From: Ulota crispa
Lineage: Eukaryota > Streptophyta > Bryopsida > Orthotrichales > Orthotrichaceae
Reading direction: 5' to 3'
Assembly (NCBI GenBank): GCA_963920765.1
Contig: OY987246.1
Location: 8,930,501-8,994,500 of the forward strand
DNA length: 64,000 bases
Positions 1-64,000 of the stretch are shown in pieces (position 1 is the first letter of the stretch; the number at the start of each line of letters is the position of its first letter). The notes under the pieces are model-generated. The model was given only the letters and a program-made list of their open reading frames with translations, was not told the origin of the DNA and searched no databases. The translations under genes were made by a program, and so were the position numbers.

Positions 1-1306
1 CAAGGTATGACACATGCCTAAGGTGGATGAAAAGTGCCAAGGGCCCTTTCAAAACCCTCTCAATACACTTTGTCCTAACAAGTTTAGCAAGGCCCTTCAA
101 AACACTATTCATCACTATACATCCTAATTTTAGTGAACTTTATCCTCTATTTTCCTTGATAAGTGGTCAAATGAATATTTAAGGAGCATGTTGAAATACA
201 AGGACACCTTTTTGAAGAGCATGAGTGGAGATCAAAGAGCTTGAGGGCCCTTCAAAAATAGATGAAACTTTTAAATGTGCTAAAACTTGTAGAAATGCTC
301 TTACTATCTCACTCTTCTTTTTTTTTGACTTAATTAAAAGGTGTTTGTTTACAATCAATGCTTGAAAATGGTCAACAATTTTGCCTAGCCAAGACATTGA
401 CCTTATCCAAGCATCACTGTGTACGTGTTATAGCTGGTGTGTAGAAGAAGGCGACTCCACAGTTGCAATTTAGGATTCTACAAGAAGATTAGCACTTCGA
501 ATAAACAAGAACTGGATTTTACCAAAAGATTTTAGACCATTTTTGCAAATTGCAGAAGAGGATCTGAATTCCAAATTCTCAAATTCAACTTGATAGAAAT
601 CTAAAATGGTAGAATAGCTGAAAAGGTGCGGTAGACATATCAATCCCCTAAATCCAATCATGACGTCATGTCCACATATGTCATCGTCCATGGCCTTGAC
701 ATCAACCTTAATCGTGACGTCATGTGTGGCCATTCCATCTCTTCCAACCCACGCAATCACCTGCATTCATACTAAACTGAGAAACAAACAAGAGAACCTC
801 CGTACTTGAGGCTTTGTCCCTGTACTGGCAAGGATCACAATATTTTGGCAGCGCCCCGCGCCCTGTTTCACGAGGCAGGTTAATTTCTAATCAGGGGTAA
901 TAGTAATAGTTTGCTCCCTATATTTCTTTTTTGTTTCAATCATAATCTCCTCTAAGGTCCTTGAACTAAAACAGGGTCTTTGAATCTAAATCTGAATTCA
1001 AAATTCCCAAAATCAATCTTTAGATGGTAAAATTCTGAAATTTCAGAATTTTGAAATGTGAAAAAGGAGAATTTTTTCATTTTGGCCCCACATCGTGAAA
1101 TAGGGCGCATGACGTTTGCAAGGCCAAAATATTGTTCACCTACAAGCAATGGGTGTTTGTTATAGGAAAGATCTATTCAAATTTCCTCACATGTAGCTTT
1201 TGTCAACAACAAAAGGGCATTTCATATTTCTTACTATGTATTAGGTCATTTTTACAGCAGAGGTGAGAAGCCATGAAGAAAATCTCTCTTTGGCCATGGC
1301 TTGATC
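1..1306. other. gene-free stretch with repeat remnants
   Basis: No supported gene. Short reading frames here have no recognisable domains. The part from about 930 to 1060 is, on the reverse strand, clearly similar to one arm of the palindromic element at 46646-48516 (the stretch beginning ACCATC and ending near GGACCTTAGAGGAG), so it is probably a decayed relative of that repeat. The segment 540-660 has a weaker match to the same family. Nothing else is recognised. Confidence 0.5.
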
Positions 1307-1310
1307 TTAA

Positions 1311-2237
1311 CCCCTAAAGGACTGTTGTCCCTTTGGGGGACAGGTGGGAGTTCGGGCATGTACCTTTGGATAAGCTACTTTGTGTGATTTTCTAAAACTT
1401 TTATTGACAATGGGGAATTCAAAGATCTATGCGGGCATCTAATTTTTTCCTCATTCCAACAATTATTGAAGAAGTTATGCATGAAAGTCTAAAAAGCAAT
1501 GGAGGACTGCCCGCCCGGGCAGCCCAAAAACTTCTTTAAATTTTTTCAAAAAAAAACTAAAATTTGAAATTGGTTCTTTAGATTTTTTTTATAGGTGAGA
1601 AGCTTTGAATCATTCAATTTCAGTCAATGACATGAAAGTTATGAGGAGTTTTTGTTTGTGGGCAGTTATGGAATCTCTACTCTAAACAAACTTTGAAATC
1701 CTTTATTTTACTCAATTTTTATTATTTTGGAAAAAAAAAAAACCAAAGGATGTAGATTGTTTATCACAACATTATGACTGTTGGGATCTGCATTTTTCAT
1801 TTTAATAATTAAATTCTTAACAATTTGGTGATTTGACTCATTCTCTACTTCTTTTTACTTACTGATTTTTCCTATGTGTTGTATTGTTCCAATTGATTTG
1901 AAAATTCTCCCACACATAGCTAACTTGATCTCCTACATGGGAAAAATAAAGTGCAAAGTTGCGTAGAGCAATTATTTTCATGTAAGAATGGTCAAAGGCT
2001 TTTGAAATTTTGCGGCAGCATAAAAAACAACTTCTTTTTCACTTTAGATGTAAGTATCTCACTCATGTCCATCTGGAATGACCTGATTTTTTTTTTCACA
2101 AGTACCTAATCTAGTGTAGGGCAAGATCCTATGGTTGGATTTCCCAAATTTTCAAAAAAAACTACCTTCTTACTAATCCCCCAAAAGTGGCAGTTTTGAG
2201 TGATTTTCACTAAAAAAATGGCTTAGTCCTTTAGGGG
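1311..2237. mobile_element. 927-bp TTAA-flanked non-autonomous element, copy A
   Basis: The element begins CCCCTAAAGGAC directly after TTAA (1307-1310) and ends GTCCTTTAGGGG directly before TTAA (2238-2241), giving a short perfect terminal inverted repeat inside a 4-bp TTAA duplication. A second copy lies at 27287-28213 with exactly the same length and collinear similarity throughout, for example around the shared CTTTTATTGA segment near the start. No coding capacity is seen. TTAA target duplications are typical of the piggyBac and Kolobok superfamilies; assignment to either is inference because no transposase is visible. Confidence 0.8.
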
Positions 2238-2241
2238 TTAA

Positions 2242-2638
2242 AAGGCCAGCTTTTTGAGGGAATAACCTTTAGTTCTAATGTGAAGTGAAAAGGGGTCACA
2301 AAATTGTAAATTATGTTTTTGGTGTATTTCCTAAAAAAACAAATTACAAGTAAAATTGATTGGTTGTAAGAATTTTGGCCAAATAGTCCCTTGGAATATT
2401 AGGTGTGCCTTCCACTTTTGATAAGCCTAAAGCAGCTTCCAAGGATCCAAAAAAAATTCATCTTCATTTTTATAGAGGATAAAATTAATGTCCACCTCAT
2501 TTTTTTCATTTTTCCTTGTCCTTTAGAAGGAAATTTCAATATAAAGTGACATTACTTGGTCTTCTCAATTTTTGTAGTTTCCATATGTTGAATTGTTTTA
2601 AGTGATTTTCACAAAAAAAGGGCTTGATCATTTAGGGG
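2242..2638. repeat. fragment ending in the same TTAA-element terminus
   Basis: This stretch ends with the same 3' motif as copy A (AGTGATTTTCAC, an A run, GGCTTGATC, then TTTAGGGG before TTAA at 2639-2642). No matching left end is visible immediately downstream of copy A. It may be a truncated second copy, or the outer part of an element into which copy A inserted. No coding content is recognised. Confidence 0.5.
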
Positions 2639-2642
2639 TTAA

Positions 2643-3416
2643 ATACTCAAATAAATCCTTCAAGAGCTGAAAGGAATCTAGTCATTCTAGTGAAATCCAA
2701 AATTTACATCAAAATGTCTTAGATTCTATTATTGAAGTGACTTGGACTTTGTTTTATAGACACAAGTTGTTCATAATAGAGGTGAAGGGATTCATAATAT
2801 ATGATCACTATGAGTACAGACTAGTACTGACTATAGAGTATAGAGAAACAATGTCACGAATCATTAACAAAATCTCCTATTCCCTTGATAACCAGAGTTG
2901 TCTTGTCGGACAGATTTTGAGGTCTGGTCGTTGTGTTGTTTGTTTGAGATTTGATGTTGTGCATGACAAGTGTTGAGTATGAGTGACAAATTTGTCTAAT
3001 GAGGTCATATTTAATAGCTAAAATAATTTGAAAATCTCCTCTAAATATGATCCAAAATGTAGAATCTAATAAGTGTATATTGAATTGAGATACTTCAATA
3101 CAATGAAATTGTAATATGCTAAGATCAAAAATAGAAAGTGCTTTATTTAAAAGCCAACTTTAGAATTAACTTTATTAGACAGACGGAGGGTCTCTTGTCT
3201 GTCTATGACGTCAAGTTTGTTGAGTTGTCGCCATGTCAGGGAAGACAACCATGATGATAACCCTATTTGCAAGTATGTGAAACAACCAGAGTTAGAAAAA
3301 TTGTGAAATTTGTCCCAAGTCTTAGACAAGGAACATCATAGCCTCACACACACAAAACCTACCCAGTTAGCCAGCCCGAGGGGCTTGGTCAATTGGTTTG
3401 ACCTTGGAAGGAATGA
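2643..3416. other. gene-free spacer left of the CACTA element
   Basis: Only short reading frames without recognisable domains. The last three bases before the transposon (CAT, 3417-3419) form the left target-site duplication of the element that follows. I see nothing else in this spacer. Confidence 0.5.
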
Positions 3417-3419
3417 CAT

Positions 3420-3452
3420 CACTATAAGAAACCCGCGTTTTTTTGGATGTCC
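3420..3452 (+). repeat. left terminal inverted repeat of CACTA element
   Basis: Starts CACTATAAGAAACCCGCG, followed by a T run and GGATGTCC. It pairs with the inverted right end at 34694-34726 with few mismatches. The terminal CACTA pentamer and adjacent AAGAAA-type sequence are diagnostic of the superfamily. Confidence 0.85.
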
Positions 3453-5396
3453 GAAAATTGCCAATTTTGCATTTAATTTGACGTCAAATGAGTCCGGTCA
3501 CATGTCAAAAATTTTGCGTTAACTTCGATTAGCAAAAAACATCAAAAATTTCAAGAAAACAAAGGCACGTTTTTGGTGAACATCAACATTAACATGGCTC
3601 TAGGGGGGGTAAGAAAAAACTGACCCATGGGGCGAATGGGCAATGCCTGCCCTAGAAAACCTCATCCAGTAACTTTTTTTTTTCATCTAGTGAAAATCTG
3701 ACATTGACTGTGACATGCATGCATTCCAAAATCTTATGTAGCGTGTCAGAGCGGGGGTAAGAGTGACCAATTCCAACATCAACAATAACGTCAATAGGGA
3801 CATCAAACTCAATGTTATCCTACCATTGAAAACATCTACAGCATTACAATCCATGTCTATATTGACGTGCAGTGTCACATGGCCCTATTTTGCTAGTTGT
3901 TCCGCATTACGCAAGTAAGGACATGTTCAAGGTTGGACTTCAGGGTTGTGTGTCCGGTTCAATGTCCTCATTGACGTACCTTTGCTCATCCAAGGCATTA
4001 AAGGTAACATATATGATTACATTTGATTTGCTTGAAATTGAAAAAATTTGCAACAAGTTGTTGACTTAGGGTTACATTGTTGACATTTGCATCGACTTGC
4101 ACGTGTAATCTTGACATTCATTGCTACAACATCAGGGTTCATATGGATGTTAAGTTTGTCCGCTCTCGCATTCTAGGTGATGGCAAGCAAATCCCATGCC
4201 CTACTAAGCATGTACATTCCGGCATGGTACTGTTGAGCAGAATGCTATAATTGGCATGTTCCTTGACATAAGATGTTTCCCATGACAACATTCTAGATGT
4301 AACATAAATCAGCATGAATGTTCTAATTTACAACCACGGAAGTGTGCCATGTTCTAGGGGTACACAAATACATGTCCGTGAGCATGTAAATTCATGCATA
4401 CTATTGTTACAAAAACATGGGTTCATTGACAGTGCATGTACAGATCCTCGTACGTCTTTATATCCTCTGGAGTGACTGAAGCGTTGAATTGGATGTATTT
4501 TTTATTTTAGGGAACATTGATTTGTGTGCGTAGCATGTTTACGTGATGTCATTTGCCATGCACAATGTAGCCCTTGCTTGTTCATCATAATGTCTCTACA
4601 ACATTAAATTGGAGGCTTGGGGTTTAGGCTGGTGATTGTTATTATGCAACAACCACTTTGTTTGATGTCTTTTCTTGTTTTCAAGTTGTTCAAATGAATG
4701 CCAATGGTTTAGGGTGGTGTTCATAAATGCCTACCATTCAGCTCATATTTGCCTACATGAATGTCTTCGATGACACATCAGGAATGTCAACTATTGAACT
4801 CAACAGCTTTATGAACATCCACTTAGTTCTAGTCCTGCCCCCCATGACACCTACTTCGATGCTTCCTCGGACATCTACTGCGTCCACAAAGGTATTTCAT
4901 TAAACATGCTTCTTTCAGTACTAAGGGGGATGGACGTCCCTTAGATGACTGAATTGACATAGTACCAAGTGTTTGATTGACCACATTGCAATGTCTTCAA
5001 AGACATTCTCAACATGCATTACAATCACTTTCATCCTACCATAATCAATAAAGGGTTCTAACCAATAGTGAAAGTCATGCAAGCATCATTACCATGAAAT
5101 AAAGTGTAATCCAATGCACACTTCAAGGTTCCATTTGTACATAAAGTAACTTGGCACTAAACCCCAACTTCCACATGTAAAGCTAAGCTTCCTCTCCCAC
5201 TAGAATAAATCTAACGTTGTGCCGGATGTTGATTGGGATGTGAACACTACCATCTCCGCTGCTAGGACTGACGCACATGCAATGCTGCACACGACGTCCA
5301 AAAGGATATCAACCCGTTAGAGATAATGCTCACATAAACAAATGAATGCAAGCCATGACAACTTCACAGCAAAAACACTCACATCCTCAAACTCAC
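3453..5396. other. left subterminal region of CACTA element, non-coding
   Basis: No gene is recognised. The stretch is rich in short motifs of the type GACAT/ATGTC, GACGTCA and AACATTG in both orientations. Dense short subterminal repeats are the expected transposase-binding region in CACTA elements; that role is inferred, not shown. Similar motifs recur in the right subterminal region. Confidence 0.5.
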
Positions 5397-7408
5397 CTAC
5401 ATCTAAAGCGGCTAAGGACTTCATTTCTTCTTTGTCGCATCCGCCCTTGTTGTCAAAGCCCCCGCCTACACAATCCCATTTCTTGTGTCAAGCCTTGTGT
5501 ATGTAGTTCTTGGTCATACAAAAATTCATGGAAATTGCAGAACTCACTAACCTTTCCATTTGATTTTATGGACCTCAAGTGGTTGGTCACAATTGGTTTG
5601 GGGGCAACCGCTTCCACGGACGACGAAGGCCCTGCTGAATTTGTTGCCTTCTTTGTTGCTACCGTGCTACCCATTGTATATGGGTCCTTGGGTATTGCTT
5701 GCTACTGCAAGAAAATATCACCCCAGCAAAATAGTGGCACACAACATAGATGAGAGCATCTAAATAAGCATGGATTGTTATAATGTATGTCAACCAAAGC
5801 ATTGTCATTGACCTCCGCCTACATATGTACATGTCATACAAGACATTTCAATCAACATAACCACATTTAAAGAAACATGCACAAAATGTTGTTTACCTGC
5901 TCTAGCATGCCTATAGCAATGTCCTTGGTTGCATCCTTTTTTGGGGTTGTGTTGACAGCCAGCGTAACCTTGTTGCTATCCACACCTCCATCCTTTGTCA
6001 CCACCAAGTCCTTCTTGGTGGCTTTGTCTGCCACCCCTCCATCTACTCCCACTCCTCCAACCACCATCGCGTCCCCACTCACAACCGCCGCCTCCTCTCT
6101 ACTAGACTTTGCAATGTCCACCTTCGCCCCTTCCTCCCTCTCCACCTCCTCAACTCCATTGCTGGCCAAGCACTTCTTCTCTCTTCCATGCGCTTGTGCG
6201 GCAGTCAGGGCTGCCACGCTTGCAACCAACTCCTTGAGCGTGCCCTCCAATTGAGATTGAGTAGACATCATAGCCAATGACAGCTCTGCAACCAACCCTC
6301 GCACCTCTGCTATCTCTCTTTGAAGATATGCAACCTCTTTGCTGAAGTTTGCACACCCTTTTCCCTTCTCGCCCTCCAACCGCTTCATCTCCTTATCCAT
6401 CTCCTCAACAATCTTGGTCTCATAGGATTGCTTGCCAAGCTCATTATCCTAAAACATAGAAACCTGTCAATGTAGGGAATAAACTTCAATACAAATGGCC
6501 ACAACGTCACGTACAAGAGGGACATGCTACAGCAAAATATCAAAATAAGCCAACTGCCATTACTTAGAACGTCAAGGATGACAAGACACACACATCATAA
6601 ACTTTGAGGACATCCAACAAAACATGAAAGGACACGCATCTTACCAATCTGTATGTCACAGATGTCCGCAGTGCGTTCATCTTTGCCGTATTGTCCCCCT
6701 TGCCTTCTGATATTGCCCGCATCTGCTGCAACTTTGCCTTGGACTCCGGCGTCGCACGTTTCTCTACTAGAGACTCCCACTACATGTCGGTGACCTTGGG
6801 CGGCTTCAGCAAGTTGTCATCAATCATGTTGTTGAGTCTGAAGCGCTCGGCAATGAGTAATTTGGTCATCCTGGGGCCTAACCACTCCTTGTTGATCTGC
6901 TTCCCCCTATTCCTTCCCCGCAACTCCCACTCTGCAAGGACGTCCATCACCAAGCCAACATGAACTACCCTATGCATACCAACATGTGAACAAGATTGCA
7001 ATGTCAGAATAACAACAACCTAAGAATACCAATAACAAGTTTAAAGTGACATGGAATTACCTCCATACAAGCTCTCAAAGAAATGGTCCTTGAGCACTTT
7101 CGACTGCTGCGCCCAATTGTAATAGCAATCAAGGTCCTTTGAGAGGAGCCTAATATGTGTACGCAATGTCTTCACCATCTTCCCAATTGGGTTGAGATTG
7201 ACGTCAGTGAGTATCTTCTTCTTCTCCTTGATGTCTTGCAGACGTCAAAGCCGTTTGAAAGGCTGCTTCTCAGCCTTCGGCCTAATTGGGAGAGGAGTGT
7301 GGTCAAAGTCGGACTCCTCTTTGTCCATGTTCTCCTCCTCATCACTATCCCTCTCTTCGTCCTCTTCTGATGAGGAATCAAAAGGACTAAACAATGTGTA
7401 CAACACAT
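5397..7408 (-). pseudogene. Transposase_24-like (Ptta/En/Spm) CACTA accessory gene, decayed
   Basis: A multi-exon gene can be traced on the minus strand: an acidic exon (about 7408 down to 7060, with a Ser/Glu/Asp run), an exon from about 6964 to 6647, one from about 6450 to 5898, one from 5701 to 5552, and a small one ending at 5397, joined by plausible GT-AG sites. The second exon contains RKWR-like basic residues followed by a W-ES-LVEKR-x-TPE-x-KAK-LQQ-MR pattern, the layout of the plant Transposase_24 family. The 5898-6450 exon is Lys/Glu-rich and predicted coiled coil, then Ala/Val-rich. Two in-frame stops (about 7245-7247 and 6780-6782) interrupt it. It lies near the left end of the CACTA element and faces outward, opposite in direction to the TNP2 gene. 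Family assignment is moderate; gene decay is clear. Confidence 0.6.
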
Positions 7409-7659
7409 CTGAGTTAATATGTCTTCTATGTCATTTGAGGCGTTCAACAAAACATGACACATATAAGACTTTGCAACTACACATGTATAAAAATATTAAA
7501 ACAAATGTACAGACAACAAACCACGTCCAAAGCCACACATTTGTAACAACATCTTGGACGTAAACAATCATCAAACATGTCCGTGGAGATGTCTGAAAAG
7601 CTAACCTCAACAATTACGTGCCAATTTTGGAATACATGTGTATAACAAACCCTGGTCAA
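7409..7659. other. spacer between accessory gene and tandem array
   Basis: No confident coding exon. The upstream part of the minus-strand accessory gene (5' leader or a missed first exon) may lie here. No further structure is seen. Confidence 0.35.
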
Positions 7660-10600
7660 ATCCCTCAGCCTTACCCATGCTATCCCCTTTCCAATTCAAT
7701 GTGGAATCTTGACAAAACTGGCCTACCCAATCCACCAACATGATTGGAAAATAACATAAACTAGTGAATCACCAAACTAGAAGCTAATAAGGAAAAAGCC
7801 CTACCCCTATGACCCTCTACCTTCTCCACAAAATCTCCTTGTCCATTCCTATTTAGAACAATCACAAGTAAGGCCCATCAAAATCACCAAGCGTGATTGA
7901 CAATTAGCCTTCCAACTCTAATTAACACCAAACATGAAAAACAAAAGAAAGGCCCCCCAAACCCCCTTGCATTCTCCACAAGATCCCTGTCAATCTTATT
8001 TTGAACTGAATTCAATCCATGACTAAGCAACACACCAAGCATGAATGGGAAAATACCAAACACTTAGAAGCACCAACCATAAAAAAAAAACCATGAAAAT
8101 TTCCGCCCCTAACCTAGTGGCCCCAGCCTTCACAATGACATCCCCTGCCCATTCCAATTTTGAAATATAGACAAGTCTACCCATCCACATCATCATACAC
8201 AAATAAAAATTCACCATACACTCTAATTAGAACAAAAACAAAACAAAAAATGAAAAATTCCGAACCCTTTGACCAGGCCATCCAAATCATCAAACACAAA
8301 TAAAAATTCAGCATTCACTCTAGTTAGACCAAACATGAAACAAGAAATGAAAAATGTCCATACCTTTGACCCCTTCCATTCCCCAGACATACCTGGTCCA
8401 TTTCATTTTGAAATTTAGACAAGCCTACCCATCCAAATTCATCAAAAACAAATACAATTTAGCAAACAACTCTAATTAGTCCAAACATGAAACAAAACAT
8501 GAAAAAAAACAATACCTCTAACCCTTGCCATCCCCACAACATACCCAATCCATCTCATTTCAAAATAAAGACACGTCTGGAAATCTAAATCACCAAACAC
8601 AAATAAAAAGTCACCATACAACTCTGACTAGACCAAAAATGAATGAAAAAATGAAAAATATCAATACTTGTGACCCTTTCCATCCCCAGACATACCCGGT
8701 CCATCTAATTTCAAATTACAGACAAGTCCGCCCATCCAAAATCACCAAACACAAATAAAAACTCACCATACAACTCTGCTTACACCAGAAATGAAATGAA
8801 AAATGAAAAATATCGATACCTTTGACCCTTCCCTTCCCCAGACATACTCGGTCCATCTAATTTCAAAATACAAACAAGTCTGGCAATCCAAATCATCAAA
8901 CACAAATAAAAATTCACCATACAAACTCTGATTAGACCAAAAATGAACCAAAAAATAAAAACAAAGAAACCCCTCTGACCCTTCCATTCCGCGGATATAC
9001 CAAGTCACTCTCATTTCAAAATTTAGACAAGTCTGTCCATCCAAATTATTAAAAACAAATAAAAATTCACCATAGACTCTGAATAGACCAAACATGAAAC
9101 AAAAAACTTAAAAACCCAAACCCTTGACTTTGCCATCCCCATAGCATATAGCTCAATCAATTTTTGAATCATAGACAAGTTTGGCCATCCAAATTCACCA
9201 AACACAAATAAAAATTTGCCATGTAGACTCTAATTAGTCCAACCATGAAACAAAAAATGAGAAATACCAATGCCTCTTACCCCTTCCCTTTCCCATACAT
9301 ATCCGATCCATCTCTATTGAAAGTATAGACAAGTGTGACTACCAAAATCACCAAACACAAATAAAAATCCACAATAGAACTCTAATTAGACCAAAAATGG
9401 AAAAAATAGAAAAAACCCAAATCCTTGACTCCTTCCCTTCCCCAGACATACCCGGTCCATCTCTTTTCAAATTACAGACAAGTCTGCCCATCCAAAATCA
9501 CCAAACACAAATAAAAACTCACCATACAACTCTGCTTACACCAGAAATGAAATGAAAAATGAAAAATATCAATACCTTTGACCCTTCCCTTCCCCAGACA
9601 TACTTGGTCCATCTAATTTCAAAATACAAACAAGTCTGGCAATCCAAATCATCAAACACAAATAAAAATTCACCATACAAACTCTGATTAGACCAAAAAT
9701 GAACCAAAAAATAAAAATAAAGAAATCCCTTTGACCCTTCTATTCCGCAAACATACTAGGTCACCCTCATTTCAAAATTTAGACAAGTCTGCCCATCCGA
9801 ATCCATCAAATACAAATAGAAATTGGCATACAACTTTGAATAGAACAAAAACAAAACAAAAAATGAAAAATATTGATACTTCTGACCCCTTCGATTCCCC
9901 AAACATATCGAGTCCATCTCATTTCAAATTATAGACAAGTCTAGCCCATCAATTCACCAAATACAAATAAAAATTCTCAAAACGCGTAGAAAAATTGACC
10001 ATGCACTCATATTAAACCAAATAGGAAACAAAACATGAAAAATGTTGATACCTCTCACCCTTGCAATCCCCACAACATACCTAGTCCATCTAATTTCAAA
10101 ATATAGACAAGTTTGCCCATCCAAATTCACCAAACACAAATAAAAACTCACCATACAATTGTGAGTACACCAAAATTGAAACTAGAAATGGAAAAAAACA
10201 AACCCCCTAGCCCTCTCATCCCCACAACAGGAAAGGTCAATCACATTTCCAAATATATACAAGTCTGCCCATCCAAATTCTTCAAACTCAAATAAAAATT
10301 CACCAAACAACTCTGATTAGTCCAAACATGAAACAAAAGATGAAAAAAATTGATTCCTCTAACCCCTTCCCTTCTCCAAACATACCAGGTCAATCTCATT
10401 TTGAAATGTAGACAAGTCTTGCCCATTCAAATCATCATACACGAATAAAAATATATCATACACTTAGACTAGACCAAACACAAAACAAAAAATGAATAAT
10501 ATTGATACCTTTGACTCCTGCCATTCCCATGACAAATCTAATCCATCTCATTTAAGAATATAGACAAGTCTAGCCCATCAAATTCACCAAACACATATAT

Positions 10601-13600
10601 AAAAATTCACCATACAACTTTGAACAAACCAAACATGAAAAAAAGGAAAAAAAAGGAACCCTTGACCCTGCCATCTCCACAACATACCAGCTCAATCAAA
10701 TTTCAAAACATAGACAAGTCTAGCCATCCAATTCACCAAATACAAATAAAAATTCACCATACAAACTCTAATTAGTCCAAAGACCAAACATGAAACAAAA
10801 GATAAAAAATATCAATACTTTTGACCCCTGCATTTCAAACCTTAAAGGTTAATCTCATTTCAAAATTTAGACAGGTCTGGCCCACCCAAATCATCCAACA
10901 CAACTAGAAATTCACCATACACTCTAACTTGACAAAACATGAAAAAAAAAACAAAAAAAACCCCGAACCCTTGACCCTGCCATTTCCACAACATACCTAG
11001 TCCATCTCATTTCAAAATACGGACAAGTTTGGCCATCCACTTCACCAAACATGAATATAAATTCACCAAACAATCTGAGATTAGTCCAAACATGAAACAA
11101 AAAGATAAAAAATATCAATGCCTTTGACCCCTTTCCTTTCTCCATACATACCTTGTCCATCTTTGTTCAAATTATAGACAATTTTGGCCACCCAAATCAC
11201 CAAACACGAATAAAAATCCACAATAGAACTTTGATTAGACCAAAAATGGAAAAAAAAAAAAAAAACCCTGAACCCTTGACCTCTTCCCTTCCCCACAGCA
11301 TACTAGGTCCATCTCTTTTCAAAATATAGACAAGTTTGGACCATCCAAAATCAACAAACACAAATAAGAATTCTCCATACACACTGCTTAGACCAAAAAT
11401 GAAACAAAAAATGAAAAACAATGAACCCTCTAATCCTGCCATCCCTAGAACATACCTGGTCCATCTCATTTCAAAATATAGACAACTCTGACAATCTAAA
11501 TCACCAAACACAAGTAAAAATTCACCATACATTGTGATTAGACCAAACGTGAAACAAAAAATGAAAAAAACCTAAACCCCTAACGCTGCCATCCCCATGA
11601 CAGCAAATGTCAATCACATTTGCAAATGTAGACAAGTTTGCCCATCCAGATTCTCCAAATACAAATAAAACTTTACCATACAATTTTGATTAGACTAGAA
11701 ATGAAACAAGAAATGAAATAAACCAATCACTTCACCCCTTCCCTTCCCCATAGCATACCATGGTCATCTCTTTTCAAAATATAGACAAAGTTTGGACCAT
11801 CCAAAATCAACAAACACAAATAAAAATACACCATACATTGTGATTACACCAAAAATGAAACAAAAGAGGAAAACAATTGAACCCTCTGACCAGCCCATCC
11901 AAATCATCAAATACAAATAAAATTCACCATTCACTCTGATTAGACCAACCATGAAACAAGAAATGAAAAATGTTGATACCCTTGACCCCTTCCATTCCCA
12001 GACATACCTAATCCATCTCATTTTGAAATTTAGACAAGTCTGGCCTTCCAAATTCATCATACACAAATACAATTCAGCAAACGACTCTAATTAGTCCAAA
12101 CATGAAATGAAACATGAAAAAAATCAATACCTCTGACCCCTACCATCCCCACAACATATCCAGTCCATGTCATCTCAAAATAAAGACACGTCTAGCAATC
12201 CAAATCACCAAACACAAATAAAAATTCACCATACAACTCTGACTAGACCAAAAATGAAAGAAAAAATGAAAAATATTGATACTTGTGACCCTTCCCTTCC
12301 CTAGACATACTCGGTCATAGTCCTTTCAAAATTTAGACAAGCCTACCCATCCAAATTCATCATACACAAATAAAAATTCACCATACAACTCTGATTTGAC
12401 CAAAAATGAATCAAAAAATGAAGAACATCAATACCTCTGACCCTTCCCTTCCGCAGACATACCCAGTCCATCAAATTTTGAAATATAGACAAGTCTGGCA
12501 ATCCAACTCATCAAACACAAATGCAAACTCACCATACACTTAAATTAGACCTAAAATGAACCAAAAAATAAAAATAAAGAAATCCCTTTGACCCTTCTAT
12601 TCCACAAACATACCAGGTCACTCTCATTTTGAAATTTAGACAAGTCTGGCCATCCAAATTCATCAGACACAAATAAAAATTCACCAAACAACTTTGATTA
12701 GTCCAAACATGAAACAAAACACAAAAAATGTCGATACCTCTAACCCTTGCAATCCCCACAACATACCTAGTCCATCTCATTTCAAAAGATAGACAAGTCT
12801 GCCCATCCAAATTCACCAAACACAAATAAAAACTCACCATACACTTTGATTACAACAAGAATGAAACAAAAAATGAAAAAATCCAAATCCTTGATCCCTT
12901 CCCTTCCCCACAACAAACCTGGTCCATCTCTTTTCAAATTATAAACAAGTCTACCCATCCAAATTCACCAAACACAAATAAAAACTCACCATACAACTCT
13001 CCTTACACCAAACAAGAAACAAAAAACAAAAAAAAAACAGACCCTTCACCCCTTCCCTTCTCCAAGACATACCTAGTCCATCTCATTTCAAAATTCTGAC
13101 AAGTGTGGCCTTTCCAATGCACCAAACACAAATAAAAATTCACCATACAAGCTCTGATTAGTCTAAACATGAAATAGAAGATGAAAAATATCATTACCAT
13201 TGGCCCCAGCTTTCCAAACCTTAAAGGTAAATCTCATTCCAAAATTTAGACAAGTCTGGCCTACCCAAATTATCAAACATGATTAGAAATTCACCATACA
13301 CTCTGATTTGACCAAACATGAAACAAAAAACTAAAAAAACCCCAAACCCTTGACCTTGCCATCCCCACAACATACCAAGTCAATCAAATTTCAAAATTCT
13401 GACAGTCTCGCCATTTAATTCACCTAACACAAATAGAAATTCACCATGTAGTCTCAGATTATACCAAACATGAAACAAAAGATAAAAAATATCGATGCCT
13501 CTTACCCCTTTCCTTTCTTCATACATACCCAATCCATCTTTGTTCAAATTTTAGACAAGTTTGGCCAATTAAATCACCAAACACAAATAAAAATCCACCA

Positions 13601-14250
13601 TACGCTCTAATTAGACCAATCACAAAACAAAAAATGAAAAATATTGATATCCATGCCCCTTGCATTCCTAACCTTCAAGGTTACTCTCATTTTAAAATTT
13701 AGACAAGTCTAGCCTTTCCAAATCATCAAACACAAATATAAATTCACCATACAGACTTTGATTAGTCCAAATATGAAACAGAAGATAAAAATATCAAAAC
13801 CTTTGACCCTTGCAATCCCCACGACATATTAGGTCACTCTCATTTCAAAATATAGACAAGTCTGGCCCATCAAATTCACCAAATACGTATAAACATTCAC
13901 CATACACTTAGATTAGACCAATCACAAAATAAAAAAGGAAAAATATTGATACCTCTGACCCCTACAATCCCCACAACATTCGAGGTCACTCTCATTTCAA
14001 AATTTAGACAAGTCTAGCCCATCCAAATTATCAAACATGAATAAGAATTTGCCATACAGTTTGATTAGAACAAAAATGAAACAAAGAAAGAAAAAAACAA
14101 ACCCTCTGATCCTTCCCTCCCTTAGACATACCTAGTCCATCTCATTTTGAAATATAGACAAGTTTGGCAATCCAAATCACCAAATACGAATTAAAATTCA
14201 CCATACACTCTGATTAGCCTAAACATGAAACAAAAAATGACAATATGGCC
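7660..14250. repeat. ~150-bp tandem repeat array, about 43 degenerate copies
   Basis: A unit of about 150-154 bp recurs head to tail. Landmarks in each copy, in plus orientation, are a CCCTTCC(C/A)TTCCCC-like stretch, CATACC, TCCATCTCATTTC, AGACAAGTCTG, CCATCCAAATCACC, AAACACAAATAAAAATTCAC, CATACAACTCTGATTAGACC and AAAATGAAAC. The AGACAAGTCT landmark falls near 8570, 8720, 8872 and 9026, giving the period. Copies diverge by point changes and small indels, with longer blocks nearly duplicated (8760-8960 against 9525-9720), which suggests unequal exchange or segmental duplication within the array. The plus strand is strikingly poor in G. Minus-strand reading frames of 60-111 residues recur with the same motif (NFYLCL, then DGQTC, then MRWTRYV) because the period is close to a multiple of three. 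It sits inside the CACTA element. Confidence 0.9.
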
Positions 14251-16736
14251 CTAGAATTCTTTGCCTAAACCTAGGAGATCATGTGTCAATCTAATTTCAA
14301 GATTCTTTGCACTGCTGGCTAGACCATAAACCCTAACACAATTGTGAAAACTCCATACTCAAAATTCAAAATTCATGACTTGTACAAATTTGGAACCTAT
14401 CCACTTGGACCCAAGGTCACCGCCCTTGTTGCAGTCTCTTCAAAGCTCCCTCGGCGGGGTCACAGCCCTTTATGATTGGATACCACCTGCAATAATGGAG
14501 TAATTAAATGGGGGGTATTTAGATTCTTTAAGGTAAATTTTTTGTCCCTTTCTTTAGATAAAAAGCTGCTTTAGAGTATTTTAGGGTACCCTATGCTTAT
14601 TTCTAAATGGTTATATGACCTAATTTTTTAGACCCTATTTTTTTTACAAACACAAAAGTATCATAAAAAAAATATGTGTATACAATGGATTTATACAAGA
14701 CTTTGGCCCTTACAAGCATTTGAATTACAAAAAAACACCTTTGAAAGAGAAAATGCAACAAGGAACATGAAGCTAAAGCAAACAACTAATCAGTCCCACA
14801 TCATACACAATCTTATGCACACAACCAATTATAGTCTGTCAGTCCTCCACCACACATAAGCTTTAACAAACAACCAATAAGAGTACCTCATCAAATGTAA
14901 GCTAGATTCCCAAAAATAATAACATATATCTTGTGTTTCAAAATACAACGTTGCATTTAACACATGGACATTACAAAAAATTGGCTGAAAGAATTGCTCC
15001 CATATCTATCATTATGCAGCAATAGCACAAAAACTAGGAGATGAGTGAGGTTCATGAAACTAGCATGAACTACAACCGGCCGCAACATCTCCCACAACAA
15101 AAGACAAGTAAAGTGAAAAAAAAACAGTCTTTAGCTTTGACATGCACAATTTGCAAGTGTGAACCACAAGAATCTAGAGAACTATATGCAACCTAGGCTT
15201 GGTATGTGGAAAGATTGCAGCTTATTGTCTTCAAGTGCAGCCTACAGTCATCTCAAGTTTGCAAGCTGAGGTCTCAGAACGCACATGTGTGCCAACGATT
15301 GTCATGGAGAGGCTACTACATGCGCTAGTTCCAACCAAGAAGGGTCAAATACTCCTCAAACTGCAACAACACAAACTTGTCCTTTGCGATCCATTGGAGG
15401 TGCGGCATCATTAAGAAGTCTTCTTGCACCAACATCATTGCTGCCCACTCCATTGAGCCATCCACAAAGACCCAGTAGGACCTCCATGTGTCACGGACAT
15501 ACTCGACAATAGCCAACGGAACTCTAGTTGTGCGCTCTAGATCATTCTAGTCCTCTCAGGGATTTAGCTCTTGGGTTTGCAATAGAAGCTGTGGTAGCAC
15601 ACAATCTTGCAAAGGGTACTCTAAACTTTTGTCCATTAGTACAGACAACAAGAACAAAAACAAAAATAACACTAGAAACATGTAGTAGAAGAAAAATCTA
15701 GAACTGCAATGTGAGCAGCAACACTCTAAAGACCAACATGAGTAGTGGTATTGAAAGCAAGACCGGAGACATGCAAAAGAAGGTGACAATAGAAAGCAAA
15801 GTTTTTTGGGGGAGAGGAAAGTGACCTCAGCAACCACAATTAAAGACTCGGTAAACAAGAGCACGACAACAAACAACGGGTTAGAAGACAACAACAACAA
15901 AACACTATAGCGATCGAGTTAGGAGGGTCAAAAACCAAAAGCTGCAAACTACACCACGTCAAATACAGCAAAAGCCAATGAATTATAGAGGTCAACTTGT
16001 AGGCTACAGGTTACCTAGCTCACAAAGAAGACCTTGACAATGCAGCCACAATCCAAAGAAGTAGAAGAAAATCGCTAAGGAAGAGGACTACAGACTAAGA
16101 GAAGTTCGAAAATGCAAAAAACAAGTGGCAATGCAATCCAAGTGTGGCGGTGACTTGAATTCAAACTATAGCCTATCCCTCCCTTTTCCCCCTCACCTTT
16201 CCCACAGGTCCATGTAATTACATCTTGTCCCCAAGTAGGAACTGATGTAATCTTTAGATTTCCTTCATCAGTATACCATTTGCACACTTTAAAAAAATCC
16301 TAGTTTACGTCACTTTCACATTAGCACAAAGAACTTGAAGTGGACAAAAAATCTGATATTGCCAAGACTAAACGAGGTTCCTTTTTGGAACACAAGGGCA
16401 ACACAATGACTTACAATTATGGTCAGCATATGCACTCAATGAGAGGATAGAAATTTCAAAGATGTTAGTAACTAGCATGTCAATGCAGAATTATAATCAT
16501 GCACATTTTTTGACAAATTCATCTAAAGAATTTCCATCAATGTGATCTAGTTGGAATACATTCTTTTTTGTATCAAATGACATTGTGACCATGCAGATGA
16601 TGCTATTGATGTCTACCCATATGGAATTGGAGTGGTCATATTTGAATGTTAGAAATCTTGGAATTTTCCTAAATTAATTTAGGAATAGCATAAAACCAGA
16701 ACCCCCAGTACCTTGTTTTTTACCTTTATGTACATC
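14251..16736. other. interior CACTA DNA without a supported gene
   Basis: Mixed AT-rich sequence. A minus-strand frame at 15325-15516 (about 63 residues, with a YVRDTWRSYWVFVDGSMEW segment) looks more protein-like than its surroundings and could be an exon or remnant of a captured gene, but I cannot assign it. Frames at 15556-15900 and 16075-16287 are low-complexity or hydrophobic without family features. Nothing else is recognised. Confidence 0.4.
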
Positions 16737-19700
16737 TCAATTTTGGAGACCAATGGGCTGGTTGCAATTTCCCCATCTTGATCCTATTTTTCTTCTCATT
16801 TTTTGAACTCGTCCAACACACCATGTGCCACGATCAACTCCGTTAAGAACACAAGTGTTTTGTATATTTTTAGAGGGTCTTCCTCGAGCCTTCTTTGCTG
16901 TAGCTTTGACTGAAGACAATCTTGATGTTGTATCTTTCTGCACAAAGTACACTCCACAATCCATCCCTAACTCTAACAACATTGTTTCCGTAGAAGATGA
17001 TGCACAAATGTAGTCATCAAAGTTATTGAAGTAGATAGAGTTTTTTACCATAGTTAGTCTATCTTTTGAAAGAAAAGGATTAGCATTTAGTTGTGACACT
17101 AAAGTGGATTTGTATATGTTATGACCAACAAATTGAACAAATGGGATACCTTTTCTTTGGGAGCTGTGTTGGTAACCTGGGTCTCCTCCAAGTTTAGCAT
17201 GTCTGTAACAGCATCTGCTGTTTTGGCTTGCAACATAGCTAGAGTATCTAGCCCGTCATCGACAAAGTTTAATTCTTTTTCTCCTTTGATGCTCAAGCTG
17301 TTGTCCCTATCAATGCCATTTGCAATACAAGACTGCAAATCGTGTCTAAGGACCTCACCGTCGCCATCCTCTCTCCTCAATGGTGATGGTGTAGGGACAA
17401 AGGCAAATGAGTGAGGGTCATCTTTCTCTGCTAGCCACAAAGTTAGAAACCAACTTCTGCTATTGCATTCCATTGGAGGTGCCATGTTCAAAAAGGTGAG
17501 CAAAATCTTTGCTTCCTGAAGGCCCTCCTCTAAAGCACATATAACATCAGCATTAGTAGATATAGAATTGTAATTAGACAAATTGCAAGCATTCTTGTGG
17601 TCTAGGAGTGGGTGTAATTTGGACCAACTTTCTTCATTTTGTTATGCACCTTATCAAACCTGAGACTGGATTCTTTGTATTCATTTGCGGTTAAGCGGTT
17701 GAGAGTGTTGTCAGTGTTGACTAGTTGATGAAAATCATATGCTCTTTCATGCCCTTCCATTCCTCCAATTTTTAGAGAAGAAAATCTCACACGCATCACT
17801 TCTAGTCAAATGCAAGGGAACCGCCAAAGTAAGACACTTGTCTCTAAAATGGCAAATTAACAAGACTACAAAGTGGCACGACATTTGCACATCAATGATG
17901 CATTATTGGAATACAAAATTAATGGCAACACTAAGTTTTTTAGAATTGCTACCAACCGTGTGGTCCCCATATTGAAACCACAACTTCCAAATTCTGAAAA
18001 AGAAAGACACTTTAGATGCTAACACCACCCTAGACCTCAAATCTAACCTACAAGACAAAAAATACATCTATGTAATTAACACAAACCTCAAGGTACATCT
18101 CTATCTCTAGTGTGCGCTCTTGGTACACCTTGTTTGATGCTCTTAATGTTGCTAAGCAATGCCTAGTTTGCCTCTGACAAATTGTTTGAACTGATGCCCA
18201 ATTTTGCCGGTCCTTTCAGTTTGTATCCTCAAATTTGAGCCCATGCTGGTCACAACTAATTTTTTTATATACAAGGCCTAGATGAATTAGTGTAACCACA
18301 TGAGAACCCAATTGTGGTGTCCAAACAAGAGAATCCATAGGATTTATTAGTTTTTTCCCATTAAGGATCAAATCTTGGTCGTGTAAGCTTGTTGCATTTT
18401 GGTCAGAATCTAACTTTGCAGAAAACACCTAGCCCAGCCAATCTATCATGAGGCATTGCCCATCTGTACATTTGTAGTCACTGAGCATAAGCTGCTGCCT
18501 TCTAGAATCACCATCGCTAGCATGACCTATAATTGGACCTACCAAATCTTTGCAATGATTCCCCCCAAGTTCCTTAACTCTACTCCACTAATTTCTTACC
18601 CACTATGAGTCAAAAGAATTGCAAAAGCAATTAACACACAACACTAATCTTGGGAGCTTTTCATGAAAAGGGCTAACCATGATAACTTTTGCAAAACCTC
18701 CCACTTTGTTAGAATGAAAGGATTCAAGAATAGCATTGTACCCCACCTCTCCACTACCAACAATTGGTTTAAAATTAGATTCACAAACATGGTTTTCTCT
18801 TATACCACAAAATCCGGCAAGAGTGTCAAACTGCTCCTCATACAAAACCCTGGACTTCACCTTTGTCTCATCCTCCGCTAGTATGACTGGGACTGGACCA
18901 AGTATTCCATGTGCAGCCTTTGCATCTCTATATATTTAAGCAATACTCTCAAATATGTCTTTATGCTCACTTGGCACATGCTGAATTCCATTTTTATTTT
19001 CTCTTTTGATGGTGTTGTAGTTAGGACCAGCGTAAATTTAGTGCAAACACATCACACATCCTCTGACCTCCATAAACCTTCATGACTTGGGCTAGGGGTT
19101 TTGAGTTCTCTGAAAACCTAGAACCTTCCTTCCTGCGATTCAAGTTAGCTGCAACATCTTGCATGAAATCCCACAAAGCTGACCTACCTCCAAATGCCCT
19201 AATCCTATGCGCACTCAATATGTTCCCACAAAATTCATACAAGTTGTGTTTAGTGGAAGAAACAAGGGCAGACTCTTTTAGAGTTGGGCGCCTTACTTTC
19301 AATCGAGCAATTCTTACCTTTGTTGCCCAATGGTACAAGCGCTCACTTTTCAAATTTTTAGAAATTGCCCTCCTGTGATTAGTCAATTCAAATAAGGACA
19401 AATACCCAAGTCTCCTTCCACTTAGAGCACTTCTTGTCCCTCTTTTTTCAAGACACTTATCTTCTCTTATCACCCTCAGCATGAAGTCTGTTTGCGACGT
19501 AATTGAACAATACTTACTACAAGTTAGATTAGGCCACGGTTTGTTAGTAACAAAACCCTCAAACAACTACGGTGTCTAAATGTTCCGTGAATTTGCACCA
19601 TTTCACCATCCAACTCAACAATTTCACACAACCAAGGTTCGGCATACTAGCTAAGACTAGGCTTGATATCAAGAAGTAAACCTTGCACTTCATAAGAATT

Positions 19701-20979
19701 CCTACCATAAACAGCAAGCGGACCCCTAAAATCCCAGCACATCCACAACTTGCATTAGCTGTAATTCACGTCCAACAAAAGATTTATATGACTGTCATGT
19801 TTGAAGAATGCATGCAACAATTTCTGGCTAGATAGTGAGCTCTTTCTTGATGACTTTGTTGGTCTTCCTCGCTTGCCGGAAAGCAACCCACCTCCCTTAC
19901 CCTTTGTAGAGTCCAGCACCTTCTCTGCATGTTTTGTCACCGCAACATGGTTTATTAAGTTTGCTTCTAAGTTCTTTTTTGGAAGACAAAGGCTGTAGAT
20001 GTCGTTGCAGACCAAGCACTTTGTTTTCCACCAAAAACTCTTCAACTCATTAATGTTAGAATCTCCACCAAGCAATTGAAACATCTCCCGAGAAGCATCT
20101 AAAGAGTCATGTACAGCTTTCAATATGCTTATACCTTCATTCACTAACTGCGTATGATCCTCATTTGTGAGGATCACTGTTTTTTTTCCCTTTTGCTAGG
20201 AACTGCGGGTGATTGCACCAATCTACACCTTTCCGAGAGCACCAACTACAAATGTGTTGGTTGCTCATGATGTGACTTTTTCTAAAGTTAGAAAAAAGAT
20301 TTGAGATTCTCTCTTTTGTGTGTTGTCCATCAATTCCCCCAAAATCTTTTCTGCACTCCACACAAAACAAAATGACAATTGCTTTGCCATGCTGATCATA
20401 GGTTTTTAAGCCCCATTCATGATCTTCTAAAGATATTTCTTTCAATTGTTTTTGGAGTTTGTCACTTCCGCTCCTATGCAAGGCCATCACTTTTGCAGGC
20501 AACATTTGGGGCTGTAGCAGACTGTCCTCACTGGAAGCGCTAATCCTAGAGTACAAGGGTGGATTAGTTTCAATTTGTTTAGTGCCACTACTTTGGAGGG
20601 GAGGGAAATCAGGCACATCCGCATCCATGTCATTGCTCTGCAAGCTATCAGTGTAATGTTCTTCCCCGCCTGTACGTTGTCGTTTGCAGGGCAAATCTGC
20701 AAGGTCGTCGTCCGACGCTAGGATCATGAAGATAGACTTCTCAACATCATTTAATGATTTGAGTGTGATCTCAACTTGGCATAACACCTCTGGATCCCAG
20801 AACTGGTAAGCAAATTTCATGACTTGCTTCTCTTCTAAGGGAACCCTCACATCTACTAATGTGTCTCCCTCAATTCCCTTCATTATTCCAATGCACTTTG
20901 GAAAAGCTCCCTCATCAACCAAAGTGACAAGCTTAATCTTTTGTGTCCCCATTAAAAGCTTTGAAATTGAGACTAGCAA
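16737..20979 (-). pseudogene. large Cys/His-rich, AT-hook protein gene, decayed; function unknown
   Basis: Several same-strand reading frames (20979-20161, 20177-19755, 19566-19021, 18860-18603, 18428-18216, 17799-17602, 17581-17099, 17099-16737) appear to be pieces of one long coding sequence. Neighbouring pieces can be joined by single-base shifts, for example at the A8 run near 20180 (plus strand T8) and near 17640, and one TAA near 18919 interrupts the 19.0-18.9 kb part. Visible features: CVEC and CSWC pairs near the end of the first piece; a CLVC-x(23)-H-x(5)-H arrangement in the second, resembling a BED/C2H2-type zinc finger; AT-hook-like cores GKRGRPTK and ARGRPSK; and a conserved-looking stretch AAHGILGPVPVILAEDETKV with acidic residues. 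I do not recognise the family with confidence. The mix of zinc-binding motifs, AT-hooks and a long body would suit a DNA-binding or transposase-like protein. It is carried inside the CACTA element. Confidence 0.55.
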
Positions 20980-21917
20980 GAAAATAGCGTAAGAATTTAA
21001 CTCATAGCAAGTCCTTCAAACCACACTTACAAAGCAACCTTACATTATCCTAACCCATTCCTAAAAACTCAAATTATTCTCAACCACATGTATACTCACA
21101 AAACGGCAAACAACGAGCTTTGAAGCACTAAATTCTAAAATGCGGAAGAAGATATGAAAGGAAGAAATCTAGGCAAAGGACAATGGATAGCAAGTAAGCA
21201 AGTAAGCTTGAGCGGTGAATCTGAACTCTTATTGTTGAGAACTACAAAAAGAAGTGAACAATAACGCCGACGTCCACCACTGTCGTTGGCGGAAGAAAAA
21301 AAATCTAATCCTGAACTCAAACCCCACTAAGCTCAATCTCTTGCACTTGCAAGTTTGGCAATGAAGAAAATTTTGTAAGGAAGAAGAGAAGCTTCAATTG
21401 CACAGCACCCTTGCTGCCACTTTCAATGCGCTTAGATAATCCGGAGAGAGAAATATTGCAAACAAGAAAAAAACAATATCAAATCTTAGAATCCTAAATG
21501 CCAACAAGAGCAATGGGAAGCTTAACATAACAACGTGATAACCATAGTACTTTGGACAAATATCCAAGCTTAGAAAAACAGCCAGTCCCCAAGTGGGTCT
21601 AAGCGCATAATCTTTACTTAAGATACATTCCGAGTAACCCATAGTATTTTTAACAAACATCTGAGATCAAAGGATAACTACTTAGAGACACATAGAATGG
21701 AATCTTGTAAAACCTAACTGACCATAGTTTGCAACCAAACTCCTCCAAGTCTTCTAAAACAAGTAAGCAAAAATACTAGATAAGACACAAGAGAAACAAA
21801 AGATATTGCCATAGAGACCATCCCTTGGATTGGAGACAAAAGATGGAAAACATGTGAGTATGTTCATCTCCTTGAAAATGGGCCACTTATGCATGGTGGA
21901 CATTCTAATATCAAGTA
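20980..21917. other. region upstream of the decayed minus-strand gene
   Basis: This would hold the promoter and leader of the minus-strand gene at 16.7-21.0 kb. A small frame at 21135-21320 on the minus strand has no recognisable features. No clear TATA element or repeat boundary was identified. Confidence 0.35.
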
Positions 21918-22497
21918 TTCCCTCTGTCCCTCTAAAAATGTCCAAATTAGACATATTTTTTGTACTACTTAAAAGTTCCCTTTTATTGATTTCAAATGCT
22001 CAAAAAGCATGTCATGTTCAATGATCTCATGGGGGCAAGTTAAGCAATTAGGGAGCATTCATCTCCTAGCAAGCTTAGCCTTTGCTCATATGCGGTACCA
22101 TTGTTGCTACTAACTTTAATTCATCAATAATGAGGAGTTAGCAACATGCACAAGTATGGTACTTTTTGTATAGAATTTGGGTGCCCAAGCAGCAACACCA
22201 AAGCTAGAGATTTTGCATACATTTGGTAGATGGTATATTGATTCTTGAATGCATGTGTCACTAGCACAAAGACTAAAATAATGAGAAGCTATCAATATTC
22301 ACAAACTATGTACAAATATGGCACTTTTTGCATGACATTAGGGTGCTTAAATGGTGACATAAAAACTAGAGATTTTGCATACATTTGGTAGATGCTATAT
22401 TGATTTTAGAATGCATAAGTCACTAGCACAAAGATTAAAAACACAATTAATCTTTTGCAATGAAGCTTTTTGAACTTATATAGAGGGACAGAGAGAG
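21918..22497. mobile_element. Stowaway-like MITE (TA target duplication)
   Basis: The left end reads TTCCCTCTGTCCCTCTA after TA (21916-21917); the right end, reverse-complemented, reads CTCTCTCTGTCCCTCTATA and is followed by TA (22498-22499). The CTCCCTC(C/T)GTCCC-type terminus with a TA duplication is the signature of plant Stowaway elements (Tc1/mariner superfamily). The 580-bp interior holds near-duplicate segments (for example the ATTTTGCATACATTTGGTAG phrase near 22210 and 22372). No coding sequence. It is nested in the CACTA element. Confidence 0.75.
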
Positions 22498-25400
22498 TAT
22501 TATTGAAGATTTCCAAAAAACTTTCACATTTTGAATATGATGATGTATCTTTCTCCTCCAACCTTATAAATTACAATAGCTATGTGACAAGATCAGCTTA
22601 AGAGTTTTGAATAAGCACTTGGTACCTGACTCTGGCAACTGCGAGGGCCACACCGTGGACTCTTTGGTGAACCACAAGCATTCTGCATGACAACCACTAG
22701 AACAATTATGGAACAACAATAATCCAAATGTGCAGAGTTATTTAATTGAAAATTTGGGATAGTCGGTTTGGCTTCAGTATAATTTGCTCAACATTTGTAC
22801 ATGCCAAACAATCCTGCCAAAACATAAGCATCCTCTAATTTTCTCATGGCATAAACCAATATACTTTTATAAAGACATTCATAACATTGAGCAATGATGG
22901 CCATAGTGGAACAAACAACCAGACGCAACATCAAGAGCTTCATAAGTTCCAATAAAACTGTTAGTTGTACCCGGACATGCTCATTGAAGGATCACCAGCT
23001 CAATTTGTACTTAAACTTTGCAAATACTTTGAAGCAAAATTTACAACTTGTACTGTATTTGAAAAGATGCTAGGTTATTTTTTAATCCACATCCAAGCCT
23101 ACTTTGCATGCACATGAGACTTGCAGTCACTATAAAGATCTATAATGTTTGAATCATAAATTGGCTATAAATATATATAGTGCAACCTAATTTTTCTATT
23201 TGCTCATTAAACTTGGAAGCACTTATAATTGTCGGCGTTGCTTGGACTAAGAGACTGGATGAAACTCAAGATACCTTCTTGCATAGAACAATGATGTGAG
23301 ACAACAAATAAAATATTCTTTAAAGCAATGATTGACAGTTAATCGTCACTTGAGCATTGGAATATATACAACTTTAATGACATTCTTGCAAATTGCTATG
23401 CTGATATGTGATAAAGGAAAACAAGGAGTGAAAGTATCAAATGCCATCATCCCATGTAGGAGTTTCAAAATGAAGGACTGTTCTTTGTGCATCGAGTAAA
23501 TAGTAAAGATGATCATAATAATTCTATTTACGTTGAGAAAGTATTGCTGTGCAAATATGATTCAGGTTCTTGGTAATGAAGTCAAGCAATGTGACGAAGA
23601 GCCTTAGGACATTATCCTTAGCTCAGTCATGTCAATGATGTACTATCCTAGAAACTTGCATCTGTGGACATGCCCATTGCTTTCAAGATGCCCACAATTG
23701 TCTTTCATCTATACACTCTTCCGTGTGATTAGATACATTACAACAACAAGAACATCAATTCCTACTAATAAGATGAGAGCGCGTGAAATTGGTTGACATC
23801 AAGTATTTGGCAAAGGAAGGCAACAAGAACAACAATTAGAAAAGATCTGTCTAAAAGTTGACCATGAGATTCCTTATACTGCACTGTACACAGAGAAGCT
23901 GTGAATGAGGACCCACCCCATTTGATCAGTTTACAAGGGATTTGCTTGTGGAGATCATAGCAAATTGCTACCATCAAGGCATCCAAAAAAGTCAAGTGTA
24001 CACTACCCCTTTGTAAAAATGACGAGTATTGTTAAATCAAGGAATTGGATCAAAGTGATTCACTCTCTCACTTGGCATTGCTCAAGAAAAATGAACGCTC
24101 TAATTTACGTAATTAACTACCCGCCACACTCTCCATAGAAATCAAAAGAAGACAAGCCATCTTCCAGCAAGAACTTTGCATTCAATGGCTTCATGCACCA
24201 AAAGCCAAGCAATTCCAATGCACTCTAACTATAACACGAGCAAACCCTAAGAAATACTACAAAGAGGGCTGAGCGAGTACCTAGCCCATGGGAGAAAGAA
24301 TACCAAGTTGTAAGCAAGTTGATCAACCCACCCCCCTTGCAATCCGTGGTCTCTCGTCCAGTAGGTGCGCCTTTCTCACGCTTGGGCACGGCGCGTTTCT
24401 CCACAGCAGGGGCAAGGTAAGGTAGTCCTAGAGTTTTTTGGACCGGATCAGTCACAAGATTGGTCAAAGAACAGATGCTAAAGATGTGACAACCAAAAAC
24501 TTCAACACAGCAATGGCAAAATTATGTTGCTGCGGCAGTGCGGGCGTCCTAGCTTATGCTCTGAATGATGAGTGGCTGTCCGTGCGGCACCCAAGGAAGA
24601 GCAATGCAAGAAAGCCTTTGTTGTAAGGTGGAGGAGCAGCGAGACGAGAAAAAAGAAGAAGGGAGAAGAGCGATGCAAGAGAGCTACTCGCGATGGGGAA
24701 GAGTTTACAAACAAACTCTAACCTTACTTTGCCACTTGATGAACAAACCCTACATTGCAGCTTACAACATTCAATTCACGCTGGCAAGACCTTGAAATTT
24801 AGTGTTCCCATGCTCTTGCCTAGCTGTCCAAGTAATTCTGAACAAATTTCCCTCCATTCTTTTCAAAACTTGGACAGAGCGTACTTAATTTGTCATTCAA
24901 ACTTGTCAGACAATAATAATCAAACTCATCCTACTAAACAGTTTCTAAAGGATCCTATGTTTCCTACCCTATTTTTTTCTAAAATGAAGGCATTATTCAC
25001 CACCTTATCTTACATATAATGAAGTAATAGACATATTTTTGATGCTATGGTAGATTTAACAAAAATATAAAATTTACCTCTAATGAATAAAATTGACCCT
25101 ATTTTTTATCTCACATAGTTTACTAAAAATTGGAGATTGACCTCCTCAAGGAAGCCCCCAATCTACGTCAATTGTTGAGCATCCTTTGACGTCTAAGGAA
25201 ACATAGAGCCATGTGCAGCTAAACACCCTCGCGTCTTGTCAAACATCTAACTTGGAAATTCTGAAAGAGCGGGAGAAGTGAAAGTAGTACCTGCCATCAC
25301 TAGGCTCCATGGATACTTCTTGGGCAACCTCTTGGTCATTTGCCCTACCGTCAGACCTGTGCTTCATCGATTGAACCACCTCCCCTTTGAGCGGCTTTGC

Positions 25401-27286
25401 ATGCTGAGCCACCACCTCTAGTAGCAACTTTCCCTTCCCTCTTGAGCTCAATGCTCTTGCATCTGACCATGCCTTGGATCAAGCCTCCTAAGCTTGTATG
25501 CGCCGCCGCTGCTCCTCTCGGAGGGATTTGTCTGCGCCATCGTCAATCTCAATTGGCGTCTGCAACAATCACGGCCGCTTCCCCAAGCTAGGCGTCTTTA
25601 CCATCCTTGCTGGTCTGCACGACCACTACTAGAACTACAAAAACAACTATCAGTACATTCGTGTACAACAAGAGAAACCATTATCAATGAAGAGAAATCA
25701 GAATTGAGGCACTAAACCTTTGTCTCAACATCTATGAGATTGGCCTCAATGCGTCCCCATTGCTCTCTTGTCTACCATAGCTCCTCAACATAGCAAGCTT
25801 GTAGTTAGATCCACGCTCATTAAAACTAATAGCCGATGTTAGAACAAATGTGCAAACAGTGGCACGGTGGACACCTACCACCAAGGGCGGGCCCTATGCC
25901 CAAGAATGAATACTTGAGGATGAAGATTTGTGGCCTTCGTGGCTTCTCGAGTGCCTTGTCAGCACTATCTCTGAGCTCCTGCCTATGCCAGCCCTAGTCC
26001 TCCTCCGGTTGCCGCCCCTCCGCTCCCCGTCGCCTCCCCGCCTCCGCTCCAACCAGGAGCTGCAACTTCTCCACCTCTGTCTTCTCTCTCGTTGCTCAAG
26101 GAGCATTGCACTACTTTTGCAATTTGTGATCGTGTGAGTGGAGCTAAAGCAGTCAAAGGAGCCATTGCTGCAGCGAGGTCAACAAGATTTGTGAACACGT
26201 CAAATGCAGCAGTGCTGACCTCAAATTCTACAGGTGCGTCTCCTCTAACTATGGAAACCCTATTGTCCTTGTAATGCAATGCATTGACGTTCTTTAGATG
26301 CATTGTGAAACTTCACAGTTGCAACTATCTTGTCAAGCATGACTTTGAAACCCCAATACCTATTTCTCTTGTTGTGTGACCTTTTGTGACTTTTGAATGA
26401 AGCCTCTCAAAATGATCATTGTGTGCATTTAGTTGGCCACATGGGGTCATCCAAGTATATCCATTTCCTAAAATTCATGATTACAATAGTATGTTTTGTC
26501 GCAAAATGTCTCACAAGACGTCAAAGGAGACGTCAGCATGTCAATAGTAACGTGAATGTCTTATAATTCACTCCACAATGATATAGCTTGCATTGTAAGG
26601 AACATTACACATACTATAGTCAATGTCGCCCCAAAGATGTAGGTTAGTGCATCTAGATCCAATTTAGTTTTAGCATGGTCATCGTGCATTACCGTCACTT
26701 TATACATTTTTCCACAACTGTCCAGTGCTAGCTGCCCAAGTGTACTGAATACAGTAATCACCATGTACTAGGTATTGGTTGAACTTGATGGTTATAGATG
26801 ATTGATACGAGTGAGACAAACACGTTTGTTTCTTGACGCAGTGTTCTGGACTTCTACAGACTCCTGTATTAACAATGACATCAGGCAGATTACAACCATG
26901 TTGATATTGTTGTCACTCAGATCACATGGATGTCATATCAGACATCAATTATAACATGAAACTAAAGAAACAAACGACTTTTTTCCTTTAGTTTATGAAT
27001 GAAGCACAAGAATTAAGGCCAGGCAGGGTATGGTCAGATCATAAACCTAGGATTTGGTTTTCATTTTTGGGACAAATTAGAGAGTGTCTTTGCTTAAAGA
27101 TTTGTACATACAAACTTGGAAATGAAGGTATCAAGACAAGCTATGCCACATTTTGATTGCGAGTTGGCGCTCTCTGTGCAAACATGGAATGCATGCTCCT
27201 TGTCTTGTTGTGACACTCACATGCGTAGCTTTTGCCATGAGGAATGCAATTACTTGAAGCATACTCTTGGATTGGGTGTTATTTAA
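22498..27286. other. interior CACTA DNA, no supported gene
   Basis: Several short frames were inspected. The GC-rich patch at 25890-26110 encodes low-complexity Gly/Arg-rich or Leu-rich peptides depending on frame. A minus-strand frame at 26764-26561 ends in a predicted membrane segment (TYIFGATLTIVCVMFLTMQA), and one at 25451-25239 is basic. These could be scraps of captured host exons but none has family-level evidence. The AT-rich remainder (22.5-24.0 kb) shows nothing recognisable. Confidence 0.4.
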
Positions 27287-28213
27287 CCCATAAAGAACCA
27301 TTGGTCCTTGAAGGGAGAAGTTGGACTTTGGGCATGTAGCTATGGGTAAACTACTTTTTGTGATTTTTGGAAACTTTTATTGAAAGTGGGGATTTCAAAG
27401 ATGTACATGGGCATCAAATATTTTCTTTGTTTGGACACTTGGTGAAGAAGTTATGCATGAATTTTTGAAAATTTGGGGAGAACTGCCTATCTGGGCAGCC
27501 CAAGAAATTCTTATAAAATTATTTTTTTAGAAATGTAAAATTTGAAATTGGTTCTTTAGATTTGTATCTAGGTGAGAAGCTTTGAATCATTCAATTTCAA
27601 TCAATGAGATGGAAGTTATAATGAGTTCTTGTTTGCATGCTGTAATGGAATCTCTACTCTAAAATCAACTTTGAAGTCCTTTATTCTACTCAGCTTTCAA
27701 CATTTTGGTAAAAACACTAAATTGAAGGAAGTAGATTGATTATTGCAACATTATTGCTGTTGCGATTAGCATTTTCCATTTCAATAATTAAATTTTTTTG
27801 AATTTAATGTTTTGACTCATTTTCCTTCTTTTTACTTATTGAATTTTCCGAGGTGTTTTATAATTCAAGTGGACTTGAAAATTCTCCCTCACAAACCTAA
27901 CTTGATCTCCTACATGTAAAAAATGAAGCGCAACTTTGGGTAGAGCAATTTTTTTGTTACATTAATAGTGGCAAGCTTCTAATATTTTTGGGTAGCATGA
28001 AAAAATTCCTTTTTTTTTCACTTTAGATATAAATATCTCACCCCTCTCCATTTGGAATGAGCCAATTTTTTCCCCTCAAGTACCTTATCTAGTCTTGGTC
28101 AAGATCCTATGTTTGGATTTCCCAAGAAGAAAACAGAAAACCCCCTTTTTCTAAACCTCCTAAAAATGGTTGCTAGTGATGTCGGTAGGAAAAAGGGCTT
28201 GGTCCTTTAGGGG
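27287..28213. mobile_element. 927-bp TTAA-flanked non-autonomous element, copy B
   Basis: Begins CCCATAAAGAACC after TTAA (27283-27286) and ends GGTCCTTTAGGGG; the right flanking TTAA is mutated to TTCC. It is collinear with copy A (1311-2237) and has the same length, although substitutions are spread throughout, so both are old insertions of one family. It is nested inside the CACTA element whereas copy A lies outside it. Confidence 0.75.
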
Positions 28214-28606
28214 TTCCTAAAGAAACTACTAGCACTATCTTCAAGTTAGTTAATTGTTCAAGTCACATGTTCAATTCATGTGCAATCGTGCATGTTTAAT
28301 CAACGTCAAATAAGAGTCAATTTCAAGGTTTTGAATGCAAAACGATGTCAACATTGACTACAGGAATGATGCAATAGACATGCCATTAGCGTCCTAAATC
28401 ACATCAATTTGTACATATAGGTACATTCACACTGCGTTGTTTGGGACGTGGTTGCGACAAATTTAGGACATAGTACATGAGTAGGATTTCCATGTGCAGT
28501 ATGTATAAATGAGGGAAGTTGCTAAAGCCATGGTTTTCATTATATATACTACAAATGTCATTGGACAAGATGTCGCTTTGCTCTAAATCCTAAACTACAA
28601 GCCTTA
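28214..28606. other. spacer upstream of the TNP2 remnant
   Basis: No coding exon was recognised. It would contain the former promoter and 5' leader of the plus-strand transposase; no convincing TATA box or start context was identified. Confidence 0.35.
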
Positions 28607-31600
28607 TTGCAATCCAGGATGCCTGATCACAGTGTAAGAATCCAAATTGCAGGCAACGGACGGGCGCTGCGGCATATCCCACTTGGCGACCTAATTTTAC
28701 AAACAGAGTTGCAAGTTGCCACAAAGAAGAACTACTCATCATATCCTTGTCTGTGTAGGGATTGCCATGGGGGTTTACAAAAATGTGTTGAGGTGATAAA
28801 GAGACACCATGCTCTTGTGGGGAGGGACCCATTTTTGACCCATTCCATAATAGGCGGTGATCCACCAAATGGATTTCCATAGCATGGAATCTAGGTTGAA
28901 GATATGGCTTATGATGACGATAACGTCATTGTGGGCGACATTGATGCTCCTGAAGACGTTGATGTCAACAAAGCCCATATTGAACCTCATGTGCCAAGCG
29001 TCAAAGAAAGAGCCGACATTGATGATGACAACATTATTCTAGACAAGCATCATGACGTTCAAAGGCAAGTGATGGAGGCCTTCAACCGTGTTGATGAATT
29101 GCACCAAAAGGCCCATGCAAACCCGGACGCCGCGCTTGAGTTTGAAGACCAAGACAATGCTACATTGAACGAGTTGCAGGAGTTGTATGACGTGGCATCA
29201 ACACCTCTGTACACGGGATCGAAGACAAGCGTGGTGTCAACCACCATTGTTCTCATGAACATATGTGTTGTCTTTGGTGTCAGCAATAGATTATCAAATG
29301 GGTTGCTCCAATATTTGGCAAAGGACTTGTTGCCCCTTGACAACAAGTTGCCAAGGACACATTATGAGGCCGAGAAAACTATCCAAAGACTAGGTTTAGA
29401 GTATATTAATATTCACACTTGCCTTGACGGGTGCATGTTGTTTGAAGATGAGGAATTGACATTGAATGAATGTCTAAAGTGTTCAAAATTGTATTGGATG
29501 GATGGTACGGATGCTATTCTTGCAAAAGTCATTCAATATTTTCCTCTCATTCCACGTCTGAAGCAAATGTGGAGGTTGCCGGATATTGCAAGCATGCTGA
29601 TGGATCACACCAAACACGTCAGCAGTGATAGTGTGATGCGTTCAGTAGTGGACAGCCCCGCCTAGAAACACATCAACTCTGACGTTGCTTCTGGCAACTT
29701 TGGTGTTGAATAACAAAACATGCAACTGGCGTTGGCCTTGGATGGCATCAATCCGTTCAAGCTCAGCAACACAAATTAGTTGACTTGGCTGATGTTGATA
29801 TTGATTTATAACTTGGAGCCCTAGTTTGTGACGAAGAAATTTTTCATTTTGCTTAGCATCCTCATATCAAGCAAGCAATGTCTAATTGCAAAGAACATTG
29901 ATGTTTTCATAAGTCCACTAATACGGGAGTTGCAAGTTCTTTGGGAGGGCGTCCTATTGCTAGATTATTCACGCCCCCAAGGTTCTTGACGTTTTGTGAT
30001 GCCGGATTGTTGATGTGGACAATCTCAAACTTTCTAGCGTACGGCCTCATATCTGGTCTATGCTATAAGGGATATTGTGGTTGTCCATCATGTGGCTCTG
30101 ATACGAACTCAAGGATGGCAAAGATCGGGGACGTGCTACTTGATGGGTCCGTAAGGGGCAACAAAATTGTGTATGGCGGGGCTTGTAGGTATCTGCATCA
30201 CAGACATCCGTACTAGCGTAACCAAAGATTCGATGGGCAAGCTGACCATTGAAGAAGGCCAAAAATAATGTTAGGATTGGACGTCATTGGAGACGCAGGG
30301 TGGCGTCAAATGTACTTGGATATGGGTGGTTGGGAGGATGGGAAAGACAATCTTGTGCACTATTCCGGCATGAAGCGGTTGAGTGCATTCTATGAACTTT
30401 TGTATTGGCAAGTGCGTGAATAAGAAAAGCTAAACTTTGTAATTGTCATACCAACAATAGGAAAAGAAACAAGTGTCTGCCAAGATTGACGTAGCATGTT
30501 CAAATGTAGTGAACATTGGAAAAACATCAAAGTAAATGTTGCTACAACTAGAAGTGCAAAGAATTTGTCTATGCATCTGCATGTCCATGTGATTGTACAT
30601 GTCAAAATGGATGATAAAATGTTAAATGAAATGTTAAAGTGTACATATTTATGTTTAAAAGTACATTGTGAAGTCATGGTAGACATTTCTTGGGTTAATT
30701 AGAGCAACAACAATATCGGGTGTTGTTTTCATGGGGGTACAACATCACGTTCAAAAAATCATGGTAGCATATATCTCTAAATCTGAATGGACGGTCCAAT
30801 ATTGTTGGTCTAGTCTTGAGGAGCATCCATTTCATGTTGATAGCATTTGTTGGTCTGACACACCCTAGACGTCATGCACTGCAAAAAGAACTTGTGCAAG
30901 AACATTTTGAAGACATTGCTAGGTATGAATGATAGCCCAAGGAGTTGCCAGGACTTGCAATACTTGAATATCCACAATGAGTTATGGTTGCAACGTCAAA
31001 GAGATCAACTGCACATGCCACGAGCGTTGTACATCTTGAAACCAGATGAGTGAAAGGAGTTTGTGCAAATCATTTTAAACATATGCACACCCCTCAAACT
31101 ATGTAGGTTGTATTCAAAAGCGCCTAAAAGATGGGAAACTTCAGTACATGAAGACACATGACTACCATGTCCTCATGCAACAGGTAAGTATGTATGAAAC
31201 CTTCACATTTTGCTTTCATGTCCAAAAATGCATATATCACAACATTTGTCTGTGTCAATAGACACCTTGATTGATATAACCAAGACAATCAAAATTTTAA
31301 TATTGATGTTAACCAAGTATCATATTGGGTTGCAATGGACATGATTGCAATTACAGCACGTTACATTTGAAGTGTTAATTAACACAAACATCACATTGTA
31401 GACTTCTTGATGCAGTCATGGATGTCTGGAAGTGCATCACAATTGACATGCAACTGTGCTTTGAAAATCTGTCCATTGCAGGTACTCTCTATGGCAATTA
31501 GAATCCTTCTAGATGAAGATGTACAACTAGCAATTATAAAGATGTGTCGGGTGTTTCAAAGGTTGTGCAAGAAAGAGGTGCAAGAGGACGGCAAGGAGAA

Positions 31601-33316
31601 ACTCATGGAGAACGTGATTATTGCATCTTGCATTTTAGAAAAAGAGTTCCACCAACATCTTTGAATGTCATGACACACCTACCCGTGCATCTAGTGGAGC
31701 AGTTGTTTATCTGCAGCCCCGTCTATTACAGATGGATGTACTCCATTGAGCGCTACTTGAAGACATTAAAGGACTATGTTAGAGCTTACACTCATCCAGA
31801 GGGGAGCATAGCGAAAGGCTATCGAATGAAAGAGGCATTGGGGTTTTGCACAAAGTATATGACACAACATAGGGCAACGACCCATTGAGTATGGGACACA
31901 GACAAAGACGCTACTATGAACGACGAGATTCTAAACTCCAACGAGACTAGCAAGCAAAAGATGTCAGACATAGTGCGTGGTTATGCGCACTCATTTGTTC
32001 TTGACAATGCAGCATGTCTAGAACGGTTTTGGGGGTAAGTGGCTAGACGCTATAGTAAATGTTAACTGCGATCAGAGAATACAACAACCATGATTATGTG
32101 TATAACTTGGTAATGCTGTTTGGAACAAGTGGCAATGTTCTTCTGTGCCTACCAAAACGTCAGCATTGACCTGTATGTTTACATCTCAAAATGCTTGCAT
32201 GTTACAAAAAATGTATTAGATTATGTTAGCTCATACATAGCAACGTCCCTCATAAAGAGTATAGTAGAGAGCGTCACGTTGGTCATAAACAGTAACGTCA
32301 GTGTCATATATTGCATGTTTTCTACAATGCAGGTAGTATCCAAGAGGACACTCAAGGTAGTAGATCTGCACTTCATCTAACATTTGAGTAGACATGGGTG
32401 AAGATCATTTACACTACATCCTGACGTCAGTGCAGTCACAAATAATGTATAGTGATTTGGAACTTGTTGCAGGGATTATAAGGCTGCAAAAGCATGCAGA
32501 TGGAGAGAGCGAGAGGCTTACCAGGTTGAATTTCATCGCCATTGCCTTCCTGCACGGCAAAGATACCTCGACAATTTGGGTGAGCTACCTTCATTTGCGG
32601 ATTGGTTGAGATTGCGGGTGGGAAACGCGCAAAGAAATGGGAAACAGCTTGAGGTGGACGTCCTCTAGTACGAGTTCCCGCCCAAGAGATATGCAACTAC
32701 ACATTGACATATGCATGCGTTCGGGATGCATTTACGCATTTGCAGCGCCGAGGATGGTCTTGTTACTTGAGACTCATGTGTAGTAGTGTCTTTCACCAAA
32801 CACCTTCAATGGGGGATTTTCAACGGAAGACCCGTTGAAAGGACCATAGAGTACATGGGGTACATAGAGGAGATCTTGGAGTTGGACTACCGCAACCATT
32901 GCACCACAATTTTGGTATGCGACTGGGTGAGAGGCACGCACAATGCTCGATATCCTACCGTTGAGCATGACAAGTATGGCTTTAGCACAGCCAATTTCAA
33001 CCGCATGGACGGTGCGGTGAACGCTGACTTGTTTGCATTTCTATTGCATTGTCAGCAATTATTCTTGTCTGATGATGCGCAAAGAAACAAATGGAAGGTT
33101 GTTTGTAGAACAAACGTGCGAGGAAGACGTTTAGCACCGCATGAAGAGCAACAAGACCCAGCCATCATCAATGTTGGTAATGATGCTGACTTTGAAGGCC
33201 TAGCACCCGTTGCAATGGAAACAAAACCTATAAGAAGACCGGACACTAGGGGTGGTACATACGTTGTACCCACAACAAAAGGACCCAATGGAGTAGCCAT
33301 AGCACAGGAGGAGTGA
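28607..33316 (+). pseudogene. TNP2-type (Transposase_21) CACTA transposase with DUF4218/DUF4216 parts, decayed
   Basis: The domain order of plant TNP2 proteins is visible in pieces. An N-terminal transposase-associated zinc segment (CLCRDC, then IKRHH) lies at 28607-28882. The core at 28904-29665 includes LLPLDNKLPRTHYEAEK, then GLEYINIHTCLDGCMLF, a CLKCSKL metal-binding pair, and FPLIPRLKQMW. Continuation through 29.7-30.4 kb includes ALDGINPF, LMWTISNFLAYG, GYCGCPSCG and YSGMKRLSAFYEL. A DUF4218-like part at about 31480-31890 has the HLPVHLVEQ / YYRWMYSIERYLK / PEGSIAKGY / CTKY order. A DUF4216-like part at 32786-33316 has GYIEEILELDYR, then GFSTANFNR. Stops near 28880-28900, 29666, 29719, 29810 and 30214, with frame changes, show it cannot make a full protein. 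In a working element this protein would cut at the CACTA termini. Confidence 0.85.
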
Positions 33317-34693
33317 TACATGCCGTGGCTATTGACTATAGTACTAGGACATTGTCTAAAGCACGTGATGTATGACATTCCCAATGTACTAATAGACGTT
33401 CAAGCCCACATCAATTGCAGAAAATGAGGTATTGTGTAGCATTTGCATAATCTGTGGGATGTTCTAGTGAGCACGCGCTTGTTGGCCCTATATGGAAACT
33501 TGGAATTTTCTACATCAAAGATTGTGTTTGACAAAATGTTCATGTGGATGTTGTTAATAGCATGGTGCATGTCCACGGAAGTGATGCCTGTATGATTTAC
33601 ATGAAAGGGTCCTTTGCAAATTAGTTGTCTTCAGAAGTTGGAACTGCATTCAGTAGGATGTCAATGTGAACATCACCTCTATTGTGGAGTGGCATGGTGA
33701 CAGTGATGTCCATCTAAATGTCCCTCATGACGTCATGATTTGTAGGGTTTGTGGCTCTTAAGGTGGGCAATATTTTCACCAATCCCAGCATAGTAACTTC
33801 TAGAAAGTAAACTAATGTTAAACTGAGTCAAATTTGCCAACATGGCAAGCATGTTTAGATTGATGTCACGACGGACATAATTCTAGACGCATGAAATGCA
33901 GCTAATCATTATTTTTTTAAATGGTAGCCTTTTAACCTCATAATGCATAGTAACTCATGTAAATTTACTTTCAATGAAATTAACTCACCTCGTCATAGTG
34001 TCAGTCACGTTAGTTTGGACATCCAATCGTATGTTTTAGTTAACATGCGGAATTCCCAAAATTAAAATTATTTGATGGTCTGCGTTTTCACTGGCACGTG
34101 CTCTGTGTCTTTTGAAAAGTTATATGTGGTAAATCCGGCCTCCATTGCCAACCTGGCAATTATGTTTAGTTTAACAACAAAGAAAACGTCTTTGTGGACA
34201 TCTAAATTTTTGGGCCTTTTTTTTTACACTAATCAACGATTTTACCCTTTATGTAAATAGTTAACTCTTGGAAGTTACCTTTGCTGAAATTGACCCTCCA
34301 TTGTCAGAGTTACAATGATGTTCATCACAATATCAACCCTGATGTGGGAACAGACATTTTCATTTTTCTGGGCTTTAATTTTTACAATGGGCAACATTTT
34401 TACTGAAATCTAGAGGGATAAACTGTGGAGAGTTACCCATGGTGAAAAAAAAGTGCCCTTGTCAGACTGGTGAGTACGTTGATGTTTATGTCATCATGGA
34501 CATTTGTCAAAACATCCATGTATTGGGTGGACATTGTTGTGGTTGTTCTTGACATTATGGTTATTATTCTTGACAACCACACATTCTGTAGATGTTATGA
34601 AATTTTGACATCAAAATTTTTTGGATTTTGAAAGCCAGTTGGTGTCAAAATTATGTTAGAATAAACGCGTCTAACAAGAGGATGTTTTTGCAG
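33317..34693. other. right subterminal region of CACTA element, non-coding
   Basis: No gene. Like the left side, it is dense in short direct and inverted motifs (GACGTCA, TGTCCA, GACATC and TGTTGACA-like), consistent with a transposase-binding subterminal zone. The phrase structure AAATGGTAGCC / TTGCCAACATGGCAA recurs loosely around 33840 and 34130, suggesting internal duplication. Confidence 0.45.
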
Positions 34694-34726
34694 GGACGTC
34701 AAAAAAAACGCGGATTTTTTATAGTG
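34694..34726 (-). repeat. right terminal inverted repeat of CACTA element
   Basis: Read on the minus strand it starts CACTATAAAAAATCCGCG, then a T run and GACGTCCC, matching the left end. The three bases beyond it (34727-34729, CAT) equal those at 3417-3419. Confidence 0.85.
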
Positions 34727-34729
34727 CAT

Positions 34730-35667
34730 GAACCTCTAAGCTAATGCAAAACAATTTCAACCATACAAAATGTAGGATGTCATAAAAGAGATTCCTTCAA
34801 AATCATCAAGACAAGATTCAAGGAAACGGTGTCTAGTATCTAGCTGAAACAAACATTCCACATACAAATAGTCACATGTTCACAAGAAATCATGCACAGT
34901 ACTATTCCTAAAAATTTATACAATGGTTTGTATTCACCATGAGCTTAGTAACTAATAATCCCAACATGTAGATATTGTTCCATTTTATTATAAACTGCAA
35001 GACAACATAAAGTAACAAAGACTTTAACAATCATATGATTGAGTTGTTCATAATACCCCTTAATAAGTTGAAATTCTTTGTAACCATAACTAAGAAGGTT
35101 TTAAGTCAAAAGTTAAGATAACAAATCAACTCAATATTCATTAATTTGAGAAGAAAATGAAAATTTAGAACTTTTGGGTTTTATATCCTTGGATAATTAC
35201 TTACTTAATACTAAATATTCTTTCAAAGACATAAAACCCAAAAGTTCCAAAATTTCATTTTTTCCCTGATTAATGAATATTGTGTTGATCAAAATTATTG
35301 TCAATCAAAAAAAGCTATTAGCATTCAAAATTGACCAGATATTTTTGACCAAAATTTATTGGCTTATGGTGTCTTCAACTCTGCACTATTTTGCACTATA
35401 AATAGTGCTAAGTTTGATCAAAACATGTGGAGTCACTACTGTATCTGGTGGTACTATTCTACAATGTACTAGCTAGATTAAGCATGTGGCATGTCGGTGT
35501 TGAAGGAGACTGATTACGCAAATGCCTTGAGAAGAATAGATAAATATCAATTATAAGCACTTCTAGATACTTTATTCAGACTTGAAGAATATTAGGTGTT
35601 ATGCACATGCACGCCATGCAGGCTTTGAATTACATCACTCCTGCAAACTGACCCAACAGTTAGAGCC
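34730..35667. other. spacer between CACTA element and FRO 3' end, with a small palindrome
   Basis: AT-rich, no gene. A ~160-bp inverted repeat occupies about 35127-35288: AATATTCATTAAT and GAACTTTTGGGTTTTAT on the left arm return in reverse complement on the right, around a short spacer. Positions 35313-35401 are a direct copy of 40222-40312 (GCATTCAAAATTGACCA through GCACTATA). The region also holds the 3' flank and presumed poly(A) sites of the minus-strand FRO gene. Confidence 0.5.
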
Positions 35668-38600
35668 TTAGAGGTTGAAGCTGACGGAGTGATAGTGAAA
35701 TGGTGTCTTCAACAATGATGCAAAGTTTTGGGAGCGGCAGGCCTCGGCGACACTCTCTTGGAGCCCTTCAGGTCCACAGACCAGCACTCCCACTTCCTCG
35801 CTGTTGTGCTTCTCCGCAAAAGTGTTGAAAAGCTCTGTAATACGCAATCGGACTAATTAGGTCAGTTGACGTAACTCTGACCCCTGCTTTGACCATGCTC
35901 AAAAACAAAACCAAGCTCAAATCATGCAACCATTCCATTCACCTTTTGCTCTATGAACAAATTCAACCTTGTTTCCTAAGCTATTTTAGGAGGATCAAAA
36001 TCATGATTGTTACTTTGGGCAAGATTGAGTTATCAAATCAGCATAAGCAGACGCACAAAAGGGACAACAGGGACGCATGAAAAGGGTAGCACAGATGCAT
36101 GTGTCTGTTCTCTTGTGTTTTATAATGCATTTGTAGGGTTTTTGACCTAAGGAAGAATCATATCACTATTTTTCATATTTAGTGCTTGATATGGCTTTCA
36201 ATCCACATTTTGACCTCATATTTGCAACAATGAGTGTCACCAACATGTACAAAAAAGTTTCTTTTGTCATTCAAAAATAAGAAAAAAAAAAAAGTCAATT
36301 AATCAAACACTTTGGGCATACGGACAAGCTGACGGACGGACCGTCCAATGTGACAATCATGATCAAAACAATTGCATTTTAAATGATCAGTTTTTCACCT
36401 CAAGCACGACATGGACAAAGTTACAAAAACCGAGATATATAGGGAGCGGGATATACCTGAGAATTGTGGGCGACGGCCTTCGATAACCGTGCAAGTATCC
36501 AACAAACTTGTGTCGTCGTTCTCCTCCAAGTCTGCAACTTCAGACTCCTGCCTACTGCCAGCCAACACAACCGGAGGCTTTGCACTGGACACCCACAAAA
36601 CAACAACGATACCTCCGCAGATAACGATGCCCACGAACAAACTCACGAAGTGAAGGATGGATTCGATGGTCATGTTATACTCTTTTTCATCCGGCTGGAG
36701 CTTCGGATCGGTCACGTAATAAAAGAACAGTGCGGACATGAACACGTATCCTGTCGAGCACGCCAGAATGAGTGCAATCATCCACAAGTTTTGGTAGGAG
36801 TTGATGGTCGATATGCCATGGCTGCTCTTCTGCTGGTTGTTATCTAACTCCCGGATTTCACCTCTGGGCATCTTCACCATGGGAACTGCGACCTGTCCTC
36901 CGGTGCTGGCTTCTTTAGTTACGTAGGCTTGCACTGTTAAGCGGAAGGGTTTAGACTGCTGGTAGCCATAGCCGGGGTAGATCTGCCCGGGCTTGATGGC
37001 TCTCAAGGTGTCCAGCTCTGCCCGTCCTCTGACGCACCAGATGAGTTGCACATTCGTTGGCAGGCCTTCTTGTTGATACGACCGTCGCTTCAGTATGTCT
37101 GCGATGATGGCCATGAAGGGTGTCACTCCTGCTCCTCCAGCTACCAATATCAGGTTTCGGTACCTGCCCACAAATGCACAATGCATTGTCAGATCGAGAC
37201 CATGGTTGTCATATCTAGTAAGATTTGGTTGTTGGACTCGATAGGTGGACATACAAAACGGATAGCAGAGACCACAAACCAGCATGTCTGTCCACTCTAG
37301 CGGTTTAGGCAATGTTGTTACTTTGTATATTTTTAGGGTTTTTGACTTACAAAGGAAAAAGCCAAATCACTATTTTTCATTGTTAATGTATGATATGGCT
37401 TTAAATCCACATTTTGATTTCATGTTGGCAACAATGAGCGTCACCAACATGTAAGAAGTAAGTATTTTTCATCATTTTTATCATTTTTTGAAATTAACTA
37501 TGAATTGACTACATCAAATGGACATGAGCTCAATTGGGCACTTTGAGCAAACGGGCAATTAGGCAGACAGGCGGTCCAATGTGACAACCGTGATTGTCTT
37601 ATCTGGTAAGATTTGGTTGTTTGAAAAGATAGGGCAATGTACAAAACGGACAGCAAAGACCGTGTATGTCCACTCTAGCGTTTTAGGGTTTGTTTAGGAT
37701 TTTTGTCCCAACAAAGAAAAGATCTGAAAGCTAACCTGAGAAAGTAGTCTCTTTCTTGACCGTAAGGGCCTTCGGCGTAGAGCTCCAATGCAAACGGGCA
37801 CCTGGCTTGGTTGCGAGATTTGGCTGTGACTTCGTTGTGGAGAGCAGTCGTCCAGTCGCCAAGAGGTTTGATGTGGACAGAAAACTCGTTGTCGTCGTTA
37901 AGCGGGCTTGATGAGTTGCTGAACGGATGCCACTCCAGGTTTGAGAGGCTAGGGACATTGAGGTATAAGAAGCTCAACGTGTTGTACTGGAAGCCTGCAA
38001 GCCAGCAACATTAGTGACAATCGTTACAAATGTACCGGAAAGAAAATGGCGGTGAATCTCCCAGTGAATCTCCGATGGAACCCATGCAAATCATAATTAC
38101 TGAAACAGAAACAGCACACTGAATTTCAACCACTTAGCAACACCAAAAACGGCCCTACTTGATAAGGACTAAATCATTTCAGACTCAACAGCATGTCTAT
38201 TTTGAAAATCATACCAGAGCCTGCTTCTATTTGGGATGAATTTTTGGAACTGGTAAGACCATTTGGAAGGAGGAACATCCATTGGATTTCAAGGGACTGA
38301 GTGAGAGTTTTAAGCATTGTGCATGCACACCTGGCTGCTTGGGAATCTTGAGCTCTATGAGACCGCTGGAAAGCACCCGAGCGGACACACCCTTGACTTC
38401 TCTGCGAGATTGCATCAATCTAAGGAACCGGTCAATGAAGAAAATAAATATCGGACCCATGGATTCGCCGACATGATTCCAGCCCACGTGGAATACGTAG
38501 AACACGTAAAACGCGAGGTAGAGCTGGTGGACGTTGAAGAAGGTGTTGAAGTGTCTGGAACGAAAGTAAGGCAAGGATGAAACTCCCATGAGGAGCGCTG

Positions 38601-41600
38601 CAGCGAGTGCAAGGACGCCGGCTAAATTGCAAATTTCTTCGTACTGCCATTCGATCAACTGCATGCATGCAAATCGAAAGGCCAATAAATCATTAAAAAC
38701 TTAAGGAAATATTAATCATCTCCAAGCTAATGATGGTTGTGGGATACAGGAAATCACTCAGAACTTCATTTTCAAAGCATTCTCTAGAGGTTAATGATCG
38801 AGTAAGCTGCAATTTAACACCATATTAGTTAAATTGGGAAAACCAGAGGGACCATTTTGTACTCCACCTTTATCTAACATACAATTAAATGTAGGCATAG
38901 CTATTAATAGCTCAATGTTGTAATTCTTCAAAATTCTTCAAGGCAATCACTGAGACTTCACTATAATACAAGAAAGTGCACTCTTGTTTTTTTGTAATAC
39001 GCTAAATTGAACATAATGATAAAAATAGTGAAAGTCCCAATATGTACTGTTTTTCCCAATTTATCTTAATATGGTGTTGGCATGGAATGTATGGATCAGA
39101 TACTTACCAGTGCCATTTTGTGAATGGCTCCAGTGTAAACCGCGTATGTACATCCGTGGACGAAACTGAGCACGACAGTGAAGTAGCCGATCCATCTGTG
39201 GTACTTTATACCTTGCTCGAAGGGAAGATTGATCAACCTCAGGATCGGTGATCCCCTTGAAACAGGAAGGAACAAAACACCGATGGTGTACATCAGCGCT
39301 CGTCCGGATGTGTCACATGCCCTCTCCCATTTCAGTGCCCACCTGCACACAACAACAGTAAAACGCAAGGTCCTTTCAATAGTTGAATCAAAGGTACGTA
39401 TAACCTGCTGAATCAAAGCCTCAAAGGTACGAATTTCCTGCTGAATAACTCAGTCAACAAGATGATTGGGTATTAACTTCAGCAGCCTTAAGCAACAGAG
39501 AACAGTAACATATCAAATAATGAAAAGACACATAGTACGACTTAATAACAGTAAAAAAAGTTTAAACATTGTTTCCTCGAGTAACCTAATGTAAGAGAAT
39601 TACACAAACCCGCCAGAATATTTAATAGATTAACTCCACATTAAGGTAATCAGGCTACACAACAACAGTAAGGTGGGCAAAGCTACTGATATTCACAATT
39701 TCCACTAAAAGGTGTGCAAGTTATGAAATTAGGCTATTAGTTGTTATGAATCGATTGTTATACCTATTTTGAAATACTCAAACTAATCAAGAGTTTATAC
39801 ATGCATGCAGTGACAGAAACTCTAGCATGTGGTAAATTTTGGAGAACTTACTTCGGCTCTCCCTCCACAGGTTCTGCAGCGTTGACTTTGGCCACCTGTT
39901 TTATCTGCAACCCGGCCCATATCGTGACAGCGCTCGAGAGTACGATGACGATGACGACGATATCAATGAAAGTGAGTATGCCAATGGGTGTTTTTACAAG
40001 CAGAGGTTGCGTCCAAACTGCTCGGTACAACCTCACCAATCTTGATTGCTCGCGAGAGGAGCACCGGGCACTGCAACGCAACAAGCTTGATTGAAAATCT
40101 CATGTTTTCAATTCCATACCTTACTGCTGAACAAGATCAATATTTTGGTCTAGTAACTTTTTCCTAAGATTTCCTTGCTTATTGTTATGAAGAGTTACAA
40201 AAACAAATCGGGGTTATAATTGGTAAAAATAAGTTAATAACATTCAAAATTGACCATTATTTGACATTTTGTTGCCAAAAATTTGTTGGGTTTATGGTGT
40301 CTTGCACTATAATAACAATTACAGTCTATGACCTGAACCAGCAGCTGATGCTTGATCGCAAGTGAAGAAATGTCATGTTTCAGCATTTTGAGAAACAATG
40401 GAAGCGACAGGGTGACATGTAGAAGAAAGAACACCATATTAGATAAATTGGGAAAAATAGGGGTCCCATTTTATACTTCACCTTAAACCCAAAATGTCAC
40501 CTTAAACCAGATTCAAAGATATGAGATTCAGTATGAACCGCTAAGATTTTTTCCCAAATTCCTTCTTTAAGGTGAAGGCACGCGTACCAAAAAAAACGTT
40601 GGAGCTTGAATTAAGGTGATCAACTTAATTCTCATAAGTACCAAAATGTACTGTTTTTCCCAATTTATCTGTTAAAGGTGTTAATTAAGCATATTTAAAC
40701 AAGTGAGGCCTGTAAGTAGCTCTACCTGGTGGGGTACCTTGCTTCGAGCTCCAAGTACAACAAGGCCAGAATTGCCAAGCCAACAACTGGAACTACATAC
40801 ATCACGTAGTTTGTAGCTGCAGAAATCAATCAAGTTTTTATCAAGTCTTATCAAAAAGTTGCAAATCTCGACTGTGACTGAAACCATAGGTTGAATTGAA
40901 ATAGGCTGCAGTACTCTGTGATGCATGTCAATTGTCATAACAAAGAACACCATATTCAATAAAATGGGAAAGAGGATACATTTTAGGACTTTTGAATTTT
41001 GCATTTGGGAGAATGGTTGGCAATTTAAAGTGAATTGATAATTTCTTCACAATCCTATATCAAGATCTTGAAGAACTCATCCTGAAACTCACTCTAGTCT
41101 AAATGACCAAAATATCTTCAAAAATGTAAAATCCAAAAGTCCCCAAATGCGTCCTTTTTCCCAATTTCTCACTTATTATGTTAAATGCAACTCTAAAAGG
41201 AAATTATTGGACTTTTGAATATTCTAATTATTCCTTACCGTAGGGTCCCCAGAAGGAGGACCTGCCGACTGCATCGGCGACGTGGCTTTTGAAGGCCTTC
41301 CCTTCAACGCTGGACAGTCGATACCAAAGCGAGATCCACCAGATGGAGATTCCCCATGAGGCCAACCAGAGGAATGTCTTGGCAATTTTAACAAGCGGTG
41401 GTACCTCTCGCTCGGCCAGCTTGTTAACCTCCATGGCCGAGTGATCGACACCAGTACTGACATAGCCTTGAGACATCATGGTCTGAACCTTGAAACAAAA
41501 ACCCACAGAAAAGATTAGGTCAAGGGGAGAAGAAAAAAACATGATAAACATATTCTTCCGAGGGAAAGTTTCATGGATACCCCTGAGGTTTGCAATTTTT

Positions 41601-42283
41601 TCATAGACGCCCCTGCTTTTTCAGAAATATCACAAATACACTAAGCATTTTTTTTTTGTTATGCATGTTACTTCCTTCTCTTTTTGTGGGTACACTAATT
41701 TCTTGTTATGTGTGCGCACAAAGGAAAAAAGGAAATGACATGCACAACAAAACAAACGTCTAACAATTTTGGTCCAAGGGTATTTGTGACATTTCTGAAA
41801 AACCAGGGGTATCTATGAAAATATTGCAAACTTCACGGGTATCCATGAAATTTCCATTTCTTCCTAATGCAGCATAAACACAAAGATTAGTTCATTTTGT
41901 CGTATAGTTATGTTGACATGTGTAAGTTCAGATAAAAATATACACCTGCTAAGTATATAAATGGCTACCTTTCAAAGCAAATAATACACGGTTGTAAACT
42001 TTCAGCTGATTCTTCCAAAGTCAAGAGCAAAAAAGACCAACTTTGGAAGAAACAGAAAAAGAATAGACAAGAGTTTGTAGCTTGGCGGCTGAGTCTTCAT
42101 ACATAAGTGTAGCTTGGTTATAATAAAAAGAACGAGATAAAGATTACAAAGACATACCTCGGACTCTCGGAGGTGATGCTTGGACCTGAGAGAAGCTTCG
42201 ACACTTAGCTGAAATGAATTACTTTGATACTTAGACAGAAGTGTCCGAGGAGCACAAGGCGACTCCCGACGCAACAGCCTCAT
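35668..42283 (-). CDS. FRO: ferric-chelate reductase (FRO / NADPH oxidase-like), nine exons
   Basis: Exons on the minus strand: 42283-42158, 41488-41239, 40816-40726, 40070-39852, 39342-39108, 38658-38331, 37994-37736, 37163-36457, 35834-35668 (stop TAA). All junctions are GT-AG with matching phase, giving 793 residues (748 from the internal Met-Met in exon 2). The family transfers electrons from NADPH through FAD and two haems to reduce Fe(III) or Cu(II) chelates. Visible signatures: four haem-ligand histidines in two paired helices, H277/H291 and H351/H364; FAD-binding HPFS (439-442) and EGPYG; NADPH-binding GGAGVTPF (512-519) and CGPEG (758-762). Membrane helices occur at the N-terminal half, plus two between the NADPH motifs (about residues 600-665), as in plant FROs. 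Length fits the family (about 700-750) from the exon 2 Met. The 42-residue exon 1 is in frame, basic and Ser-rich. Positions 40726/40070 have an alternative donor nearby. Iron uptake or organellar metal reduction cannot be separated from sequence alone. Confidence 0.93.
36136..36380. repeat. intronic dispersed repeat (FRO intron 8)
   Basis: This segment (TAGGGTTTTTGAC, ATCACTATTTTTCAT, GATATGGCTTT, TCCACATTTTGA, GTCACCAACATGTA) matches 37329-37600 in FRO intron 7 in the same orientation. Both copies end near GTCCAATGTGACAA. It is non-coding and lies between exons 9 and 8. The class is not identified. Confidence 0.7.
37164..37735. repeat. FRO intron 7: second copy of the intronic repeat plus a local duplication
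   Basis: 37329-37600 is the second copy of the repeat at 36136-36380. The intron also has a shorter direct duplication: 37208-37315 (AGTAAGATTTGGTTGTT, ACAAAACGGA, GTCCACTCTAGCG) returns at 37600-37690. The whole intron may have grown by tandem duplication followed by divergence. No open coding frame is maintained. Confidence 0.65.
38817..39077. mobile_element. ACACCATATTAG-family MITE in FRO intron 5
   Basis: Starts ACACCATATTAG, continues as TTAAATTGGGAAAA, and ends TTTTTCCCAATTTATC before AATATGGTGT, the inverted form of the start. The 261-bp interior is closely similar to the copy at 57859-58110 in the O-fucosyltransferase gene (AATGTAGGCATAGCTAT, GGCAATCACTAAGACTTCAC). Non-coding. Superfamily undetermined. 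Confidence 0.75.
40431..40681. mobile_element. ACACCATATTAG-family MITE in FRO intron 3
   Basis: Starts ACACCATATTAGATAAATT and ends CCCAATTTATCTGTTAAAGGTGT. Its interior (AAACCCAAAATGTCACC, TTAAACCAGATTC, GCTAAGATTTTTTCCC) is the reverse-complement relative of the 42512 and 53206 copies, marking a second subfamily with the same termini. Confidence 0.7.
40947..41185. mobile_element. diverged ACACCATATT-family MITE in FRO intron 2
   Basis: Begins ACACCATATTCAATAAAATG and ends near TTTTTCCCAATTTCTCAC. The outermost right end has lost the GGTGT form. The interior contains inverted copies of TTTTGGACTTTTG-like sequence. It is an eroded member of the family found in the neighbouring introns. Confidence 0.5.
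41560..41855. mobile_element. 296-bp foldback MITE in FRO intron 1
   Basis: About 80-bp terminal inverted repeats: the left arm has TTTCATGGATACCC, GTTTGCAAT, TTTTCATAGA and TTTTTCAGAAAT, and the right arm is their reverse complement. The flanks TATTCTTCC (41551-41559) and ATTTCTTCC (41856-41864) are similar and could be a diverged 9-bp duplication, which would suit a Mutator-like origin. That assignment is tentative. Confidence 0.6.
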
Positions 42284-42511
42284 GGATCAGGACTCTCATC
42301 TGGGCATTGACATGCAAATAGAAAAGGTGTGTAAATATGTCCAACTTAAGTTAAATAGATTGTTTACCAGTAGTTGCTTTTACTTTAAATCCTATTTATA
42401 ACTTTATTTTTAAGTTAAGTCTGAGATTTGTCTAAGTAAAAGCTTGACTAGATGTTACTACCTAGAAAAGACTACGGTTAGTTTGTGTTATGTTCAATTA
42501 CATTATAAAGA
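42284..42511 (-). promoter_or_regulatory. FRO core promoter and uORF-containing leader
   Basis: A perfect TATAAATA on the minus strand (42393-42400) lies about 110 bases upstream of the first long-frame ATG (42283), the only clear TATA box near the gene, so transcription likely begins near 42365. The intervening leader would contain several upstream ATGs: one opens a five-codon frame (MSMPR) whose stop overlaps the next ATG, and a third opens a short overlapping frame. This argues for leaky or reinitiated translation, or for use of the internal Met-Met in exon 2. The start site is an inference from position. Confidence 0.5.
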
Positions 42512-42775
42512 ACGCCATATTTGTTAATTTGGGAACTATGTTTGAATTTGGGACTTCTGAAGGTTTAAGGTGATCACCTTAAACTCAGCCTTAGGTTTAA
42601 GCAATATTTTTTTAGGTACACGTGCCCTCACCTGAGAGGAGGGACTTGCAAGGGAAAAAATCTTAGTGGCTCAGATTGAATCGAATACTTTTGAATTTGG
42701 TTTAAGGTAACTTTTTGGGTTGAAGGTGAAGTTCAATTTGGGAATCGCATTTTCCCAATTTAATGAATATGGCGT
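42512..42775. mobile_element. ACGCCATATT-family MITE just upstream of FRO
   Basis: Starts ACGCCATATTTGTTAATTTG and ends CCCAATTTAATGAATATGGCGT. The interior (GAGAGGAGGGACTTGCAAGG, AAAAATCTTAGTGGCTCAGA) is nearly shared with the copy at 53206-53461. It lies about 110 bases upstream of the predicted FRO TATA box, so it may contribute to or disrupt regulation. Confidence 0.7.
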
Positions 42776-43675
42776 TAAAGCCTTGAGTGTCTATTTGTCA
42801 AGGGATATATTTTTTCTCTTTTAACACCACAAGTTGTTTTAGAGAGGGGAAAGGAGAGGAAAAGGTTGGGGAATGAGGAAATTTATGGAGAGGAGGGAGA
42901 GGAAAAGATAGGGCAAGATAGGGTGAAAATTTGTAAGAAATTTGAGTAGTGGAGGCCAGGAGGGACAAGAAAAAGGAGGGTGAAAAGTCATCTAAAAAGT
43001 AATAGGAGATTAAAAAAATATCATGCAAAGCATGCAAAATTCTTATCAAACAACAATTGCTATCCTAAACATTGAATGCTTGTTTGCTGTAGCCCATAGG
43101 AAATTCAAAATTCTCTATTAACATCAAAATTTTACCATTCTCTTCTAAAGCATTGGGCGTCAAGCATTGAATATTTGAGAGTCTCTTTGCTCCTTGAAAC
43201 TCAAAATTTACAAAGGGGGAGGGAGAGGAAAAGTTGTAGAGACAAGGAGGGTAAAAACTCACCAAATATCAAAAGAGAGACGCTGCAAAGCGTTGTTGTA
43301 CTTACATTAGTGTATATATTGATATTGAGAATGTAATTAACAGTATGTTGATAATATTTTGTTGCCTACATAGATCGATTATGAATTATATTGAAAAAAA
43401 ATCCATTTAGCATAGGTTTAGATTTATAAAAAAATCCATTATAACTATTATACTTTTACTTTTGTCCAAATTTTACTTTGGTTAAACTAGTACTCTACTC
43501 TATTTTTAAGTGGACATTGAAGTAAAAATGAATTTTTGTCTCCTTGTCACTTGTTGTCATTGGTAACATTGTTTAAGTTACTTAATGGTCAAGTTGTACA
43601 CACCATTTGTAAAAAACTTAAACTTTTTCACATGGCATTGTTTATTTGGAACCTCCTTTATAGTTCTAGACTTTA
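42776..43675. other. intergenic, with a polypurine tract
   Basis: No gene. From about 42835 to 42990 the plus strand is almost entirely purine (GGGGAAAGGAGAGGAAAAGG-like), and a related G/A-rich block recurs at 43205-43255. The two blocks flank about 200 bp of ordinary AT-rich sequence. No other feature is recognised. Confidence 0.45.
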
Positions 43676-44008
43676 GGGCCAATGCAGACCATGACGTCCA
43701 AAGCATTTGGACAAAACTGTAAGCAATTTCATTGGTCAATCCCAGTGTTTTGTCCAAAATGGCATTCACACCAAAAGGGATGTCTAGCGGAGTAAAAGTC
43801 CACATCAGCAATCACTCTTGCCAAAATTTTCAATGAAGCAGCATTGGAAGTGGACAAGTTTGAGGTCACCTTGGGAGGTGACCTCAATCTTGTCTAGAGG
43901 ACAAAACATTCTTCATCGGATGGCAATTTCCCTCCAAAACTTATTGGACAAAGCACTAGACACGAGCTTTTCTCCAGACTTTGTGGACGTCCTAGTCTGA
44001 ACCGGCCC
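43676..44008. mobile_element. Tourist/PIF-Harbinger-like MITE with TTA duplication
   Basis: The left end is GGGCCAATGCAGACCATGAC and the right end, reverse-complemented, is GGGCCGGTTCAGACTAGGAC; both continue into GTCCA. Each end abuts TTA (43673-43675 and 44009-44011). A GGGCC terminus with a 3-bp TTA duplication is typical of Tourist elements mobilised by PIF/Harbinger transposases. Length 333 bp, no coding sequence. Confidence 0.75.
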
Positions 44009-46645
44009 TTAAATCAAGGTCTATAAGTCTAAATCTGGATTCAAGTTTTCTAAATTCAACTGTTGATGATGAATATCTAAAATTTACCCCTGCTCTTTGG
44101 TGTGTATATACCAAACTCCTAGTGTGCATATATCAATTCCCTAAATAAGATGACAGTAATTCAATAAAATGGCTTAGTGGATTGAGAAGAGAGTAAAACA
44201 AACACATAAAATTTGGGAGGTGAAAAAGAGTGCTGGAATGAATGTTGTTCAATCCAGCACTTCAAACCACACTTGTACCCCTCTTTTACTTTCCTACCCA
44301 TGTGAAAATGACTCCATACATAGCTATTTTAAAGAGAATTGGCTTTATTAGTTGTTTCTAATACAGTATACGGAAGAATCAGCATCTCTAAATTTTATCT
44401 TATAACAATAATAAAAAAGTTACTAAGTAAAAGCTTCGAAGAATTTGATTTTTTTCAAGGAGCATTTGGAAGCTTGATGCTAAATCACAAGCAATTTCTT
44501 AAAAAAACATGAACATCAGCACTAATAGTCAATTGATACTTTCCGTTGATAGTGTTCAAGAATGAGGTTTTTTTTGTTACTGCAAATTGTAAATAATTGC
44601 CAAGCAAATCATTATTTTATAGAAAGATGATAAAGGCAATCATATTGCAAATGACAACTAGGAAGATATTGTCGGGGTTGACGAGGCTGACAAATTCAAA
44701 TTATGTGGTTGTTAAATAACAACATACACCTACTACTAGTGCGTGTCAAACCTCTTTGTTTTCTTATCTGCAACTCTGGGTAAGTTTACCCCATAACTCA
44801 ATCATTTTTAGGAGTTATCAGTTTGGATAGTTTTATGATCCACCTCTGGTGGTGCTTGATAATTGAAAGAGTTATTAAATATTCTAAAAGCAACTTATGC
44901 AACGTCGTCATCGTATTCCCCTTGTTGTCCTCCTCCTCGGGACTTGCACCAACCAACGTGAAGGAGTTATGGAGGGGAAGTAACTAAAATTATCAACTAG
45001 TTTGTGAAGTGAATTGCAAGATAAATTTATCCAAAAATCACCAAAAATCAAAAGTTTGACACCCACTAGTGGGTAACAACATGGTCTTGAATTTGGTTCT
45101 TTTGGTAGGTATAACAAAGGCTGCAGATGGAAAAAAAGACAAATTTTTGTGGGCATTCTCAGTAAGGGAAACACAAACTAGTTATGGCATGAAATCTTAT
45201 ATTGCAAAAAATTAATTTAATGATGGGTTCAAAAAGGTGCTGGCACGAGCAAAAATAGTCAAAAAGTCTACTATTTGAAGTAGTTAACTATAAATCTTTC
45301 TAAACCTTTATTGCGCAACCTAAGAACTAAATGTATCTCTACCAAATAGGACTTTTGCCATTTCATTACTCACCTTACGATGCCATGTTCAGCTTACTAA
45401 ATCCCTAAGCGCTCAATTGATTATTTTTGGTTGTTGCCTCCTTTTGCAAGCTGCCTAAGATGAAAAAAAAAAAAAAAAAAAAAAAAATCAAAAAGGAAAA
45501 CAAGTCTACTTTTCACCCAATTTAAATCGTGTCAATCTAAGTTAAACTCCACCAAGAAATTTTTTCCAAAGATAAAATTTTCAACATGATAATGGGGCTA
45601 TCAATGCAATACATTAGACTAAAGAAAAATGTGACCTAAACAATTGGTTCACAACAACTGCAAATGTTCTAAACAACTATGCATTGACTCAATTATAATT
45701 GTTTAGGACATTTGCAGTCTTTGTGAACCAATTGTTTAGGTCACATTTTCCTTTTAATGAAATAATGATTATACTGGAAAGGGCCCAATCAGCATCCAAT
45801 ATCACAACTTGGCTCTATTTGATAGGATAATGGATTCTAAATTGGAATTGGACCAACATTGGCCTCAACATAAAGCCACCTTGAAATCCAAAATTTTAGA
45901 ACTAGAAAGAAAGCAACAAATTCATCAAAATCCACAATCCCAAAATCTTTAAAAGAAGAGATTATTATGGGCTAAAAAGATCTTCAGATCCACAAATTAA
46001 AGGCTCAGTCCTTACAAACCTAATAGGTAAGTCAACACCCCAATGTCCCATTGAAATTTGTGAATCTATTTGGTGTAAAGCCAAAACTTGGGGCTTGGCG
46101 CTTCATACTATGTTCCATGTCTTGCATCCCAGTTGCTTACATGATATCACGTTTTAGAAATTTTGACACCAAAGAAGGTGGGACTTCATTTAAGGATTGG
46201 GATAATCATTTAGTCAAACCCAACTTTCAGCCTAAGTTCCACCAATATTTTAGCATAAAATATTCATGATCTTTCTTGTACTCCTTTTTCTTCTTGATAA
46301 TTCAACTACATTGAGATCTCATGTTGAGATGAGATGTGGGTAGCGTTTTTTTTCTTGGCAAATTTTTGCTTAAATCTTATCTGAAACTCATGCTAGCTAT
46401 CTATATAGTAAGAAACTTGGGAGTAAAAGTGGATGAAATTGTCAAATCCCTCTTTCAGCAAACATTTGTTTGCCAGATTTTGGATGAAAGTAGCTTATAT
46501 TGGTAAACTCTTTGGATGAACATGCACACATTATTCATTTTACCAATTCTAGCTAAATCTTCCTTACCTGCGTGGGATCTAGGGTGCGAGTCACTATACC
46601 CTGACAAATCCAAAAAAAAACCTTGGATGTGGGACGTAGTGTGAA
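44009..46645. other. intergenic region with a small palindrome and an A25 run
   Basis: No supported gene. 45621-45755 is an inverted repeat (AATGTGACCTAAACAATTGG ... reverse complement) with arms of about 60 bp. An uninterrupted run of 25 A lies at 45463-45487. The interval 45800-46270 has protein-like patches on the plus strand but too many stops to assign. 46355-46566 resembles 49270-49503 in direct orientation (CAAATTTTTGCTTAAATCTTA), so it is a dispersed repeat. 46637-46645 is the target duplication TAGTGTGAA of the next element. Confidence 0.5.
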
Positions 46646-48516
46646 GGCCGGGGTGAACTGACCCCCTCATTGCCCCCTCACCCAAATGAACCAGGGATGA
46701 GAGAGCCGGCTCAATCACCAGATCCTATTCCTCTCGTTTGCACACAATAAGCCGTTTCCATCAATTTAGAAGTTGCCCCCCTTTGCCAGCCTTCATCCTA
46801 CTCCAACTCCCCCAGCTCATATTACTGCACATACATTGATGTGAGGTCGAGGTGGAAAAGCACTAGAAAATGTGAGATTTTAGATATGTACCATCAGAAG
46901 ATTGAGTTTGAGAATTTCAAATTCATATCTAGATTCAGAAACCTTGCTTTAGTCATAGACCCTGGAGGAGGATACAATTGAACAACAAAAAACTAGGGGC
47001 AAATTATTATTAAGGAACTGATACATGTATCATCCCTTCTTGACTATTCTACCACGCCCTACTATATATGGTCAATAGTTACAATCTAAAAATAGGTGTG
47101 TACCATGGAAAAAACATCAGTAATTTGAAAATACAACTTGACATAGAAGATGCAGTTTTAATTTTTTTCAACTCTTAAGCCCGCTCATAGGTTCACTTTA
47201 AAAAACCAAAATTAAACTAAACATAATCTAGATTTTTTAAGGGGATTGATATGTGCACACCGGGGGTTGATATATGCACAACCCCCTAGGGGGTAAATTA
47301 TAGACTTGTACCATGAAAAAGTTGAATTTGAGAAATTTGAATTCATATTTGGACTCAGAAACCATGATTAAGCCTAGAACCATGAAAAAATGTTGCAATT
47401 GAACAACACCCAATGAAAAAGCTTATCATTTTTTATAAACAAAAGTAAAAGTAACACTTTATCTGTAAGTAAGCTTTTTCATTGGGTGTTGTTCAATTGC
47501 AACATTTTTCATGGTTCTAGGCTTAATCATGGTTTCTGAGTCCAAATATGAATTCAAATTTCTCAAATTCAACTTTTTCATGGTACAAGTCTATAATTTA
47601 CCCCCTAGGGGGTTGTGCATATATCAACCCCCGGTGTGCACATATCAATCNNNNNNNNNNNNNNNNNNNNNNNNNNNNNNNNNNNNNNNNNNNNNNNNNN
47701 NNNNNNNNNNNNNNNNNNNNNNNNNNNNNNNNNNNNNNNNNNNNNNNNNNNNNNNNNNNNNNNNNNNNNNNNNNNNNNNNNNNNNNNNNNNNNNNNNNNN
47801 NNNNNNNNNNNNNNNNNNNNNNNNNNNNNNNNNNNNNNNNNNNNNNNNNNGTACAAGTCTATAATTTACCCCCTAGGGGGTTGTGCATATATCAACCCCC
47901 GGTGTGCACATATCAATCCCCTTAAAAAATCTAGATTATGTTTAGTTTAATTTTGGTTTTTTAAAGTGAACCTATGAGCGGGCTTAAGAGTTGAAAAAAA
48001 TTAAAACTGCATCTTCTATGTCAAGTTGTATTTTCAAATTACTGATGTTTTTTCCATGGTACACACCTATTTTTAGATTGTAACTATTGACCATATATAG
48101 TAGGGCGTGGTAGAATAGTCAAGAAGGGATGATACATGTATCAGTTCCTTAATAATAATTTGCCCCTAGTTTTTTGTTGTTCAATTGTATCCTCCTCCAG
48201 GGTCTATGACTAAAGCAAGGTTTCTGAATCTAGATATGAATTTGAAATTCTCAAACTCAATCTTCTGATGGTACATATCTAAAATCTCACATTTTCTAGT
48301 GCTTTTCCACCTCGACCTCACATCAATGTATGTGCAGTAATATGAGCTGGGGGAGTTGGAGTAGGATGTGGGCTGGCAAAGGGGGGCAACTTCTAAATTG
48401 ATGGGAACGACTTATTGTGTGCAAACGAGAGGGATAGGATCTGGTGAGTGAGCCGGCTCTCTCATCCCTAGTTCATCGGGGTGAGGGGGCAATGAGGGGG
48501 TCAGTTTACCCGGGCC
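46646..48516. mobile_element. large palindromic MULE-like foldback element
   Basis: The element begins GGCCGGGGTGAACTGACCCC and its right end, reverse-complemented, is GGCCCGGGTAAACTGACCCC. It is flanked by an exact 9-bp duplication TAGTGTGAA (46637-46645 and 48517-48525), the length expected for Mutator-like transposition. Almost the entire element is inverted repeat: the left arm is 46646-47424 (779 bp), a 45-bp spacer is 47425-47469, and the right arm runs from 47470. It contains the N gap 47651-47850. If the gap and the 68-bp duplicate around it are removed, the right arm is also exactly 779 bp and the element 1603 bp. No coding sequence is seen. Confidence 0.85.
47651..47850. other. 200-N assembly gap, probably spurious
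   Basis: Exactly 200 N. The 68 bases before it (47583-47650) are repeated as the first 68 bases after it (47851-47918) in the same orientation. This is what results when two overlapping contig ends are scaffolded with a fixed-size gap instead of being merged. Reading frames reported across it are meaningless. Confidence 0.85.
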
Positions 48517-48525
48517 TAGTGTGAA

Positions 48526-49503
48526 CCGCCCATAAATTAATTTACAATTGTCAAAGGTTGAAAATTCAATAAGTAGGTGAACTGGAAAAATATACAACTT
48601 CATGGGAACATGGAACATGTGAGAGTATGTCTCTACAGTAAAATAGCGTTGAAGCCAATTCAAATAGGCATCTTCATTTATTGTGATTAATTTTCCCATG
48701 TAGGGGCGAATAAAAAATACTATTTTACAGAAACCTCGTAGACAACCTGCCACCATTTCTCAAGAACGATATGAAAAAGAAATCCATTGATCTAAGGTAA
48801 CCGCACCCATACCTGAGCATTTAAGGGTTTAGGGTACTTCAGAGTCTCAGAAAATTTAGGAATTTTTCTGTAGGGTTAGTCTTTCAACAAGTTATCATGG
48901 AACACAATTTTTGTGCAAAAAAGTATTGTAGATTATTTTATATTAAAAGGCAAAGTTGCATTCATAGGGTCCCTATTAGCAACTCTAAACTACCCTTGAA
49001 ATTATTTTGATGTGTTCCTATACATGTGTTTGACGGTCCCAATCCCAACCATCTCACAACAACTTAGCAATTGACATGTGGCAAGATTTTCTTGTGCAAG
49101 TGACATTCATTGCTCCACGTTAGATTCATAGTGAGTGGTGAACACCTCAAAAGTAGGGCTCCACTTTGGGGACTGCTCATGTATGGGTGCTGTTACCTTA
49201 GTATTACAACACATTGGACTCCCTCAAATTAATTTCCTAAACTATGAGATTGGACATAGTTAGGGAGTTAGGCAAGGAAATTTTCTTGGCTAAATTTGCC
49301 TAAATCTTACCTCAAACATTGACTGGCGATTACAACACTACTGTAGAAAATTTTTGTGAAAAATTGGATGATATTGCCAAACTCTTCCTTAGCTAAGCAC
49401 CAATTTTGCCAAATTCTAGATAAAGTTTACTAACATAAGCAGATTTTATGGATAAATGTGCACATGTCACAAATTCTATCGAGTTATGTCCAAATTTTCC
49501 TTA
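48526..49503. other. intergenic, no gene
   Basis: Short frames only. 49270-49503 is a direct copy of the dispersed repeat at 46355-46566, placing the two copies on either side of the palindromic element. The last three bases (TTA, 49501-49503) form the left target duplication of the next MITE. Confidence 0.45.
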
Positions 49504-49928
49504 GAGCATCTCCACTGGTTTGGCAAAATGCAACAGCTTGAACGAGCCCTTAGAGGCAATTCAACACGGACATTACAAGCAATCTCCAGCGGTGCGCGGA
49601 TTTAGTGGCCTTGTTGTGCAATTGCAATGCTTTTTTCTGGCATGTAGTCACGTGGATCTCACGTCAGTTCAGCTACAAGACACTGCTCAACACATTGGAG
49701 ATTTTTGACAAGCCTAAGAATAGCACTCCTCCCGTCTGTTGCAGTTTGGAATTCTAGCTTGCTAAAAGAGAAGAGAACCCCTAGAGGTCACCATCCCCGA
49801 AGTCTTGTTTGGCGAGGCCGCTCTTAAGTTTAATTTGCTTGCGCAAGTCACTAGTGGAGATCCAAATCTTGGATAGCGCCCTCCGGCCACGGTATTTGAG
49901 CGGCTGGACTCAACAAGTAGAGATGCTC
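49504..49928. mobile_element. GAGCATCTCCACT-type MITE with TTA duplication
   Basis: The left end reads GAGCATCTCCACTGGTTTGG, and the right end reverse-complemented reads GAGCATCTCTACTTGTTGAG. Both ends abut TTA (49501-49503 and 49929-49931). GAGCATCTCCA termini with a TTA duplication are a common plant PIF/Harbinger MITE type. Length 425 bp. The interior is non-coding. Confidence 0.75.
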
Positions 49929-49931
49929 TTA

Positions 49932-50440
49932 CTTGCCCTGGGGTGCGTATCGTTCTAAGGTAGGAGGCTCAAAAATTGCTTAGGTTCTATTTGCGTTTGC
50001 AATTTAGGAATAAGTGACATATTTCAAATATCTATCAATGTCATGGATGAGTTAACCTTTAAAAGACAGGCCCCAAACCTACTGCCAACCTAGGGCTTTG
50101 ACCAAGGAAAATACACTGTTCATGGGCAACGAACAACGTATGGTATGTGCCTACTAAAGAGAATATTCTCCTCAAAAGAATGAAAAATCAATAGTATATG
50201 TTGCCCTCTCAAAAAGGACAATAGGGGACCTTGTACATCTTTTCACAAATTGGTGTTTTAAAAAAGATGAAGGTATTAAAAGCAGCTATTTTTGGCATTT
50301 AGTGATGTAACACATTACTGTGACCAAGTTTCCAAAAAAACTGAAAAAATCCTTTTTTTTCCCACTCAGGGTGTTTTTTAGGCATCGAAAGGACGATTTT
50401 GTTTTTGTCGTGTCGGACGTTTAGGGGTTAAGTAGGCTTA
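49932..50440. other. upstream spacer of the O-fucosyltransferase-like gene
   Basis: No gene. A terminus of the TTAA-element type (TTTAGGGG followed by TTAA at 50428-50431) is present, but its left partner is not convincing; the nearest candidate, TTAACCTTTAAAAGAC near 50054, matches only loosely. The region probably contains the distal promoter of the following gene. Confidence 0.4.
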
Positions 50441-50977
50441 AATGGTCGGTCTATGGACCTCCTACCTTACCATCGAAAATACAAAAATAAACCCTTGCAG
50501 CTGCCGTGACCAGCCAGGCCCCATGACCGTGCACTCGCCCTCGACCGTGCCCCCTACGACCGTGCCCACGACCTCAGTCCCGACCTCTCTGTCCCTCCGT
50601 CATGCGGAACGCCCCGCGCTTTTACTCACGACGGTGACCCGACGATGCGACACCGCCTCCTCCTGCCCCCAAAGCTTGTTAGCAAGCAAGCACCATCGCC
50701 ATGCTACATACAATCCACCTCCTCAGATTCACCAACAATCTCGCCCCAGAGCTGCTAAAACTGCAGATAACCGCACCCAGAATTGTCCAGAACTCTCCAA
50801 AATTGTCCAGAATCGTTCAGAATTGTCCACAATTGGCCAGAATTGGCAAGGAATTGGAGCTGGGACCCATTCGCACCTCCTCCTCTTCCGAATATTCACC
50901 GGTCTATGCCAGCAGGTACACACTTGGCCACACCAGATTGCTTACTTTTCCTCTGCTCTGTAGTTGCGATTTGGACG
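50441..50977 (+). promoter_or_regulatory. GC-rich promoter/5' UTR exon of the O-fucosyltransferase-like gene with a 10-bp repeat
   Basis: Local GC content rises sharply between about 50505 and 50950, unlike the AT-rich flanks. The segment ends in a strong splice donor (GACG followed by GTGAGT at 50978). The first recognisable coding exon starts at 52490 after a GTTCAG acceptor-like sequence near 52467, so this looks like a non-coding first exon with a ~1.5-kb leader intron. Within it, 50779-50858 is eight near-copies of AGAATTGTCC at an exact 10-bp step. Several ATGs open frames of 60-173 codons; I treat them as upstream or chance frames. The transcription start is not determined. Confidence 0.45.
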
Positions 50978-52489
50978 GTGAGTCAGATGTAAAGATTTTA
51001 TACAGTGTGCTAACTGGACGATCGTGATTGCATTCCATTTTATGCGATTCTTCTTTTCTGGTGTTGGAATTGAAGGCTATCTTATTTTAAAGAAAACTTT
51101 CGGCGGATGTGTTAGAGAAACCGCGAATTTTCAATCAATGGGACGAATGTCGTGCGCACTTTTGTAGCTGCTGCTCCAATGTCCTGGTATGATTCTCGAA
51201 TTGCACGGCCTCAGTTCTTTTGATGGATTGCGAGAGTGGTGAGCATGAATGTTTGATCATTTTTTTGAATGTCTACTTCTGTGACGATCTTGTAAAGAAT
51301 AGAATTAATTTATCATCGTAAGCATTTGTAGAGAATCTGACACAGGACAGGGTTTGTAAGACAGTTTCAGTTTAATTGGCAATTGGCTAAATTGAGATGC
51401 GCAAGCTGGTTTTTCTTCTGAAAACTACGACTCGTATAGATTTCAGCTTAGTGAAGAATTTTGCTTTTTTTAGCTGAAAGTTATGAAGTCGGAATGGAGA
51501 CTCTTCTTGAATCAATCAATGCAGATGAAAACTAAGGAAGAGCTTATTATTTGCATTAGTTTAAGTATTTTAACGTATGTAGAAGTGTGATTTTGGGAGA
51601 TCGCTATGGAGAGATTAATCTGGTTACAGAAATTAATTCTGTTTGAGAGCTAGATTATGTGATTTTATATATATTTCTTAAGCAATGTCATAGCAGGATT
51701 TGTATGATACAATAAGACAAACCTCATTTCCCTCTTGCTCTTTAACGGTTCATACGCCACATTTGGATTGATATACAAATGCGCATATTTTATTGATAAG
51801 AGCTTTGCTTGGGAAATTAATTTATTCTTTGAAAAGTGGATTGTAGAATATTAGTCTCAAAATTGATGCCCAAATTTAGTTGGTCCAATGCATCCATTGG
51901 GTTGGTTGCAAGTGTAAACAATGTTCTAGAATATACTTGGCATTGCTTTGAAGTTGTCCATTTAAAAAACTTGGAAATGTTGTCATTTAGATGTCCAAGA
52001 GTAAGAATGTTAAAAGGTTAAAGATTAGTGATCATGAATTTTTACCCCCAAGTTATGCTTACACCACTTTCTAATAAAGTCCAACCAAACCAAGTGTATG
52101 AAAAAGATGAGGTGTTGCATTGCAAAAAGGTAGTACTAAAATAATTACTTTGTGTGTGAGATCTAAATGCTACATTCAACTTCATTTGAACTTCCTATGT
52201 TCTTGAACATTGAAGACTTTCCAATATTTACATGCGATTTTTCCGAAGTTTTTACATGCTTTTTGATTTGGGCATATATCTCTCGATGATTTGCAAATTT
52301 CTCCCAATTTTTGTTAGTACTCACTACCGTTTGCAAGTCAAATCAGTTTTAGGAATAATACTTATGGCCTTTGAATAGTCCATGTTTAGTTAAATGTGAC
52401 ATACTAAATGATAAGTTAATTAAGAAATTTTGCTACTCTTGTATGTAGTTAGACAAACCAGAGTTCAGGATGAAATAATGTGAAGGCAA
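50978..52489 (+). other. probable leader intron of the O-fucosyltransferase-like gene
   Basis: T-rich sequence with no supported coding exon, bounded by the GTGAGT donor at 50978 and an acceptor-like site near 52467. Long leader introns are common in plant genes and often raise expression; its presence here is inferred without transcript data. Confidence 0.4.
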
Positions 52490-55400
52490 ATGAGAGGCGT
52501 GACAATGGACGAAGCAACAGGAGATCCGAGAGCTGGCGATGGAGAGAAGCAGCAATCCTCCAGCTCACCAGTTCATGAAACCAGGCTTGCTGCGCTGCGA
52601 CGAGCAGAGAATATTGTCCTGCAAGGTGGATACACAGCAACCTCAGGACGCACGTCACCCACTCTTCTCCAACGCTCTAACTCCATCAGAACACAATCTG
52701 CAGGTATGGTTTCTCAAATAAAAAGTAACTTTTTTTACCTCTTTACTTTTTCTAATGTTTCAAATGTTTGGAACATTTCTATGCATTTTTAATCTAAAAT
52801 CTGCTGAACTAGTATTCCAAAATACTTGTTAATCCCATGAAAATACTCATACTATCATTATGAATTTTTTGAACCCTCCACAAGGCCCTTAAGATTTGAC
52901 TCTCTTAACATTTATGGAACTTAGGCCAAGTCCATTAGAAAATGTGTGGAGTGGCTCTACCTCATATGAATTTCCTATTGTACATCACAAAAATTGTGAA
53001 TAGAGAATGGTAATCTAGTCCTTGTATGAAGAACCTTATCCACATGCACAATCTAAAACAATACAGAAAGGTATTGCATTGATGAAATATGTAGATGAAC
53101 TCACTAGTCACTACCCAAGTACTTCACTCATGTATACAAATAGAGTAAAATATAATTTATGGTTCTTTTGTACCCACATCTTTGTCCTATTGAGATGGTC
53201 CACCAAACGCGTTATTCATTAATTTAGGAATTTGCTTACAAAGTGGGACTCTAGGATTTTTGAAGATTTCTGTTAACTTTCAGGAGTACTCCTAAAATCG
53301 GTCCGCATGTCCTCACTTGAGAGGAGGAATTTGCAAGGGAAAAAATCTTAGTGGCTCAGACAAAATTTGATACCTTTGAATCTAGTTTAAAGTAACTTTT
53401 TGGGTTTTAGGTGGGTACAAAATGGGACCTCCGTTTTTCCCAATTTAACAAATAACGCGTTACCAATATAATTTTCATAATTGCATTAAACCTTAAAGGG
53501 TGGGCAGAAATAGGGGATTAAAATTTTGTTTGTTGCAATAAGTACATGTCTTGGGATCCTTTTTTATCCTTTTTTAAACTTCTTAAGGGCCTTCTGGAGG
53601 GTTCAAAATTTTGCTGCAAGTTGCAGCTATTCGTAATCGATTTGAAGTTCTTCTTGCATCACTTAAGTTTTGTACCGTTTCGGTTGCTGAAGTTAAGAAG
53701 TTGGTCTATTCTTCTCACAAGTTTATGCCATGGTTGATAAGTGAGTTCAGTTTGAAAACAGTTCTGCTTTTTTTGCGTTTGCATTTTTTTATTGATTGGA
53801 CTTATTTAGTTTTATGCTATGTTTCAAGCTTTGGTTCTGATAATTCTGGCGGCAGGTTCACCTTCCAGTTCCAGAAGCGATCTCCTCTCGTGGCCTCATT
53901 CTCCACACTCTCGGTCTCCACAGTCTTCCAATGTTGAAACTTTGGAACTATCAAGAGGTGCAAGTCCAAGGTTTAAATCAACATCGGCTAAGTTTTTTAG
54001 AAATGCCTCATTTCCAAGGAAAGGATGGTGGCGAGTAGTACTTTTGAAGAGATGCCACACTCTTTGGTTCGTTGTAATTTTTTTGTTCTTTGCACTTGAC
54101 TGGTTATACCTCTCCAGCTTTCAGCAGCCTGTCAAGGATTTGCGGTCTTCACAAGCAGGCTTTGTGAGTTGCCTATTGCTTTGGTTGCTTAATTTAATTT
54201 TTATATTTTTCTAGTTACACTTGAAAATAACGTTTTGTAAAGGCCCTCTACTTACCCCCAAGCATCGAAATCTTTTATTTTGTTTTTCATCCAATGTTTA
54301 TTCGGCAGGTAACATGTCATTAACAACATAGCACAAAAGTTCCATGAAAGTAAAAGAATTTGGGACTCAAGAATGAAAATACTCTTAAATCTATGAACAT
54401 GCCTAAACATCTTAGAATTTGCTCAAAAGTTCTCAAATAGTTTGACATTGGGCAGGTAGTCAGATAGGAGGGCGCCTTATTGTCACCATTATGGCAACCA
54501 TGTTCTATGTAAACGAGTGCAAGCTTACAAGAGCTAAAGAATGCTATGATTATGGTATTTACTTAGTATCTTTTGCTTGTAATATTATTGCTAGAGTCTA
54601 CTGATTTAGGATGTTTTTTCTTTGGTTATAGGTACGTGAAGATGGCACCAAAAGTCGACCCTCTACCGTGTTGTATGACCGGCTGCTTGCCTTGGCAGCA
54701 CATCAACTTGCTGAGGTGATGTGATCTTAAATCCAGAATTCAGTACCCCATCTCTTTTCGGCACTAGTTTTTATTATGCTTTTTGTTAGTAGGGAAATGT
54801 CTGTTTTAGATCTTAAGGTCGTGCTTACACAGATCATTAAACATTTGTGTTGGATTTTTCCCTTTGTAGCTCATGTCATAGCTACATATTGTTGCAGAAC
54901 GAATTCAAGCCCGAGCGTGAGGAATTATGGGAGGAGCGAACTCAGAATGACAGTACGTGGCTTCCTTGTGCAAATCAAAGACCCGAGAACCACAATCGTC
55001 AGTTCCTTTCTTTCTTGTGCACCTTGCTGTAATATTATGTTGCGTGCATTTTGGTCTAAAAATTTTCAATTTGAGAGAGTTAAGTTGAAATAGAGCTAAT
55101 TTTAACAAACTTAGGGCACACTTCCATGCTGCATTGGAATTGGACACAGTGATCAGCATTTTTCTGACGCTGGAAACTTAAAATCCCCAAAGTTCTTGTG
55201 CTTCTTGTAAGAAACTTGTCAAAACATCATTTCCAATCTTCATTTAAATTGTTTTTCAGAACACCTTCATGCATGTCTTAGTTTGTCATTTTCGATTTAG
55301 CATGGAAGTTGGCTTCTACTCACATGGGGTAATGGCAAAAGAGTAGTTCGTCTAGAAACTAAAGATGGACGGGAGTTAGTATAGAGGGCTCGGTGTGCTG

Positions 55401-58400
55401 ACTCAAAGTTGTGTAGAGTATCAAAGGCTCTGAAGTCTTAAGCTTTCCTGAAGTATAATGGACCCTAGTGAGCTTAGGAACTACCAAAGTTCAAAGAAAT
55501 CAATCTCTGGGAGGATATTTTTTTCTCACGTTTTTGAAGAAATTCTAAGTAGCATGGCCCGCACTACCTCGTATCTATTCTAGTGTCATGGTTCATGTTA
55601 ATTGTATAAACTACAAAACTCCTTTGTTCATGATTGCGGTTTCTATTGCAGCTCCTCCATTACCCAAGGATTCCACCGGCTACATCATGGTCAACGCCAA
55701 TGGTGACCTCAGCCAGCAGCGAGTCGCGGTAGGTCTTGAACCCTTTTAGATTTTTTTAGTGAAATTGAAGATTGTTGTAGTTGAGGGGCCTTTTTCTTGT
55801 TCTTCAATTTTTGCAAGTTTTATTATACACTTGCTAGAAATATTGAATTGTTTACTTCAACATGTCATAGGGTTACTACGATGTTGCCAAAAGTTGAGGT
55901 ACTTCTGTTGTTTGGATTTCAAGAATTAGTTGAATTATCATATGAGTATCTGTCAAGGTTGTTGTTAATCTTTTAATAGGCTTAGAAGTGAGAGGATTAC
56001 TTTTTTTGCATTTTTTGAATGTGGTTTTTGCATATTGCTTCACTAGAGGACACTAACCAATTGTTGCTTTTGCACATGGGTGTATATCTTTCTAAATTGC
56101 AAAAGCTGTGTTAAAATTTCCCATGGACTTTCTCAAGCCATATCTTTCTCCTTTTAGATTCAAATGATCTAGGAAATGATGCAATAGGTTGGTGGAAACA
56201 TGGAACTTATTTCTCCTCTTCTGTCGAGAAAACTCGTCTTACGTATGGTTTGGTTAGTGTGGATAAATATATGCAAAACTTAACCATATAGTGGTCGATC
56301 AAGCAGGTTAAATTGTTTGATAGTTTACTGCTGGAATCGTTGCAGATATGTAACGCTGTGGCGGTGGCTCGTATGCTGACTGCCACTTTAGTTTTGCCCA
56401 AATTTTCATTTTCCAATCCGGGGAGAGATTCAAGGTGCTGTTTCTGAACATTTATGCAACAATATCTGGACAATTACCCAAATCCAGGATGTATTTTTGT
56501 TTTTCTGAACTTGGGTCTTTTGAACCATTTTCTCTTGTAACACTAAGATTTTGTTGGAATGAGTGCAGTCAGTTTAAAGATTTATACATGGAAGACTATT
56601 TTATTGACTACCTAAAAGATGATGTGCGAGTAGTGAAAGAGCTGCCAATCGAGCTACGATCTTTGGATCTTCATGCAATTAAAGCCGTGGTAAGTTTTGC
56701 ATCAATTTCCAGCATTGTTAAGATATTCAGAGAATTCAAAGTTTGCCCCGTGTTTTTTTTTAACCTAATAATGCACCCTGTTATTTGAAATGAATATGAT
56801 CAAATTGCACGTCAATTGGTTTGACCCTTCAAAAGCTACTGGCTAGAGAAGGTCGCCATCTACCTTAACACAAACTCAACCCTCCTCGCCCTCTTAAAAC
56901 CAGGCAAATGCTTAATATGCTTAATTTTGGTTAATTTAGGCACCACACTCAATTGAAAATAGTCACATTAGGCATTATGTTCAAAGACGTTATCAAGAAA
57001 ATATTTTTTCAATTGATTTGTTGTAGTTTGCCCCTCAAAATCAAGCTCAAATTCCAACTGGAAATTGATAAAACATGCACAAATTACTAACACACCTAAT
57101 TTGTAGAGACCTGCACATAACAACACACTAAGTAGCCACTTATCATTGGAATGGCTCTTATATGAGATTTGTGGGGGTTTAGGGTTTTGTGCTACTACAC
57201 CATTTTTCTGACATGAATAATATAGGTGACAGATGATGATGTTCCGAAGGAAGCCAAGCCTAGTATCTACCTCCAGCACATTCTTCCTCTCTTGTTGAAG
57301 ACTCGTGTGGTGCTTTTTGAAGGTTTTGGCAATCGCTTGGCTTTTGATCCTGTACCTGCTGATATCCAGGTATACTTTGCAAAAGACTCGGGTTTTCTAA
57401 TAGTAAAATTAGACTATAACAGGAACTTAGCTTCAATAGAGCTTATTTTCATAAAGGTGGTAACCAATGGTGGTATAGGAGCAAATGCCTTGCTGTATAT
57501 ATTTCAGGTCAACTCAGATATGGAAAATTGTTTGATGCTATAGCAATCCAGGTAATAACCAAGCATTGAGTATGAAGGGCATGGTTTTGCCTTAAGAACT
57601 TACTGCTTGCGTCTTCTTTCATGATTGAACAAGATTTAACCATTGAGGTTTTATATAGTAAAATGAAAAAGTACAACCTCCTTGAGGAAATATCATTCTT
57701 ATCACATGTACACTGTACAGTGGAATGTTATTGTTCAAACAAGGCTCTACTTTTACATTATCCAGTTCATAGGGCCCTTGCTATGAATCATGAAAAACAC
57801 TTTTATAGTTTTGCTGAAGAGTTTGTATCACAAGGAAGGAGAAAAGGTAATCACTGATCACCATATTAGGTAAATTGGGGAAAACGGAGGGACTATTTTG
57901 TACTCCATCTTAATCTTACATACAATAAATGTAGGCATAGCTATAGCTCAAAGTTGAATTGTTGAAATTCTTGGAGGCAATCACTAAGACTTCACTATTG
58001 TACAAGAAAGTGTACGCTGGTTCTTTTGTAACATGCTAAATTGTATATAATGATAGAAATAGTGAAAGTTCTAGAATGTACTGTTTTTCCCAGTTGATCT
58101 AATATGGTGTCTCAGGGTTTCAATAAAATTACTCTCAGTTCCGTTTTGAGACTTCCTCTTGCTTACATTACATACACGTCGGTAACAATTGTGTGAGGTT
58201 TTATGCAGGCACTGAGATGTCGGTGCAACTTCCACGCATTAAGATTCGTACCAGAGTTACAAAGAGTAGCAAAACTGACTGCAGAGAGGATGCGAGACAA
58301 GCATCCCCGCTGGGGCCCTAAGGATGATGAGTTTCAATTCCATACCAAGTCTGGAATCACATTTGCCAAGAATGTCCCCAAGTATCTGGCTATTCACCTG

Positions 58401-60719
58401 CACTTTGAGATGAACAGGTCCACCTTTGATTCCTTGTGTGAACCGCACAAAGAAGAGCTTCGAGCTTACGTGGAGGAACATTTCGCACTCTTGCATCAGG
58501 ATGAAAAGTAAGGCTCATTGTTTCAAATTTATAACAAATTCATAACAACTACCCAATTCTTTTGTTTGTGAATATCGGTTCCTTATATTGAGAAACCTCC
58601 CTGTAGTGGTGGCAGTGCATTCTCTTCTTACCAAGAGAAATGCACTGTCGCAAAACCTGGCAGGACAGGAAACGGAAAATCTGAAAAATCGGGTCAAATG
58701 AATGGTAGTTATGCAGTGGAATCCCAGTCATGTTTGAACATTCTTAGGTTTGCACTTTGGGCTTGGTAACCTTAAACATCCCATGAGCATAGTAGATATG
58801 TTGCCGTATAATTGGCATTTGCTACCAACAAGAAGTTTTGATTTTGGATCTCAAATAGCTTAGTAGAACGGCACATTGTTCCTTTTTCTAACTGCTTTGT
58901 TGATCTCAAATGTAGTAAAAGTGTGTATCCATTCCAAATGCAAGAAAGTCATCTTGTATTGTATTGGTTGTAAAGAGCCTTTCAGACACCTAGGAACACT
59001 CTCCACACTTGGAATTCTCCTATCCTTTCATGTGTACTTGATTTGTTGTCATTCTTTTGAGAATTATTTGAACCTAGAAATTTGGGAGTTTTTGCACTGA
59101 AGACAATAAAAATAACTAAGCCTTCCGATAGTTGTAGGTATGGGTGTTACACAACACATGTGAAGGGGTACAGAATTTCATAATTGCACCCTTTTAGTGC
59201 AGGAAACGTGGCTTTTCTTTTCTTTTTTGTATCTTGTTGTGGGGAAGCTTTACTGAAAGCCATTGATTTTGCAGGTTGGGGTTAGCGGCACTTCAGGAAG
59301 AGCTTGGTGTTTGCCCTCTGATGCCAGAAGAAAGTTTTTTGATTTTAGCGGCGCTGGGATTTAAAAGAGGAACACGAATCTACCTTGCTGGAGTAGACTC
59401 GGAGAATGAGCTTACAAAGATGGCCGCTTTAAAGTTTCTGTACCCAAATTTAGTGACCAAAGAGGATATTCTCACTGCGGAGGAGCTTCGTCCCTTACGC
59501 AATCACACTTCCCAGGTAACTCTCACACCTCTTTATTATTACCACCTTTGAGATAACTTGATCTATAGCCACCCTAGCAACAAACTTCATTGACAACAAT
59601 GACTTGTTGCCAATGAACTCCAATTGAAAAACTTTGATACAGTGCAAGATTGACATTTGAGTATGAGATGTAAGAATTACTAGGAAATCAAAGTCAAGTG
59701 GTAAATTTTGCCAAATTTGTGTGCCAATTCAAAAGACAATCATTACAGGTCAAGGCACATTTTGGATACCTTGCTTTTGGGTATCTAATTTAATAGAAAA
59801 AGTCAAGCCTTTCCCCACCTAATTCTTTCTGTTTGTCATGGAAATTGTAACAAACACATGACGTGATTGGTTAGTTCAACCCTAGCCATAGACACACCTC
59901 CCCTTCTCTCCTATGAGCAAAGTTGTAAGTTCTAGAAGAGGAGTTTGCACAATTCGTTTCTTTATCCTATTTGAAAATGACATTTTCTTCTTGCACACTT
60001 TCCACACTAACATTGATATAGTATCTGTTCGTTTGGACGCCCCATGTAGCAAGATTAAAGAGATGAGATTGAACCACATGCACTCTACAAAGGCCAATTT
60101 TCATGCATTGAAATCAAAAACTATGAAAACAACAAAAGAGTGATAGAGCCATGCATGGACACGTGTTAAAAATAGTATAATCAAAAACTGAAATAGTGTT
60201 CTAACAAGTTTCTCTCAAAAATCACTAAGTATGTTTGAGTTTTCCAAAGGTGAACAAATTTAGTCATCGTGGCCGCAATTTTAATATAGCATGAAAGTTT
60301 GCCCTACCTTTGTGCTCAATCTTGTTGCATATGTCACTTTCTAACTATATTTTAAGTTTTTTTATTGTTTTTGAAAATTTGTGTTGATTTTTGTATTGTG
60401 TATGAAGTTGGCAGTGCTGGACTTCGTGGCTTGCTCATCAGCAGATGTGTTTGTAGTGACTGATCCGAGTAGCCAGCTCTCAACACTAGTGGTTGGGCAT
60501 CGGATCTACCACAGCTTTGGTCATGCTCCCACCCTTTGTCCCTCTAGGAATCGTTTGGCACCGCTCTTCCACCGTAATGTCACCATTGAATGGAACCGCT
60601 TTGAAGTTGATGTTCGCAACACTGTTTTGGAGACCACTAGGATTGCTACTCAGCCCGTCACTAGCAACATTTACAGTCATCCAAGGTGTGAGGAGTGCAT
60701 GTGTGAACACCGTGTTTAG
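52490..60719 (+). CDS. plant GDP-fucose protein O-fucosyltransferase-like protein, eleven coding exons, altered motifs
   Basis: Coding exons: 52490-52703, 53856-54163, 54632-54715, 54898-54997, 55652-55728, 56346-56434, 56569-56689, 57226-57369, 58209-58507, 59275-59515, 60408-60719 (stop TAG). All introns are GT-AG with consistent phase; the sum is 1989 nt, 662 residues. Residues 1-138 are Ser/Arg-rich and cytosolic. One membrane anchor (about 139-160, LWFVVIFLFFALDWLYLSSF) follows basic residues, fitting a Golgi type II protein. The catalytic region shows family landmarks: GYIMVNANG, CNAVAVARMLTATLVLPKF, FIDYLKDDVRVVKELP, GFGNRLAFDP, LRCRCNFHALRFVP, CPLMPEE, YPNLVTKEDIL, and a Cys-rich C-terminus (PRCEECMC). 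Family members usually transfer fucose from GDP-fucose to proteins or cell-wall glycans. However, the usual GG(M/L)NQ(Q/M)R is GDLSQQR (253-259), HLRFE is HLHFE (442-446), and TDSGSQL is TDPSSQL (577-583). An alternative start is the in-frame ATG at 52505. The donor after 54997 (GTCAGT) is weak. Confidence 0.92.
53206..53461. mobile_element. AACGCGTTATT-ended MITE in an O-fucosyltransferase intron
   Basis: Starts AACGCGTTATTCATTAATTT and ends CCCAATTTAACAAATAACGCGTT. The interior is shared with the copy upstream of FRO at 42512-42775 (GAGAGGAGG, then AAAAATCTTAGTGGCTCAGA). The subterminal AAATTGGGAAAA block identifies it as the same broad family as the ACACCATATTAG elements. It lies in the first coding intron (52704-53855). 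Confidence 0.7.
57859..58110. mobile_element. CACCATATTAG-family MITE in an O-fucosyltransferase intron
   Basis: Starts CACCATATTAGGTAAATTGG and ends TTTTTCCCAGTTGATC before TAATATGGTG. It closely resembles the copy in FRO intron 5 (38817-39077) over its whole length. It lies in the intron 57370-58208, about 100 bases upstream of the next exon. Confidence 0.75.
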
Positions 60720-61135
60720 AGGTTAGCCTCTTTAATTGCAAATAAGCTCACATAACATTGTACACAAACACTAGGGGTGTCTCTTTTTTCCTCCTAATAA
60801 GTTTCATAATACTTTCTCATGACTTTTTTGGCTCTAGAATCTTTAGTATCTCTAAAAGTAGTGTTTTGTGATTGACAAATGAATTTTACATATTAACATT
60901 GCATGTCAAGAGGTGTCTCTTTGGTTTTTCTTGACAAATCTTGTAACACTGTCAAACATTTGTTGTCTCTAGTATCTCTAAAACTAGTGGGTTGTTAGCA
61001 AGAATGAAGTTTACATAACATTATATGTTGATGCTTGGAGTGTCTCTTTGGTTATTCTTTGTAAATCTTTGTACTAGTGATTTGTTAGACTCTTGTTGGT
61101 TCTAGTATCTTCAAAAGCAATGTTTTGTGACTATT
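60720..61135. repeat. three-copy tandem repeat (~130 bp) just 3' of the O-fucosyltransferase-like gene
   Basis: The phrase GTGTCTCTTTGG-like recurs at about 60777, 60913 and 61040 (steps of 136 and 127), each followed by TTTTTCTT, AATCTTGTA, TTGTTGG/TCTCTAGTATCTCTAAAA and TAGTGTTTTGTGA. It starts at or next to the stop codon, so it probably lies in the 3' untranslated or termination region. Confidence 0.75.
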
Positions 61136-61870
61136 GATGAAGTGACGTAAAGCCACCTAGACATATACATGGAAGGGAACTTTGGGGTTCTAGTAGGATG
61201 TTCAATTAAGAGTTCTTTGATGGTACATAGGAATAAAAGCAAGAAGGTAAAGGTGAAGAAGTTGGCATTGAGATGATGAGGATTTGATCATGTTGAATTC
61301 AAGGTAGGATAATTCTTTATCAAGAACATTACAATAAATCTAAGAACTACATTAAATGTTTATTGCACAATGTTCAATAAAAAACAATGAAACTATTACA
61401 CAAATATTGCAAAATTTTACCAATTGACATAATTTAGCTTTCTTATGACTTTTGCATGTGTGTTATTTCAAATACCAATACTTGGATGTCACCTATTTGA
61501 TTTTGTTTTGTTTATTGTCTATGTATGGTTAAAAATTTAACCTTGTTGATGTACTATCATGGACTATTTAGGGAATCTTGTTTGCGAATCAATGCTCGGG
61601 CCAATTACAAAGTAGGAATATCCAAAAATCGATGTTTTTGTTATCAAACAAAGTTCTTATAGTTGAATTAATCAAAAAATAAATGTTCGTGTTTTCAATG
61701 AAAGGGTATTCCATGTTTGAAATATCTTTCTGAAGGTTATGTTATTTTTGATCATAGGGAAATGTCAATGATGGTGAGCGTTGATTTGAAAGTTTGAAAA
61801 TTACAAAGTTGACTGATAATGCGACAATATTTAAAAATATTTAAAAATAATAATGTCATGCCTAGGTCCA
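61136..61870. other. intergenic AT-rich DNA, nothing recognised
   Basis: No reading frame of note, no inverted repeat and no RNA gene is seen between the tandem repeat and the next TTAA-flanked element. Confidence 0.5.
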
Positions 61871-61874
61871 TTAA

Positions 61875-62488
61875 CCCCTAAATGCCTGCGGCACCAAATT
61901 TTGGAGTTTGCAATACTTTGAAGTCCAATAAATCTAATTAAATTATTATTATTTTTAATAGTTTACATTTTGGATCTATTCTTTACGAAGTTTAGTTTTA
62001 GGATCAACAATCTAATTTTGAATATGATCAATTATAATTTTTTGATTCAAACTTTTGTGCAAGGGTTTTGACTTTCTCTAGTGTTGAGAGCTCTTGGAAA
62101 TGAGCCTCAAATACATTAGATCTTGGAGAAAAATTTACATAAAAAATTCATTTGAAAATTTTATAGAAAAGCATTTGAAAAGCTATAAAGTGATTGGTGT
62201 TATGTATGTTATTTCCTTTAACTTTGTATTTTTTTGATGGTCATTTTTTTAGGTCCGACAAGTGAAAAGAGGATTCAAAGGCTTCAAATCATTTTTGTAG
62301 TTTTAACACCCTCATGACCAAACATTATAATCTTTCAATCCATTAGTGATCATATTGTTGGGTTTTTTTCTCTTGTGTGACCGGTTACAATACAAAAGAA
62401 CTTGACACATCTTATTAAAATGTTGCCTTTTTGTTCAATTTGAAGCAAATTCCTAAAAGCCCAAAAAAGGCCTCAGGCCATTTAGGGG
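61875..62488. mobile_element. 614-bp TTAA-flanked element (CCCCTAAATG termini)
   Basis: Starts CCCCTAAATGCCTGCGGC after TTAA (61871-61874). The right end, reverse-complemented, starts CCCCTAAATGGCCTGAGG and is followed by TTAA (62489-62492). The interior near 62085-62160 is the inverted relative of 63610-63690 in the next element (GGAAATGAGCCTCAA, CTTGGAGAAAAA). No coding sequence. Confidence 0.75.
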
Positions 62489-62492
62489 TTAA

Positions 62493-63087
62493 TTAAAAAA
62501 ACACTTACATTCAATAGAATTACAATAAGCATTTGGCTATAAAAACTATAATGTTGTGAAAGTCAAAGCACTGATTGTTCAATCTAAACATGAAGCACGT
62601 GTCAATAGTCAATGGTTTTTGTTGAGGTTAATCTTAATTGACAGTTCTAAATTTTGTCATTCTTCTAAAATATGCATCCTTATCAAAAATAAAAAGTCAA
62701 ATTTTAAGAATGATAATCTTTTGAATTAATAAAAGAAGATATAAATTTTATATATCCATGAGAAAACACCTTAATATGATAGCATTGACAATTTGGGATC
62801 TTTCTTTGCAAATAAACTTGAAACTACAAATAAATTATTTAAATAATGGTATAAGCACTTTGCAACACCTTAAACTTGAAGATCACATAGAAAACTATTT
62901 GTATACATTTTGCACGGATATAAGGGTTTGTGTTGTTTCTAAAGGTAAATACATTGAAATGGTAAAATGTGCATACAATATGGGCACAAAGTGGTTAGGC
63001 ACATTAATATCATTTATTTAAGTGAAAATAAAAATGAATATTTTGAAGACAAAATTGTGTTTAAGTAAAACCTAGTTTATTTTAAAC
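62493..63087. other. AT-rich spacer, no supported gene
   Basis: A plus-strand frame of 87 codons at 62758-63021 has no recognisable domain and is probably chance in AT-rich DNA. Nothing else is seen. Confidence 0.4.
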
Positions 63088-63091
63088 TTAA

Positions 63092-63901
63092 CCCCTCACT
63101 GCCCATCATTAGAAGAAAAATGGCAATAAACAACTACGTAATTTAGTTATTGTGCAGTAATTGTGACCATATGTAGTAGTTTCATAGTTGTTATATGATC
63201 ACATGTGGTCACAATAGTTGCACAACAATTAAATTACTTAATTGTTTATTACCGTTTTTCTTCTAGTGCTTGGTGTTTTTGAGTATCTCAAAATTTACTT
63301 GAAAGTGAACAAAAGGCTGGCATTTTGATCAATCTTATCAATTTTCTCTAAAGTGCAATCGTACAAATTCAAAATAGACATGTTATAGATCACATAGGAA
63401 AAGAAATCACAACAACATCACTTATGGATTGAAAGATTATAATATTTGATCACGAGGGTATTAAAACTGCAAAAGTGATTTGAAGTCTTTCAATCTAGTT
63501 TTTGCATCTCAAACCTAAAATTGTGGGTACCAAAAAAATACGAGTATGTAAAGTATAACATGCATAACCCCAATCAATTTACGGCTTCTCAAAATCTATC
63601 CTATAATTTTTTCAATTGAATTTTTAATGTGATTTTTTCTCCAAGTTCTAGTGTACTTGAGGCTCATTTCCAAGAACCTTCAACACTAGAAAGTGAAGAT
63701 TTGCAATGGACACCCTTGCACAAAATCTTGAATAGACAAATCACTTTAATTTTTTTTCAAAATCAGACTCTTGATGCTAAAAATAGACTTCAATAAGAAT
63801 TTAAAAATAATAAGAATCACTAAAAAAAATTTGGAAAAGTGTTGCCCAACTCTAAATAAAATTTAGAGGGGCTCGGTTTAGGCCCCTTGGGCGGTGAGGG
63901 G
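63092..63901. mobile_element. 810-bp TTAA-flanked element (CCCCTCACTGCCC termini) with a nested palindrome
   Basis: Starts CCCCTCACTGCCCATC after TTAA (63088-63091). The right end, reverse-complemented, starts CCCCTCACCGCCCAAGG and is followed by TTAA (63902-63905). It is related to the 614-bp element at 61875 but in opposite orientation. About 162 bp of its length is a separate palindrome at 63107-63268. Confidence 0.75.
63107..63268. mobile_element. small palindromic CACTA-like MITE nested in the TTAA element
   Basis: Left end CATTAGAAGAAAAATGGC; right end reverse-complemented CACTAGAAGAAAAACGGT. The inverted repeat extends over most of the 162 bp (AATAAACAA, TAATTTA, TTGTGACCA, ATGTG blocks). 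The CACTAGAAGAAA-type terminus resembles CACTA elements, but a clear 3-bp duplication is not visible. Confidence 0.55.
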
Positions 63902-63905
63902 TTAA

Positions 63906-64000
63906 GCAAAATATACATTTTAACTGTTGGAGTACTCATCATATGCCTAATTTGTACCATTAAATTTCACTTTTCATTTGAAAATAATAAATCTTTACAG
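63906..64000. other. AT-rich end of window
   Basis: Ninety-five bases without any recognised feature. Confidence 0.4.

What the first reader, a model, noticed from the sequence alone, without database searches (positions are those of the whole stretch)
3420..34726. A 31.3-kb CACTA transposon bounded by matched termini and a CAT duplication
Both ends carry CACTATAA(G/A)(A)AA(C/T)CCGCG termini in inverted orientation and the same 3-bp flank, and both expected gene types lie between them. Plant CACTA elements are usually well under 20 kb, so this one is very large, with about 21 kb of non-transposase interior. It may act as a carrier of tandem repeats and other genes.
Basis: partly seen in the sequence, partly recalled or inferred. 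Interest (0 to 1): 0.75.

Follow-up and report, generated by a model that had tools for sequence, protein, structure and literature searches.

The report
Old CACTA transposon with nested transposon
The 31-kb stretch is a real but decayed plant CACTA jumping gene of about 20.6 kb; a third of its length is a second, different jumping gene that landed inside it, whose own gene matches no family in the protein library searched.

Summary
Both are collinear with the ends of two 16.3/16.8-kb copies on contig C11, so they belong to one CACTA/EnSpm element. Transposase_21 (in a C11 copy only), DUF4218 and DUF4216 place it in that superfamily.

The size reading needs correcting. Bases 14450-25150 (10,701 bp) are a separate transposon: both C11 copies run straight through that site; the insert is flanked by an 8-bp duplication (6/8 identical now); its ends are the halves of a repeated ~800-bp element with exact 8-bp duplications in 6 of 7 copies read. 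The CACTA proper is 20.6 kb, with an enlarged 152-bp tandem array that these siblings also carry.

The long gene in the insert is repetitive (57 places), with a strong third-codon-position bias between copies but no Pfam match above threshold and no PDB match. The CACTA ORFs tested show no such bias and are broken: a neutral relic. No empty site was found in this genome. The host looks like a bryophyte. Ordinary CACTA; the nested element is the interesting part.

The parts
3417..3419 (.). left 3-bp target-site duplication CAT of the CACTA element
3420..3452 (+). left terminal inverted repeat (CACTATAAGAAACCCGCG...) of the CACTA element
3420..34726 (+). CACTA/EnSpm element including the nested insert (31,307 bp; 20,598 bp without the insert and one copy of its 8-bp duplication)
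5867..6448 (-). uncharacterised second ORF of the CACTA element (193 aa); region 90% and 84% identical in the two siblings (34 gap columns in the second), without third-position bias
8278..14240 (+). tandem array, unit about 152 bp, about 39 copies in two TRF blocks (23.6 + 15.5); the two siblings carry 11.5 and 14.7 copies at the same place
14442..14449 (.). left 8-bp target duplication of the nested element, AAAGCTCC
14450..25150 (-). nested transposon, 10,701 bp, with ends CTCGGCGGGGTCACAG... / ...GACCTCCTCAAG
14450..14893 (+). left end of the nested element, shared with the left half of a repeated ~800-bp element
16499..20958 (-). decayed gene of the nested element (frameshifts and stops); multi-copy family; no Pfam match above threshold (window ORFs give sub-threshold AT_hook E 0.045 and DEAD_assoc E 0.17), no PDB match; inferred transposase
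21840..24056 (.). stretch of the nested element with one good match among the places scored (C2:857470-858641, 85-88%), interrupted by two small insertions; possibly captured sequence
21916..22499 (.). Stowaway-like MITE (ends TATTCCCTCTGTCCC / TACTCTCTCTGTCCC; the name is recalled) inside the nested element; the C2 homologue is uninterrupted there
24809..25150 (+). right end of the nested element, shared with the right half of the ~800-bp element and, at 75% identity over 250 columns, with a second copy of the gene (L052)
25151..25158 (.). right 8-bp target duplication of the nested element, GAAGCCCC
28526..33316 (+). decayed TNPD-type transposase region: 28895-29665 corresponds to the sibling's Transpos_assoc/Transposase_21 ORFs by alignment, DUF4218 at 31517-31888 (E 1.4e-23), DUF4216 at 32771-33316 (E 2.2e-4, below its cut-off)
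34694..34726 (-). right terminal inverted repeat of the CACTA element
34727..34729 (.). right 3-bp target-site duplication CAT

Best explanation
A CACTA/EnSpm DNA transposon (about 20.6 kb, cut-and-paste, 3-bp target duplication) inserted at this site. It carries a TNPD-type transposase region, a second uncharacterised ORF and a 152-bp tandem array that varies in length between copies. A different DNA transposon, which makes 8-bp target duplications and has CTYGGGG-like ends, is now nested at window position 14450 (shown). This second element has a long gene of its own and is most likely the autonomous partner of the repeated ~800-bp elements that share both of its ends (inferred). Two small elements interrupt the nested one. 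The coding regions here are broken, so the locus is a nested relic that no longer moves by itself. Shown: both pairs of ends, both duplications, the uninterrupted sibling sites, array length variation, broken frames. Inferred: that the nested gene encodes the transposase of its element, and the order of events.
For: Ends and CAT duplication. Identical 3-bp flanks in 9 of 14 end pairs that I picked from the list (9 of the 12 over 1 kb; 0 of 2 pairs of 174 bp). Collinearity with two C11 copies up to both termini, interrupted only by the array length difference and the insert. Transposase_21 E 9e-16 and DUF4218 E 5.6e-27 in a C11 copy; DUF4218 and DUF4216 in the window. Insert: junctions and 8-bp duplication; its ends are the halves of an ~800-bp element, 8-bp duplication exact in 6 of 7 copies read and 6/8 in the seventh, the next best pairings reaching 3-6 of 8. 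The gene and the right end occur together in a second place, L052. The gene family lies at 57 places (my merging of 80 pieces; 86 of 86 candidates scored). Differences between copies concentrate at codon position 3 in the nested gene (57/40/128 and 24/23/66 against L052) but not in the CACTA ORFs (36/23/25 in the largest; similar in the other four tested).
Against: The two siblings read in full (C11:2780018 and C11:4530830) themselves lack matching 3-bp flanks. The nested element's duplication has 2 mismatches of 8, though a sibling shows the unsplit AAAGCCCC. No empty site of the CACTA insertion was found in this genome. The nested gene has no recognisable transposase domain. Only two siblings of this type were read in full; other sizes rest on end positions. 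The search with the whole insert scored 39 of 3368 candidates and missed even the window's own copy, so its silence about other copies means nothing; the statement that no sibling carries the insert rests and (40 candidates scored each, own copy first).
Confidence: 0.9

Rival explanations
1. The whole 31.3 kb is one mobile unit that captured a host gene and tandem repeats and moved as such.
For: CACTA elements with arrays and CACTA gene capture are known (PMC8978399 and PMC4290129, passages seen). One stretch (21840-24056) has one good match elsewhere among those scored.
Against: The insert has its own ends and 8-bp duplication and is missing from both siblings read. Its gene is a repeat family, and none of the 57 places of that gene other than the window lies inside another same-type CACTA span.
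Confidence: 0.05
2. The two ends belong to two different, truncated CACTA copies and the interval is a chance mosaic.
For: The terminus motif is common in the genome (91 + 80 matches with up to 2 mismatches).
Against: Terminus-to-terminus collinearity with two independent copies and matching CAT flanks.
Confidence: 0.03
3. Contests only the inferred step: the nested gene is not the transposase but a passenger of a non-autonomous 8-bp-duplication element (for example a divergent hAT) mobilised in trans.
For: No Pfam match above threshold and no PDB match; the profile comparison with P-element transposase failed. The element also holds a stretch with one good match elsewhere, so it may pick up foreign DNA.
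Against: The gene occurs at 57 places, keeps a strong third-position bias between copies, and is linked to the same right end in a second copy.
Confidence: 0.25

Closest known systems
CACTA / EnSpm superfamily (plant elements with Transposase_21, DUF4218, DUF4216)
   Same: CACTA termini, 3-bp target duplication, transposase domain set, internal tandem array
   Different: No Transposase_24 / TNPA hit in the ORFs scanned; second ORF on the opposite strand without family; enlarged by a nested transposon
Chenopodium quinoa CACTA-like 'Jozin' element with satellite array (PMC8978399, passages seen)
   Same: 16,523-bp CACTA element with an internal array of 32.5 copies of a 171-bp unit; comparable to the 16.3/16.8-kb siblings with 11.5/14.7 copies of 152 bp
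   Different: Array near the 3' end there, on the 5' side here; no nested element mentioned in the passages I saw; unit sequences were not compared
Chondrus crispus En/Spm families of 16-20 kb (cited in PMC6431247, passage seen)
   Same: Enlarged EnSpm elements
   Different: Extra ORFs belong to the element there; here the extra long gene belongs to a nested insertion
DNA transposon superfamilies with 8-bp target duplications (hAT, P; recalled)
   Same: 8-bp duplication and short inverted ends of the nested element
   Different: No hAT or P family model matches the nested gene; hhalign with the P-element core gives probability 0.3%

Membership tests
CACTA/EnSpm | CACTA-type terminal inverted repeats | tested here: met
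CACTA/EnSpm | 3-bp target-site duplication | tested here: met
   CAT both sides here; identical 3-bp flanks in 9 of 14 pairs picked in the genome
CACTA/EnSpm | Transposase domains Transposase_21, DUF4218, DUF4216 | tested here: met
   DUF4218 E 1.4e-23 and DUF4216 E 2.2e-4 (below its cut-off) in the window; Transposase_21 E 9e-16 only in the collinear C11 copy, not in the window ORFs scanned
CACTA/EnSpm | TNPA-like second gene (Transposase_24) | tested here: inconclusive
   no hit in 9 window ORFs of the CACTA parts and 10 ORFs of a C11 copy; shorter ORFs were not scanned; many CACTA families lack it (recalled)
CACTA/EnSpm | Empty site without the element | tested here: inconclusive
   joined flanks match only this locus; no relative is held
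P-element superfamily (for the nested element) | 8-bp target duplication | tested here: met
P-element superfamily (for the nested element) | Homologous transposase core | tested here: not met
   hhalign probability 0.3% against the P-element core (a shallow test, one sequence against seven close ones); the recalled letters match 6p5a over residues 1-348; no Pfam hit
hAT superfamily (for the nested element) | hAT transposase domains | tested here: not met
   no Pfam match at E up to 10 in 10 ORFs of two copies and 7 read-through proteins (HMMER filters drop most weak matches)

The most novel reading that the evidence does not exclude
The nested 10.7-kb element is a member of an undescribed DNA-transposon superfamily, in a bryophyte. 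It makes 8-bp target duplications, has CTYGGGG-like ends, encodes a protein of well over 1000 aa (my stitching of frames in L052, with a frameshift) with Cys/His-rich and AT-hook-like parts (by eye and sub-threshold) but no known transposase domain, and drives a large set of ~800-bp derivatives (dozens scored, hundreds of unscored candidates).
Probability: 0.2. Interest if true: 0.6.

Novelty: new member of a known kind. Interest (0 to 1): 0.35.

Why it matters
It shows how an apparently giant CACTA element is built: a 20.6-kb element with an enlarged array plus a nested foreign transposon, so the interval between matched ends should not be read as the length of the mobile unit. The nested element links a repeated ~800-bp family to a long gene that the protein library used here does not recognise. 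If that gene is a transposase, it adds an unclassified DNA-transposon lineage in what looks like a bryophyte.

Tried and rejected
P-element/THAP9 relationship of the nested gene: suggested to me by eye from short motifs, tested with hhalign and not supported (probability 0.3%). Structure prediction of a read-through fragment of the window's nested gene gave mean pLDDT 33 and was not used. Relatives of the nested protein in viral contigs: 342 stretches matched a peptide pattern, none confirmed. Empty site of the CACTA insertion within the genome: none found, flanks match only themselves. RNA families and tRNAs in the window: none. The PF02992 whole-genome search did not complete; Transposase_21 was tested by scanning ORFs of a C11 copy instead. 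The genome search with the whole insert was swamped by a repeat and missed the window itself; I used it only for the places it did list. Literature searches for a plant DNA-transposon superfamily of this kind listed nothing that seemed to fit; I saw listings and abstract beginnings only, so this does not show that none is in print. PMC13120521 was seen in passages and not used; PMC8195511 was not opened (one search failed).
Full report
Setting. The window lies at C5:8930501-8994500 of an unnamed 274.8-Mb assembly of 157 contigs. A plastid-like contig (C157) carries an open rbcL with third-position GC of 11% in a stretch of 30% GC. The best solved relative by sequence is 9chz (the output names no organism). 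Together with a 312-aa ORF downstream that I take for a short accD (recalled), this looks like a bryophyte; that step rests on recalled features and the species was not identified.

Observation. The inverted ends at 3420-3452 and 34694-34726 are 33 nt long and 88% complementary, ranked first of 89 inverted pairs; two longer pairs are only 70-71% complementary. The terminus pattern has two matches in the window, against a mean of 0.06 in shuffles. Both ends are flanked by CAT. In the whole genome a blended 18-mer has no exact match; the refined pattern with up to 2 mismatches gives 91 forward and 80 reverse matches against 54 and 31 for the reversed control, so single matches mean little. I therefore tested pairing by other means.

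The ends belong together. Two other copies, C11:2780018-2796267 and C11:4530830-4547585, align to the window from terminus to terminus: window 3418/3420 onwards on the left and 25152-34726 (88-89% identical) on the right. From the genome-wide searches with both ends, further copies of the same kind have end-to-end distances of about 16-17 kb (for instance C11:1345622-1362479 and C7:6501795-6518416). Others are larger (C11:2428509-2464769, 36 kb; C3:9490680-9537624, 46.9 kb with a 28.5-kb break in its 5' part) or smaller (C7:11571963-11580263, 8.3 kb); these were not read in full. Of 14 convergent end pairs that I picked, 9 have identical 3-bp flanks, among them pairs spanning 20.5, 29.9, 31.3 and 46.9 kb. 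The five failures are C2:12199770, both fully read C11 siblings, and two 174-bp pairs.

Superfamily. In the window, DUF4218 (E 1.4e-23) and DUF4216 (E 2.2e-4, below its cut-off) are found on the + strand. In the collinear C11 copy Transposase_21 (E 9e-16; a second piece E 1.3e-5, below cut-off) and DUF4218 (E 5.6e-27) are found, with a sub-threshold Transpos_assoc (E 0.056). That is the CACTA/EnSpm set. No TNPA-type (Transposase_24) hit was seen in 9 window ORFs of the CACTA parts and 10 ORFs of the C11 copy. Differences between the window copy and its siblings show no third-position excess in five ORFs tested against two copies (36/23/25 and 38/18/32 in the largest), so these copies have decayed neutrally since they split.

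What the extra length is. Relative to the two siblings the window copy differs in two ways. First, the 152-bp tandem array at 8278-14240 has about 39 units, against 11.5 and 14.7. Second, the block 14450-25150 (10,701 bp) is missing from both, whose sequence runs straight through the site. The block is flanked by AAAGCTCC and GAAGCCCC, 6 of 8 identical, where the sibling printed has AAAGCCCC. Without it and one copy of the duplication the CACTA element is 20,598 bp.

The block is a transposon. Its first ~440 bp and last ~345 bp match, in separate genome searches, the left and right halves of an ~800-bp repeat (40 candidates scored of 452 and of 355, so the copy number is a lower bound). I read 7 such copies, 798-803 bp long: 6 of 7 have exact 8-bp duplications, the seventh 6 of 8, with the next best pairings at 3-6 of 8; the script looked only for elements that begin CT and end AG. 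A second copy of the block's gene (L052) also carries the right end, at 75% identity.

Its gene. A homologue piece from L052 matches 80 pieces at 57 places (my merging; all 86 candidates scored), the window at 18651-19284 among them; none of the other places lies inside the same-type CACTA spans. The minus-strand frames at 16499-20958 align to L052 and L053. Between copies, differences concentrate at the third codon position (57/40/128 and 24/23/66 against L052), so the gene was under selection for its protein while the family spread. The window copy is broken by frameshifts and stops, and so are the other copies aligned. No Pfam family matches 10 ORFs of two copies or 7 read-through proteins at E up to 10; the window ORFs give only sub-threshold AT_hook (E 0.045) and DEAD_assoc (E 0.17). 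No PDB sequence matches the profile; nothing related was confirmed in viral contigs. By eye I thought of P-element transposase; the profile comparison does not support it. A structure prediction from the single sequence failed (pLDDT 33). I infer, but have not shown, that it is the element's transposase.

Does any other CACTA copy carry the insert? The two siblings read do not. The search with the whole insert is no evidence: it scored 39 of 3368 candidates and missed the window itself. Searches with its two outer stretches put the window first and listed no other place matching either stretch in full (40 candidates each), and the gene search found none inside sibling spans.

Further layers. 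A Stowaway-like MITE (21916-22499) and a ~480-bp insertion (about 23519-23997, with a relative at C9:3499119) interrupt a stretch whose homologue at C2:857470-858641 is uninterrupted. That stretch has one good match among those scored and could be captured sequence.

Comparison. CACTA elements with large satellite arrays are in print: a 16,523-bp element of Chenopodium quinoa with 32.5 copies of a 171-bp unit (PMC8978399, passages). Enlarged EnSpm families of 16-20 kb are cited for a red alga (PMC6431247, passage), and CACTA gene capture for wheat (PMC4290129, passages). The element here is a member of that known kind. The nested element is the part without a name.

Noticed in passing
contig G000:C11 (6.3 Mb): 10 of 19 copies (pieces merged by me) with at least 82% identity to the window transposase region lie on this contig, which is 2.3% of the assembly (40 of 102 candidates scored). 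It may be a sex, accessory or heterochromatic chromosome; small sex chromosomes are reported for two Hypnales and two Sphagnum mosses (PMC10619864, passages).
   Followed up: partly
L037/L038, L043, L044/L045, L046, L035/L036, L039/L040, L031-L034, L047-L049: Six CACTA elements of 8-11.5 kb carry two mirrored (inverted) arrays of a ~122-bp unit, a 29.9-kb one likewise, and a 20.5-kb one two mirrored arrays of a ~150-bp unit (8 of the 11 elements examined), while the window copy and its two siblings have one array only.
   Followed up: partly
L047-L049 (C2:7699330-7719828): This 20.5-kb CACTA element holds long ORFs (1221 and 873 aa); the parts scanned match reverse transcriptase and DUF4100: probably a nested retroelement.
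   Followed up: partly
window 36395-38700 (-): Ferric reductase and NAD-binding domains of an NADPH-oxidase-like gene just right of the element.
   Followed up: no
window 56354-56788 (+): Weak O-fucosyltransferase match, E 2.1e-5, below the family cut-off.
   Followed up: no
C9:6076194/6095555, C10:608136/853870, C11:4758082/4838280: Three pairs of copies of the nested gene in opposite orientation have identical scores within each pair, as expected of recent duplications or recent transposition; the stretches were not read.
   Followed up: no
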